NCBI GenBank assembly: GCA_021014325.1
Contig: CM037471.1
Coordinates: forward strand, 16,884,818-16,948,817
Reading direction: 5' to 3'
Length of the DNA stretch: 64,000 bases
From: Plazaster borealis
Taxonomy: Eukaryota > Echinodermata > Asteroidea > Forcipulatida > Labidiasteridae
The notes beneath the pieces were generated by a model, which saw only the letters and a program-made list of their open reading frames with translations, ran no database searches and was not told the origin of the DNA. Position numbers and translations under genes: made by a program. Of the stretch, positions 1 to 64,000 are shown one piece after another; position 1 is the first letter of the stretch, and each line of letters opens with the position of its first letter.

Positions 1-690
1 ACACAAAGCTGAGATTTCCAAAACTGGGCTTGTCAAAGTCGTGACTGACGGGACGTGACTGACAGGACATTTTTGACATGACATTCTTCACGTTTTTCTC
101 GGCATACTAAAACCATTTCAGTTGTTCAAAAGATCTGATTTAGTATTTGTTTTCTGGCTAACAGTAAGAAACAATTATCAAACAATTATAAATATAAAAC
201 ATTAATTTTAACATCATTAATGTAATTTTAAAAGAAACACGTTAATCACAAGTCGTGTTTTCCCCCCTCGTAATCACCCCTCCCACAGGAGTGTCTAGTT
301 ACCAAACCAAAGGCCTACTTTCAAGAATGTAGGGCACACGTTCTATTTTGAGTTGTGAAATAAAAGTTGCTTGTCACAATGTGTTTCAATGTGAAGATGG
401 ATGTGATTGTGCAATGTAGATATTTGCCTCAAATTTTGAACAAAAATGATAATGACAGGCTGGTAATCAACGTGACTGACGGGACAGACTGTGACTGACG
501 GGACAATTGTGACTGACGGGACACATTTTGGGATGACATATTTTGTTTACTAAATATCAGTGAACAATTTGTTGAAGTTTTTTACATGAGGACAATTGGA
601 TAGAAGATAGATTAAACTTGGAACAAAAAATGTATAGAATATAGAAAATAAGCAACATTTTCATGTTTTTGCGTGACTGACGGGACATTT
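1..690. repeat. Cluster of GTGACTGACGGGACA motifs
   Basis: The motif GTGACTGACGGGAC(A) occurs at 41, 55 (one mismatch), 472, 491, 509 and 673, always in the same orientation. AT-rich DNA without further repetition separates the copies. No ORF or terminal inverted repeat was found, and the left side is cut by the window edge. It resembles the motif cluster at 6896-7875 in style but not in sequence. It may be the inside of a truncated DNA element or a run of protein-binding sites. The repetition is certain; the nature is unknown. Confidence 0.7.
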
Positions 691-1465
691 CAACACTCAT
701 ACCTGAAAAGTATAGTATACACTCATAGTATAAATTTCTTCTGTGTTTAAATTATATCCTAGATTGGAGTACATGTGTAAAGGTATCATAGCTGATATTA
801 AACCATTTATAAATATCTTTGGTGGTGTTAATTTGTAACACATGGGATCAGGATTTTCGTGCTAATTTAGGGTACCCACACCCGTTCCAGTTCCCCAAAC
901 TTCAAGTTGTCATAAACAAAAATCAAATTACAGCAGACGAAAAGCAAAAGTGGTTTCTGACAGCTTAGTTTGTCTACTTTGCAGGAAACAATCATTTGGA
1001 AGCATTTAATGAACTTTTAAAATTCATGCAAGTGCGACTTTTCTGTGGAGTTAGCCACCTTTTAATCTAAATGGTTGTTGAGGTCCGTCAAAAATGCTGA
1101 CGTTCAAGACTCCAAATCTTCTACCTCAATTTAGTTGAAAGGCATCGGCTGTGTAAATTGTGTATGATATCATGCCAGGTACCTCTTAGTTTATTACAAC
1201 TTACAAAAAATAGCTTTCACTGAAGAAAATATCAGGGTCCGAATTTCAGACTCACAAATGGGCACTATTTTGAAGAACATGCCATACATTGTTATGTCAA
1301 GCTGCCCTGTCAGGGAAACTGTGTAAATCGTTGAGAAGGGCACCTAATTCACATAAAAAGTTGAAAAGCCGACGATTTTTCCATAACTACGTGTATAAAA
1401 CATTGCGCTACCAGCGTCTCAGCAATGGCAGTGTGCAGTGTTGCGCGCCTTGGATCGGTCTATAA
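691..1465. other. AT-rich intergenic DNA, nothing recognised
   Basis: Both strands were read; there is no ORF resembling a known protein, no RNA gene and no clear repeat. Confidence 0.5.
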
Positions 1466-1700
1466 GGGTAAGCGTATTTCACAGGTTAGCAAGAAAATTA
1501 AGCAGCAAGCTTGCGCTTACACCATGGATTTGCATTGTTACGTATCTGTCTGTCAATCACTGCAACCGTCTCCACTCTGGGATCACACAGTAAGCACAGG
1601 AAGACTAGCATGCCTTTTCCTGTGCTTACGGTTAGCAGCGCATGAAATGGAAACTCGTGCCGTAAGCACAAAATTAGCCGTTAAGCAGAAGTCCAAATGT
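1466..1700. repeat. Dispersed MITE-like repeat, copy 1
   Basis: The string around GCGTATTTCACAGGTTAGCA and the later segments with the CCATGGATTTGCATTGTTACG core and GCATGCCTTTTC are shared with 24777-24910. A diverged relative lies at 38036-38277. Copies are rich in GCTTAC/GTAAGC inverted pairs. The 92-residue ORF at 1425-1703 crosses this repeat and is not a credible gene. Confidence 0.6.
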
Positions 1701-1836
1701 TAAAAAGCATTGTTGGGTCCATCACCCGGTTCAGACAGCTGGCGCTTCAGAGTCGCGTCGAACCAAAATATTGAATTTACTACATGAAAAGTTTGACGTC
1801 TGAAACAGTTAGGAGCAACTGGATGCGCTGGAAGTC

Positions 1837-2115
1837 GTTCGGAAGAACTTTGGAGTGTCTTGGTTTCAGACGTCGATCTTGTCATGAGCCGAACCTAATG
1901 TAAATTATAATGTTAATGTACATGTATGGTAATTAGAAGAAAGGTAGATTAGTGCAATTTTTTTAATCATTGTTCCAATTCTGTTCGGAACGACTTTGGA
2001 GTGTCTTTGTTTCAGACGTCGATCTTGTCATGAGCCGAACGTAATGCAAATTATATGTTAATGAACATGGTATTAGAAGAAAGGTAGATTATTGATATAT
2101 TTTTAAGCATTGTTC
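1837..2115. repeat. Two-copy tandem repeat, ~146-bp period
   Basis: The unit starting GTTCGGAAGAACTTTGGAGTG-like at 1837 recurs at 1983. It shares the TCAGACGTCGATCTTGTCAT stretch and the AGAAGAAAGGTAGATTA tail. The copies differ by scattered substitutions and small indels. Confidence 0.85.
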
Positions 2116-2199
2116 TAAATAGCATGGAGGCGTGTATGGCTCCCCAGTCCCCATAACACAGCTTTTTTCACAAAATATTTTTAATTAAAATAATACACG

Positions 2200-2640
2200 G
2201 CAAAATTGTTTTGTTAGCGGAAAAGCGACGGGGAGAAGATGAAGAAGAAGAAGAAGTATTGAGAAAAAACTAGACTTATGTTGTTTGTAAATTACAAACA
2301 AAAGGTGTTCGGTGTGTTTTTATAATTTGGTTTTAACCCTTTCCCGATCTGTTTGAAGCACTGTGCGAGTTTTGTTAAAAACAAAAAAACAAAACATAAA
2401 ATAAAAACAATTAAACGGAACTAAAGGTCACAGGGGGTCAAACTTTGTGTAAGATTTTACAAAATACTACAGGGTCTTTCACATGGTCCAAAGATCTTGT
2501 GTGTAGCAATTATGGTTCTTCAGATATGATTTTTTTTTCAGTATTAAACATTGACTTAATGTTATGACGTCATCAGTGACGTCATCATCCCCAAAACATT
2601 TGCGGTTTCATTGACACACTACGGTCTAAGTATATCATGG
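2200..2640 (-). mobile_element. HINE-1 fragments (reverse orientation)
   Basis: 2200-2269 carries the GTTAGCGGAAAAGCGACGGGG block and GAAGAAGAAG microsatellite of the 5' part of one copy. At 2270 CTAG begins the reverse-complemented 3' end of a second copy, with the terminal hairpin (GTTTGTAAATTACAAAC) and AGGTGTTCGG just inside it. 2410-2640 continues with family blocks (GGTCAAACTTTGTGTA, TGACGTCATCA twice). The 5' end of the second copy was not found. Confidence 0.65.
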
Positions 2641-3225
2641 TTAGTTCAAACAGTTACTTGAGCGAGAATTTTTCAACGGGGATGCTCTTTAAACTTGTTT
2701 ATAATGTGTTTGTTTGTCATTTAATTGTAATTTATATGTGTTTACACATTTCTGGATTTTTCGTAATTATCAATCAAAAAATTAGGCCCCAACCTCAAGG
2801 TTTTGAAAAACTAAAAACACTTCTGCCGTTTGCGGTGCGCTTCCATGTGACGTCATTTGTGGGAGTTAGTTTAAGACCAGGAGTTAGCTTCTAACGTAAA
2901 CAACAAGGACACCGTTGTTTGTGGATGGGAATTCGATAGTTTGCAAACAATTTTAGTTAATTAACAAAGTTTCTTGTGTGCTGGGATAATATGCCAGCAT
3001 TCGCCTGTGTGCCGTTCTAGATGGAAAATACAGAGTACATAATACATGTGGGTCTTTCCATAAAAAGGGGGCCAACGCGTGACATGGTGTTGAATCTCAA
3101 AAGATAATGTACTTTCTATATATTCTTTGCATGTTTAAGTGGTGGGGATAGCTCATACGTTTAATGTATAACTTCAATTTCTCGAATCAGATTTTTTGTT
3201 TTCATATCATACGATCCAAAACTAT
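2641..3225. other. Intergenic, nothing recognised
   Basis: AT-rich DNA with a single TGACGTCA at about 2849. No gene or structured repeat was seen. Confidence 0.45.
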
Positions 3226-3480
3226 CCATCACACTGTAACGGAGACACCGGTACATGTATCTCAGTTACTTGTTACAGTGGGAACTTGTGACTTTTTTTT
3301 GCCATAAATTAGTAGGTTTTCATTGAAAATTTAAATTTCAAAGGGTATGTAAACATCATTGGTGTACTGTAATTCAGCTATTTTCAATGAAAACCTTCAA
3401 ACAAAGGCCAAGAAGTAAAAGCCAACAGTTTCACGCATAACCGAGACACTGGTGTCTTTGTTACACTGTGACTCAAAAAG
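3226..3480. repeat. CACTGTAAC / GTTACAGTG motif pairs
   Basis: CACTGTAACGGAGACACCGG near 3232 is followed by GTTACAGTGG near 3272. A related ACCGAGACACTGGTGTC then GTTACACTGTGAC lies near 3440-3470. It is an imperfect inverted arrangement over about 240 bp with no ORF. Confidence 0.45.
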
Positions 3481-3574
3481 TCTTCTCTCCCTTATTATGC
3501 ATCATGTCTGAATCTAGCAAAGTGCATGTAATACCTGCTACATGTATGTACATGTAGCATGTATTATTACGTGT

Positions 3575-4000
3575 AATAACCGATTCATAATCTGTAATAA
3601 CGGTTATGAGTTAGGGTTAGCAATCAATTACAATAACGGATCCGCAATCCTTTATTAAGGATTATGGTTATTACGGATTCACAATCTGTTAATACGGATT
3701 CGCAATCCGTGTACGGATTGCGAATCCGTTATTGCGAATCCTTACTAACAGATTGCGAATCCGTAATACCCTTAATCCGTAATAACGGTTATTACGGATT
3801 CGCAATCTGTTGTTACGGATTCGCAATCTGTTGTTACGGATTCGCAATCCGTTGTTATGGATTCGCATTCCGTAGGCCTATAATAACGGATTGCAAATCT
3901 ATATTTATTAATGGATTGCGAATCCGCAATTTGTATAATAACGGATTGAGAATCTATGCGAATCTGCAATCTGTTCACACGGATTCGCAATCCGTATAAT
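3575..4000. repeat. Array of palindromic GGATTCGCAATCC / GGATTGCGAATCC units
   Basis: Some 425 bp are built almost wholly from ACGGATTGCGAATCCGT-type palindromes. They are spaced by AATAAC/TTATT and drift to AATCTG and similar variants. Because the unit is self-complementary, open frames appear on both strands (+3664-3999 and -3772-3990) with repeated DSQSV/DCESV-like peptides. These are by-products of the repeat, not genes. It sits between HINE-1 fragments. Confidence 0.85.
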
Positions 4001-4004
4001 TAAA

Positions 4005-4659
4005 GCGGTGTCTTGTACTAGACATTATAACCTGATGTAAAAATTGTGACTAAAGTATAAGTAGTTGTTGAGATATGATTTTGTGAAATTTTCAACTTCC
4101 GGTTTGAATCGGAAGTCAAGTTCGAATGGGGTCACACTTTGTGTAGCATTTTATAGATTGTGTGGTTCATGAGTTATGATTTTTTCAAATATTAAGCTTT
4201 GATTTAACGTAATTCGACATCTGATGACGTCATCATGACGTAATTGAAGCGGTTTCATCTCCTAATAGATATCTAACTATAATTTTTTTATGTGAAGTTT
4301 CAAGTTTATATGTGCTTGAGAAGTGTGTTTTGTTAGCGGAAAAGCGACGGGGAGAAGAAGAAGAAGAAGTATTAAGAAGAAACTAGAAATGTAGTGTTTG
4401 TAAGATTACAAACACTAGGTGTTCAAGTTTTCAATGAAAGTTAGTGATAATGCCATGAAGATGCCATGAAAAAATTGTTTGATCACCATTTCGATTATGA
4501 AAAGGATTGCAGAAGAAAGTTGGTCTTGCGCAATCATTTGCAGTCGCGGTTTCATTGGTGAAAACCGTTATCAAAGAAAAAGAAAACCATACTGTTGAAA
4601 TGCTCTCTCTCTCAGCACTGAAAACAAAACAGTTTTGGTTTTACATGTATTTTCATTTG
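4005..4659 (-). mobile_element. HINE-1 copies (reverse orientation), two joined fragments
   Basis: 4005-4382 shows family blocks in order: TTGAGATATGATTTT, the ETS-like dyad CTTCCGGTTTGAATCGGAAG, GGGGTCACACTTTGTGTAGC, TGATGACGTCATCATGACGT, GTGAAGTTTCAAGTTTATAT, GTTAGCGGAAAAGCGACGGG and a GAAGAAG microsatellite. At 4383 CTAG starts the 3' end of another copy, with hairpin GTGTTTGTAAGATTACAAACAC and AGGTGTTC inside. That copy is then lost before 4660. Confidence 0.7.
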
Positions 4660-6124
4660 TTAAAGACGCACGCTCGTCAAACAAGCAAACGACAAATTCG
4701 TGCCACGAAAGTAAACTTTGAACCCCTGAACACCCTGCCGCCCGGCCTGCCCTGCTCTTCGAATGCCGAAAGGGTGCGAGGGATGCAGCTTTGCGCCAGC
4801 TAGCTGAGTCTAAAAATAGCACAGGGCGCGCGGTATTTGAAAAGCTTGTGCAGCTAGTTCTAAGCGCAGAGCGCAGCTGCACAACTACAACGATACTGGC
4901 GCGCGGTATTTGAAACGCTCATTAATATGCACCAACTTGTTGAAAGTATAGCATGCATGATGGATAAAACATTGAGTATGCCTAGCCTGCACAGCAGCGC
5001 GATGGCCATACGAACACAGTATACATGATCCAAACACAGTAAGAGTTGAGTTCACCTCTTAGTGAACACCTATCAGTGAATAGGCCTTACCTACATTTTA
5101 TAACCTACATTTAAAATGTAGTGAATTAGAATACATCCCGCTACAGAAAATTAATTGCTACAACAACAAAATCATCATAGTGTAGGTCTAGGTGTAGGCC
5201 CAACAGTAAAAGTAAACAAATGCATGGCAGATTTTGTTTCATTGCCAATAAATTATTGTATTTTCAGGGCATGTCTTAGAATTTTAAAAGGATAATATGG
5301 TCGCTTGTTTTAAACATTGGACATAAGTGAACAAAGTTATTCAGATGCAAAGCAAATAGTGAACAATTGCAGTTGAAACCATTGGGTTAACAACAATGAG
5401 ACAGATGGGGCATAAACTTTTTTTTATAAATAATATACATGTATGACAATGTACAATAATTAAACGTCTACTGCAACGATGATGATCTGCGATGGCACGC
5501 TCGGGTCTGCACTTATATATTTTGATACGAGTGAAGGTCAATGTCTTGTTTTCCTTATTTATTCACAATAAAATTGTGCAACACAGAGCCTGAAATCTAC
5601 TACATTGTACTATGGCGACCAAACAAAATGACCAGAATTGGCTTATGCAATTAGGTCTATGTAACTTTTTTGGTTTGTTTATATCAGCCCCCCAACCCAT
5701 CAGTAAAAACATTTAGGCCTATAGCCTGCAATGAATACTTTTCAAACAGGGCAGCATCCATCTTGGACTTGTGAGAACAAACCAGGCATGTTGTAGAATG
5801 AAAATCAAGACTGGGGGGGGGGGACCGAGACCAGTTCAAAGAGCAACAACACTGAAAGAAGGACCAACACAGACTTCTGCGTCTAGGTCACAAAAATACC
5901 ACTGTTGTGGATGTCAACAATCCAATGGCATATTTTTCGACCAATCACCAATCTATACTGTTTTAAGGAGGAAGCAATTTGCTTGTTACGACGTCCACGC
6001 AGAGGGTGTTGTTTTTACTAACAGAACAGCAATAATAAACAACGAAACCCGCCTTTCATGCGACAAATGACAGAGGGCGCAGTAACAAAAAACGCTAATT
6101 GTTTTGACGAGCGTGCGTCTTTAA
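4660..6124. mobile_element. piggyBac-like TTAA element (non-autonomous)
   Basis: Ends are TTAA + AGACGCACGCTCGTCAAA at 4660 and the inverse TTTGACGAGCGTGCGTCT + TTAA at 6107-6124, an essentially perfect inverted pair with TTAA at both sides. TTAA target duplication and TIRs are the hallmark of piggyBac. No transposase ORF was recognised in the 1.46 kb. Inside, the phrase GCGCGCGGTATTTGAAA occurs twice near 4826 and 4899. ORFs at 4507-4803, 4571-4882 and 5771-6070 resemble nothing known. Confidence 0.75.
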
Positions 6125-6536
6125 GGTTGGTTAGTTTTATGTAAAAATATGCGCATAAACCGAACATTTTTGTCATTGGTATTGAATTGAAGCGGCTATA
6201 ACGGGTGTGAATATTATGGGTGTGTTTGGGAAATTCACTGCAAACGAAACCTCTAAAATGGGTACAAAATTTGTAATATCAACATGATTTGAAACATTTT
6301 ATCATTCATCCTCTGGTTTTGGGGTGTTTTGTTTTTTCACTGAGTGTAATTTCTAAGAAAGGACTTTCGTTACTGAGAAGCTACACAAAATCCCTCCTTA
6401 TAGGCCTACTTGACATGTTTAGACGGTTTACTTTTGTTGAGAAAAATTGTTCCTGCCTTCATTTAGCCCTTTTTATGAATTTTAAAGGCCATGGTGGACT
6501 TGGGGAGCTTCCAGTGCGTGTTTGATGAACTGCAGT
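6125..6536. other. Intergenic, nothing recognised
   Basis: Unique-looking sequence with only a 78-residue ORF (6289-6525) that matches no family I know. Confidence 0.4.
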
Positions 6537-7888
6537 GGGCCATTCTCTGAAAAGTGAGCCTGAACCATCAAAATTTAAACCTATTCGTACAGTAATGTTA
6601 TTGGTTTCACCTTGTGGCAAAATGAATGAATTTAGTAATTCTGAAAAAAAAGTAAAAAAAAGTGTGGTTTGAGTCAGAAATCATCAATTTCCGTGAAAAT
6701 CATATTTCCCCCAAATTTTTTTTACCAAAAATTGTAGTTTCTTGTCTTTCATGTAGATTTTTTCAAATAATGCATTTCTTTTAAGTGGAGGTAAAAATGT
6801 TATCTTTGAGGGTATTTTAAATTGTTTTTCCCATAAAAAAAATTAAAAAATAAAAATGGGGTGTTTACGGCCTCTTCAGTTTTTGTTCCAAAACACAGTC
6901 ACACACGTAACAAAAATACATAAAAGTTTTAATCTAAACATAACTGAAAAAGAAAAAACAGTCTTATTTTATATTGTAAACAAGATTGATAGTCCCTAAA
7001 TTATTATTACAATTTTTTTTTCTTTAAATCACAAAATTCAGGAAAATACAGAAAAAAGGGGTCACACACGTAACATTTGTGTTACGTGTGTGACCAAATG
7101 TTATGTGTGTGACCTTCAAAAACTCATTGTCTATGCACAAAAAAAATTAAATTTTATTTATTTGTTATTTTTTGTGTGGACTTCAGATCAAATTCACAAA
7201 AATCATGAAGAAAGCCATTTAGAATGCCCCAGATTGCATAGTAGGGCTTTTAAAACCAAGAAAAACACAAAGTAGAAAACATTCTGAGGACCTCGTTTCA
7301 ATTCAATGTGCTTTAGGCCAAACTTCAGAAATTTGGGTCCAGAGTGCCCCACAGTTTTGAAAAATCCTGGGGAGAACACTGACTTGCATTGCTCTTTTTG
7401 TTTGCAGTCATAATTAAACTGTGCTTAGGACAACATTCCTGATTAAAAACAAGTGAGCCAATTGTCACACACGTAACAGAGTTTCCAGTCACACACTTAA
7501 CGCCACTTTTTCTATCGCCACATGAAAACAACAAAAAATCTTCTCAGATGACCGTTGCCATTATTATGGGCCAAGTCTATTCTCACTGTCTATAGAAATT
7601 TTAAGAAATAAAGCTCAGCCAAATCACAGAGTTTTAAGAAACAAAATGACGAGTCAAATATTTGTAGTTGTCTGATGTCACACACGTAACAGTAACAGAC
7701 AAACATTTTCCTGTAAAATTAAACCACCAGATAAATTTGTAGTAAATGTTTTACTATTAAATAAGGTGATCTCTGCAGTTGACTTGTATACTATATTAAC
7801 ACAAAATAATTCAAAAGCAGAAAAAATATCCAAACAGTTCACTTCAAAAAGACTTTCAAATGTCACACACGGAACAGGAGAATGGCCC
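6537..7888. mobile_element. GGGCCATTCTC-TIR element with internal GTCACACACGTAAC repeats
   Basis: GGGCCATTCTC at 6537 is mirrored by GAGAATGGCCC ending at 7888, giving a 1352-bp unit with 11-bp TIRs. No target duplication is obvious. Inside, GTCACACACGTAAC or a one-base variant occurs near 6897, 7062, 7464, 7488, 7678 and 7862, and inverted near 7080 and 7100. The 7062/7080 pair forms a long stem. No coding capacity was seen. The superfamily is unknown. Confidence 0.6.
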
Positions 7889-8439
7889 GCGTGTTTAATG
7901 TGGCAGGAGATTCTGTCCACCTGAGATGTTGTCTCCCCATACGACGGCAAATTGTGTAGGCCTACAAACTTCTTCTGATAGCGCCCTCTTTTGACTCATC
8001 CTCCTCCAGCCCATGATGGAGGGAGAATAACTCGTCGGGCCATGGGACTCCCCATATCAATTGAGCAGAGGATAGAAGTTCCAGGCGAATAATTTTCCAT
8101 TATCTGTATAAAGCTGTGAGACTGATCCTAAGTATTTTAAATTTAATTTTGGAATTTTGCACTGTATGATGGGAGTTGATTTAGTATTGACATCAGAGGG
8201 AATTTTGTTCCGGGAGTCATAAATGCGGTTACAAAATGTTTGCCTATTTGGAATAAGGGTGGGAGAAACAGAAGACTTCAAATTGTGCGATGGGCTGAAT
8301 ACTCGTCTCTGGCTGTACACTGTGCAACGTGCCACACACGCGACACGTTCGGTCGTTGCTAGGCAGTTGCTATGGTGGGCGTTGTGCAATGGGTATTCGT
8401 GGACTATAAAACATTGTGATCGCGGGCTATCACTAACGA
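7889..8439. other. Intergenic, overlapping ORFs not recognised
   Basis: A 110-residue ORF on the minus strand (8057-8389) overlaps an 82-residue ORF on the plus strand. Neither shows a recognisable domain, and no splice context was apparent. Confidence 0.35.
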
Positions 8440-8605
8440 AATGTTCAACTTACATTTTGAGCCAGAGGTAAAGATCACACAGGGTCACTCTATGTGTAGC
8501 GCTTGTTGGGATATAAACGGCCTGTCCGATGATGTACAGATTGTAGAAATCCATTCAGTAGTTATCGACTGAAACATGTCTTAAGGTTACACATCTCCAA
8601 TGTGT
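8440..8605 (-). repeat. HINE-1 fragment
   Basis: Contains AGGGTCACTCTATGTGTAGC and CCGATGATGTACAGATTG followed by ATCCATTCAGTAGTT. These are the same blocks, in the same order, as 17938-18030. Confidence 0.6.
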
Positions 8606-9316
8606 TTTGTATAGTATGCATAATGTCTCTTTTTGTCTTCCTCGTGACAAAGCATGAAACTGCTTACCCAGAAAGAAATTCAGCTAAAGGTCTTGAATTT
8701 TGGGAGAACAATATAGTCATATCCCCAAAAACATAGTGACTGTGTGCAATTGCTTTCTTTGGTGTGAGGTTATCACTTGCTGATCATGAGAAGTCAGGGC
8801 ACCTGGCTGCAAAATACTGAAATAGCCTGTGCAAGTCTCATGTGTATCGAAAATGAGAAAACAACTGGAACGAAGACTATTTTTCTATGAAATCAAATCT
8901 TTTAAAAGAATGTTTATAAATACAAAGTTCTTGAAAATAAAAATACTCATACATGTAGCAATTGTTTTATAAATACAATTTCAATTTTTTATAAAATACA
9001 AATAATTGGTTAAAATTTACATTAAAACAAAATTAAAACTTGGGCAAGGATGCTTTCCTATAGAAACCCCATTTGCTAAATCTGAATTTGTGCAACCATT
9101 ATAGGTTTATTGATAACCTAAACGCAGCTGGGCAAAATTCTTAATTGTTTACAAGTAACTGGAAACGGAGGTCAGTCCTTATTTTGAGGTCAGTCTTTAT
9201 TTTCAGGTTTTCTTTGTTGATTTGTTAAATTTATTTTACTTGCATTATATATTTTTATGGCTAAATTTTACTTTCCCAATGATGTGATTAAATTTGTATG
9301 GCCATAAGCTATCTTA
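8606..9316. other. AT-rich DNA, nothing recognised
   Basis: Very AT-rich with short A/T runs around 8880-9300; no gene or repeat was identified. Confidence 0.45.
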
Positions 9317-9967
9317 GTGAGGTGGATTAAGGAAAAGATTGTGACACGGTGGACAAAAGCACCATTTTTTCACCAAAGTATTAGTTTGACCCATAGATTT
9401 CAAAAAAGTCATGCTCCAAAAAATCTGAGAATGGGATCACCTTGAATTACGTCATTATGACGTCATAACCTCTTTTTATGTAATAAAGCAAACGCAAATG
9501 CCATGGTGGGATTTCTACATGCCAAAATTATGTTTCTGAGGTCAAGGAATTCAATGAGGGTGGTATTAGTTTGTAAAAAATTAATACCCTTTATGGTGAC
9601 TATATTGATGTAATTATGACGTCATCATCGACAATACTACACAAATAACACGAAATTTGAAGAAAAAATTTTTTTTATTGCCGTGGTTTCGCAAAAATGC
9701 AAATCTTTTTGTGTTCATATGATAACAGTATAATTACCGTGACACTAATTTATAAGATACCATGATGTCATTATGATATAATAAACAATAACTATCAACC
9801 AAAACAATAACACATTAACACAGTGAAACACAATGATTCTATAGGTTATGACAGGAGATTTATTATGTTGAACAGCGCATTATGGGCAACTTCACGGGAA
9901 AGGTTGCAAACAAGTCTCACGGAGGGTCAAAAATGAAACTTGTTGTATCAATAGTAGCAGGCATTCG

Positions 9968-10390
9968 TCAATCCCGGAGGATCATGGAGTTGTGCCGTTG
10001 GACGTCGGTTTGAGAACAGCGTCTGGTGTGGCTGTAGAGTCCAATGCGAGAATGGCAGTCTCTACCATAATAACTGCAGGTGAAAGGTAAAGCTGTTCTA
10101 ACTGCTTGAAGCTGAGACTTCCTCAGGAGTCGTCTCTCATCAGCCCGTTGCGACAGGTCTTCCTCGAACTTGGAAAGAACTCTCTGCACCTCCTGCTTCC
10201 AGGCGCATTGGTCTGCAGTGGCTGCTTCCCAGGTGGTTGTATTGATGGCAAGTGACTTGAGGTCACACTTGCAATTGTCTTTGTAGCACAGCTTGGGTCT
10301 TCCTAATGGCCTCTTCCCTGATGCCAGCTCTTCATACAGGAGGTATATTGGATACGGCCGTCCTCCATACGGGTGACATGTCCCAACCAA
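9968..10390 (-). pseudogene. LINE C-terminal region with CCHC-like finger
   Basis: A 140-residue frame contains GKRPLGRPKLCYKDNCKCDL, a conserved basic patch of this LINE group. It ends in CSYYGRDCHSRIGLYSHTRRC, a C-x5-C plus H/C pair consistent with the terminal zinc finger that usually reads CxxCGRxCxSRIGLxSHxRxC. The stop at 9968 closes the ORF. The short 3' tail to about 9900 has no poly(A). Confidence 0.75.
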
Positions 10391-10721
10391 CGCATGCGTC
10401 TCTGCTTGAGGAGGGTAAACATGGAGGCGATTCTCGCTCTATCAAGCACTGTGTTATTGGTAATAATGGTCTCTGTAGAAGATGTCGAGGGATGCGCATG
10501 AGGAAGGCGTTGAGCCTACGTTCTTGACGGGAGCGCAGGGTTCAGGATTCACTGCCTCAGAGGACCGTACTCACCACACAAGCCTTGTAGACCTGGACTT
10601 TGGTATGCTCTGACAGCTTTTTGTTGCACCAGAATCTCTTTGTCAGCCTGGAGAGTGTTGTGGCAGCCTTTCTGATACGCCTGTTGAGTTCTACTATAAG
10701 GGAGAGATTGTGGGAGATGGT

Positions 10722-11705
10722 TCAGCCAAGATACACAAACTCATGGACAGCTTCAAGCTCATGGTTGGCGATGCTGGTAGACGGTGGTTCATCCACGTCC
10801 TGGCCCATTACATGCGTTTTCTTTAGACTGATGGTAAGTCCGAAGTCTTCGCAAGCTGCAGAAAAACGATCTATGAGCTGCTGCAGGTCATCTGGTGTGT
10901 GTGTAGTGATGGCTGCGTCGTCTGCAAACAGGAAATCTCTAAGGCATCTCGTTCGGACTTTGGTCTTTGCTCTGAGTCTTGAGAGGTTGAAGAGGTTTCC
11001 ATCCGACCTCGTACGAAGGGAGATGCCCTCTGTGGCTGACCCAGAAGCATGCTTCAGTAGATCGGAGAAGAAAATGCCGAACAGGGTGGGAGCCAGAACA
11101 CAGCCCTGCTTAACACCATTGCAGATGTCGAAGGGTTCAGATGTTGAGTCGTTGTAAACGATGGACCCCTTCATGTTCTCGTGGAATTACATGTAGGACT
11201 TAACAATGCGAAGCAGAGTAGGAGGGCAACCAATCTTGGCCAAGATCTGAATAAGGCCGTCTCTGCTCACAAGGTCAAAGGCCTTGGTGAGGTCTATGAA
11301 GGCAATGTAGAGTGGCTTTCCCTGCTCCCTACACTTTTCTTGCAACTGTCTGATGGAGAATACCATGTCAATGGTCGACCATTTGGCTCTGAAACCGCAC
11401 TGGGACTCTGGGTAGACTCTTTAAGCAAGAGTTTGAAGTCTCCTTAGGACAACTCGAGCAAAGAGTTTTCCCACAATGCTAAAAAGAGAGATGCTGCGAT
11501 AGTTGTTGCAATCGCTTCTGTCATCTTTGTTTTTGTAGAGAGTGACAATGTTGGCGTCTCTCATGGCTTGTGGCACTGTACCTTCTCTCCAGCACTGGCA
11601 AAAGATCTCATGCAGATCCTTGATGAGGGCTCCCTTTGCGCACTTGAGGACTTCGGGGGGTGGGGGGGTGCCATCTTTTCCTGGAGCTTTTCCTGGGGAG
11701 AGTGT
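10722..11705 (-). pseudogene. LINE reverse transcriptase palm/fingers
   Basis: Translating the minus strand from about 11680 to 10722 gives a nearly continuous RT. It runs from GKAPGKDG through FARVVLRRL, a TAA, ESQCGFRAKWSTIDMVFSIR, FIDLTKAFDLVSRDGL, a second TAA, then GVKQGCVLAPTLFGIFFSDL and FADD with downstream FGLTISLKKT. Motif spacing is normal for non-LTR RTs and the FADD active site is intact. Two isolated stop codons suggest relatively recent inactivation. Confidence 0.85.
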
Positions 11706-12149
11706 TTCTAGCGCGGTTTGCCAACTTCTTCTAGAGTTGGTTCGCTGTCCAGTTCGTCAATGGTACACCTGCAATCTGTGTTGTTTAGAGCCTCTGTGTT
11801 GACAACGTTCTCTCTGGAGTACAGCTCTGAGTAGTGCTCCACCCATCGATCCATCTGCTTCGCAGGGTCCTTTATGACCTCACCGGTAGCTGACTTCAGA
11901 GGAGCGGTCTTCTTCTGAGTTGGACCGATGGCCTGCTCTATTCCCTCGTACATACCTGTTACATTTCCTGTGGCAGCAGAGGTCTGGATCTGAGAGCAGA
12001 GTTGGAGCCAGTAGTCATTGGCGCATCGCCTTGCGGTTTGCTGGACTCTGTTTCGGGTGGTCCGGAGTGCCTGCAGGTTTCTCACAGAAGGCGAGTGTTT
12101 GTATGCTGAGAGAGCGCGTCTCTTATTTTCTATGAGAGGTGACATCTCC

Positions 12150-12840
12150 TCAGCATGAGCCTTGAACTAATCGGGTGACTTGATTAGCCTCTTGCCGAAG
12201 TAGCGGCATTTTGTAGACATCATCCCTGAGGTGTTCCCATCTCCCGCTGACATCGGATTTGGGTACTCTTGGCAAGACATCTTCCAGGACCTGGACAAAT
12301 GCTTCCATCTTCTCGGGGTTGCGAGTCTTATTCGTGTGAATGCGAGGCCGCCCTGCCTTCTTGGATCTGTGAACTCTCCTTGGTTGAAGCTTTACTTTGC
12401 TGCACACAAGAGAGTGGTCTGTATCGCAGTCTGCACTTTGGTAGCTGCGGGTTATCTTGACGCTGCCCAGGTCCCTACGTCTCGTGAGCACAAGGTCTAG
12501 TTGGTGTCAATGCTTTGATCTAGGGTGTCTCCAGGACACCTTGTGTTGGGGCTTTGTGTTGAAGAAAGTGTTAGTGATGCAGAGATTGTGGTGACAGCAG
12601 AACTCAAGAAGACGCTGACCGTTTTCCTTTAACTTTCCGATGCCAAACTGTCCCATACAGGAAGACCAGGATTTGTGATCGGCACCAACTCTGGAGATCC
12701 CCAAGGATGAAGGCACCACCAGACGCAATCCAGATGCAAGGTTCTTAAACTTCATGTGTATTTTGATCTCCAAAACTGTCTGTGGTTTGGTCGTCGTAGG
12801 ACATTTTAGACACCAGTTGCCCAAGAAACAGTTTACAAAG
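12150..12840 (-). pseudogene. LINE endonuclease domain, C-terminal half, catalytic site deleted
   Basis: The frame reads PTTTKPQTVLEIKIHMKFK, then RVGADHKSW, ENGQRLLEFCCHHNLCITNT, and after a break near 12500 STDCDTDHSLV-like text (seen as ADCDTDHSLVCSKVKL), where the DH pair fits the terminal catalytic His of APE-type endonucleases. At about 12694 the expected LGDFNARVG is replaced by LGISRVG. That is an in-frame loss of two codons removing the GD-N metal and substrate residues, so the domain would be inactive. A frame break lies between 12507 and 12491. Confidence 0.7.
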
Positions 12841-13355
12841 TTATATATGGCAAGTGCATTTATGAAACTGAAACAAAACCATATCAATCCAAAATCGAGT
12901 TATAATTTCAAATGTTACTAACGCTGGTCTGCTAGCCATCACAACCATGAGCAGAAGTTGAAACATGTTAAAATATTTTAGTACAAACCACTGATTTGTC
13001 CTCGGTGATGATGATGTATTTTATGCCATCATATGCTAATATAGACAAATTTAATACAAAAATGATGAAACTGTTTGTTTCAGCGCAACACGAACATTGC
13101 CATTCGATTCCTTGGCCTCTGATACATATAATTCGCTACTGAAATCACTTGCGTCGGCATTATATAACTAAAGTTACGCCGTTTTAAGGAAATGGCGGCC
13201 ATTTTGAATATATTACATAATAATTAGGTCAAGGTCATTGCAATTTTTTTGGAGCATGGGATTTTATCAATACCCATAGGAGTCTTCAAAAAAAAATTGG
13301 TGCTTTTGTCCACCGTGTCACGATCTTCGTGTTTTTTGTCCTTAATCCACCTCAC

Positions 13356-13613
13356 TATTTTACACTAAAGTATTTGAAGAAACAGAATAGTTGTGCACAC
13401 ATAGAACTCAGTATGGTTGGGAGCAACTTGGTCCGTGAAGTTTGAATGCACATGAGATTTGCACAGTGTATGGCCATCTTATATTGATGACATCCTGTAG
13501 TTGCCTCATACACACCACATTTAACTTAAGTAGTCAGAGAATTTGTGAGCAATCGCTAGAGTAAATTAAATTCATCTTGATTAGGGTTAGAATGGAGGAA
13601 CTTCAATCGATGC
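13356..13613. other. Spacer between two DNA elements
   Basis: Unique-looking sequence of about 250 bp with no recognised feature. Confidence 0.4.
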
Positions 13614-14784
13614 CAGTGTTCTCCACACACGTGTTTTGGGAGGGCGGGGCGCCCTCCCAAAGCTTAAGGCCGCCCTGCCAAAGAATTGGCCGCCCTGCTA
13701 AAATGATTGGGTGCCCTGCCAAAAAAATGACAAACAGACTATTTTTAGCCTGCATTTAATGCGATCAAACGAGTAACCGACGAGCCAAACCCGACTTCCA
13801 AACTGCAGCATCGGAATTGCGATCGTTCATTTCAGTATACAAACGTTAAAACACGATGCACACACAACCACATGGTTCCTACTGCTGAGTATATCCACCA
13901 CACACCGCACGTGCATCAGCCCATCAACGTTCGTTCGCCCAACGTCGGCAGGCCATGCAGTAGCGCATACACAACACCACGGTCCAAAGTCCAGGCTAAC
14001 CAACATTCCGCACGCTGCGATTGGCCGTAGATTGTTGTTGATAATTACCATATTCATAAGAGAGCTTGCTAGACTCCAACGCAGTACACGTTTACGAGCC
14101 GAGAAAGAATTGCCACACAGTGTGCTGCACGACTGCAGATTGGTACAATGTACAGCCTTGAAGGATATTCAAACATTGATAACTTTCGCCGATAGAGGGC
14201 GATGCGGGGCAAAGTTCATTGAATTTGTTCTCAATGTTTGTTGTTAACGGATCGTTGAATGTCGATGATTTTATTGCAAACGAAGTTCTTAACAACGGAA
14301 CCTTTCAGCACTAATTCATGAAAATGGTTGTTGATGAAAAAAGTATTATTAAGGGCAGAAATTAGGGGATAAGATCGTCCAAAAACGTGGGGTTTTTTTT
14401 CGTTTTGAAAATTGCATGTGTAGGCTATCCGATCACCAGCTTTCTAAAACCCCACACTGTGCGGCATATCATCCCTTTGATGTTTTTGGCGCGGCGCACA
14501 AAGTAAAATGTATAACAAATTGTAGGTTTTGAATTAGTTTTTCAAATAAGGTTGTTCCGCCCGAAATGGATGTTAATTATTCTCCTTAGGTAGTGTCGGT
14601 GATTAGGTGGGCCGGGGATTAATAACTATATTTTTAAGAAAAGGATTATCTCAAGTGTTTTTTTGCTTTCACGTCCGATGACGTCATATACCAATGGGCG
14701 CCATTTTAATTACGTCATATCGACGGGCGCCATTTTGATTACGTCATGCCGCCCTCCCAAGAAAAAAGTCTGTGGAGAACACTG
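13614..14784. mobile_element. CAGTGTTCTCCACA-TIR MITE
   Basis: Left CAGTGTTCTCCACACAC...TTTTGGGAGGGCGG and right CCGCCCTCCCAAGAAAAAAG...TGTGGAGAACACTG are inverted over about 35 bp. Immediate flanks are GATGC on both sides (13609-13613 and 14785-14789), a 5-bp duplication. If the adjacent C/G pair belongs to the TIR, the duplication is ATG (3 bp). The interior has GCCCTGCCAAA repeats and GTCATATCGACGGGCGCCAT-like phrases. No transposase was seen. hAT is the usual guess for CAGTG ends, but a 5-bp target is atypical. Confidence 0.75.
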
Positions 14785-15326
14785 GATGCATTAACACTCA
14801 GGCACGGTCATCTTGATTTGAGGTCTTGAAACATTGTTGCATGTTTGGCTGACAATGCACAAGATCTAACTGATTCTAACTTGACAGATATTGTAATCAT
14901 CTTGCAGAGGGGAACATTTTGTCACTTTGTATTCCCAGAACTATGATGTTGAGGTTGCAGTTGAGGTTACATTGTTGGCTCCAGTAATGGATCTTATGTC
15001 TCATATACAGTAATCTGTTTGGCTCCTTGCGTCACTGTCATCAAACACTCCATAATGACTCCTTCGTACTGAAAATGTCATTTCAATTTCATGCTTCATG
15101 GAAACAACCACGAGAGGCCCCAACTTTGTGTATTTACAGTGTAAATTTACATTTTTAATTTAACTACTATGTTAACTAAATATACATGTTTAGTCAACCT
15201 AGAGGATTAGATAACCTTCAATTATATATTTTCCCCATGCAACTCGGTCTAAGTTGTAGAATCTTTTTGAAGAATTGGTTTTTGACTAATTGAAAAATTA
15301 CCAATCCAATATGTTATATTTTTCAG
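14785..15326 (+). other. Upstream flank or intron of NSF, nothing recognised
   Basis: No exon with a donor site in phase with the first recognised NSF exon was found. No TATA box or CpG-rich promoter stands out. It ends in the acceptor TTATATTTTTCAG at 15326. Confidence 0.4.
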
Positions 15327-15418
15327 ATTCAAAAAATGAAAGCTGTGCGTTGTCCTACAGATGAACTTTCCTTCTCAAATTGTGCTATTGTTTCTTCTGT
15401 TGATTTTGAGGGAACGAG
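15327..15418 (+). CDS. NSF: NSF coding exon a (N domain, probable start)
   Basis: Acceptor TTTTTCAG ends at 15326 and donor GTAAGG starts at 15419. From the ATG at 15336 the exon reads MKAVRCPTDELSFSNCAIV and on to DFEGT, ending in phase 2. The CPTDEL motif is the signature of the NSF N-terminus, and vertebrate NSF has MQAARCPTDEL at the same place. The ATG at 15336 aligns with that internal Met, so translation could start here with the upstream bases as 5' UTR. An upstream coding exon cannot be excluded because the frame stays open to the acceptor. Confidence 0.92.
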
Positions 15419-15839
15419 GTAAGGTATCATCTTCCTTGAAGCTACATGTAGGCGTAACATTTGTGAATTGCAGTATTATTTTACAGCAGTTAACATAAGT
15501 TGATCAATAAGAAGGATTTGCAACAGTTAAACATTTTTAAGTGAAGGTTGCTCTTTGCAATACCCTTCATGGGCCACTAAAGGCGAGTGCTAAAATGATT
15601 TTAAGAGAAAAGGAATTCATTAGACAAATAGAAGGCCCTTTTGAACTGTGGGTTTGGCAGTGATGATAGTGCTGTTTATATACCGCTCTTCTAGATTGAG
15701 TACCGTATGACGCGTTATTAGCGTGTGCGAATATGCTTGCGTGCCAACACTTGTATAATAGTCCATGAGCTAGGGGTTGAAATTTCACATATTGGGACCA
15801 ACTCGAGGGACTAATCAACAAATTACCATAAACTAAGAT
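15419..15839 (+). other. NSF intron, start
   Basis: Non-coding sequence; the 84-residue minus-strand ORF at 15567-15821 resembles nothing known. Confidence 0.4.
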
Positions 15840-15998
15840 AGCCTTTCTAAAAAATTAGATTAATAGTCTTTAATGTCCGATTTCAACCGGAAGTATATAA
15901 TTATATGTGAAGTTTCAAGTTTATATGAGCTTTGGAAGTGTGCCTTTGTTAGCGGAAAATCATTGGGGAAAAGAAGAAAAAGAAGTATTGAAAGAAAA
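15840..15998 (-). mobile_element. HINE-1 5'-part fragment (reverse orientation)
   Basis: Carries TTTCAACCGGAAGT, ATATGTGAAGTTTCAAGTTT, GTTAGCGGAAAATC and the GAAGAAAAAGAAG tract. It then stops directly against the CTAG end of the next copy at 15999. Its own terminal hairpin is absent. Confidence 0.65.
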
Positions 15999-16313
15999 CT
16001 AGACATGTAATGTTTGTAAAATTACAAACACTAGGTGTTCGGGTTTTCAATGAAAGTATGTTGTCTGCATAAAGGTCATTATGTATTACCAATATTTTGA
16101 AACAATTATCATAAACTCTGCCACAGACATATACTAAAAATGTATTTGAACTGTTTTTAACCTCCCGCTAGAGGGCACCCTGGAATTTTATGAAGTCAGC
16201 AGTGCTATGTTTTTAAATCAAATCCTTGCCAGACGATAATGTTGTTCAAAACGACTCTTAAAAAGTTGCCTTTCTTAAATTACAAGGCACTTTTGGCTTA
16301 GACCAGAAGTGCA

Positions 16314-17127
16314 GCCCCCGATTTCATGAAGCGCTGCGACGCGTTGCAAGTGCAAGTTGCGACTGGTTACACGTCGTAAGTTGCGATGCGTATAAAAACG
16401 ATTTTATCAAAGTTACGATGCGTCGGATACGTCGCAAGTTCCTTGACAACGAGGAAGAACACGTCATAAGTTACGACTACCCAAAGGGTCGTCTTAGAAG
16501 ATGCGATGTGTCATTTGATAACGCACAAATACATGCAAAATGGCGTTAATGCTGCTTGCAAATCGAGATGCCGGAAGAGCGTTGCGAAGAGAAAGACTGT
16601 TTCACGACAGAACCCTCTCGACAGTCTAACTGACGATGAAATATTCCGTCGGTATAGATTTACCAGACAAGGTATTTATCACATCGTCGAGAGGGTTTCG
16701 TTGAGACATTGAACGTGTCACAAGGGTAAGCTTTTAAAACGTCCAATGCTGGCCCCTAATGTATTAGGTTTTTTTAGCAGATGACATTTCACTCTCCTCC
16801 AATCATTTTCCATGATTTCTCGCCAGTGCGTCCATGTGCGTGGAACGGTACTGAGTGTCTGCCATCTTGAATAAACTATATATGCCTGTTTCATGACCAA
16901 GTTGCTACAACACAAAACAGCCGTATATCTTTAGCAGTTCATCCTCGTCCAAAGGGTTGTTTTTATTTAGAGTGAAAATGGTTTGAGTTGCGACTCGTCG
17001 CTCTTACGATGTGTTTGCAGAAATGGATTGTAGAACTCGTCGCAGCCGCGACGTGTCTTAGGTCTGCGACGCATCGCAAACCCTACGATGCGTCGCTACT
17101 TGCGATGAGTTTCGTGAAATCAGGGGC
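16314..17127 (+). mobile_element. PIF/Harbinger-like element, internally deleted
   Basis: The left end GCCCCCGATTTCATGAA and the right end TTTCGTGAAATCAGGGGC are inverted. Just inside are GCGACG/CGTCGC-rich segments, including the palindrome GCGACGCATCGCAAA...GATGCGTCGC near 17070. The 814-bp element carries a transposase N-terminal fragment (next entry). A clear 3-bp TSD could not be fixed. A second element with the same end type begins at about 62982. Confidence 0.75.
16540..16712 (+). pseudogene. Harbinger transposase (DDE_Tnp_4 type), N-terminal fragment
   Basis: The frame reads NPLDSLTDDEIFRRYRFTR, then QGIYHIVERV. This matches the N-terminal helical region of Harbinger nucleases (typically NPLD.LSD.EL..RYR..R..I). 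It stops shortly after, at 16712, and the DDE catalytic region is absent. The intact Met at 16506 lies just upstream. It is a deletion derivative mobilised, if at all, in trans. Confidence 0.75.
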
Positions 17128-18512
17128 AGGTCATATAATGTCACGCACACAATAACAAATGAAGACCTATATTTCCTTTGTACAATCCTGCAAAAAGCAG
17201 CCTACAGTTGTTCATTCTTGATTTGATAGGGCCTACAGGTTTTCAAAGATTAAAATATTAAATGGTTAAAAACATTTGACACCTGATGATGTCATCATGA
17301 CATCACTACAGCAGTGTCTACCACTTGTGAAGAGCTAACTATGTGCAAAGTTTGAAGGACATTGTGTGTGCTTAAAAAGTGTGTCCTTGTTAGCGACAAA
17401 TATGCTTACATTTAAAGTGTGCATGGATTAGACTAACGGCCTATAATGCCAAATCAGGCTTCGTGGACTTTGTGCCTTATGATCAATGGAGCGGAACAGT
17501 CCCGCCACTGTGCTTTTGCACTCGATCAAATGCACACGCTCAAGCCTAACATTTGATTGTTAACGAGGTTTGCATGGACAGCTGTTTTAGAGACTAACAA
17601 AGTGTAATGCCAAATTAGAATGCGTGAACCTTGAACAGAGACTAGACTATGCAGGTTTGATGGACTTTGAACCCTGTGGTCAATGGAGCGGAACAGCCAG
17701 CCACGGTGCTTTTGGAGTATGCTTAGTTTACACGCAAGTCAATAAAACGTGGTCTGATTTTTCGATCAGAACTTCAAGGGTTAATTGGTATTATGTCTGT
17801 GCAAAAGATTGAGCAGGCTTAATTATCTACAACCTGAAGTAAAAATTTTGAATGAACTACATGTATAAGTGGATCTTGAGATATGAATTTTTGAAATATT
17901 TAAAGTTCTGGTTTGAATCAGAAGTCAAGGTCAAATGGGGTCACACTCTGTGTAGCGGTTTTTTGAGTTTCCAAAGGCCTTTCCGATGATGTATAGATTG
18001 TGAAAATCCATTGTGTGGTTCAGGAGGTATGATTTTTTTAAATATCAAACCTTGATTTAATGTATTTCAAAACCTGATGACGTCATCATGACGTAACTGA
18101 AGCGGTTTCATCTTCTAATAAGTATCTAACTATATGTGAAGTTTCAAGTTTATATGAGCTTTTAAAGTGTGCATTTGTTAGCGGACAATCGACGGGGAGA
18201 AGAAGAAGAAGAAGTATTAAGAAAAAGAAAAAGAACAAATACAAGAGGTGTTCCGAGTTTCACTTGAACACCTAAGAAGGAAAAAACCCAGAACAAAAAC
18301 AAGAGGTGTTCCGCGCTACGCTCCGAACACCTAAAAAGAAGAAAAAAATGAACAAAAACAAGAGGTGTTCCGAGCTATGCTCCGAACACCTAAAAACTCT
18401 TGACTTTGATATGATGATTAAAACCCTGCTTGAATAAACACGTGATTCCACTTGATCCCTACATTTAAAATATAGTTAAATATTTTCTTTCTGATATTTT
18501 CTTTTTGAATAG

Positions 18513-18612
18513 CCACATCGAGGTGAAAACTGCACCAAGCTCTAGATATGTTTTCAATGTCTCAACACACCAAAGCATCCAAGCTGGAACAGTGGGATTC
18601 AGTCTTCCACAG
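18513..18612 (+). CDS. NSF: NSF coding exon b (N domain)
   Basis: Acceptor TTTTTGAATAG ends at 18512 and donor GTAAAA starts at 18613. The first base completes the serine codon begun in the previous exon, then 33 codons read HIEVKTAPSSRYVFNVSTH through AGTVGFSLPQ, ending in phase 0. The segment corresponds to the beta-rich Na subdomain of NSF (HVIVRTSPNHRYTF... FSLPQ in vertebrates). Confidence 0.93.
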
Positions 18613-20160
18613 GTAAAAATGCATGAAAGTTGTTTGTTAATAAGAAAAAAGAAGAAGGAATTTCTACCTTACACTTAAAATCAACAAACATTTTAATTGA
18701 GTATATATGGAAATCATGTACATACATGTACATTTAGTGATTAATTTGTTGTCGGTAGGGAGGGGAAACCTACATGTGTACATGCATTATATGAACAGTG
18801 TATTTTAAAACCACTTAGGGTTTATATAATACAAGAAGTTCTGCGTTTTGGCTCATTTTGTCTGAACTTTAAACACAATTGAGAAGACACCTATTGAGAA
18901 GATTATCGAACTTGATGTCCGTGGTAGCATTGATCAAGGCGTTTAGTCACATTTTGCCCCGCTTTAATAGATGGCTATAATCAGATAATAGTGCCTCGAA
19001 CACCAGCATACCCTCCTCACAGTACAGTGTACATGGATCCATACATACTTACTGTGTACATACACACCTATGTGTGTAGATGTCATCACGCCTTGATCCT
19101 TCTGTACTTGCCAAAATTTGAGACGGAGCTCATTATGCTAATTTTACTTAATAATGTATTCTCATTGGGTCTTGGTTGGCCTAGCGACTCCTCGCTGCAA
19201 CGTCAATCACACAGCTGCTTGTACCAATACATGTGTACATCCCGCCAAGTTATTATGCATCGTCCAAGTTCGCTACAAATGCGTCAAATGTTGTGGAGGT
19301 CAAAGTTACGAGCCTGTGATTGGCCTTCATATAAAATGAACCGCCCCCATCGTGCATAAAAGAGTTTTTATTATTATTATTACAAAAGAATCTGTTGGAA
19401 ATCCAACAAGAAAATAAAGAAACACATTTGCTTTCGAATACAGAAGGATCAAGGCTGTCATCAAGACAGACTCTGTGCGTAGACTGTGTGTGTGTGCGCT
19501 TGAGTATCATCCCGAGTATCGTCCAAGTGACAGCGTACAAGATAGCCTTGATCAAGGCTATAACCGTGGCTGCATTGTACCATGGATTTGTGATTTCCTT
19601 TTCAACAGAACTCAGTGTGTCAAGTTTAATAATGTCAGCTCAGACTATTTGAAGCTTAACCATTTGGGGTCAGTATTCCAAAATTTGAAAATTTTGGAGT
19701 TTCCGGAGTAATCGTATTCCTTTGAAAATATCGCAGTCAAAAGGAAACCCGACTTGACAAAGGAATGAAGGAAAAACAACAAGGGTTCTCATAGTAAGCA
19801 GTGAGATTTGTTGTTCTCGTGTGAGAAAATATGATTATGCATTAACCTTGAAGATTCGGAAACCTCGGCCGTAAGAATGGCCGATATTGTACAATGGTTT
19901 GCTGGAATCTCACAACTCGTGGCCTTACTTCCAACGGGAGACTTTGTGTTACTCCTAAGGTAAACGTTCGCATATTAAAAGACTTAAAATTTACTTCCTT
20001 CAACAAAGTTTGCAAGTTCAACCTAATAATAATAACAACTAGAGATTCAGAGTTGTTTTTGTTTAATATACATGGTATCATCAAGAGTTTCATTTTTGTT
20101 TGTTTTCAATACACATGTCAGTACTTGTGATTTTACTTACAATTCAGAAAAGAGCTTCTT
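18613..20160 (+). other. NSF intron, no recognised feature
   Basis: Several overlapping ORFs occur around 18991-20130 without domain resemblance. TACATGTACATGTA stretches occur near 18720. GATAGCCTTGATCAAGGCTAT near 19545 is a short palindrome. Nothing else was identified. Confidence 0.4.
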
Positions 20161-20269
20161 ATCGTTAACTTTTTTAATTTCCAGTTGGACAGGAAGCCAG
20201 GTCAAATCATGTCACTAACAGTTATAAAGAACTTTCAAACATCAACATTCACAAAAATGACAAGCTTAA

Positions 20270-20719
20270 AATTATAATTGATGTGTTTCTCAAGATATGA
20301 ATTTTCGAAATAATAAACTTTGGTTAAGCCAGATTTGAAAACCGATGACGTCATTATTGAGACTTTTGTATTTAAGTGTGTGCTGACTTACAAAATGTTT
20401 TCGGCAAAAGAGTATGTTATTTAACTTGTCACGGGAGGGCGCTGTTGACGTCATTATCTTTAATTTTGAAGGCGTAGGGGTCAAATTTTATTTCATACAG
20501 AGAGAGAATGACAAAAGTTACAATGATATTGTTTGCAGACCTCAAATCGAGGCGCAGGAATATTTTCTTCACTTCAATTTCCGGTTTCGTCCGGAAGACA
20601 AGGTCAAGAGAGGTCACACCCTCTGTAGCATTTGATCATTTTTTGAAGCCCTCTCTGATGATGTTTACAATTTAAATATCCATTGCAAGGTTCTTGAAGT
20701 ATGATTTTTTTCTAAAATC
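20270..20719 (-). mobile_element. HINE-1 related fragment, left of a MITE
   Basis: TCAAGATATGAATTTTCGAAATAATAAAC and GATGACGTCATTA, then TTTCCGGTTTCGTCCGGAAG and GAGGTCACACCCTCTGTAGC near 20577-20635, then the TATGATTTTTTTCTAAAATC block that is cut by the MITE at 20720. The same unit resumes at 21350. Confidence 0.6.
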
Positions 20720-21349
20720 CAGGCATGTGAGACCTCCGCGGAAATCCGCGTTTTTTTATTTTCCTATTCCGCGTTTTTCTTGCGGGTTCCGCTTTTTTCC
20801 CGTCTCCGCCGTGAATGGCCAGCCCGCATTTTTTTGTTTTTACCTCGAACATCGAGCAGCAAGTAATTTAACTGCACAACACTCACACAGAGAAGGGGAA
20901 CCTGGCATCGGGAAGCACTTTAATTGCGATTTGATTTTGACACGTGAGTCGGTGGCTAGACCCGGTAAAATGCTCTGCGCATGCTCCGCGTCAGTCTTTG
21001 ATTACAGCCGTTGTTGTTCATTTTTCGATAAGCGCGATGTCCCATTATACTTACCCATGTCTTCGTTCCGTTCCACCAAGAGAGGGCACATTACCAAAAG
21101 ATGTATTAAAAAGCGAACACCTTGAGCCAAGACTAGGCACACACGGTCGTTCACGTGTGTGTTGTACCCATTGATCTCTATTATACCTGACTGTAGCGCT
21201 GGCCCAAACAGCTCTGGCCCAAAATTCGGACACGTACAAATAGCGCTGGCCCAAAATCTGGACACGTACAAATAGCAATGGCCCAAAATCCGGGCACTGA
21301 AAAAAAAAAAAAAATCCTGTTTTTTTTTCATGACCCGCTCACATGCCTG
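20720..21349. mobile_element. CAGGCATGTGAG-TIR MITE with AAAATC duplication
   Basis: CAGGCATGTGAGACC at 20720 and the inverted CTCACATGCCTG ending at 21349 bound a 630-bp element. AAAATC flanks it on both sides (20714-20719, 21350-21355). Removing the insert plus one copy rejoins a continuous HINE-1 block. Inside are ATCCGCG-rich text near 20740 and a three-copy tandem of about 33 bp, TGGCCCAAAATNCGGACACG, from about 21214 to 21300. The ORFs here are not recognised proteins. A hAT-like origin is plausible. Confidence 0.8.
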
Positions 21350-21480
21350 AAAATCAAACGTAAATCAAATTAATTTGAAAACTGATGACGTCATTAAAGC
21401 GATGTCTTGCACTAGTCAAGAGCTACAGTGCGAAGTTTGAAGGCTATGTGAGCTTGGGAAGTGTCTTTGTTGGCATACAT
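21350..21480 (-). mobile_element. HINE-1 fragment, right of the MITE
   Basis: ATCAAACGTAAATCAAAT, CTGATGACGTCATTAAAGCG, then GTGAGCTTGGGAAGTGTCTTTGTT, the same order as in other copies. It breaks off before the microsatellite. Confidence 0.6.
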
Positions 21481-21870
21481 CAAATGAACAAACAATTATT
21501 GTTTTTAATCAATGAATGAATGTTATTGGAATAAATCTAAACCATTTTAATCACTGTGTCTGAAAGACATACTCAGCGGGCCTAGAACGCCGTTGGCCGG
21601 CATGGTCACGACGATCAGCGTGACACGGTCTCGGTGTTTGAGGAGTTAAAGCGAACATTGTTGTTCTTTTTCAGATTGAATTTTAGTCAATTATTAAAAG
21701 CCATACAAATCACTAAAGCAGGTGGACATCTCAGTGAAGCCTCCTCTTCTATTCCTTGGTTTCCACTACGCCATCAGACGTGCAAAACGGAAGTAAATTC
21801 ATGCTGAACTTTGAATGAGTTTGAGATTTGTACGTGCGCAGCACTGTACAACAACAACGTAATGACGTTC
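21481..21870 (+). other. NSF intron, nothing recognised
   Basis: Non-repetitive as far as can be judged by eye. Confidence 0.35.
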
Positions 21871-21879
21871 AATGAACTT

Positions 21880-22563
21880 TGACACGTCAAAACTTGCACA
21901 CAATACATGGCTGCATGTCAGTATGCAGGTTTGGACTTTGGAACTTGTGGTCAATGGAGCGCACAGCAAGCCACGTGCTATTGGATTAGATAAGGATAGT
22001 GTGCATGTTTTCAGTGGTTCTTTTCATGTCGTTAAATATAAAAAAAACGTGAGCTTTAATGTCTGATTTCGAACAGAAGTTAGGGTCAAAGTGGTAACAT
22101 CTCTGTGGAAAAGTTTGCGACGGTTTAAGGACCAAGGACCTGATGCAAAAATATTGACTAAAGTGTAAGTTTTTGTTGAGATATGAATTTTTGAATTATG
22201 GTAATTATGGTAATTATGGTAAACTTCTGGTTTGAACCGGAAGACAAGGTCAAATGGGGTCACACTCTGTGTAGCGTTTGATTCATTATAACAGACCTAT
22301 CTGATAGATTGTTGAAATAGCTGTTGTACTTCTTGAGTTATGATTTTTTTGAAATAATAAACTTTGAATTAACGTTTTTCAATACCTGATGACGTCATTA
22401 TGACGTAACTGAAGCGGTTTCATCTCCTAATAAATATTTAATTATATGTGAAGTTTCAAGTTCATGTGAGGTTGGGAAGGGTGTCTTAATTGCGGGGGAG
22501 GAGAAGAAGATGAAGTATGAAGAAACCCCCCCCAAACCCCGAACAAAAACGCTCCGAACACCT
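21880..22563 (-). mobile_element. HINE-1 5'-half (reverse orientation)
   Basis: Blocks in order: GGTCAATGGAGCGCACAGCA, ACATCTCTGTGGAAAAGTTT, TTGAGATATGAATTTTTGAA with GGTAATTAT repeated three times, CTTCTGGTTTGAACCGGAAG, GGGGTCACACTCTGTGTAGC, TGATGACGTCATTATGACGT, GTGAAGTTTCAAGTTCATGT, a shortened GAAGAAG tract, and the end motif CCGAACACCT at 22554-22563. The 3' end lies to the left and is eroded. Confidence 0.7.
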
Positions 22564-23136
22564 AATAATACATAATGCCAAACACATCCTGTATCATGTG
22601 TGTGGTACCAACTTGTTCTGGTAGCAGTGGACATGAGTTTCCTAAAGACAAGAAATATTGTTAAGTTTGGCGAGTTGCAATAAGACGGGTCAGAGATGAC
22701 AAAGGCTGGTCAGGGTGGCCATCTGCTAGTGTCTTTGTTTGCACTGCACACTTTTTGCAATCATACTATGAAAAATATGCACAATCTGGTAAGTTTTTTT
22801 TATTAATTTTTTTCAAATTTTGTCTTGCCCTTCCAAAATCCGTTCTTGACTTACATCCGACCCAAACTGTACTCATTTGTCATCATGTCTCCCTATCATA
22901 TATTATTTGGTTAACAACATTTGCCTATTATTTTGGGGATACAATGTAGTTTATTTTCTATTCAAATTTTACTAGTGTCGTCTTGTAGGCATTCTAGGAT
23001 GTCTGCGCGTACTCAAGCTTTGTTTCACTAACCCTCTCGCGTTTTCTCCAGAGTTACATGTAGGAACACCTATTCATCAGCTATTAGGGACATCATTTCT
23101 TGAGAGACCTCAAACTTTCCTTTCATCCAAGTAGTT
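22564..23136 (+). other. NSF intron, nothing recognised
   Basis: AT-rich sequence with small ORFs only. Confidence 0.35.
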
Positions 23137-24300
23137 AGGTGTTTGAGTGAAACTTGGAACAGTAACTCTTGGTTTTTTTTATATTTTTTTTAAAAATTTG
23201 TTTTTTACTTCTTCTGCTTCTCCGCGTCGATTGTCCAGTAACTAATACACCTTTCCCAACCTCTCATGAACATATTGTTAGATAATCATGAGGAGATGAA
23301 ACCGCTTCAGTTACAATGTACGTCATGATGACGTCATCAGGTATTAAATTACAAGCCATTTAAGTTTAAAAAGTGACCATATACATGTATGCTAATCACG
23401 ATATTTCATTAAACATTAAGGCTTTGATGTTCATATTTGAGCATCTGATAGATCAAGATAGGGGCAACATATGAAAAGTAAACGCTGAAATCGTATGACC
23501 TTAACTTCCGGTCGTACGGGAAGGTCAAAGTCTTTAAAAAAACATTTCCAAGCAAAAATCAAAACTTCTGTACATTGTATCAACTTTAATTCTGCACCAA
23601 ACTAAGACCTTGATCTGACAATCTTCATATGTCAATTACATCATCATGACGTCATCAAGCGTCACGTGACGTCACTTTAAAGGAGCACTTTTCAAAGATT
23701 AATATTTCCAGGAACAAAATGATGTCACCTTAAAGGTGCAGTACTACAAGATAAAAGAAAAAAGGCTGAAACCTCGCATGTATAGTTAAGCCGGGATGTG
23801 TTTCATCCACAAATTGAGGTCAAATCTTGATGACATGATCAAGTGCACGTCACGTTTTTTTAAAGGTACACTTTTCAAAGATTTGTGTGAATGTGTGATA
23901 AAACTGAAAGTTCGCATGTATTCAATCCGGGATGTGTTACATCCAAAATTGAGGTCCTTTTCTAATGGTGTCATCAAGTGTCACGTGACGTCACCTTAAA
24001 GTTACAGTACTATATACACACACAAAAAACGATCAAGCTGAAACCTTGCATGTATTCCAACCGGGATGTGTTACATCCACAAATTGAGGTCAAATCACGA
24101 TGACGTCATCAAACGTCACGTGACGTTATCTTAAAGGTACACTTTTCAAAGATTTATATTTCCAGGGGAAAATGTGTGATAAAGCTGAAAGTTCGCATGT
24201 ATTCAATCCGGGATGTGTGCTTGTAGTTTTGTGTGCTTTGTATAATCATGTCCTGTCATGGTCTTTTGTTATTTGTGGGACTGCATAGCTGCGGGTAATA
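23137..24300 (+). mobile_element. HINE-1 copy with internal ~180-bp subrepeats
   Basis: It starts at AGGTGTTTGAGTGAAACTTGG after TT, then CTTCTTCTGCTTCTCCGCG, CGATTGTCC and GTCATGATGACGTCATCAGG. From about 23620 to 24230 a unit repeats about three times: CGGGATGTGTTACATCC, AATTGAGGTCAAAT, GATGACGTCATCAA.CGTCACGTGACGT, CTTAAAGGTACACTTTTCAAAGAT and CTGAAAGTTCGCATGTATTC. Similar units lie at 46250-46560, 52440-52700 and 57360-58010. No CTAG 3' end was found before the next copy. Confidence 0.7.
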
Positions 24301-24306
24301 GTAGTT

Positions 24307-24705
24307 AGGTGTTCGGGCATACACTAGTTCTTCTTCTTCTTTTCCCCCACGATTGTTCGCTAACAAAGACACACTTCTCAAGCTCACACAAACTCTAAAC
24401 TTCACATATAATTAGATCTTTACTAGTAGAAGACACCACTGTAGTGACGTCATGATGACATCATCATGTGTCGAGTTACATTAAATAAATGTTTAATATT
24501 TGAAAAAATCATAACTCATGAACCACACAATGAATTTTTACAATCTATATCATCGGACAGATCTTTAAAATATTAACAAATGCCTCGCAGAGTGTGACCT
24601 TCTTTGACCTTGACTTCCGGTTCAAACCGGAAGTTGAAAATTTCAAAAATTCATGCCTCAAGAACCACGGCACCCATAATTTAATGAAAGGTTTCACATC
24701 AGGGC
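24307..24705 (+). mobile_element. HINE-1 5' part
   Basis: AGGTGTTCGGGCATACACTAG follows GTAGTT. TTCTTCTTCTTTTCCCCCACGATTGT, TAGTGACGTCATGATGACATCATC and the dyad CTTCCGGTTCAAACCGGAAG near 24614 follow. At about 24706 it is interrupted by a MITE. Confidence 0.7.
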
Positions 24706-24910
24706 CCAATTTCATAGAGCTGCTTAACGGTAAGCAAATTTTCATGCTAACTGTAGCAGAAAAATTTGCTTGTTCATAAGCGTATTTCACAGGTTAGCAA
24801 GAAAATTAGGCGGCCATCTTGTGCGTTCACCATGGATTTGCATTGTTACGTCATTCATTTTCATACAGTAAGCACCGAAAGGTTAGCATGCCTTTTCGTG
24901 TGCTTACGGC
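24706..24910. mobile_element. GGGCCCAATTTCATAGAGC MITE, copy 2
   Basis: It begins GGGCCCAATTTCATAGAGCTG and shares GCGTATTTCACAGGTTAGCA and the CCATGGATTTGCATTGTTACG core with 1466-1700. The 38036-38277 element ends in the complementary CATGAAATTGGGCC, supporting TIRs. The right end of this copy is unclear because another element end adjoins it. Confidence 0.55.
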
Positions 24911-25020
24911 AGAGATGCCAACATACACGATTTGGGCGTAGCAAATACGATTTTGAGCTGTGAATACGCCGCTACGATAATCTTTAGTCAATTAAATACA
25001 ATAAACAAGCCGCCCAGTGT
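24909..25020. mobile_element. Possible hAT-type end (CAGAGATGCCAAC)
   Basis: CAGAGATGCCAACATACACG resembles the CAGxGxTGCCAxC ends of hAT elements such as the MITE at 32723. No partner end was found, so it is a solo end or chance. Confidence 0.3.
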
Positions 25021-25660
25021 AAATTTACAAACAACGTATCATGATAAAAACTAACATGCTGTTAGTGAATACAGCTGATTTTAAAGGACAGACAGCTGAG
25101 TTTTGTTACCTGTCCTGAAACAGGTAGACACGTGAATGAATGAGAACCTGACGCCCAAATTATTGCAGCTAGCTGGGCTGGGACAAATCATTCTTTGAGT
25201 CATCTGTGTAATGTCTAAATGTGTGCTGCAAAACATTATTTTGCTTAGCTAAGCCTTCCCCATTGTGGAAATTGCTTTGAAATCTTGTTCACTATTTTAT
25301 TTAAACTTCCGTTAAAACCTACAAACTACCCCTTTTTTAGTGATCTCATCATAACTTTCAATTCCAATGTAATGTACCACTAAATTTCTTCTCTTACAAT
25401 GCTGCAAAGCACAACTGTTGTTTAACAAGAAAGGAAGAAAGGAATTTTAATTCAAGAAAATATTCTCACTATGCGCTCATAAACTGTTTTGAAAGTTATA
25501 TCTTCCACAAGCCTTGCCTTTTGGTTTTTGCCTTCACGCTAGCATTTTTCTTTGAGGTGTTACACTAGTGTAAATAAATGTTTTATTGAATTGAATTGAA
25601 TTTAACTGAAAGTTCGTTATTTTTTATTAATATTTAATATCTGTGACATTTTTTTTTCAG
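25021..25660 (+). other. NSF intron, nothing recognised
   Basis: Ordinary AT-rich intron leading to the exon c acceptor. Confidence 0.4.
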
Positions 25661-25700
25661 AGGAAATGGGCAGTACTTTCTATCAACCAAGATATTGAAG
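25661..25700 (+). CDS. NSF: NSF coding micro-exon c
   Basis: A 40-nt exon lies between acceptor TTTTTTTTCAG (25660) and donor GTAATT (25701). It encodes RKWAVLSINQDIE plus one base. Vertebrate NSF has RKWAGLSIGQEIEV here, so identity is clear despite the small size. Phase 1 at the end fits the next exon, which begins TG and completes a valine codon. Confidence 0.92.
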
Positions 25701-27254
25701 GTAATTTTATTATTGAGTTTCCCCTTGAATAAGTGGTGTGTGAAAAAAAAACCTACAAATAATGACCCTCTCCATAAAAAACACACCTCAACAAATACAA
25801 AACCCATTTCTTATCTTACCCATCATACCCACATTTATAACTATTTTGTATAATTATTTATATACTTTGCATTTAGCCTTATTTTTAGATATAAAAACCC
25901 CCCACTTATTTTTAAATTGTTTGTTTTTAATTATATCTGTACATATTTTTTTTTTTTTGTGGGGGGATTTTACAAAGGTTTTGTTTTCCTGTTTGAGAGT
26001 CAACTACAGTAGGTACATGAAGTACTAGTCCACAGCTAGCCTTGCTCAAGGCAGTCGCAGTTCACTCCGAAAAAGATGCCGCAAACCCACCCGTATACAT
26101 GTACTGTACACTAGCACTGTGCGTAATGTGTGTATCACATCGCACAACGCCCGTACTACTACTGTGCGCAGGTCATCCACACTCATATTACTTTTCGCAT
26201 GCGAAGGCCGTCACGCCGACAGCCTTGTTGAATCTGTAACTTTCGGGTTTAATGTGTTTCTTGATATTTTCACCTAACATTGGACGAAAATGGGGGGTCC
26301 TCGGATATGCTGGTATGCAGATCATGAATATTTAACAACACAGGATACAAACAACGCAGGATTGGGAATCAAATTACTGATTCATTTTCTACGTCCAATC
26401 ACAAGCTTCCCTCATTACCTTTGTATCATGCTTGCACGAGTCCATTTTAGCTGAGGGTGGTGATACATGTATCTTCAAATTTTGTAAACACTTCTTTACA
26501 CTTGACAACATTCAAAAATTATTTTCTTTTGCGTTGCTAACTGCTTTAGTAATTAAAAAAAATTAATACAAATAATATATGCCTCCCTATTTGGCGTAAA
26601 CGACATTTATTAAATACCTGTTTAAGATGTGTACGTTACTTCAGAATCAACATTTCCTATGGCAAATGCTCCCGTCCATCGTTGAAAAACTATGCGATCT
26701 TACAATTTTCTCAAAAAAACCTTCTAAACTAAAGTGAAATATCTGGAGGATATGGAGGAATTTTGTATAAACTTTCAGGAACGAAAGATTTATCCTTAAA
26801 CAATACATGTACGTTCCGTTAAAAAAAATCAGAGCATGAAAGATACTAATTTCCAATTTTGTTGATATTTGTACTCCTTTTAGGGGGGTATTTGGTAATG
26901 AATATCCCACTATGACCCATTCACACACATTAACCGCTGCAATAAACAATGTCCCAGTATGAACTATTTAGTAAACATGACTTTCACCACTGACCAATGG
27001 GGTCTTGTCTTCCGCGTTCATTATAGTAACGACCCTGGTGAGCTCAAAACAGAACCATCAAGGTGTTGATTCAGAGAGTCCACGTAAACATCTCACACCA
27101 CGCAAGCACTGCATATACATACACATGCATGTGCACACATAGACTGCACATACATGTACCTTGGGTGGGTAGCACAATAGGGCAAATGGAAAACGAAGTA
27201 AAAAAAAACCCAAATAAATAAATGAAAATAAAACCCCAACACCTTTGTCAAGGC
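25701..27254 (+). other. NSF intron, nothing firmly recognised
   Basis: CTAGTCCACAG at about 26028 and CTTGCTCAAGGC nearby echo the DIRS end at 27255, but no longer match was seen. Scattered ACATGTAC tracts are present. ORFs at 25762-26239 and 26647-26949 are unrecognised. Confidence 0.35.
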
Positions 27255-27629
27255 TAGTCCACAGCGAGCCCTCTCTTACCTGCTAATTCTTACAAATTGC
27301 ATTAATCCCTAGGCCGAAGGTCTCAATCGCTAGGTTTTTCACGTATATGTACCACAGCGCCCTCACGAGCCAATACCCCTTTACCCATGATGACAAGGGG
27401 CATAACGTCCTCTTTATTTAGAGGACTGAGGTTGGGCGTGTTTTTCTCCCTCTCAATTTAGAAGTTTTCTTTAAAAATTACAGCTATTATTCTTTTGGTT
27501 TTAACTAAGAATTTGCTGTGTTGTTCAGTCTACCTTGGGTAGATTTTCTAAAGCTTAGGCTCTAAGTGAGTCGCCATCGAAAACATGTTCTACTTATTTT
27601 CCATCCAGCATGTCGGACTCCGATAGTGT

Positions 27630-28250
27630 AGAAAGATAAAACCCCACGCCCTCCAAGACTTGCATGATTTATGCCCTAAAGGTAGGGTTTGTTCTCAAGC
27701 GGCTCCATGTGACATTTGTTCTGGATGGATGCCCGATCAGTGGGAGCTCAGCGTGGGTTCGTAGTCGTTCCCCCAGTGGTGACTCAGCACGGAGCGACTT
27801 GGCGGGTTCTTCCCGCCGTAAGAAAGCCTCTATACCAGGCCCTGCTGGCATGGCTAACTCCTAAGCAGCACCACTCATGGTACACACGAAGCCACCCCTT
27901 CTACTATAAGGGCTAAGGCTAAGTGGGTAAGTAAACCAAAAGGTAAAAAACTGGTGTCAATGTCTAGGAACATGCCTACTCGGCCTCTGCTCCCCAGTCC
28001 GACAGCCAGCAGTCCGGGGCTGTGGTTACCGTTGAACCGGTTACCGCTGAACCGGTTACCGGTCCTGCGCAAAACCATTGTGGTCTATCCACCAGTGTGG
28101 CCCAGGTGAATAAACCGAGAGCCGGTAAGCCAAATAGAACCGGTATTGCACACCCGGTCAATCCAGGCGGTTCGCAAGCAACGATGACTGGGCCCATGGA
28201 AATCAATATTTCTGGAGGGGAATCCCCGGTTTATGACACAAGCCCTTAAC
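27630..28250 (+). pseudogene. DIRS Gag-like region, broken
   Basis: One frame reads KPHALQDLHDLCPKGRVCSQ, then CDICSGWMPDQWELSVGS and a stop. The spaced cysteines and tryptophans resemble the N-terminal region of DIRS Gag. After a shift, 28022-28249 gives a Pro/Thr-rich stretch with EPVT repeats. The assignment rests on position in the element as much as on sequence. Confidence 0.5.
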
Positions 28251-28359
28251 CATCTCCAGAATGTCGGAGCTGGCGGAATACATTTGGCAGATGTCACACA
28301 TCGGTGAAATCCCCTTTTCACGAACGCGTACGGGGTAAACTTGAGGAGTCACTTGTGAA

Positions 28360-28900
28360 GATTGAAACTGCCCCTGCAAGGTTGTCCCTGCAGAGTGGAC
28401 TCTCCATCGGGTGTTCGTCCGAAACATTTTCCAAAGGGTCGACTAACCCAAAAAGGATTGACCTGTTTGCTTCGTCAATGAATCACCAGCTCCCAGTATA
28501 CTGCAGCCGCACATCAGATCCTCAGGCATGGCTATCGGATGCCCTGTTGAAAGATTGGGGGAACATGTTCGCATATGCCTTTCCCCCATTCTCTCTCCTT
28601 CCAAGTGTGATATCAAAATTGGAGGCAGAACGATGCAGGGTCATTCTGATAGCCCCATTCTAGCCACGTCAACCTTGGTTTCAGCGGTTGATTCATATCT
28701 GCCGTTTCTGTTACCACAACAAGCTTATCCCCTGGCGCAGCCCCAGTTGGGTTTCCTCCTCTCAACACCAGAGAACCTCCACCTGACTTGCAGGCTGTTG
28801 TCAAGCATTCCCTCAGATTAATAGGACTTTTGAAAGAGGCTGCAGAACTGGCAGCCGGAGCCCGTAGAAAGTCCACATGCCTACGACAACCGATTAAAAC
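28360..28900 (+). pseudogene. DIRS pol, RNase H C-terminal segment
   Basis: In successive frames it reads PAEWTLHRVFV, RIDLFASSMNHQLPVYCSR, DPQAWLSDALLKDWGNMFAY, AFPPFSLLPSVISKLEAERC, VILIAPF and then PRQPWFQRLI. These are in the order found at the end of DIRS and related pol proteins (DLFA..N, YCSR..DP.A..DAL..DW, FPP, ILIAP.WP.Q.W). At least two frame breaks and a TAG are present. The upstream RT with YxDD is absent, so this is a deletion product. Confidence 0.75.
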
Positions 28901-28902
28901 AT

Positions 28903-29726
28903 CAGGCCTCAAATTACACGGCGGCCACGATGGCCAGTGCTGTCGATGCCCTTCGATCTGGCCGTGGTGCCCCTAAAAAAATTACCTTCTTTACGGACAT
29001 AATTGCCGAGCCCTCTATCCCCGTTGGCCTTTTTTACCAAAACGTAGCCGACAGTAAAACCCCCCCCCCCCAAAAAAAACTGACAATCCTTTTCATTATT
29101 TAATATTAGCCCCAGACACTATCCAGCCCTTTCCTGGTAGAATGATTGACACTTCTGTTTAGATCCAATTATGTCTTATCTTAATCCTCTGTGACAGTTT
29201 GTTATACATTTGTTTTAGTTTGTAATACTCTTGCTTTACTCACAAGAGAAGCTGCAAGTGCAGTGTCTTTGTGGTTTTATGACCTGGTTTTGTGACCCCT
29301 AGGAGTGGGTATAGTGTTCTATTAAACCTGGAAAGTGTGTTGACATCTGCTGGCTTATATAGTTTTACGGTTTGTTTATGAATAAGATATGATTTATCAA
29401 TATCTTTTGTTTTATCGGGTTTACTACCAATAGAGTAACCTTTGGCCAATTTTTTAAGTTTTACATTTTTACATTTTTTAATTTTTTAATTTGTTGTTTA
29501 AAGGGTAACAAAACCTTTTCAATAAAGATGGTATTTTGTTTAAAAAAAAGTCATGCATTGTGGTTTTATTTTGTTTTACAACTCATAATTTAATGGCCTT
29601 TGTGCCTTTTCTATTTTTACATTTTTGGCCTTGTTGCTCTATCTACTGGCCTTGGTGCCCTCCAAAATTTGGCTTGCTCCAAGGCCAAAGTGGCCTTGCC
29701 CTAAAGAAATTGTAATTTGAGGCCTG
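28903..29726. mobile_element. CAGGCCTCAAATTAC-TIR MITE inside the DIRS
   Basis: CAGGCCTCAAATTAC at 28903 is mirrored by GTAATTTGAGGCCTG ending at 29726. GGCC-rich text (GGCGGCCACGATGGCC; CCAAGGCCAAAGTGGCC) lies near both ends. Left flank AAAACAT and right flank CAACATTA share AACAT at a 1-bp offset, so a target duplication is only suggested. The 69-residue minus ORF at 29240-29449 is unrecognised. CAG ends suggest hAT. Confidence 0.75.
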
Positions 29727-29779
29727 CAACATTATTATAGGTGGTGCAGATAACAATCTACTGATCCACACACAGCACC

Positions 29780-30092
29780 TCTAAACCAAGTGGGAGATTT
29801 CCTTGTACACTTAATTACAACAAACTTATCGGTGGCTACAATTAAAGGCTATCGCTCAGCAATTGCAGCCATACATGAGGGATTCTCTGATGGGTCATCC
29901 GCAGGGTTTTACAGACTTCCCTCCTTTGAGCCCCTTGCTGGCGCTTCTCTGATTGACCTGACGACAAAGACAGCTTTCCTCCTTGCAGCTGCAACAGATA
30001 GGAGGAGGAGTGAATTACATGCCCTCACTGCAAGCGAGGGACACATTCGATTGGAACCCCATGCGGTCAGACTTGTTCCCCATACAGGATTT
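29780..30092 (+). pseudogene. DIRS tyrosine recombinase, N-terminal part
   Basis: The frame reads QVGDFLVHLITTNLSVATIK, GYRSAIAAIHEGF and later LIDLTTKTAFLLAAATDRRR, SELHALT. This is the SAM-like core-binding region and the first catalytic-domain helix with the R-RSELHAL motif of DIRS recombinases. It is cut at HTGF by a LINE insertion and resumes as LAKNQT at 30606. Confidence 0.8.
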
Positions 30093-30600
30093 AAACAAAT
30101 CCCTAATCACTAAACTTCAGAATGTCCAACGCGCCTCTGCTCGCATCATTGTCAAGCGTAAGAAGTATGACTCTATCACATCGGAACTCATTGCTCCTCA
30201 CTGGCTCCCTATACAACAGCGTATCAAATTCAAAGGTCTCCTTCTTGTGTACAAAGCTCACCATAAACAGTCGCCATCCTACATATCTGACTTACTACAG
30301 CTGCAAGCACCACGCAGACAGCTTAGATCATATACATCCTCTCCTCACTTTATCGTGCCCAAATCCCACGCTGTGTCATTTGCAGATCGCTCACTCTCCT
30401 GCTATGGACCAAAAGAATGGAACACTCTTCCAAATCACATCAAGGATGCTCAGACTATTCATATTTTCAAGAAACTGCTCAAATGTTAGCTTTTTCATGA
30501 AGTGTATTGTAATTAATTTCATGTAACTGTCTTGAGCGCCTTTGAACAATTTTTGTTGATTTTGGCGCTATATAAATGTTTTCTGATTGATTGATTGATT
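30093..30600 (+). mobile_element. L2/CR1-type LINE 3' end inserted in the recombinase
   Basis: The frame reads LITKLQNVQRASARIIV, then APHWLPIQQRIKFKGLLLVY, SPSYISDLL, RQLRSYTSSPHFIVPKS and YGPKEWNTLPNHIKDAQTIH, ending FKKLLKC. This is the conserved C-terminal end of L2/CR1/Jockey-like RT proteins. The 3' end is a (TTGA)n run at about 30584-30603. GATTT flanks both sides (30088-30092, 30601-30605), a probable target duplication. Strong 5' truncation is typical. Confidence 0.85.
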
Positions 30601-31045
30601 GATTTTTGGCTAAGAACCAGACGTCCTCTTTCTCTCACCCGGATATCTTCGTATCAGAGATCAAATCTGTTTCTTCAGTCCCTAAAGACAAGCTCTGGTG
30701 CCCAGTTAGAGCCCTCAAATGGCACTTGGCTCGAACAAAATTCCTAAGGGCGTCCTGGCCGGAACTTTTTATCACTACATCATCTCCCCATCGTCTGGCA
30801 AGTCGTGATGCCATATATCTAGATGAATAGTGCGAGCCATTAAAGCTTCAATCCCGGAGTGGGCATCTTTGCCTGCTGGGTCTATACGGGCACACGATGT
30901 CCAGGCATTGTCTACATCTTGGGCACTCCTTAAACGTGTGCCTCTGCATGAGATTTTACAGGCAGCGGCATGGAAGACTGCCTCGTCATTCGCCTCTGCT
31001 ACCTGAAGGATGTTTTGCAGGTAGGGGAAGCACGGGTAGAGCAGC
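30601..31045 (+). pseudogene. DIRS tyrosine recombinase, C-terminal part
   Basis: It resumes LAKNQTSSFSHPDIF, then WCPVRALKWHLARTKFLR. In the next frame it gives SIRAHDVQALSTSWALLK, VPLHEILQAAAWKTASSFAS and, after a one-base shift, YLKDVLQVGEARVE. The catalytic H-x-x-R box is HDVQ (Arg lost, explainable by one CG-to-CA change). The nucleophile Tyr codon survives only in the shifted frame at about 31000. The enzyme cannot be active as read. Confidence 0.8.
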
Positions 31046-31149
31046 CCTTGCATCTGGTATACATTCAATTAGAAGTGGATGCCAAGGTGGAAAGACGGGT
31101 CCTTCTGCTTCTAGACGCCTGAAGGGTGTGGCGGTTCCTGCAAAGTAAT

Positions 31150-31545
31150 TTTCACTTATAATAATAGTAATATGATAAAGAGAGATTTATAAAGCGCAAA
31201 CAGTTGCAGATCAGTTCCGCCTCAAGACGCTACATACAAGCAAAAATGGATTAAACAAAATAAAATTAATTAATTAACGATTTTACAAAAAAATTATGTG
31301 TGGACCAGCAAAAATACACAGCAAGCTAAAAAAGATGAACTGGTTAAAAATAGTTGTAGAAAATGAATAACTATACAAACCTTTCAAGAAGTTGCAATGT
31401 TACAAAATTACTGTTTGAAAAGATGAGTCTTAAGGCGAGACTTGAATAACACGATGGTCAACGACTCCCTGATGATCGGTGGCAGGCTGTTCCAAAGTGA
31501 AGAAGCTACAACGCTGAATGCTCTATGTACCCATTATTTAAATTT
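31150..31545 (-). mobile_element. LINE 3' end (CR1/L2-like), minus strand
   Basis: The minus strand from about 31530 to 31415 translates as AFSVVASSLWNSLPPIIRES, LTIVLFKSRLKTHLFKQ. This is the standard C-terminus (LWNSLPPxIRES...FKSRLKTHLF) of non-LTR RT proteins. The 3' UTR runs left to an AATAATAGTAAT tail near 31160. It is inserted near the right end of the DIRS element. Confidence 0.75.
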
Positions 31546-31692
31546 AGATATTAAGTCCTTGAGGGGTCGATGCCTACTGCCGCTACTTGCTCCTCACTAG
31601 CTTGAAATGTCACAGCCATGCCCACCTCCTCTTCAGTGCTACTCTATGCAATCGTAAGAATTAGCAGGTAAGAGAGGGCCCGCTGTGGACTA

Positions 31693-31995
31693 CAACAAAT
31701 CTTAGGTGAGTTGGTAGTCCAGAAGGGGCCAATATTAATCTCCTAATTCTCCCTGACCCTCCTGCCCCTCTCATAGGCTCAACCTTCATGTGGAGTATTT
31801 TTCGCTTCAGCAAAGAGGACGCTAAGTATCAGTCCCTCGTGGACTACCAAATCACTTAAGTTTTGTTGTATTCCTGTCCGAAATACTGAGTGAGTAAAAG
31901 TTTCCCTGTAATTACTGCTTGCTTGGTAATGGTAGATTTACTAGAGCTGGTCTAATTCAAGTGGCTGGCTCTGCTTTGTTCTCCATTGTACTAGT
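31693..31995 (+). other. DIRS right flank or ICR remnants
   Basis: GGTAGTCCAGAAGGGGCC at 31713 and CGTGGACTACC at 31839 echo the terminal repeat in both orientations and may be the rest of the internal complementary region. Confidence 0.4.
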
Positions 31996-32638
31996 CAGGC
32001 ATGAGAATCTTCCGGTTTAAACTGGAATTCATTTTTTTTCCCTTTCAAATTTGTGGTCTTCAAGTTCAGTGTGAATTTTAGTGTGAGTTTTAGGAGGGTT
32101 AACATTTGGATTTCACTAATCCCTCTTCTCTAATCAGAAATTGTAAGTTTACCTTTGTGATCTTATATCGCTGATCGAACACCTTTCGTGAAAAAAACAG
32201 CTTGTTAACAATTGCCGCCCGACTACGTAAATTAGGGAGCAAGATCAATTGATATGTGTAGACTTCTTTCATTCCTCGCTTCAATCACGGCGCGGTTTAT
32301 TAATTGTTTGACCGTAATGTTACTGCTGCAGCAATGGAACATGTGTGGAGACTTTGAAAAGTTCACTGAATGCGCCCATAAATTTTTAGCGTTAGATTTT
32401 TCCGATGTGGTCATTATCGCCCATTGTTTGACGGTAATATGTTTACTGCTTGCAAAGGAACATGTGTGAAGACTTTGAAAAGTCTACTGACAACAGTTCA
32501 CCGAGTGCCTGGGTCGTCTTGCCCAAATTCCGGACATTGCCCAAAATCCAGACCTGCATTTTTAGTGTTGGATTTTTCCGATTTTTGTTGTACAAAATGG
32601 ATTTCCGGTTTTATCATCATTGCCAATTCTCATGCCTG
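31996..32638. mobile_element. CAGGCATGAGAAT-TIR MITE with ACTAGT duplication
   Basis: CAGGCATGAGAAT at 31996 and ATTCTCATGCCTG ending at 32638 are inverted. ACTAGT flanks both (31990-31995, 32639-32644). The interior matches the longer relative at 53878-54974 (TTTCAAATTTGTGGTCTTC, TGTGTAGACTTCTTTCATTC, CCAAATTCCGGAC). The TIR and the CCCAAAATCC-GAC phrases also link it to 20720-21349. Confidence 0.85.
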
Positions 32639-32722
32639 ACTAGTGCTATTATTAGCTGTTGTCATGGTTGTGACTACAATAATCTTGTACATTTACAGCA
32701 AAGCTTATCTACTGGACTTGAC

Positions 32723-33353
32723 CAGGGATGCCAGTTTTCCGGCTATTGCCGGAATTCCGGCTTCTTCAAATTTTCCCCAAATTTTTCCGGCGCTCCGTGT
32801 TCCATCAGGCCGGAGAAAATATATTTTATTGAAAACAGATTTCCGGTGCTCGTTTGGAGCGACTCGTGTTTAATGATAATATGTTTTGAAAGCGCCCTCA
32901 AGCGTTCGTACATGTATAAATGCCGGAAGTATTGAGCGAAGACTAGACTTTTCTGTCGAATGTGTGCGTGGCGCCGTATGGTATGTATCGATGTATTTTG
33001 TGTGTACATCCATACACGATCTTTGGACCGTACATGAAATCGCTGTGAGAATTTTGTTTCGCGGACGATTGGCGTTACCATTGAGACATACCGACTGAGT
33101 TTTTGGCGTTACATTGAGTCATTATGGATGTTGAAAGAGAAGCTAATTTGATACAAAATGATCGAGGGGTTATAGGTTTAATTGGCGGTGGCTGGAGTCG
33201 TAAATTTTCTTTTTCTTTATGTTTTATAAAAAAAAATCGCTGTTATGTTTGTTATTGTTTTTTGGTCTGGGCGGGGGGGGGGGGTCGGTGACCCCCTTTC
33301 CTTCGCAGAGAATTTTCTTCAGGCTCTGAAGGAAAGAGTCACTGGCATCCCTG
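32723..33353. mobile_element. CAGGGATGCCAGT-TIR MITE (hAT-like)
   Basis: CAGGGATGCCAGT at 32723 and ACTGGCATCCCTG ending at 33353 form exact 13-bp TIRs. Flanks CTTGAC and CTCGAC are a 6-bp duplication with one mismatch. The left arm is rich in TTCCGG/CCGGAA. Overlapping ORFs inside are not known proteins. A poly-G run lies near 33273. Confidence 0.8.
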
Positions 33354-33504
33354 CTCGACTCCTTCAGTTCAGTGAAAACTAGTGTACTGGTACATGTTAT
33401 ACACACAGCAGACTAAAAAAGCATAATAGTTACAACCAGAAAAAATCGTGGTCATTCAAAAATCTTTGAAGAGCGAAATGAACGATACATCGGTAAACCA
33501 TCTT

Positions 33505-36500
33505 CAGGGGTTGCCCTTAACTTTTTTTTCAACTAGCCAGCAGGACCAGTTGGCTTGATTGGGGGTTTCGGCTATCCGCCAAAACCACCTTTGTTTTCGT
33601 CGAGATTTTAATTTTTTTTATTATTATTATACTTCCATCCGAAAGTTCCCATAGCATTAACCCGTGAAACTTAGTTATGGTTCGATCTCAGGAACTACAG
33701 TCTTAAAACACACAAACGACACATCAAATGAAAGCTTGTGCTCTAATTTAGATCCAGCTGCAGTTGTGTTGAGTGTTTTTCGTTCATTTCTTGACGATAT
33801 TACCGATTTAAAAACGCCCGTCAAAAAAGCACGATCGCCGTGTCTGTGTACATCACAAGTCATTGGCGCTGTACGTAGAATACGGCCGTATCACACACAG
33901 CCTGTGTACACACAGATAAGGCTGCTGCAATACAGTGGATAGCTGTGTGCATGGTGTGTGCATGTACCGCGAAAAACAAGCACAAAATTGGGCTAATAAA
34001 ACTGTTTTAACTGAGTTAGTTTGGTTTGAAAGTCAATTTATAAAATCAATTTACATTTTACATGATTGAAAAACTGTCTGAGATTTTAACTTGCTGTTCT
34101 TGTTTAGCGATGTTTCGGTGCAAAACTTCGATCGTAGCAGTCAATAAATAGAATCTTGATTTTCATTGGTAACCACCAGTGTATGCTAGATGGTTCATTG
34201 CTAATGCTGGATACCAGGGAAATCTTGATGTTGCGTTGTATATTGATCGTGCAAATGTTTTAGCAACGGTGGGGGGGTTTTTCTACTGAAAATGCACATC
34301 AAGCACTTGTAAAACACACAAACGACACATCAAATGAAAGCTTGTGCTCTAACTTAGATCCAGCAGCAGTTGTTTTGAGTGTTTTTCATTCATTTCTTGA
34401 CGATATTACCGATTTATAAACGTATTTTTGAGAATTGTACCTTTTCTCCGTGTGTGATTTTGCGTAGACACGGCACGTAAAATACGGTCCTCTCTCACAG
34501 CCATGTATAGAGAGCCCGTCAGTGTGCAACGCAATATCGTACTGACCTTTGATCCTTCAATTCATGATTTATCTAACGATGGCAGGATATAGAGCGTGGA
34601 AATAGGGAAACACAAGAGGGCGCTATACAGGCTGACCATTAATATCTCAGATTTTTAGCGCCCAAAGGGTTATCAATTATTTAGCATCTTTCGTTCACCA
34701 CAACCCCATAAACACCTATTTTTACTCGTGTAAAACAATTCTCATGGACACAAGCATTACAGAAGGCAGTATTTGAACACACTAACGGCACATGTAACTT
34801 TTCATTTTTAGTTTTTAATTTATTTTTATATTTTTTAACGGCCTTTTTTCCCATATGCTTTCAATTACTAATAATCATTACGTCACCACCCCTTCAGAGC
34901 ACCTTCTGTCAACGTGTTTTTGTTCGAAGGCATTGCATGGGGACAAATCTTATACCATATTGTAGGTTATAATATCTTACTATGAAAAACAAGTTGTCGT
35001 CATTGTGACGTCATCAGGTGTCAAGTTAATTATTATTAAATACGGAAGCATTAAAGGGATAGTTGTTGGTTTTGGCCCATCACAATGTCAAGGTTGTGTG
35101 ATAGAAATTGCATCATAAAAGTGCTCTAAAACAATAGGTTCCATTTTCGTTAACTCTTTCACGTCTGGTGGACAATCGATCGCATCATCGGGACTAATTA
35201 ACAAACTACATTACGCCACCAAGACATTATTCAATTCTTAATGGTTCGCCTTCTTAAAGCCGAAACCCCAGTATTTGTTCGTAACAAATTCAGTTCTAGT
35301 TTTTAACTGGTCCGCAAGGTTTTTGACTGGTCCGTCAGTTTTTTTATAACATTTTTCATACTGATATGATTGAAACAATGTCCTGATTTTCGATCATCGC
35401 TATTTCAATTCAATGAATTGCAAGGTCAAGTTAACTATACATTGATAGCCATACTTTATTATGTTAAGACAGTTACTGTGTTCGTTAGGAGTACGTTTAC
35501 TTGTTGATGGTGTAACAATTTTGTTGTCATTATTATTAAATGAAAAATAATATTAATAACTTAACTTAACACAGGTGAGATTTTTCAGAAGCAAATTGGA
35601 AATGATCTTTGGTCTTGGATAGTTTCAGTTCATAGATGATGGTTTCAGTATCCAAAGACAGCAAGTAATTCCATGGGACAAGTACTTTTTTATGAAAGAA
35701 AATGCTTGTGGTCAATTAAAAACAAATAACTTTAAAACCGACTTGATAAAAAACCCATGAACTTGTTATTGATGATTGTCATTGATCTACGGTACCGGTA
35801 CCGAAGAAGGAGGGTTGGTGTACGCACGATCGCTGTAGACAATAGCATTCCTTCACTCACCCCGCAAAATAAACCCAAAATAAAAATCAACAAAACAAAA
35901 TCAAGAAGAGAAAATCTTACATTATACCATAAAATACTCTTTTTGTTCATCCAGAGTATCCTTAATTGGTCATTTTTTGTAAGCCTATACAGACGTTCTG
36001 TAGTTTTTCGTAAACAACCTAAAATTCCCACGGAACTGTACTCCGTTGACCATGCTGTCGACAGAATTTGCGTGCGTACCAGCAACGACAATGTTGTAGA
36101 TTACAGCGTGCGCACACCAGGGATGAATAACCGCTTTTCCCGAGCATGCGCAGAAACGTCAAGTCTTTGGTCAAGGCGTTTGTAACTTGGTTTTGTATGT
36201 TATCGCGTAATTTCACCAATAGAGGGCGTTTACTCTCGCACTATCAAATTGTTCTAAAACGCCCTCTAGCGTTCAATTTTATTGCATTTATTGTCGCACG
36301 CAAAGTAACGAAATAAAAAACTACAAGCCTGTAAATTGGAAACGGTGTGTCGCACGATCGTGCGTTGTGTACATATACATCGTGATCGTTATGTGTTGAG
36401 CGTTTCGCGGCACTTATATTTTTGACTGGTCAGCCGGACCACTTGGCAAGGTGTTTCAGCTGGTCCGCCGCCGTTTCAACTGGCATTTGGCCAGCGGACC

Positions 36501-36520
36501 ACCGTTAAGGTCGAACCCTG
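33505..36520. mobile_element. CAGGGGTTGCCCTTAAC-TIR element, host of HINE-2
   Basis: CAGGGGTTGCCCTTAAC at 33505 pairs with GTTAAGGTCGAACCCTG ending at 36520, with CTAGCCAGCAGGACCAGTTGG-like and GGACCAGC/GGTCCG repeats inside both ends. HINE-2 (33561-35299) sits within the left arm between TTGATT and TTTTTAACTGG. No clear 8-bp duplication was found. The ORFs at 35732-36219 are unrecognised. hAT is likely from the CAGGG end. Confidence 0.6.
33561..35299 (+). mobile_element. HINE-2, copy a
   Basis: The 5' end is GGGGTTTCGGCTATCCGCC. The 3' end has the inverted GCCGAAACCCC, then hairpin GTATTTGTTCGTAACAAATTC, then AGTTCTAG and a T run (35259-35299). This is the same plan as HINE-1 with different sequence. 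33570-34300 matches 42030-42668 plus 44951-45090 of copy b almost base for base in places, including CACAAACGACACATCAAATG. A second partial repeat of the latter lies at 34312-34430. GTGACGTCATCAGG lies at 35008. Confidence 0.8.
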
Positions 36521-36539
36521 TAAAATCTCTTGCTATCCC

Positions 36540-37250
36540 ATGGAGATGTGCTCCGCATTTCCGATCTTGAGAAATCAGACCCACTTGGAAATCTTTTATT
36601 TTTAATCTTCCAAAGGGGCGTTATGAAATTCATGCTTGATGCATTTTTGGATGGGCTAATTTAAGTCAATGGGGCAAGGTAATAAACAACAAGTGTGTGG
36701 CCTATGTGGCAAGAAAGAGACACTCCAGCATATGCTTAACAATTGCTCTGCCATGCTCAACCAAGGCTGCTATACTTGACAACACAATAACATACTCTGT
36801 CTACTTTACGATGCTCTGCAGGTGACCAACGAAGCCACATGGAAAATGTATTGCGATCTAAATGGTGCAAAAAAAATTGTTTGAACCACCATACCACCTG
36901 ACATTCTTGTCACCCAACAGAGACCAGACTTGGTACTCATTAGTCTCATCAAGAAATGCATTATAATTGTTGAATTTACAATCCCCTTTGAACAAAACAT
37001 AACAGTTGCTCATACAATTACAAGGAAACAAAATAAATACTCTGGTCTGGTCAGTAATCTTGAAGATCAAAGTTTTGTTGTTCACCTGTTTTGCATCAAG
37101 GTAGGCATGCAGTAGAGGTTTCATCACCCAAGACAATCTTAACAGTGTGCAATCACTCCTTTCACTTATAACAGTCGGTAACAAGATAATGAAACGATAA
37201 TCAAAAAAGCTTGTGAAGTCCCTCATTCACAGCGCCGTTTAAGCTTCTTG
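36540..37250 (+). pseudogene. LINE fragment with restriction-like endonuclease (R2/NeSL/CRE type)
   Basis: Broken frames give LSQWGKVINNKCV, CGKKETLQHMLNNCSAM, then ILVTQQRPDLVLISLIKKCI, IIVEFTIPFEQNI, KQNKYSGLVSNLEDQSFVVH and FITQDNLNSVQSLLSLI. The zinc knuckle (CxxCG..ETLxH...C) followed by RPD-x-IIxEFTxPFE fits the PD-(D/E)xK type nuclease that ends the ORF of REL-endo LINEs. Several stops and shifts mark it as dead. No RT was seen. Confidence 0.7.
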
Positions 37251-37740
37251 CACCGTTTTTTTTTCTAAGTACATGTATGATCAAGATTGGTCAATTGAAT
37301 GAATTTTTAAACCTTTTCAGTGTTTTGTTTTGCTTCTTTCGTTCCTTTTTTCTGCGGAGTTACGGGAAGGACTTTTACCCAACCAGTTCTTTTGCCTGGA
37401 TTTTTGTAGTGCACTTTTTTCAGTGGTTTTTAATATTGTGCTTGCTGAAATGATTAAATAAAATGTGTATATTATAACTACCTACTTATGGCCGCTGATA
37501 AAGGACATGAAACTGTTTTTGTCCTCCTTGATGATTCCTCTGCCTTCATCACAAGAGATCCTGAAACCGTGTTTCTGCATCTACTATACATATCCAGTAG
37601 GCCTACATGTATATCCCACTATGCAATCAGTTAGTTCAGATCCTGCCTCAAAAATCCTACTCATTGTATTGTCATGAACAATGATATTCTGGATGCACAT
37701 GTTCTTCTCTAATTTCACACAATTAGACAAATAACAGTAG
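37251..37740 (+). other. NSF intron, nothing recognised
   Basis: AT-rich DNA without recognised features. Confidence 0.35.
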
Positions 37741-37749
37741 ACAACTCAT

Positions 37750-37865
37750 GGTATATTGTGGCACAACGGCTGTCTGCCTAAGAACAGGCGCCCTCTGAGG
37801 GCTTATGTTGGTATATTGCGGCACAACAACTGTCTGCCTAAGACTAGGCGCCCTATTGTACTGAT
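37750..37865. repeat. 60-bp tandem duplication
   Basis: GGTATATTGTGGCACAAC...CTGTCTGCCTAAGA..AGGCGCCCT at 37750 recurs at 37810 with few changes. Confidence 0.85.
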
Positions 37866-38035
37866 GTTTAGCACAAGTCAGAAGTACAATAAAAGAATCT
37901 GGTGCATATTTCTAGAAACAGCCTTCCACCCAGAGATGAGCAACATGTAGGCTGCATCGTAAATGAGGCTAGGTTTAAAAACTTAACTTGTGGAAAAATG
38001 TGAAACAGCACAATAGAGATATCAATCAAGAGCAG

Positions 38036-38277
38036 TGCCAAATTTCAAGTAAAGAATCGGCGCTTACAGAAGCAGGGAATTCTGCACTTACGTCAAGTGT
38101 ATTTCACAGGTAAGCAGAGAATTTTTGCTTGTGCGCATGCGTACTCCACATTACTAGGCATTCTTCGCTTACACAGCTAGCGCAGAAATTCGGCACTTGC
38201 ACATAAGTGGAGAATGGTGATCGTAAGCGCAGAATTTAGTGGTAAAGCAGAGCCATGAAATTGGGCCTAGATTTCTT
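38036..38277. mobile_element. GCCAAATTTCA / TGAAATTGGGC MITE, copy 3
   Basis: Left GTGCCAAATTTCAAG and right GCCATGAAATTGGGCC are inverted. The inside is made of CTTAC/GTAAG pairs and GTATTTCACAGGTAAGCA, related to copies at 1466 and 24706. Confidence 0.55.
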
Positions 38278-38289
38278 CAGTGACAGCAG

Positions 38290-39000
38290 CAAGACAGTGA
38301 CCTCATCAAATTATCATGTACACATTGAAGACACCACCTTGAAAACATTATTAAGGCTAACGCTCTTAACAGAATGATATACGCCAACAACATGTACGTC
38401 TATGTCATCATGAATGAGCAGAATCGCCCAATTGTCCTCCCACAACTAGAACTTTGCCTGAATGACATAAGAGCTTGGTCTGTTATGAATTGAATGAAGA
38501 CAAGACAGAGGTCATCGAGGCTGGGTTATCCACATTTCATCTCGTTTCGGAAATCATTGGTGCCAACTTTTTTGGACGACTTTCCTTCATCACTGCTGGA
38601 CTTCATAGTGGGGGCACGAACACAGTGAGTTCCACGTTGATGTCGCATGGTGCCAGCATACCCAGCTGCTGGATGATACGCTGCTCTAGTGTATTGCATT
38701 ATCCATCAGTTGTCACGGTTACCAGGACCCACATGCTCTTGTTATAAATAACTCAGTAACAATGCTACTGCATATAATGATGATCTTCTCAAACCATCCG
38801 ATCCTGCTCGCAAACTCCGGTCTTACAACTCTAACCTCCTTATTGAGCCCATATCCAATCAATCATAAGGAGACTGATCTTTCTCACATGCTGCGCCACA
38901 CCTATGGAACAAATTGCCAGCACAAGTAAAATCATCTGTTTCTTTAACCCAATTTAAAAAAACCCTAAAGACTCATATTATTAGTGGATTGGGGAAGGGC
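38290..39000 (+). pseudogene. L2/CR1 LINE RT fragment
   Basis: Translation gives MIYANNMYVYVIMNEQNRPI, LPQLELCLNDIRAWSVMN and LNEDKTEVIEAG, which match YADDTQ...LE.CL.DIR.WM..N.LKLN.DKTEV of L2/CR1 RTs. The catalytic YADD reads YANN. After diverged sequence, 38775-38985 gives LLKPSDPARKLRSYNSNLL, then APHLWNKLPAQVKSSVSLTQ, FKKTLKTHI, the usual C-terminus. It is non-functional. Confidence 0.8.
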
Positions 39001-39009
39001 TGCAAAGTG

Positions 39010-39330
39010 TTGAGGTACTGCCAAGCATGTAGTACTGAGGCTCATGCTATGGAGATGTTCATGAAATGGTCAGTCAAGCGTAGCTTAGTCTCACCGATGT
39101 ACAACTTAACACAACGTTTACAGGTGATCTAATAAATCAGGTTGGCAGTGGTATGTACATGACAGTTCCATAGGTTTTGGAGCGGCCACAGGTTCTGAGC
39201 ATGCACATGCTGGGGTCAATGTGCCGACAGGTCTTACATCTTGGATGTCTGCTGGGTAGGGTCTTGCTGTCTTCAGGGAGAGAGGGGTTTAGAGCACAGG
39301 ACGGAGCTCACTAGGGTATTGTCGATTGAT
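39010..39330 (-). pseudogene. Penelope-like GIY-YIG endonuclease remnant
   Basis: On the minus strand, HPRCKTCRHIDPSMCMLRTC, then after a frame shift ITCKRCVKLYIGETKLRLTD. The CxxC pair and CKRC-x4-YIGET-x5-L are the signature of the GIY-YIG domain at the C-terminus of Penelope-like elements. An internal stop follows NLIY, and the expected R..EH is HF, so it is inactive. The RT part is not seen. Confidence 0.75.
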
Positions 39331-39339
39331 TGGTCACTT

Positions 39340-40180
39340 TTGAAGACGCATAGTTTCTCAAGTATCATGTGAAAGTATCAATGTGTTTTTAAAAAAAGGT
39401 TGAGTTTTAAAGCAATTATGCTGCATTTTGGTTTGTGCATGTGAAAAAAAACCAAAGGTCCAAGTGACTCTGTGCAATACAATAGGGTCACTGCATGGGA
39501 GTAAACTATATTGAGGAGCTAGAGTCTCAAACCCAAAAGCGTGAAAGTCTTCTTAACCACTTCATGTTGTTTTATTTATACAAACATAACAAATTATGGT
39601 AACATTTTAAGAACTTTTTTGAGCATTTTGAGTAATCGTTCTCTTTTGAACAATGAAACCCTGACTGGACATAGGAAAAACAACTTTGTAATTAGTTTTG
39701 GGATTTGATGTTGTCTTGTGAGAAAATTGAGTAGGCACTCCCTGTGATTCACGGAACTTCGGCCATGAGCCACAGCCAAAAACCTGCCATGGTATGCTGG
39801 ATCCTCGGAACGCTTGGACTTACCTTCCATTGAGTTGAATATAAGGACGAACAATGGTGGCAGCCTGTCCATTCTGGTATGCCACGTTTGTACAACAACA
39901 GGACAAATGTCTGGAATCAGGGGTTACAAGATAACCCCCAGAACCCCCGCAAAGGGATTTTACAAAGTATGTTTTCCAGAACCTGTTGTCGCTCTTTGTT
40001 TGTGTGAAACAAAGCATATCACAGCCTGCCTGTGCATGCTACACAATGGAAAGTCTGGGTGGATAGAAACGTCCGGCTGTCAGCCAAAAATTGAGGAAAA
40101 CCTGAAGTTGTTCCGGGCGCTAAATTTGCATATAAACACGTCATCTGACGCGAAGTGGTTATTATGATAGATATAGTATA
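39340..40180 (+). other. NSF intron, overlapping ORFs unrecognised
   Basis: A 117-residue ORF (39814-40167) and a 92-residue opposite ORF show no recognised motif. Cysteine-rich text in the former is not arranged as a known finger. Confidence 0.35.
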
Positions 40181-40346
40181 CAAATATTGACTGCTTCGAG
40201 TGCTATGGTTAAAACTACGACTCCCGAGGTGATCCTCAGACCGTTCTATTTTTCCGAGGCGCAGCCGAGGAAAAAAGGAACGGTCCGGGGATCACCAAGG
40301 GAGTCGGAGCTTTAACCATAGCACGAGCAAAAGCAGTCAATATTTG
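40181..40346. repeat. Long hairpin (fold-back), 166 bp
   Basis: CAAATATTGACTGCTTCGAG runs inward through GTGCTATGGTTAAA, GACTCC and GTGATCC..GACCGTTC. It is mirrored from GGAAAAAAGGAACGGTC to GCAGTCAATATTTG. The arms are about 70 bp with a loop around GAGGCGCAGCCGA. Confidence 0.85.
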
Positions 40347-40591
40347 TTTTTTATAGCACACCTCTTGCTTGTTCTGTAATCTGGTTGGCTGAAACACTGT
40401 CACGTGGGGTGAAATAATATAGTCTAGTGATCGCGCGCGCTTGTTTTGCGGGAATAGTGCCTGTCGGGCACTAGTCTTTGAAAATAGTGCCTGGTTACAA
40501 CGCCCTCTCTTGACTTGAACCGTGAACAGCAACTACAAAACTTCCTTTCTTTTCAAGATTTCTGTTCTTATTTCACATTTAAGACCGAGGT

Positions 40592-40817
40592 GTGTTATAA
40601 AACACATATTGAGTGGCATAATTCGGTAACTAGTGTACGTCTATTCCCCCTCGGGCCTGTGAGTGACCAGAAGAGGGGTCTATTTCCCTCGGCCTTCGGC
40701 CTTCGGGAAATAGGTCCGCCGAGGGAAATAGGCCCCTCTTCTGGTCACTCAAAGTCCATCGGGGGTATAGACGTACACTAGTTACATCATTGCCAGTCAA
40801 TATGTGTATAATAACAC
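40592..40817. repeat. Long hairpin (fold-back), 226 bp
   Basis: GTGTTATAAAACACATATTGA, CTAGTGTACGTCTAT, CCAGAAGAGGGGTCTATTTC are mirrored by GAAATAGGCCCCTCTTCTGG, ATAGACGTACACTAG and TCAATATGTGTATAATAACAC. The centre contains CGGCCTTCGGCC repeats. It and the preceding hairpin may belong to one fold-back element of roughly 40110-40990. Confidence 0.85.
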
Positions 40818-41005
40818 CCCAACAGACTATTTATTTATTAGACTATCTATTATTTTTGACTATTGCATGGCAAACGACTATCACACGGCCACCGGGTTTC
40901 TAGTAAAACTAAGACATATCATGTGACGCGCTCTAAACCAATGAAAAGGCAGATTTTTTGTAAGGGGGTGTTATAATTTTTAATAGCTTTTGTATGGAAA
41001 CATTT

Positions 41006-41804
41006 CAGTGAATCATGGAGGAATAAGACCACAAGGAGTTACAATGAACAGGAGATCAAACATCCAAGGTCTGGTACCGCCACAGATAAAAGAGCAGTTG
41101 TAACACATTTCCTAACTGCACGCGACAAAGCTGTCTCTCTGTGTGCGCTTGTGCTGTATGGACCCAAGGTTAAAAGGTATTCCAAGATGCAGGGTAGTAC
41201 GATGTTTTTGAAAAATTCAGATTTTCATTCGTCCCCCCAAAAAATGCTCCACGATGCTCCACGTGAATGTCTGCACGAATGCCTAGACAAAGGGTTCACT
41301 GAGCAAACACCGTCATTTTTAACCAGCCAAACTCAGCCCAAAGTTATCAAAATCACAGAAATATTCAAGCATAAAATTATTTTTAATCATATATCAATTA
41401 TTGTATTGCTGGAATATCAACGTAACTTGCCTTCTGAAAGTCGGATTTTAATGAAGGAAACGTCGGCAGAATCAGAATCTTAAAGCACATCGAATGGACA
41501 ATAAAGGTACGTGTGGCATAGAGCTGCTGCGCATGTGAAAACTGTTTCGTTCGTTTGTTCGGAATTATGTACAAATAAAAAACCACAAAGGAGTAATTTT
41601 TTCCATTGTGCAGTCCGAAGCGGTAGCAGACCCTGTGCACAAAGAGATCTTGCGGTCGTAAATCTGACGCGCAGCGTGCGCTAGCCTCCATTTTTTTTCC
41701 ACTGTACAGCCAGGGTCGTTAATTGGTCAGTAATTACCCTGTGGGGGCTAAGCGGGCCGTTCAAACTCCTTGTGGTCTTACATGTATACCTCCATGAGTG
41801 AATT
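41006..41804. mobile_element. MITE with TGGAGG...GACCACAAGGAGTT inverted ends
   Basis: Left CAGTGAATCATGGAGGAATA..AGACCACAAGGAGTT pairs with right AACTCCTTGTGGTCTTACATG..CCTCCATGAGTGAATTG. The 800-bp inside has no recognised coding. The exact ends and target duplication were not fixed. Confidence 0.6.
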
Positions 41805-42939
41805 GAGTAGCATCAGTCTATTTTAATTTTAATTTGTATAATTGCTTTAATATTTCATGGTGTCACATATTTAACAGAAAAGCTGATGGCACCAATTCAT
41901 CTCAGTAATTTGACCGAGCTCCCATGTTTTTCTAATTACTTTAAAAAGAAACTTCAGTTTCACTGCCGAAACTTTTGTTTTTGTCTAGATTTATTAGGCT
42001 CTTGTTTTCGTTAATTTTTTGGGGTTTCGGCCTTACCGCCGAAACCACCTTTGTTTTCGTCAAGATTTTGATTTTGTTTATTATTATTATTTTACCATTC
42101 GAAAAATTCTCATAGCATTAACCAGTGCAATTTGTCGTTGTTCGATCTCAGGAACTACAGTCTTAAAACACACAAACGACACATCAAATGAAAGCTTGTG
42201 CTCTAACTTAGATCCAGCAGCAGTTGTTTTGAGTGTTTTTCGTTCATTTCTTGGCGATATTACCGATTTAAAAACGCCCGTCAAAAAAGCACGATTGCCG
42301 TGTCTGTGTACATGACAAGTAATTGACGCTGTAAGTAGCATACGGGCCGTAATCACACACACAGCTTGTGTACACACAGATAAGGCTGCTGCAATACATG
42401 TACAGTTGATAACTTTGTGCATAGTGTGTGCATGTACCGCACAAACAAGCACAAAATTGGGCTAATAAAACTGTTTTAACTGAGTTAGTTTAGTTTGAAA
42501 GTCAATTTATAAAATCAATTTACATTTTACATGATTGAAAAACTGTCTGAGATTTTAACTTGCTGTTCTTGTTTAGCGAAGTTTCGGGGCAAAACTTCGG
42601 CCGCAGCATGTTCGCAGCAGTCAATAAATAGAATCTTGATTTTCATTGGTAACCACCAGTGTATGCTACAATCCCGGCCATATCTCGTTGGGCCCCCCTG
42701 CCCCCTTTCAATGTTGGTTCCAATTGCCGACTGTGTTCTGAGTTACAGTCAACATTGAGCGGGGGGCGGGGGGCGGGGGGCGGGGGACGGGGGACAAATG
42801 TTTTGAATGTGAATGGGAAGTGCACATGGAATTGTTGTATATAACGTCAGTGAATTTTTGTAATTTTGTAATATGCAAATAATGCTTGGAAAAGATTGTG
42901 AATGTCCAAAAAAAGTGAATGTCCATAAAAGTGATTATT

Positions 42940-43173
42940 TTATGGGGATGGTGGTGTGTTGTTGTTGTTGTTGTTGTTTTTTGGGGGGGCTGCACCATCC
43001 GTTGGTGGGTGGAAGGCTTTTACAACAATTTTTGCAAATTCCTGGCGAGATGCAATGAGGGCCTCATTTGCTTGACTGTATGTTAATAAGTACACTTGTC
43101 GCATTTGACGGGGTCCAAGGGAAGGGTCTTCCATCTTGACCAAATAAGATGTTATGAGCAAAGACACATTCAA
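42940..43173 (-). pseudogene. Possible Rep-like (HUH endonuclease family) N-terminal fragment
   Basis: The frame contains MEDPSLGPRQMRQVYLLTYS, QANEALIASRQEFAKIVVKA. The VYLLTYSQA segment and the following SRQEFA..VV.AF resemble motif I (FLTY-type) and the first helix of Rep-like proteins found scattered in invertebrate genomes. The HUH motif and the catalytic Tyr region that should follow are absent. The frame instead runs into a poly-Asn stretch encoded by a (GTT)n microsatellite. Family membership comes from memory of sequence style, not from a search. Confidence 0.35.
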
Positions 43174-43179
43174 AAAAGC

Positions 43180-44742
43180 AACTTATACATGTAGGCTATG
43201 TCTCAGGTCATATCTTATTGGTCGTACAGAGAGTGCATTGTGTTATTAGTAACTTGAATACCCTCTGTCTGTATGGCGCTAAGCAACTGGTACCAGCGTG
43301 CATTGTGTTACACGTAATTTTATTACCCTCTCTTTGGTGCTAAGCAAAAGATTTTACGACTGCTTTTCTCACACTGCATATTCATGCTCGCTGAAATGGA
43401 CTCCTTGACATGACTTTGCTTTACTCGCTTTCACAAATAAAACATAACTATATTCATGGGTTAAACCTAAATTAATTATGTAACTTGGCTTGCTTCTTGT
43501 GTTGTTCGGTATAAAGTCCATAAAATAATATAAATGAAGACATGTGTAGCTTTAAAATAGCCCGTCCAAAACTGCATTGCCTTTCACTCTGAGGCGACAA
43601 TGACGATTCCTGGCACGACCGCCTTGCGCCTGCGCACAAAAATAATGTACCTGTCCAATGTAGTTGGTTGCGTTCATGTCTGACGGTTCACCACACGGTT
43701 CACCATAGCATTTTCACTGCTAACTTACCGTAAAATGTTTTTTCTTCAACACGAAAAGGCCATTACAGTCCACAAACAATACATAACCTGTTGATATTCT
43801 TTTCAACCACCTCATTCATTTTTTTGACACAAACTCAAACGGTTAACCCTTTATACCAAAATAGAAAAGAAATTTAATTAATTTCCTTATTTACTTTACT
43901 ACGGTGAACCGTGTAGACTTGATCCAAGCCTGCAATCGTTACTTTTAGTCAACTTGATAGCCAATACATTATTGCCCCAAATAGCGCCCTATTGTTAGCT
44001 TGGCCCATGATAGCTAATCTGTGGGGGCGTTTTTCGTGTCTCATACAGAGGAATAACCGCCACCTCAGACTTGAAATCAAGTCTATGGACACTGAGCATC
44101 ACTGCGCTTGAATTTGTATGCGACTCCATGGTGTAATGGCTAAGAGATACGCTTAACAAAGTATAATTATCAGTTGAAGCTAAAAGGACTCCAGGATGGT
44201 CAGAAAGCCGTTGTTTTTTATATTATCTATTTGTATCACCTTACTCGCCATACAGTTAATATTAATCGCTTTTACCCGTTCTTTCATTTTTCAAGTGCAT
44301 TTTTTATATTACTATTTTACTTATTTGGTATTAATGCTGACAAAATAATACGGGCGTAATGGTGCAACCCCGCACACCTTCCCAAATAGACAAATAAAAT
44401 ACAAAGTTCCCTGTGTGTGTCCTTTTGTGTTCACACGCTGTACTCGGCAATAAATAATCATTTACTGTCAATGCACAATTATAGTTAGCCCCCTTCCCCC
44501 ACCCAACAAAACATCATTACTGATTTGCACTTTTCCCGCAAGAAAACATAATTTACTGTCAATGCCCATCATAGTCAGCCCCCACCCCCCCCACCCCAAA
44601 CAAAAATACTTGCTGATTTAAAATCTGTTTTATTGCCCTACTCAGTTATAAATGCACATCCACTGTCTTTGGACATTCACAGTCCTTTAAAAGCATTATT
44701 TGCTAATTTAAAAACAAAAAAAAATTATGAAATTAACTCAGA
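43180..44742. other. Interior of the TA element, nothing else recognised
   Basis: GTGCATTGTGTTA with following ACCCTCTxTxT recurs near 43231 and 43300 (about 70 bp apart). CACAATTATAGTTAGCCCCC and CCCATCATAGTCAGCCCCC repeat near 44473 and 44562. No protein was recognised. Confidence 0.4.
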
Positions 44743-45355
44743 CAATCCCGGCCATATCTTGTTGGGTCCCCCTTAGCTGCCCCCTTTCAATGTTGGTTCC
44801 AATTGCCGACTGTGTTCTGAGTTACAGTCAACATTGAGCGGGGGGCGGGGGGCGGGGGACAAATGTTTTGAATGTGAATGGGAAGTGCACATGGAATTGT
44901 TGTATATAACGTCAGGAAAGGGTGGCCCAAGCATTTTGGCCGGGATTGTAGATGGTTCATTGCTAACGCGGGATACCAGGGAAATCTTGCTGTTGCATTA
45001 AATATTGATCGCGCAAATGTTTTAGCTTTTCAGTTGCGGTGGGGGTTTTTTCTGCTGAAAATGCACATCAAGCACTTGTAAAACTCAATGGATCAGTATC
45101 TTTTCTGAAGATTTCACATGAATTGATGAATGCCTACTTAGTATGGAATCTGCTCCGTTGTTTAAACCACGCAAGCCTCCTAATCCCACCATTGTCCGGA
45201 GTTTGGAATTAACAACCTGCTCGCTGAATCGTGACTCCAGTTTCGGATTAGTATTGCTAGCGATAGCGTCCATATAGCACCTCTATTGATTGTCTTACAA
45301 TACAAGCCATAAATAACAATTTTCAGGTTGTTAAAGGTATTTCCTTTTTTTTATT

Positions 45356-47036
45356 AGGTGTTCGGGCAATAGCCGAACACCTATTGTTTTTGTTCAGGTT
45401 TTTTTTTTATTTTTTAGTTTTTATTATTTTTCGGAATCTCGTTTGTCTGCAAGCAAACGCATAGTTGCAAAATTTATATTAACTTGAAACTTTATATGTT
45501 GGTAGACCATAACTTGTAGATGATTCTAAAAGTTGTTACGTCATGGTGACGTCATCAGTTTTTGAAAAACATTAAATCAAAGTTTATTATTTCAAAAAAT
45601 CATAACTCAAGAATTATATAAGCTATTTCAACGATCTATAAATCATCGGATAGGTCTGGCAAAATGTAGCAAACGCCACACAGAGTGTGACCCCATTGGA
45701 CCTCAGCTTCCTGTTTAAACCGGAAGTTGAAAAGTTCACAATTCATACTTTAAGAAATATTCATACATTTTACAAACACCTTACTCACAATTTTAACATC
45801 AGGTTGTATGTCCTTAAGTCCTCTCAAACTTTTCCACAGACATGTTACCTATTTGACCTTAACTTCCGGTTGAAATCCGGTATCGAATGACTCTTAAATT
45901 AAATTGCGTGTGAAAAGAATTGCACTGAAAACACATACAACGCGCTATAGTGTTGAGATCGTTCCGGGTGTTATCACATGTTGCATACATGCGAGTAGCG
46001 TGATCTAATTAGTTATGCACACATATAGAACAGTCTGTCATGCGCAGTTGTTAACACATTTAATGTGTGCAAGTACAAGGCCCAGGTTTTCACCCCATAT
46101 GTTTAGAGTAAAACCCGAAGAATAGGTCATTGGAGCAAAGTGGAATGTTGACGGTCGGCTCTACAACTTGCTCTGTGAGTTTTGTAGAAGATTGACGTCA
46201 TCAAAAATTAATATCGCCGTGGATCGCGTGAAATACAAGATGCAGAAATACAAGATTGATAAATGCAGAAAAAATGTGGAATCGAGCTGAAACCTTGCAT
46301 GTATTCAAGTTGGGATGTGTTACATCTAGAATTTAATGTCGCATTACGATGACGTCATCAAGCTTTACGTGAGTCGGCTTAAAGGTGCACTTTTCATAGA
46401 TGTATGTTTACGGCAAAAATGCGCGATTAAAGCTATAACCTTGCATGTGTTCAAGCCGGGATTTGTAACATCCAAAATTTAAGATCCTGTTCAAATGACG
46501 TCATCAATTGTCATATAATTATGAAGTCACCTTAAAGGTGCAGTTAAACTTGATCTATTTAAAGTTTATTATTTCGAAAAATCATATCTTGAGAAATATA
46601 TCTATTATGATTTTAAGCTTTGCATTTTTTGTGAATGTTTTTACGTGTTTAAGTTCTGTATAATTGATAATGACATGATTTGACCTGGCTTCCTGTCCAA
46701 CCGGAAGTAAAATAAATATATATTAAGAGGCTCTTTTTTTGAATTGTCAGTAAAAGTCTTGTATACAGTACAGTTTATGAATATTTACATGAACATTGAA
46801 ACAGAATGTTCAATAAATACACGTTCTAGAGCTCAATGCAGTCTTAGGTAGGAACGTTAGCATTTATTTCCCGTGTAAACTAAATGTATACACGTAACTG
46901 ATTTACACTTTGAAATTTCAAAAGCTATCAGCAATTTTTTCATCGACTCAATAAAATATTTCACACATTGACACAACACTGACCCCAATGAAATCCGAAC
47001 ACCTAGTGTTTGTTCCAACAAACACTAAATCTCTAG
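45356..47036 (+). mobile_element. HINE-1, complete-looking, forward
   Basis: The 5' hairpin AGGTGTTCGGGCAATAGCCG...CCGAACACCT at 45356 follows TT. The 3' end has CCGAACACCT...wait-free direct junction to AGTGTTTGTTCCAACAAACACT, then AAATCTCTAG at 47036 followed by TTTT. The body has GTGACGTCATCAG, CTTCCTGTTTAAACCGGAAG, CTTCCGGTTGAAATCCGG, the 180-bp subrepeat from 46250 and CTTCCTGTCCAACCGGAAG near 46690. No ORF above 70 residues. Length is 1681 bp. It serves as the reference copy. Confidence 0.85.
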
Positions 47037-48578
47037 TTTTTTATTATTCTTGTTACAAAAGGGTTGAAAACAATTTTTTGCTCGTAACGGGCCGACAAAT
47101 TACCTCGTAACCGTGTTCTGGCTACTTCTGTGCTCGTGCAATCCATATTTAAATGCATTGAAACACACACGGGGCAGTTCGGGACCGACAAAAAACCTAG
47201 TATTAATTAACAGGAACCTTGTAATATGCGAGCTTGTAATAACGGGAGTCGACTGTAATTTCTGTGCCACTTGTACCTTTACAGCACATGTACTTTATCT
47301 TTCATTTATAGTTTACGACATATTTTAGCTCCTCACAAGTGCCACATTCATGACATTTCATCCTCCCACATGGTCCGAACTTATACCGGTCCATCTGTTC
47401 CAAACTGGAAATTCAAATACAATAGAAATTTCATCATAAAAAAGTGCCCTAAAGCGACAGCTTCCATTTTCATTAACTTGACCCACAATCGATCGCCATC
47501 ATCGGGACTGTGACAACTTATAAATTAACAAACTACATTACGTCACCAAGACATTATTCAATTCTTAATGGTTCGCCTTCTTAAAGCCGAAACTTCAGTA
47601 TTTGTTCGTAACAAATTCAGTGCTAGTTTTTTTTAACTTTTAATTTTAATTTTTCAGACTTACGGAAGTCATTGAAATTAGGCACTATTCGTTCTAAGCG
47701 GTCTTTTTCATAGTTCCTAAAGAGCAATTGCAATGAAACTTTCAGTGATGAAAGGCATTGGTGCAATAATGATCCTAAACCATTGATGTCATGATGACGT
47801 CATCACCTGTCACGTGACATTATCTTAAAGGTTTCTATTTTAAATATTCAAAAATCCATATCAAATCAGCCACAAGTGACCGTAGGTTTCTGTTTGCGGG
47901 ATTGTATAGGGATAAATTAGGTCTTCATTTTATTCAGTGTGCGTGACCTCACATACCGGAAGTGCCTTCGTAATTCAAAAGTGATAAATGTTATGAAAAT
48001 GCTTTCAACGATGTTAGTGTCTGGCAAGGGTGTGCAGTTAAAAAAAATACCGATGACGTCACGATACACAAGAGCGCCCTCTAGCGGCAGGTTGAAAACT
48101 GTTCAAAATGGACTTTTTGAAGATATGTGTGGAGAAGTTTTGTGTAATCACTTCAAAATTTACACATATGTTGATCGTCAGGCAGCCATCATATGTGTGA
48201 AGTTTCAGATCAATGACGTCATCGGGGGTCACGTGACGCAGCATTAAAGGTGCCTTTTTTGAAGTCGTATTATCTCCCGAAGTATTAGTGCGATCATGTT
48301 GAAACTTAGTAGGTTGTTTGATATTGGCAAGTTCTTGTAAATTTTGAAATGACGTCATGATGACGTCAGCACATGATTGTTTATGATTTTTTCAATTTTT
48401 TGCACCGTTAAGTCATAAATTGCTAACTGAACATTATATAATCTAAATTCTTTTTTAAACAGGCATGATACGTCATAACTGCTTTGAATACAAAAAGACT
48501 TTCATTTTCCTTTGAGTAATTTGAAAATGTTATTGGCGAAACAGCTCGGCATTTGTGCACAAATGCAATCATGTCTAG

Positions 48579-49049
48579 TTTTATTTTTTATTTTCTTCAA
48601 AAATTCTTTAATTTGTTTTAATGGAACTTTATATGTATATGATTTTATATATCTTGATTAAAAGCAGTGAAATTCACTATTTAATATTCATGCCATAAAT
48701 AATCGTGAGTAATTCTAATTGCTGATACTAGTTTGCAAGATAGAATCCAACTTTCTTGATGCCTCCTTGCAGCATTGTCTAATCATGGCTCAATGCTTTT
48801 TCATGACTATTCTTTTCACAGCAAGCTTGCTACTGTTTCCCTGGATGCCCTATGTGCCACTCACATGGCAGAATGCTGCCTGTCATTTGAAAATATTTAC
48901 ATTCACACGGATAATAATGTGTTCCTAACCACACAAATGTTACATATAATGGAGCAATTTGTACACGAACATTTGTTGATTCCAAGTGTTTCTTCATTAC
49001 ACTCTTAAAAATGACTTGATGCCAATTATATTATTTCCTTTTTCTGCAG
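48579..49049 (+). other. NSF intron before exon d, nothing recognised
   Basis: Ordinary AT-rich intron. Confidence 0.4.
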
Positions 49050-49128
49050 TGTCACCATACGTTTTTGACAGAAATACTCAGCTAATTGGGAGCATTAAAT
49101 TTGAAGTGGATTTCTTGCAGAAAAAAAA
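49050..49128 (+). CDS. NSF: NSF coding exon d
   Basis: Acceptor TTTTTCTGCAG ends at 49049 and donor GTAAGT starts at 49129. After completing Val the exon reads SPYVFDRNTQLIGSIKFEVD, then FLQKK, and ends with two A's. It corresponds to vertebrate SLYTFDKAKQ...IEIDFLQKK at the end of the Na subdomain. The preceding intron is about 23 kb, the longest in the window, and holds the DIRS, HINE-2 and HINE-3 insertions. Confidence 0.92.
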
Positions 49129-49644
49129 GTAAGTTTTCATGATAAAGTGATCAGATGTTGTGGAACCATCCGGACTCTCCAGTTGGACCTTCTGACGATC
49201 CTCTCAATCTTTATTTTATTGACGGCTCATAAAGAGGTTATCAATCCGAGTTGGCCTCTCTTTACTAAGTGGGCTTTTGTTTTCAGTTAAAACTTTTACA
49301 GACACATCAATGGAATTCAGATAAACACATTTTAAACAAATCTCCAGGAATGCTTCTGGCAGATGTGTAAACACGCTTAGATATTCCAGTGTGTAGCATG
49401 CACAGTGCATGCATTCAGCATTTTACGTTTCATTTGCTCAGCAACAAATGGGGACAAATGGTACTTTTGTATAATTGTGTAATCCCCAATTTCAGACCTT
49501 GCTTCTTTTGTTGAATAAACCAGTATTAGGAGAGATTGTTGGTGGCATGGGAGATATTACATGTAGTCCGAGATTTTAGCATGCCATGCCTGATTATTGG
49601 CCTTGGCGAAGGTTTGGCTGATCATTGTGTTATTTAAGTATTAA

Positions 49645-50021
49645 TTAAAGGCACTGTACACGTTTGGTAATTACTCAAAATATGTATTAACATAAAAACT
49701 GACTTGGTGACGAGCAACGGAGAGCTGTTGATAGTATAAAACATTGTGAGAAACGACTCCCTCTGAAGTAAAGTAGTTTTTGAGAAAGAGGTAATTTCTC
49801 ACTAAAATAATAAAAGACTTCTTGCAAGAAGCCTTTTATTCCTATCTGAAAGCACACAAATTTGTAAAACAAGGGTGTTTTTTCTTTCATCATTTTCTTG
49901 CAACTTCGATGACCAATTGAGCCCAAATTTTCACAGGCTTGTTGTTTTATGCATAATGTTGGGATACACCAAGTGAGAACACTGGTCTTTGACAGTTACC
50001 AAACAGGTTCAGTGCCTTTAA
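49645..50021. mobile_element. TTAA MITE (AGGCACTG ends), piggyBac-like
   Basis: TTAAAGGCACTGTACACGTT at 49645 and the inverse CAGTGCCTTTAA ending at 50021 form TIRs with TTTGGTAA.T inside. TTAA is the target on both sides. A right-half copy lies at 52745-52876 inside a HINE-1, ending GATGCCTTTAAG. Confidence 0.8.
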
Positions 50022-50554
50022 TAAGAAGAAACAAATTCCTCGTAACAAGTGTTGGCTTCTTATTACTGCACAATACCTCAAAAGAATACATTTTATTTTC
50101 ATTATTTTAGGCATGTGTGCATTTAATTCAAAGATGACATGTACCCCTTGTGGTTTGTTACTTAGAATGATGTTAAAGATTAGGGGACAAAAACTTTTTT
50201 ACTAAATCCATCCATACTATAGCATAATGCACCCAACAATGTAGCAATGTACAGCCCATAACAACAGTGAAAAAGGCCAGTAAAATGCGTTATGGCGCGT
50301 GTCTCCAATGTTTGTTTTTTTACACTACATGCAGCAATGTGCGGTTCTTTGGAAATATAAAATCCATGGATTGTCATTTTGGGGGGGCTCATATCTCAGT
50401 CAATTCTGATCAGATTTTGTTCAATAATGAGAGAGTTTGCAGATGAAAGTGATACTTTTTTTCCTGTGCGAAATTTACAAGGCTTAATGCAGAATCCAGA
50501 GAGAGTTTTAATAACATGGAGACAGACAGACATACAGCCAGATATCTTTACCAG

Positions 50555-50915
50555 AGCGACATTGTGGGGTTTCCCCAGGTTGTGTCTATGATCCCTTTTC
50601 TTTAATCTTTTTGGTTAAAAACATTGTGGGGTGCACCCCACAATGTGAACAAACCCCCCACAAGTACAGTTCCTACCTATACATAGTCCCCTAGTGTCGC
50701 TCTTGTAAGCTCAGACAGACAGACATCTGTGTTTAGGAGAGTGACATAGTGGGCATTCCACAGGTTGTGACTATGATCCCTTTTCTTTAATCTTTTCTGT
50801 TTTAAACATTGTGGGCATGAGCCCACAATGTAAGAAAAGCCCACAAGTACAGATCCTACTTACAAGTAGCCCCTCAATGTAGCTCTTGTAAGCACAGACA
50901 GACAGACAGACACCA
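50555..50915. repeat. ~190-bp tandem repeat with perfect palindromes
   Basis: The unit CATTGTGGGGTTTCCCCAGG.TTGTGTCTATGATCCCTTTTC...CATTGTGGGG.GCACCCCACAATG...GTCCCCTAGTGTCGCTCTTGTAAGC.CAGACAGACAGAC occurs twice. In unit two G runs are shortened (GTGGGCATGAGCCCAC). Each unit has a stem of at least ten base pairs. Confidence 0.8.
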
Positions 50916-51029
50916 TTCAGCAAATTGTAATGAGATTCTAGATTCAAGATTCTGTGTTAATTGCCAAGGCATTTATTTTGAGAAAAACAATCACACGCAT
51001 CTTCAATTTAATGTTATCTAGCTCCTTTT

Positions 51030-51089
51030 GCAGTTCACAACTGTTTAGAAAAGATGCTTGCAGTTCACAACTGTTTAGAAAAGATGCTT
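51030..51089. repeat. 30-bp direct duplication
   Basis: TGCAGTTCACAACTGTTTAG..AAAAGATGCT is present twice back to back without mismatch. Confidence 0.9.
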
Positions 51090-51138
51090 TGCCCCTTAAT
51101 AGGCAATATCCAAATTGGCTTCAATGAAATCAATTATT

Positions 51139-53188
51139 AGGTGTTCGGAGCATAGCTCAAAACACCTCTTGTTTTTTAGGTGTTCGGAGCATACAGCTTG
51201 GAACAACTCTTGTTTTTTTAAATTTTAGGTGTTAGGGAGGAATGCTCCGGAACACCTTTTGTTAGGTGTCCGGTCATTAAGCCCGAACAACTCTTTGTTA
51301 TTATTATTATATTTTTCCTTCTTTGTTTTGCTTATTCTTCTGATAGTCGATTGTCCGCAAAAAAAAAGCATAGTTGTGAACCTTGGATCAACTTGAAACT
51401 TAACGTGAAGTTAGAACATAGCTAGCAGAAGCTGTGTGAGTGTTGACGTCATGATGACGTCATCAGGTGTCAAATTACAAGCCATTTAAGTTCAAAAAGT
51501 GACCATATGCCAATGCCTGTATGTCTCTGAATATTAAAGCTACGGTATTCATATTTAGGCATATGATACATCAAGACAAGGGCAACATTTAAAAAGTTAA
51601 CGCCAAAATCATATGACCTTTACTTTCAGTCGTACTGAAAGGTCAAAGTTTGCCGTTGCGCAATTCTTTTAAAAAAACCATTTCCCGGCAAAAATCTAAA
51701 CTTTTGTGTATTTGATCAACTTCAAATTTACACCATGTTAGGACCTTTATAAAACCTCAATCAAGTATGTGACGTCATTAGTTGTTGAAATACATTAAAT
51801 CAAAATGTATTAATTCAAAAGCTATTAAAACAATCTATACATCATCGGATAGGTCTTGAAAAATGTAGCAAACGCTACACAGAGTGTGACCCCATTTGAC
51901 CTTCACTTCCGGTTCAAACCGGGAGTTGAAAATTTTAAAAATTCATATCTAAAGAACTACTTATATTTTAGTAACAATTTTTACATCAGGTTCTATGCCA
52001 TTCATCCTTCACAAATTTTTCCACAGAGATGTTACCAATTTGACCTTAAAATGTTACCAATTTGACCTTAACTTCCCGTCGAAATGGGACGTTAACGCTC
52101 ACATATTTATTGGACGCATTAAAAACCACGCATTAAGAACGGCACGCATTAAGTACGGCACTGAATCTAATCCAGCAGCACGTGCTGGCTGTTGCGCTCA
52201 ATTGATCACAGGGTTCAAAGTCCATCAAACCCGCACATAGTCTAGTCTCTGTTCAAGGTTCCATAACCTGATTTGGCATTACGCATTGTAATGTTAGTCT
52301 CTAAAACAGCCGTCCATGCAAATTTCGTTAACAATCAAATGCCATGCTCGGTCGTGTGCATTTTTGCACTTTTTTGACTTTTGCAAAAGTATGTAGTTTG
52401 CTAGCACACCACGAAACAGTAACAGCACCACTCGCCTTTACAGTGTCATCATGACGTCATCAAGCATCACGTGCCGTCACCTTAAAGGTGCACTTTACAA
52501 AGATTTATATTTACGGCAAAAATGCGTGATTAAGCTAAAACCTTGCATGTATTCAATCCGGGATTTGTAACATCCAAAATTTAAGATCCTGTTCAAATGA
52601 CGTCATCAATTGTCATATATATGAAGTCACCTTAAAGGTGCAGTTTAACTTGATCTACCTAAAGTTTAATATTTCGAAAAATCATATATCTTGAGAAATG
52701 CATCTATTATGATTTTAAGTTTTGCATTTTTTGTAAATGTTTTATTTTCTTGCAACTTCAATGACGAATTGAGCCCAAATTTTCACAGGCTTGTTTGTTA
52801 TTTTATGCATATGTTGGGATACACCAAATGAGAACACTGGTCTTTGACAATTACCAAACGTGTACGATGCCTTTAAGAAGCTCTTTTTTGAATTGTCTGT
52901 AAAAGTTTCGTATACTAACTATCAGTACAGTTTATGAATATTTACAAAACAATTTTCACAAATGCTCAAATAATACATGTTGTAGAGCTCAATACAGTTT
53001 TAAGTAGGAACATTAGCATTTATTTTCCGTGTAAACTAAATGTATACACGTATTAGATTTACACTTTGAAATTTCAAAAGCTATCAACAATTTGTTCATC
53101 GACTCAATAAAATAGTTCACACATTAACAACACTGACCCCAATGACATCCGAACACCTAGTGTTTGTTTCAACAAACACTAAAATCTA
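51139..53188 (+). mobile_element. HINE-1 with four serial 5' hairpins
   Basis: AGGTGTTCGGAGCATAGCTC at 51139 is followed by further AGGTGTT/AGGTGTCC starts near 51178, 51227 and 51264, each with an inverted partner. The body contains GATGACGTCATCAGG, CTTCCGGTTCAAACCGGGAG, the GTCATCAAGC subrepeat and a half MITE (52745-52876). The 3' end has CCGAACACCT, then AGTGTTTGTTTCAACAAACACT and AAAATCTA with T run at 53188 (terminal G lost). Confidence 0.8.
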
Positions 53189-53224
53189 TTTTTTTGTTTG
53201 TTTTTTTCTGTTTTTTCCTTAATT

Positions 53225-55283
53225 AGGTGTTCAAGTGAAACCCGGAACACCTCTTTAGTTTTTTAAAAGTTTTTTTTAGGTGTTCCGGCATTAAGCCCGA
53301 AGAACTCTTTGTTATTGTTCATTTAAAAAAAAGTTCTTCTGATAGTCGTTTGTCCACAAGAAAATGCATAGTTGCAAACGTTTGATGAACTTGAAACTTT
53401 GCATGTAGTTAGAGTATAATTAGCAGATGCTGAGCTAGTTGTGACGTAATGATTACGTCATTAGGTGTCGAATTACAGTAAATCAAAGTTCAATATTTCA
53501 AAAAATCATAACTCGATAACCACTAAATGGATTCCTACAATCTATTCATCATCAGACAGGTCTTTTAAAACCCCACAAACGCTACACAGAGAGTGACCCC
53601 GTTTGACTTTGACCTCTGGCTCAAAATGTAAGTTGAACATTTTGTTAGTAATAGCCCGCGAAAGCATGTGGCTGGCTGTTCTGCTCCATTGATCACATTT
53701 AACCTGAAACGTGCGTTACTACACGTCACATTCATGGTGAGCCCAAAACGAATAGCTCATTTCAGATCCATGGTGGCACTATATCAAACTAATGGTCGTT
53801 TAATTACAGCGATCGGTGACAAAATATTTCCTCTGCGACCTTTGCCGACTGGGAAGTTCGACTGTAGACAATGATTACAGGCATGAGTTTTTCGGTTTTT
53901 TCCCTTTCAAATTTGTGGTCTTCGAGTTCAATGTGAATTTGATATAAAATTTGGGTGAGTTGTTTGGGGTATACATTTGGATCTCGCTAATCTCTCTTCT
54001 TGGTCTTGGTCTTGGAAATTGTAAGTTTACTCATTTACCTTTACACGCTTCCGTTCGTAATAAATTGCCGCCCGGCATGGCAGCGGCCGGCCCAATATGC
54101 GTTGATTTTTTTCTTCCATGTGCAACGCGTTCAATTGATTTGTGTAGACTTCTTTCATTCTTTCTCCGCTTCATTCATGAACGGTTTGACCATATTATAC
54201 ATGTACAGTGTATGTTTACTGTTGCAGCAAAAGAACGAGTGGAGACATAGAAAGGTCTACTGACAACAACGCACAGTGTTTTGGATGCCCGCGCATCGTT
54301 AGACTTTTTTTACCAGTCGTCAGTACACACCTTCATAGTGCCGTTTCTTCGATACGTTTAATGTGTTTTACGGCTGGAGATATTTTTATGCATTGAACTA
54401 TGACCTGGAAGAAACTTCGAGACATTGCATGAGTGTGCGACACACGTGTGGGGAGATTCGTTGACGTTTGACGTCTCACATTATTTTCCAAAATTCTATG
54501 GTTTATAAACTGTCGGGATCTTGGAGACATACTAAAAGGTGTTTGAAGGACAAGTTTCAATGGCCAAAGGGGGCAACACTTTAACACAATTATTTACTAT
54601 CACAGGTAAAAAGACCCCCCAAAAATCAAAATTTGTAACAAAAGCATGACTGCTCCGTTCATAATCGTTTATTTTTGTGGAAGTAAGTTCCGAATATCAT
54701 TTTATTTTGAGCTTTTTATTAAGACAATACGTCTAGCACTGTTATGATTTCGTCTTTTTTAAAAGTATTTTCCTCCTATTTACATGTCCTCGATTCCACA
54801 CATGGTCCCCAAAACGCCAGAGGGATTCACTGAGTGCGACGCTGACGCCTGGGTAAACTTGCCCAAATTCCGGACACGCAAACATTCCGGACTTTGCCCA
54901 AAATCCAGACATGCAATTTTTAGCGTTAATTTTTTAAAATTTTATATCATCGTGTATTCTCATGCCTCATGCCTCAATGCATAACTTTCTTGTTAGCCTT
55001 CTGTTGGCTTGGTGGCAACAAGAGGGTATTTTTCTGACCTGTTTTGGTGATTTGTATGATTTTTGATAATTTAGAAAGTTGAATTGGAAAAAGATCAACA
55101 TTAGTTTTACTGTGATCAACACCGGCATTTACGAGAATCCAACTTTTAAATCACGTTGAACACGTTGAAGAAGTACAATATGAACAACAATAAGTCAACA
55201 TAATGATATAGCGCATTAACAAAGCACTGACCCCAAGGATACCCGAACACCTAGTGTTTGTTTCTACAAACACTAATTTCTAG
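53225..55283 (+). mobile_element. HINE-1, carrying a CAGGCATG MITE
   Basis: It starts AGGTGTTCAAGTGAAACCCG after TT, with a second 5' hairpin at about 53278. The 3' end at 55283 is CCGAACACCT, AGTGTTTGTTTCTACAAACACT, AATTTCTAG. Two bases (TT) later the next copy begins. Family blocks include GGATTCCTACAATCTATTCA. A MITE occupies 53878-54974. Confidence 0.8.
53878..54974. mobile_element. CAGGCATGAG MITE, long form
   Basis: CAGGCATGAGTTTTTCGG at 53878 and TATTCTCATGCCT (with CATGCCT doubled) near 54974. The inside shares long segments with 31996-32638 but is 450 bp longer. Target duplication not clear. Confidence 0.7.
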
Positions 55284-55285
55284 TT

Positions 55286-56387
55286 AGGTGTTCGTAGCAT
55301 AGCGCGGAACACCTTTTGTTTTTGTTCGGTTATTTTTTTTCTTTCTTAATACTTCTTCTTCTTTTTCTTCTTCTTCTTCTCCCCCATCTCTGTCCACTAA
55401 CAAAAGCATACTTCCCAAGCTCATATAAACTTGAAACTTCACTTATAGTTAGATATTTATTGGGGGCAGAAACCGTTTTAGTTACGTCATGATGACGTCA
55501 TCAGGTAATGAGAGACATTAATTTAAAGTTTATTATTTCAAAAAATCATAACTCTAGAACCCTATGTTGGATTTTTACAATCTATACATCATCGGGAAGG
55601 GCATCAAACACTGAACAAACGATACATTCAGTGTGACCCAATTTGACCCGACTTCCGGTTCAAATCGTAAGTTGAACATTTCAAAAATTCATATCTCAAT
55701 AACTACCTATAATTTCATCTTAATTTTTATATCAGATAGTAGGCCTGTAAGCCTTCTTAAATATTTGCACATAGATTATACCAATTTGACCTAAATTTCC
55801 GGTCGAAAACGGAGGTTAAAATATACGTATCTCTTGACCGCATTTACTGTGCCAATGCAAAAGCACTGTGACTGGCTGTTTCGCTCAATTGATCAGAAGG
55901 TTCATTGATCAGCCACGAAGCCTGTTTTGGCACGAGGCTTTGTTATGTAGTTTAATCCATGCAAAAACGTAATGTCAGCGCTTTTGACAGCCAACAAAGA
56001 CACACTAAGCCCAGTGGTATGGCGGTAAGACAACTACTCTAGCAGTACAAATGTCGCGTGTTCGAATCCCACCCGACTGATTCCCTTGGTTTTTTTACTC
56101 GGGAGAGTACTGAGTATACAGTGCCTAATACACATAGGGAAAGGGTTAAAACCAAATGATGAAGATACACTTCTCATATTAACACAACCTTCAAACTTCG
56201 CACGTAGTTATCTCTTTACTACAGTAGGAAACCGCTCCAACGACGTCATGGTGATGTAATCGGGTGTTGAATTACATTAAATTCAAGTTTAACATGTACA
56301 ACTTTCCTGATTTAACTTTTAGTACTTACCTGCTATTCACACAATCCGAACACCTAGTTTGTAATTCTACAAACACTACAAGTCTAG
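55286..56387 (+). mobile_element. HINE-1, directly abutting the previous copy
   Basis: The 5' hairpin AGGTGTTCGTAGCATAGCGC...GGAACACCT starts at 55286. CTTCTTCTTCTTTTTCTTC, CATGATGACGTCATCAGG, CTTCCGGTTCAAATCG and CTGGCTGTTTCGCTCAATTG follow. The 3' end at 56387 is CCGAACACCTAG, GTTTGTAATTCTACAAAC, ACAAGTCTAG then T. A tRNA-derived SINE lies within. Confidence 0.8.
56001..56150 (+). mobile_element. tRNA-derived SINE
   Basis: TAAGCCCAGTGGTATGGCGG matches the A box of the tRNA promoter and GTTCGAATCCC (56060-56070) the B box, about 45 bp apart. The tail GGGAGAGTACTGAGTATACA is not tRNA-like. This suits a SINE head plus body. The acceptor stem does not pair well, so it is not a working tRNA gene. 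Confidence 0.65.
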
Positions 56388-58020
56388 TTTTTATTTGTTT
56401 TTTGTTTACTTAATCTGCTTCTCTTTGCGATTGACCGGTAACTAAAGCTGTGTTCGCACTGGACTTAATTTGGGCAAACTAACTGAGCCAATGGGTAAAC
56501 TAACCAAGCCAATGGGTAACTTACCCATTCCAAGTCCAGTGCGAACAGCCCGGTAACTTTCCTCACAGGTAACTTACCCACGCCGCGTGGGTGCCCAGGA
56601 AGATTGACCAGTTCAGTTTAATCGAGCCAGAAAATCAAGTGCGGACGCGACGTCTCGGTTAAATCTTCCATCACCCGGTCGAATGACCACAGGTCACATC
56701 AGCCAGTGACCTTTCACCGGCCCCTCTAGATCATGCGCGTAAAACTGGCATCTTTTGCACACGGTTTATTGTGCTGTCAAGGCATACGTGTACAAATCAT
56801 GGCCGATTGAGTTGTGCATCCGGTCAAGTCGCGGTCATAGGTCACGCAGGGCGCCCTCTTTATTGTTTTGGAGCTAGCTCGGTTAGTTTACCCATGGTCA
56901 CGGCAATTCTACCTGCGTCAATTAAATCCAAGTGCGGTGAGAAGATTAACCCATCGGAATGTTACCCGGCGTCATGGTAAAGTTACATGTACCCAAAATG
57001 TTTATCCAGTGCAAACATGGCTTAAGACACCTTTCTTAACCTCACATGAACTTGAAGCTTCACATATTGTTAGATATTCATTAGGAGTTGGAACCACTTC
57101 AGTTACGTCATCATGACGTCATCAGGTGTCAAATTACAAGCCATTTAAGTTATAAAAGTGACCATATATATGCTAATCACGATATTTCATTAAATATTAA
57201 AGCTTTGATGTTCAAACATGTATTTGAGCATCTGATAGATCAAGATAGGGGCAACATTTGAAAAGTTAACGCTGAAATCGTATGACTTTAACTTCCGGTC
57301 GAACCGGAAGGTCAAAGTTTGACTTGTATCAACTCCAAAACAAGACCTTGATGAGACATCCTTCGTATGTCAATTGCATCATCATGACGTCATCAAGCGT
57401 CACGTGACGTCACCTTAAAGGAGCACTTTTCAAAGATTAATATTAACAGGAAGCAAATTTATATGCGATCAAGTTGAAACGATCAACGTGGGATGTGTAA
57501 CGTGACGTCACCGTAAAGTTACAGTAATACAAGATTTATAAATAAATGTAAGCTAATTGGTTTCAGCTTGACCAAGCATTTATTGCTGTACATCTGATAA
57601 ATTTGCACCTTAAGGTGACATCATGTGACATTTGATGACATCATTAGAACAGGACCTCAAACTTTTGATGTCACACACCCCTGCTTGAATACATGCACGG
57701 TTTCAGCCTGATCAGGTATTTTTGTGTGTATATAGATCTTGTAGTACTGCAACTTTAAGGTGACGTCACGTGACATTCGATGACGCCATTAGAAAAGGAC
57801 CTCTAATTTTGGATGTCACACATCCCGGATTGAATACATGCGAACTTTCAGCTTTAACACGTGCCCCATTATTTCCTGGAAATATAAATCTTTGAAAAGT
57901 GTCTTTAAGATTTAGGTATCACGATCACATCATCAAGATTTTACCTCAATTTGTGGATGTAACACATCCTGGCTTGAATACATGCGAGGTTTCAGCCTGA
58001 TCGGTTATTTTTTTTTCTGT
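56388..58020 (+). mobile_element. HINE-1 lacking its 5' hairpin, with nested MITE
   Basis: T-rich 5' tract, CTGCTTCTCTTTGCGATTGAC, then after the MITE (56456-57022) GACACCTTTCTTAACCTCAC, CATCATGACGTCATCAGG, CTTCCGGTCGAACCGGAAG and several subrepeats (CACGTGACGTCACC, TGGATGTCACACATCC). No CTAG end was found, and it fades into the mariner flank. Confidence 0.65.
56456..57022. mobile_element. Harbinger-like MITE with TAA duplication
   Basis: AGCTGTGTTCGCACTGGA at 56456 and TCCAGTGCAAACATGGCT ending at 57022 are imperfect TIRs flanked by TAA on both sides (56453-56455, 57023-57025). The empty site is seen in the sister copy at 23240 (CAGTAACTAATACACC). The left half is itself a palindrome: GTTCGCACTGGACTT is inverted near 56535. 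A 3-bp TAA target suits PIF/Harbinger. Confidence 0.8.
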
Positions 58021-58109
58021 ATACGGACCTTAACTTGAGTTTAAAGTGACATTTGGACTTGTAACTTGGGTAGGGGGTTCCTCTTAGAGAAAGGAAAGTT
58101 GGGATTGTT

Positions 58110-58672
58110 TTAGGGGTGAATAAGGTCAAGAAATGCACTTGTCTCTCGTGGGTGGTCAATCAGATGCTGTCGTACGGCAGCGATGTTTTCCTGAGATCTC
58201 GCTGTCCTTGGCCTTCCTGAAGTTCCTTTGTTGCGGTTGAGGCTGGTTCCATGTGCTTCATACTTTCTCACATTGGCCCAGATTGTTTTCTTTGCTGGTG
58301 GTTCTCGGTCTGGGAATGCTTCTCCAAAGGCATCCTGTTTAGCCTGCAAACTTCTGGTTTCATACCATTTCTTGACCACAAAGATTCTCTGTTCTGCCGT
58401 TAGCTGAACCATTGTGACAACCTGAGGTTTACACACTGTCTGAAGGCCAGAATGACATGGGTTCAAAAGTGAACCAACTGCATTTTTGCACCACAACTTC
58501 AAGACAGTGGTGCTCCATGATGCGTGACCCTGGAATGTAACCCAAGGTATCATTGAAAAGCACAAGGCTTCAGCTTTAAGATGATGCCATGCTTTCTGCT
58601 GACAAACATATAGTCTGGCCATAAAAACCCTTTACAGTAGGATTACCTTTTTTTGAGACACCCTGTATATAT
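58110..58672 (-). pseudogene. Tc1/mariner-like transposase N-terminus, truncated
   Basis: On the minus strand the 5' end ACAGGGTGTCTCAAAAAAAG (58672 leftward) is typical of mariner TIRs. The ORF from 58622, or more probably from the internal Met at 58411, reads MVQLTAEQRIFVVKKWYETR, later EPPAKKTIWANVRKYEAHGT, SGRPRTARSQENIAAVRQHL and HPRETS. This is the helix-turn-helix DNA-binding part (DUF4817-type) that precedes the DDE domain. After HPRETSA homology stops, and the catalytic domain and the other TIR are missing. It lies at a TA inside a HINE-1 unit. Confidence 0.75.
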
Positions 58673-58679
58673 ATTGTAA

Positions 58680-59932
58680 AAATCCAATGTTTGGTTCAGG
58701 AGTTACGATTAAAAAAACAAAAATCAACTTTGATTTAATTTTATTTGACACCCGATGATGTCATTGTTCAGGTGCTGTCTTGATGTTGAGGTTCAATTGT
58801 CTGATGAGTTTGAAGGTTCACTTAAGTTTAATTACAAAGTTTTGAGGTTGTAAATAATTAAAGATGGTGTTTTGTTGACATTTGACAATTTTTTGGATGG
58901 TCAGCAATACAATGTTGAATGCATTAATACGTTGTACATGTACACTTAACGTACGTGTACATGTGTTATTACACTATTGTGTTATTACACTATTGTGTGT
59001 TATCAATGTGGGTCAACATGTACTTATGCGCTTTAAGTTTGATCAGGCTAGTAGATCTACAATAAATGATAAATAGTTCTTGAGATATGGATTGTTTAGG
59101 TTTGAACCAGAAGTCTAACATGTGGTTCAGGAGTTATGATTTTTTCAAATATTTAACTTTGATTTATTGTTATTCGATAGCTGATGAAGTTTGTGTCATC
59201 TTGTTGTTGAGGTTGAATTGTCTGATGAGTTTCAATGTTCACATTTAATTATAGGAATGCTCCATTAAAGAAAACACATTCTTTTCAATATTTAACTACT
59301 TCCACCTCTTATCTCCTTCTAATCTCTTCATTAAACAAGGACTTTCAATCCCATTATTATCTGGACTACTGTTTGAAGCCTGCACTGCTTTAAACCAGTC
59401 AGACGTGGACTAGGATTGTTCGTGGTGATGTTTAAAAAAACCAACCCCAAAACCTTCAAAACAAAGCAAAAAAACTATCAAAAAAAGCATTCAAATACGC
59501 CATGACTGACTTGAACTGCCATCTATTATAGCTCAGGCATAATGCCTATTGATCTTGAGAAGTTAAGTAAAACAAAAAAGAGAAATTTTCAGCAAAAAAT
59601 CTGAACCGATGTCCAAATTGGATGATGCAAATTTCTTGTGTGCGTCGATACTCGTTGAGCGCGTCTCTCATTAAAAAGGATGTGGAATTCCGAGTTTGGG
59701 GCCTCAAACTCGGAAAGGCTTTCATGGAGCATTACCGTAATGAATTCAATTTCAATCTTGAGTTATGCTGCAGAGAAGAGTTCCGTCGAAGAAGAAGAAG
59801 ATGAAGAAGGAGAAGAAGAAGACAGAAATTAAAAGAAAAAAGCAACAAAAACAAGAGGTGTTTGTGAACATATTGCACAAACACCTAAATACTGAACATA
59901 AACGAGGTGTTCGCGCCATTGCATGAACACCT
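58680..59932 (-). mobile_element. HINE-1 (reverse), 5' part with two end hairpins
   Basis: GTTTGGTTCAGGAGTTACGA, ACACCCGATGATGTCATTG and TGTCTGATGAGTTT occur twice (58740-58830 and 59150-59240). Then come GAAGAAGAAGAAGATGAAGA and the end hairpins AGGTGTTTGTGAAC...AAACACCT (to 59886) and AGGTGTTCGCGCC...GAACACCT (to 59932). 59260-59760 within shows nothing recognised. Confidence 0.6.
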
Positions 59933-60210
59933 AAATAGAAGCCCTAACACCAAATTACAAATTGTTCATACTAAATTTTTCTGAAATGATAACATAGAAT
60001 GGCTCTGAGTGCAAAAGAGGGTATTGTCATTCTATAAAATCTAAGGGCACTGCAGGAGTCCCCAGAATTTTGTATTAATACTATAAATAGTATATCTTTT
60101 GCACCACAAATTGAGCGTGGCACAATACAAAATAAAGAATTGTATTGCACACAACATATTAGCCTGCCTTAGCAGCTTGTATAATGCCTACTTGTTGATT
60201 TTATCAACAG
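59933..60210 (+). other. NSF intron before exon e
   Basis: Nothing recognised; it ends in the exon e acceptor. Confidence 0.4.
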
Positions 60211-60298
60211 TATCACTACAGAAGCTTTTGACTCGGACAAGATGGCTGCAGAATTCAGTATGATGTTTCCACAGCATGCATTCACTGTAGGACAGCAG
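60211..60298 (+). CDS. NSF: NSF coding exon e
   Basis: Acceptor TTTTATCAACAG ends at 60210 and donor GTGAGT starts at 60299. The first T completes an Asn codon (AA from exon d plus T), then 29 codons read ITTEAFDSDKMAAEF, SMMFPQHAFTVGQQ, ending in phase 0. DKMAAEF and FxVGQQ are conserved NSF positions at the Na-Nb boundary. The next exon, expected to continue with LVF-like text, lies past 63999. Confidence 0.93.
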
Positions 60299-60967
60299 GT
60301 GAGTGTTCCTTTTCATGGTCATATTTTTAGGTATAATAATAATTGTTCTTCGAGTAGCAACACATTTTTAGGAATAGTTAGGGACCCTGTCCTTCCCTAA
60401 CCAATGGTTAACCACTGGTTCCCATTGGCTAACCCCAGGGTACCTACCTTCTCTATGGGTACGTTCAGAGGAGTTAAATTAACCCTTAATCTAAAAGTGT
60501 CAAAATAACCCTCCGTTGGAACGCAAAAATCGAGTCCGCGAGGGTTGTTTAACCCACAGAAGTGGGCTAGTTTAGACTTTAAAAAAAGGTGGATTAGCGC
60601 AGACTAGCCAAGGTTTTACGACCTACCACCCGCTGCGAGGCCCAGTAAACCATCGTTGGAACGCAACTGACCTGTCACGTCCGGTCTATTTTACTCCGCG
60701 TAACCGCTGCAGAAAAGGTGACGTCATCCTAATGTTTATCGATCGCCATTGAGCACAGCGTTCCTTTTGCATGACGGAGATGAACAATTATCTCATTACA
60801 TCCGTCTCTTGCGTCGCCCCGCTGCCTTTCCTTCATGTCCCTTGTATTTTCCTTTGTTAAAAAAGCTCCAAACAGACGCCAGTAAAAACGAAAAAAACGA
60901 AAGGCTTTTGAGCAAGTTCTCAAACATACTCAATGTCCACCCATTCTTTTATGCCTTTAAAATCTCG
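60299..60967 (+). repeat. Intron with CGTTGGAACGCAA repeats
   Basis: CCTAACCAATGGTTAACCACTGG is self-complementary in part. CCGTTGGAACGCAAAAAT near 60512 and TCGTTGGAACGCAACTGAC near 60653 repeat 140 bp apart, with GTTTAACCCACAGAAGTGGG between. This may be an unclassified MITE. GTGACGTCATCC at 60719. Confidence 0.4.
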
Positions 60968-61303
60968 CAATTAAATGATTGAAATGAAGTTTGAATGAGA
61001 TTCTACTGATCCATTACCAAAATGAGGAATCACATGAGATTGTATTGTTCAGTAGCTAAGATATGCCACTATTCAAAGAAAATAAAGACATTCCTGCCAG
61101 TAAGCCCCTATATAAAGGCACCCTTTGGGAACACTCACCAGTGGTTTAAAGCAAAAAATTACACTGGCCGAAAGTAGAACAATGGGTGGGACTACTGTAC
61201 CTAATTAGTACTGTGTCCACATATGGGAGGGTGTCACGTGATTCCTCATTTCGGTAATGGATCAGTAGAATCTCAATCAAACTTCATTTCAATCGTTTAA
61301 TTG
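60968..61303. mobile_element. Long-TIR MITE, 336 bp
   Basis: CAATTAAATGATTGAAATGA at 60968, continuing through GATTCTACTGATCCATTACC and GAGGAATCAC, is mirrored by GTGATTCCTC...CAATCGTTTAATTG ending at 61303. The arms are about 72 bp with few mismatches. TTAA is present at both edges and could be a piggyBac target, but the TTAA lies within the inverted sequence, so the end is ambiguous. Confidence 0.8.
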
Positions 61304-61689
61304 GGATATTCTACCTCACCATTACCTCAATTCGAAACACGTGAGACTTTAAAGCGGGACAGTGTAACAAAAACTACAAGTCCCTTACTGTAACTTGAAT
61401 TACCCCGTAAGATGTAAACAAATAAAAAAACTGACAGGAGAAAGTGTTACAATATCTCACACAAATGTTATTATGCACTCCAAGTGGACATTAATCTACT
61501 CGTTTAATTCCCCAATAATATAATTTAAATTTAGTCCGGAGACTGTCTTAAACATCAAACATCATCATCATAAAGAAAAAAAGAGTTTACTTCTGATTTA
61601 TCACTTAATTGTTTTAGCATCTCTCAAATAATCATCTAACTGCTCAGTACACATCGGATGAGCGAGCTTGCTCAGTCCTTATTACGTAA
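61304..61689 (+). other. NSF intron, nothing recognised
   Basis: No ORF or repeat identified. Confidence 0.35.
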
Positions 61690-62985
61690 CCCTTGAACTT
61701 ACTAACTACTCAAAACAGACTTAGCAAAAATGGTCTGGGGTCCATTGGGACTAATAATACTGCTACTTCTGTTATAAAATTTTGCAAACATGGACGAGTT
61801 TGTCCACCCTGCAGTTTGCAAGATGAAGTCAATTGGTACTCCTTTACTTGCTGCTGCAGAAGTTGAGGCAGCTCTAAAGCTATGTGATTTGAACATAACA
61901 TCGATACTGGCTTCAGTTAAACACAATTTTAACCAACGCGAAACAGTTTAAGTGCACTTATCAGTCTCTTTGTGTGGAGCTGCAAAATTCAGAAACAGTT
62001 TAGTTTGAGAATTTCAGAATGTTTTGGTTCATTTTACATATTCAAGAAGTGTGCGAACATAGGCTAGATAAAATTATTACTGGTCTGGCTTTTCCTAATC
62101 TTGTTTTAATTAAATCAGTGATCAGAATAGTCACCTATTTGTTCACAACTGTCATAATTCTTACATCAAATTGTGATAGGGTTTGGGCCCTTTGGCCAGT
62201 AGTTAACGCACACAAACAAATGAGTTGATATATGTTAATTGTTTTAGGCTGATATCAGTGATTGGTTCCAAACTTCGAATAAACCGAAGTAACACACTGA
62301 CGTCCCATGTTTGAGAGTATCTGGGGAATTGTGGTCTAATGTTGAACAAGCCACGCATGAATCTTGCTGTAAGTGGGTGGCTTCCAAACTTTCTGTCCGT
62401 GGTCCGTACTCCGCCCTATGGTGGTTCAGCTCGGTGAGGAACTCTAACGCAGAGTTTACAGTTGCTTGAACTGGATCAAGCGACTGTTTAATACAGAAGC
62501 GCAACCATTTGTTAAGTTATACAGAATACTGTCATAACGCAGAGTTTACAGTTGCTTGAACTGGATCCAGCGACTGTTTAATACAGAAGCGCAACCATTT
62601 GGTAAGTTATACAGAATACTGTCTCTGTGTGCTTTGTTTCCATGAGTGGAGGATGATATGTCAACAGTTCTTGTTGAAAGGTCCCTTGAGATGAGGGTTT
62701 GCCGGACAAGAGAGCAGCACATATATTACCATCTGATCCTCTAGTGGGTGGTATGTGGAGCATGTGGAAGCAGTAGTAGCTGCCTGGATTTTGGTAGCAT
62801 TACTGGATGTGTTATTAGAAGTCGGAGCAGTGTGGGAAACCAGTGTTGTGTTTTCCAAAGTGGAATGATTAAAATGCCTGTCGCTTCGTTAAGTTCTATC
62901 TTTAAAGGGGGAAAAGCATCAATTAATTAATTTGCCCATGAAATTGAGAAGGCATCAGATGCTTTTGCCTCAGGATCAGCAGCCG
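61690..62985 (-). pseudogene. DIRS-order retrotransposon: RNase H end and tyrosine recombinase
   Basis: Leftward, in shifting frames: DPEAKASDAFSISWA, then IELNEATGILIIPLWKTQHW, FPTLLRLL (RNase H end), KWLRFCIKQSLDPVQATVNS, ALEFLTEL (recombinase N-terminus), LFNIRPQFPRYSQTWDVSVL, ALTTGQRAQTLSQFDV, LFLNFAAPHKETDKC, SRWLKLCL and SHSFRAASTSAAASKG, then AGWTNSSMFAKFYNR. The R (GQRAQT), HxxR (HSFR), and Y (FYNR) of a tyrosine recombinase are all present. About four shifts and stops disable it. The motif style fits PAT/Ngaro/DIRS relatives; it differs clearly from the copy at 29.8 kb. Its right side is cut by a Harbinger-like end. Confidence 0.8.
62445..62624. repeat. 90-bp tandem duplication inside the recombinase
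   Basis: TAACGCAGAGTTTACAGTTG through ATACAGAATACTGTC at 62445 recurs at 62535 with two substitutions. It duplicates exactly 30 codons covering the start of the recombinase core-binding domain. Confidence 0.9.
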
Positions 62986-63999
62986 ATTTCACGAAACTTT
63001 ACGCAACTGTGTAAGTCCACTTGCGCAACGTTTAGTGCGTAAGTTGCACCACAAAGTTTTGATCAACTTCACGAAAGTTACGCCACGTCTGAAAGTGGCG
63101 CAAGGCTGAAAGTTGCGCCACAAAAATGGCGCAACTTACGCACTCGATTTTGATGGCGTAAGTCAGTATTTTATTGTGCAAGTTAATAAACTGCCAACGG
63201 CACAACGTGTTTTGCCCGGGTAGGCTGCACTATCCTTTGGCATGGACGTTATTTCAGTGTGTATCGAAATATGTTGCATTCTGTATTTCCTTGAGCGGAA
63301 ACAAAACAAAAAACACGTTCATCAGCAATTGGTTTACAAGTAAGTTTACAATAAGAAAAAACCGTTATTTTGGAGAAAATAAACGTTGAAATTGGCCACG
63401 ATTTTAGGGGTCATTAAAACCGGCGTTCGTTGGTTGTAATTGCAACCAAATAATACATTTTCAGAAAACAACTTAGTCTCTCATTATTTATTTGCTAATC
63501 ATGAATGCATCGGTTCCGATACACAGATCACCCCTCCCCCCGTGCTTATCATTCAAGAAATCAATCCTATTTTTTTCATTTCACTGATAAACTTTATTTT
63601 ACCTACCAAATTGCATACAAAAAAGACAAGTTAAAATAAATTAATTTAAATTAATTTGTTTTAATGAATTTTCCATTTCACTTATAAACATTTTATTTTT
63701 CCTTCCACATCTAAATAAAAGTAATAAATTCGACTACACACAAAAAAAGACAAGTTTAAAGAAAACTGTTTTAATGCAATTATATTTATTGGAGCAAGAT
63801 TAGTATAGTTTAATACTTGTTATTGTTCAGAAACCAACAGAAAAAAACAATTCAACGCCCCCCCCCCCAAAAAAAAAAAAAAGAAGAAAAGGAAAAAAGA
63901 AGATGAAATGTAAGTAATGGGAATCACAAAGTTTGTCTTTAAAACATTTCAAAAGAATTTTACAAAATATTTGAAGAAAATGGTTTTTATTTTGTTTAA
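62982..63999. mobile_element. Harbinger-like element, left end only
   Basis: GCCGATTTCACGAAACTTTA resembles the ends at 16314 and 17127 (GATTTCATGAA / GATTTCACGAA). It is followed by repeated GCGCAACTT/AAGTTGCG and CACGAAAGTTACGCCA phrases over 200 bp, giving strong inverted complementarity (e.g. GTGGCGCAAGG / TTGCGCCAC). The rest, to 63999, is AT-rich with poly-C/poly-A near 63857 and no recognised gene. The right end is outside the window. Confidence 0.5.
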
Positions 64000-64000
64000 T

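Follow-up and report, generated by a model that had tools for sequence, protein, structure and literature searches.

The repeated DNA of this Plazaster borealis locus raises the question of what kind of transposon its HINE-1, HINE-2 and HINE-3 elements are, and whether the three families have more in common than a terminal plan. The window, which is the whole stretch of animal DNA that was analysed, comprises 64,000 nt (CM037471.1, positions 16,884,818–16,948,817 of the forward strand), in which one NSF exon was tested, and all HINE copies were drawn from this single 64-kb window. With a probability of roughly 0.9, we take the three families to be related and to consist of non-autonomous rolling-circle transposons of the Helitron2 group. 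The elements are a known type of transposon, and what they add is families within a well-described kind: their TT starts, 5′ palindrome, inverted copy and 3′ hairpin match the definitions of non-autonomous Helitron2/Helentron elements in the available text of PMC3627910 and PMC4067079. The first-pass annotation had made this non-autonomous Helitron2/Helentron (DINE/HINE-type) assignment, and the terminal features open to testing agree with it; its observation is partly confirmed and its interpretation partly supported. The span that it gave was too narrow, as HINE-1 is also found in 2209–4426, 15891–24668 and 56388–59886, for example, and elements described there as short measured 1.1–2.3 kb in HINE-1. 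HINE-1-like DNA totals ∼12.8 kb of the window, with HINE-2 and HINE-3 in addition.

The 3′ plan was searched blind as a perfect stem of at least 7, a loop of at most 8, a gap of 3–10 and CTAGTT. Nine matches were obtained, and all nine were HINE ends (six HINE-1, two HINE-2 and one HINE-3), against a mean of 0.1 and a maximum of 1 in 60 shuffles. TT follows all ten listed 3′ ends, a list from which a degenerate end near 20040 (−) was omitted. The claim that elements close with a hairpin and CTAG, then T, held as regards CTAG for nine of the ten; the end at 53188 reads CTA then T, with no G. As had been reported, the 5′ motif recurs in inverted form just inside the 3′ hairpin of HINE-1 and HINE-2, immediately upstream of it. 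This inverted copy stops ∼30 nt inside the element end, so that the ends are asymmetric, and the resulting asymmetric terminal inverted repeat (ATIR) agrees between the 5′ and 3′ ends at 8 to 10 of 10 or 11 positions in six elements and at 11/11 in HINE-2a.

At the 5′ ends of HINE-1 and HINE-2, the terminal repeat is contained in a terminal palindrome (hairpin). AGGTGTTCGG occurred 30 times with at most one mismatch (2.36 expected) and GGGGTTTCGGC four times (0.26 expected), and a blind search with the 5′ plan returned 12 matches, 11 of which were HINE starts, in a count made without a shuffle control. The proposed start after TT was borne out at 18/18 hand-listed starts, a set that omits a weak candidate at 5071 (−) with AT before it; the starts themselves read AGG or GGG. 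Weak folds were obtained for three of 14 HINE-1 5′ hairpins (51264, −4.8; 53278, −7.2; 23137, −3.9 kcal/mol). Stem pairs were counted in 10 hairpins of the 16 HINE-1 starts, the less regular hairpins being excluded. Pairs 1–7 are invariant in these ten and therefore uninformative for or against a stem, pair 8 is C-G in seven of the ten (T-A in the inner hairpin of the stack at 59856..59932 (−)), and pair 9 forms in two. The 5′ hairpin is followed by CTTG then T, which resembles the CTAG then T of the 3′ end. The CTT microsatellite, described earlier as central in HINE-1, is actually 5′-proximal: it occupies nt 67–93 of the copy at 55286 and nt 41–55 and 60–74 of the copy at 18273 (−), and by the rule used it was absent in three of the five HINE-1 copies examined.

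HINE-2 is represented by two copies. Copy a, 33561..35299 (+), has the 5′ palindrome, a 3′ ATIR at 35259–35269, the hairpin and CTAG at 35296–35299. Copy b, 42021..47626 (+, CTAG at 47623–47626), is 90% identical to it over 650 nt and is interrupted by a TIR element (42668–44946) and by HINE-1 copy a. The latter, at 45356..47036 (+), has one 5′ hairpin, a 3′ ATIR at 46995–47004, a hairpin and CTAG at 47033–47036; it sits between two stretches that match HINE-2a, and HINE-2a, in which its empty site was sought, differs from HINE-2b in that part. HINE-3, 47627..48578 (+), lies behind HINE-2b, with GCATTTGTG/CACAAATGC as its 3′ hairpin and CTAG at 48575–48578; a search for its 5′ end upstream of 42021 gave only a weak candidate (46/78 columns vs HINE-2a). 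That the families are unrelated, with the plan conserved rather than the bases, was too strong a statement, since the family ends align beyond the common plan. When 5000 random 3′ ends built with the identical plan were scored against HINE-1a, the score of HINE-2a was reached by one of them and that of HINE-3 by 39; against HINE-2a, none of the 5000 reached the score of HINE-3. HINE-3 also has internal stretches in common (69%) with the interior of HINE-1 element 18273..15999.

As described in the consulted part of PMC3627910, the Helitron2 group likewise has short asymmetric terminal inverted repeats, a 5′ repeat that forms a hairpin, a 3′ repeat that immediately precedes the 3′ hairpin, 20–30 bp from the end, and insertion behind T-runs; unlike the members described there, the window families end in CTAG, have their own sequences and are accompanied by no RepHel protein among the window ORFs. 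The likeness extends, in the excerpt of PMC4067079, to the palindromic subterminal repeats of HINE-Mo and to features of HINE-Mo and DINE-1, namely a 3′ palindrome, a T-rich target (two or more T on either side) and, in some copies, microsatellites or tandem repeats. The 5′ repeat of HINE-Mo is placed there 2–4 nt inside the end, whereas it lies at the end here if the T is counted as target; DINE-1 is described as possessing a conserved core. A narrower form of the Helitron2-group reading is that the elements are strict Helentrons, for which the mobilising partner would carry a Rep-helicase and an endonuclease, as for DINE-1. This form is rather probable. Mite HINE families have the same T-rich target and palindromic subterminal repeats, and Helentron proteins are recorded in sea urchin, Hemichordata and Cephalochordata, among others (both in the accessible text of PMC4067079), but endonuclease-less Helitron2 elements show the same kind of ends in the portions of PMC3627910 and PMC5148889 at hand, and a scan of 85 window ORFs (at least 85 aa, E 0.01) gave no partner gene, that is, no Rep, helicase or endonuclease domain. 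The mobilising enzyme is thus one that we infer.

The HINE-1 5′ hairpins are stacked, with two to four ahead of a single body. Copy b, 51139..53188 (+), carries four (51139, 51178, 51227 and 51264, the last of which folds weakly), the cluster at 15999..18391 (−) carries three (18391, 18332 and 18273), and two are found at 59856..59932 (−). Two nests were also found. In the first, a resident 5′ hairpin and T-tract, 53225..53277 (+), precedes copy c, 53278..55283 (+), which lies within that T-tract; copy d, 55286..56387 (+), begins two T after the CTAG of copy c, and the resident body apparently resumes at 56388..57480 (+), with no 5′ hairpin of its own and with other sequence interrupting it at ∼56450–57020 (limits by eye). 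In the second, the element 18273..15999 (−) occupies the T-tract of a resident whose hairpin is 18332 and whose body, resumed and truncated, is located at 15891..15998 (−). When the flanks were joined, 84/115 columns aligned between the nest at 53225 and its comparison copy, 23137..23707 (+), which has an uninterrupted 5′ region, and 132/168 and 128/156 columns aligned between the nest at 18273..15999 and uninterrupted copies. The alignment of joined flanks with an uninterrupted HINE-1 5′ region at two sites places elements within another copy's T-tract. T-runs mask the exact joint at both nests, and the comparison was made with diverged paralogues rather than with an insert-free version of each locus. 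Hairpin 53225 is nearer to 18273 (likeness 0.91) than to 23137 (0.70), so that it is by colinearity alone that it was paired with the body at 56388. Four of the seven listed HINE-1 3′ ends lead directly into a hairpin-less HINE-1 5′ region; in 2209..4426 (−), two 3′ ends (CTAG at 4386–4383 and 2273–2270) are each followed by such a region with CTT.

The insertion context is T-rich, with T at both sides of the element: at least 8 T were counted among the 12 bases before 9/18 starts, as compared with 12% of all TT sites. Seven of the 18 starts lie 30–75 nt behind another hairpin start, in zones that hold 1.9% of TT sites, and elements therefore appear to land in one another. Among the nine T-rich starts, five lie in such zones, compared with 8.6% of equally T-rich TT sites (binomial 4.4e-04); starts 51264 and 59886, both behind another hairpin, fall short of the T-rich rule. 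We propose tentatively, at a little under an even chance, that further copies, of the same and other families, insert preferentially into the T-tract behind the 5′ hairpin, and that nests and hairpin stacks grow by self-insertion and then move as chimeras with several 5′ ends, a path by which rolling-circle transposons would give rise, in an animal, to short tandem repeats of the hairpin. On the Helitron2-group reading itself, a Rep-helicase encoded elsewhere would nick the element at its 5′ end, one strand would be copied by rolling circle until the 3′ hairpin halts it, and the product would be inserted between T and T. On that reading, too, the elements would offer a landing site to one another because of the T-rich stretch that follows their 5′ hairpin; repeated insertion there, after which everything between the outermost 5′ end and the first 3′ end transposes again, would leave one body with several 5′ hairpins.

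Local tandem duplication by slippage could, instead of insertion, have given the stacked hairpins. Two hairpins of one stack (18391/18332) are 94% alike, and hairpins of one stack average slightly greater likeness (0.75) than hairpins of different stacks (0.72), but this difference is not significant (permutation P 0.10; 11 within-stack pairs, little power). Hairpins also resemble one another across stacks (0.91 for 51264 and 53278, and again for 53225 and 18273), the spacers between stacked hairpins are unequal, and resumed bodies were found behind inserted elements. Slippage as the main cause was rejected on the hairpin-likeness test, at its low power, and is considered unlikely. It is similarly improbable that the stacks arose from abortive rolling-circle events ending at the 5′ hairpin, which would produce hairpin-only insertions of ∼35 nt. 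In the 51139 stack no outer hairpin is adjoined by a body of its own, and the likeness of the CTTG junction to the 3′ end would suit such events; however, outer hairpins 18332 and 53225 do appear to own bodies, and re-transposition of nested copies, proposed for Fusarium in the seen part of PMC5148889, yields identical stacks.

Self-insertion followed by re-transposition is the explanation given there for the Fusarium FoHeli elements in which one 3′ end is preceded by multiple 5′ termini (PMC5148889, in excerpt). The window elements are alike in that at least two 5′ termini stand ahead of one 3′ end. They differ from FoHeli, as far as that excerpt describes it, in that the stacks reach four with hairpins of differing sequence, in that two interrupted residents can be restored to register, and in their apparent landing site, the T-tract behind the 5′ hairpin. 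The nests supply internal comparison sites, for which no second genome is needed, and connect the common architecture with where the elements prefer to insert. Should self-landing hold true genome-wide, it would be an animal case of the Fusarium proposal, in which multiple 5′ ends come from self-insertion and then transpose as a unit.

Target-site duplication was examined in seven elements, with the innermost start taken where starts were stacked. The flanks share only TT in five of the seven and TTTTTT in one, and those of 45356–47036 share the 9-mer TTTTTTATT in a T-rich context. Consistent duplication had been named in advance as evidence against the assignment; over the seven elements it was neither consistent nor zero. 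Short Helitron-1N1_CRe elements show no duplication in the available text of PMC3627910, and the absence of target-site modification is demonstrated for HINE-Mo and DINE-1 in that of PMC4067079, compared with the TT, TTTTTT and 9-mer cases here. MITEs or foldback elements of a cut-and-paste transposon would also bear inverted motifs at both ends, and the 9-mer flanking one copy would fit them, but the 3′ inverted copy ends inside the element and nothing beyond TT is duplicated in 5/7; this very improbable reading was rejected, the ends being asymmetric and no fixed-length duplication consistent. Canonical Helitron1 elements are the least credible reading, rejected on the 5′ ends: the 3′ hairpin and a terminal CTAG that conforms to the CTRR rule would suit them, but the starts are AGG/GGG after TT, not TC after A, and Helitron1 as defined in the consulted part of PMC3627910 is without the 5′ palindrome and the inverted copy before the 3′ hairpin, both present here.

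Rfam (gathering threshold) and ARAGORN gave 0 matches, as did exact-match scans of viral_contigs with three terminal patterns. The ATIR of hairpin 18273 differs from that of its presumed 3′ partner in two of ten bases. A putative NSF exon was read by eye near 15336–15420. One long element from hairpin 18273 to the 3′ end at 4426 was rejected, although its ATIR variants (AGGTGTTCAA and TTGAACACCT) match, because this exon would fall inside it.

The ends of HINE-1, HINE-2 and HINE-3, three short-element families with Helitron2/Helentron-type (DINE/HINE) termini, are real. The sequence AGGTGTTCGG was found in 30 copies at no more than one mismatch in the window against 2.36 expected, a number reached in 0 of 100 shuffles. 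When both strands were searched with a blind 3' rule (perfect stem ≥7, loop ≤8, then 3–10 nt, then CTAGTT), nine matches were obtained and all nine were HINE ends (six of HINE-1, two of HINE-2, one of HINE-3); 60 dinucleotide shuffles under this rule gave a mean of 0.1 and a maximum of 1. A blind 5' rule, applied without a shuffle control (TT, palindromic arms of 8 nt in which one mismatch was allowed, and a TTGTTT or TTTGTT tail), gave 12 matches, of which 11 were HINE starts and the other, at 48583, lay in AT-rich DNA behind HINE-3 (47627..48578). Insertion on the T side, as proposed in the first-pass annotation, was borne out by the hand-listed ends: TT precedes 18/18 starts, and the 3' ends finish in CTAG (9/10) or CTA (1/10) with TT next in 10/10. 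In five HINE-1 elements the 5' and 3' repeats, compared as inverted copies, agree at 8–10 positions out of 10 or 11; they agree at 9/11 in HINE-2b (42021..47626) and at 11/11 in HINE-2a (33561..35299; 33562–33572 against 35269–35259). At 5071 (-), a weak hairpin-like AGGTGTTCAC start follows AT; it may represent the 5' terminus, now decayed, of the element that finishes at 4383.

Fourteen HINE-1 5' hairpins were folded, the decayed starts 24307 and 22563 being left out, and energies of -18.7 to -3.9 kcal/mol were obtained, with 51264, 53278 and 23137 weak among them. Covariation within HINE-1 is slight, because in the ten most regular hairpins pairs 1–7 are invariant, while pair 8 forms in 8/10 (once T-A for C-G), pair 9 in 2/10 and pair 10 in 7/10.

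The three families had been regarded in the first-pass annotation as unrelated, with the plan conserved rather than the bases. This did not hold against 5000 random 3' ends that share the plan: one scored as high against HINE-1a (45356..47036) as HINE-2a does, none as high against HINE-2a as HINE-3, and 39 as high against HINE-1a as HINE-3. At the 5' ends, HINE-1 and HINE-2 share 33–36 identical columns of 51–52 in three comparisons, each equalled by 0 of 2000 mononucleotide shuffles, which do not preserve the plan. HINE-3 also shares two stretches (16292–16094 and 17305–17140, 69%) with the HINE-1 element 18273..15999 (-). On these likenesses, the three are read as diverged families of one lineage. 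HINE-2a carries an internal duplication of 113 nt (34310–34422 and 33704–33816, 96%), and so may be chimeric, made up from two copies of HINE-2.

Of seven two-ended elements, five share no more than TT between the end of the left flank and the start of the right one; the longest match is TTTTTT for HINE-2b and TTTTTTATT for HINE-1a. This last repeat is absent from the other six elements, and could be a duplication or a chance match in a T-rich target. In passages of PMC4067079, HINEs are described as inserting in T-rich sequence without target-site modification.

Excision of 18273..15999 (-) brings a 5' hairpin and T-tract next to a HINE-1 body, and the joined flanks match the uninterrupted copy at 55286 in 132/168 columns and the copy at 18273 in 128/156, both across the joint; with 53278..56387 taken out, the hairpin at 53225 adjoins the body at 56388 (84/115 columns against the copy at 23137), all comparison copies being diverged paralogues within the window. 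The exact joint base cannot be fixed at either site because the joints lie in T-runs. Four of the seven listed HINE-1 3' ends (16002, 4386 and 2273 (-); 56387 (+)) run directly into HINE-1 sequence made up of a 5' region (CTT or T-rich) and a body, with no hairpin, as expected when an element sits in the T-tract of the HINE-1 copy into which it landed. Starts lie 30–75 nt behind another hairpin start in 7/18 cases, against 1.9% of all TT sites (269/13,999; binomial 2.6e-08), and T-rich starts (at least 8 T in the preceding 12 bases) in 5/9, against 145/1,686 (8.6%) of equally T-rich TT sites (binomial 4.4e-04); these probabilities are rough, since the same hairpins served to define the zones, the list of starts was made by hand, and stacks moving as one unit are non-independent events. 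A landing-pad role for the element's own T-tract is possible, and is the only point meriting a genome-wide count.

Four HINE-1 loci open with stacked 5' hairpins, between two and four at each (51139/51178/51227/51264; 53225/53278; 18391/18332/18273 (-); 59932/59886 (-)). Slippage within a locus was weighed against separate arrivals. Hairpin likeness was 0.75 within stacks (11 pairs) against 0.72 between them (80 pairs; permutation P 0.10), and the best partner lay outside the own stack for 10/11 stacked hairpins (18391 being a near tie), a count that says little as most candidates lie outside. Hairpin types recur across stacks (51264 with 53278 and 53225 with 18273, 0.91 each; 51139 with 18391, 0.94), and therefore most stacks look like separate arrivals, not slippage; the pair 18391/18332 (0.94 within its own stack) could be either. 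The stacks resemble Fusarium Helitron2 elements, in which, according to PMC5148889, multiple 5' termini stand ahead of one 3' end; in the model given there, transposition of a nested copy begins at the outer 5' end and stops at the first 3' end reached. PMC4067079 describes tandem arrays and neighboring insertions in bats, silkworm and maize and raises the same possibility for HINEs. The elements are members of a described group, and their nesting illustrates a process already on record; the first-pass annotation had the kind of element right and some details wrong.

The analysis shows the ends, the T-side target and the nesting. By analogy with the family, the elements would move by rolling-circle replication, with a Rep-helicase supplied in trans, and the partner element may be a Helentron with endonuclease. 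Helentron proteins are reported for invertebrates, namely sea urchin and several further groups (PMC4067079). No Rep-helicase domain was found among the window's 85 stop-to-stop ORFs (85 aa or longer) scanned against Pfam at E 0.01, a scan that decayed or shorter coding pieces escape; the only matches were to a reverse transcriptase (RVT_1, in one ORF) and to DUF4817, plus two weak ones (0.0064, 0.0069). Broken reverse-transcriptase-like reading frames were recognized by eye at 9971–12899 (-).

HINE-2b is interrupted by an insertion (42668–44946) with inverted ends CAATCCCGGCC/GGCCGGGATTG, which carries near its right end a second module of about 180 bp, 89% similar. HINE-2a keeps the uninterrupted site (about 34187–34189), from which a TA duplication was read by eye.

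The window is animal DNA: the translation of 18511–18612 (34 residues) matches the vesicle-fusion ATPase NSF (best PDB match 4.1e-06), and further NSF exons were recognized by eye at about 15336–15420 and about 60220–60297. HINE-1-like DNA makes up about 12.8 kb (20% of the window, by self-BLAST), and together with 33561–35299 and 42021–48578 it amounts to 19.3 kb (30%), a total that also counts the unrelated 2.3-kb insert within HINE-2b. The palindrome TGACGTCA, a putative CRE/ATF site, occurs in 40 copies across the window (for example at 23647, 23667, 46350, 52452, 57385 and 57405) against 0.8 expected from base composition, and 27/40 lie within HINE-1-like DNA.
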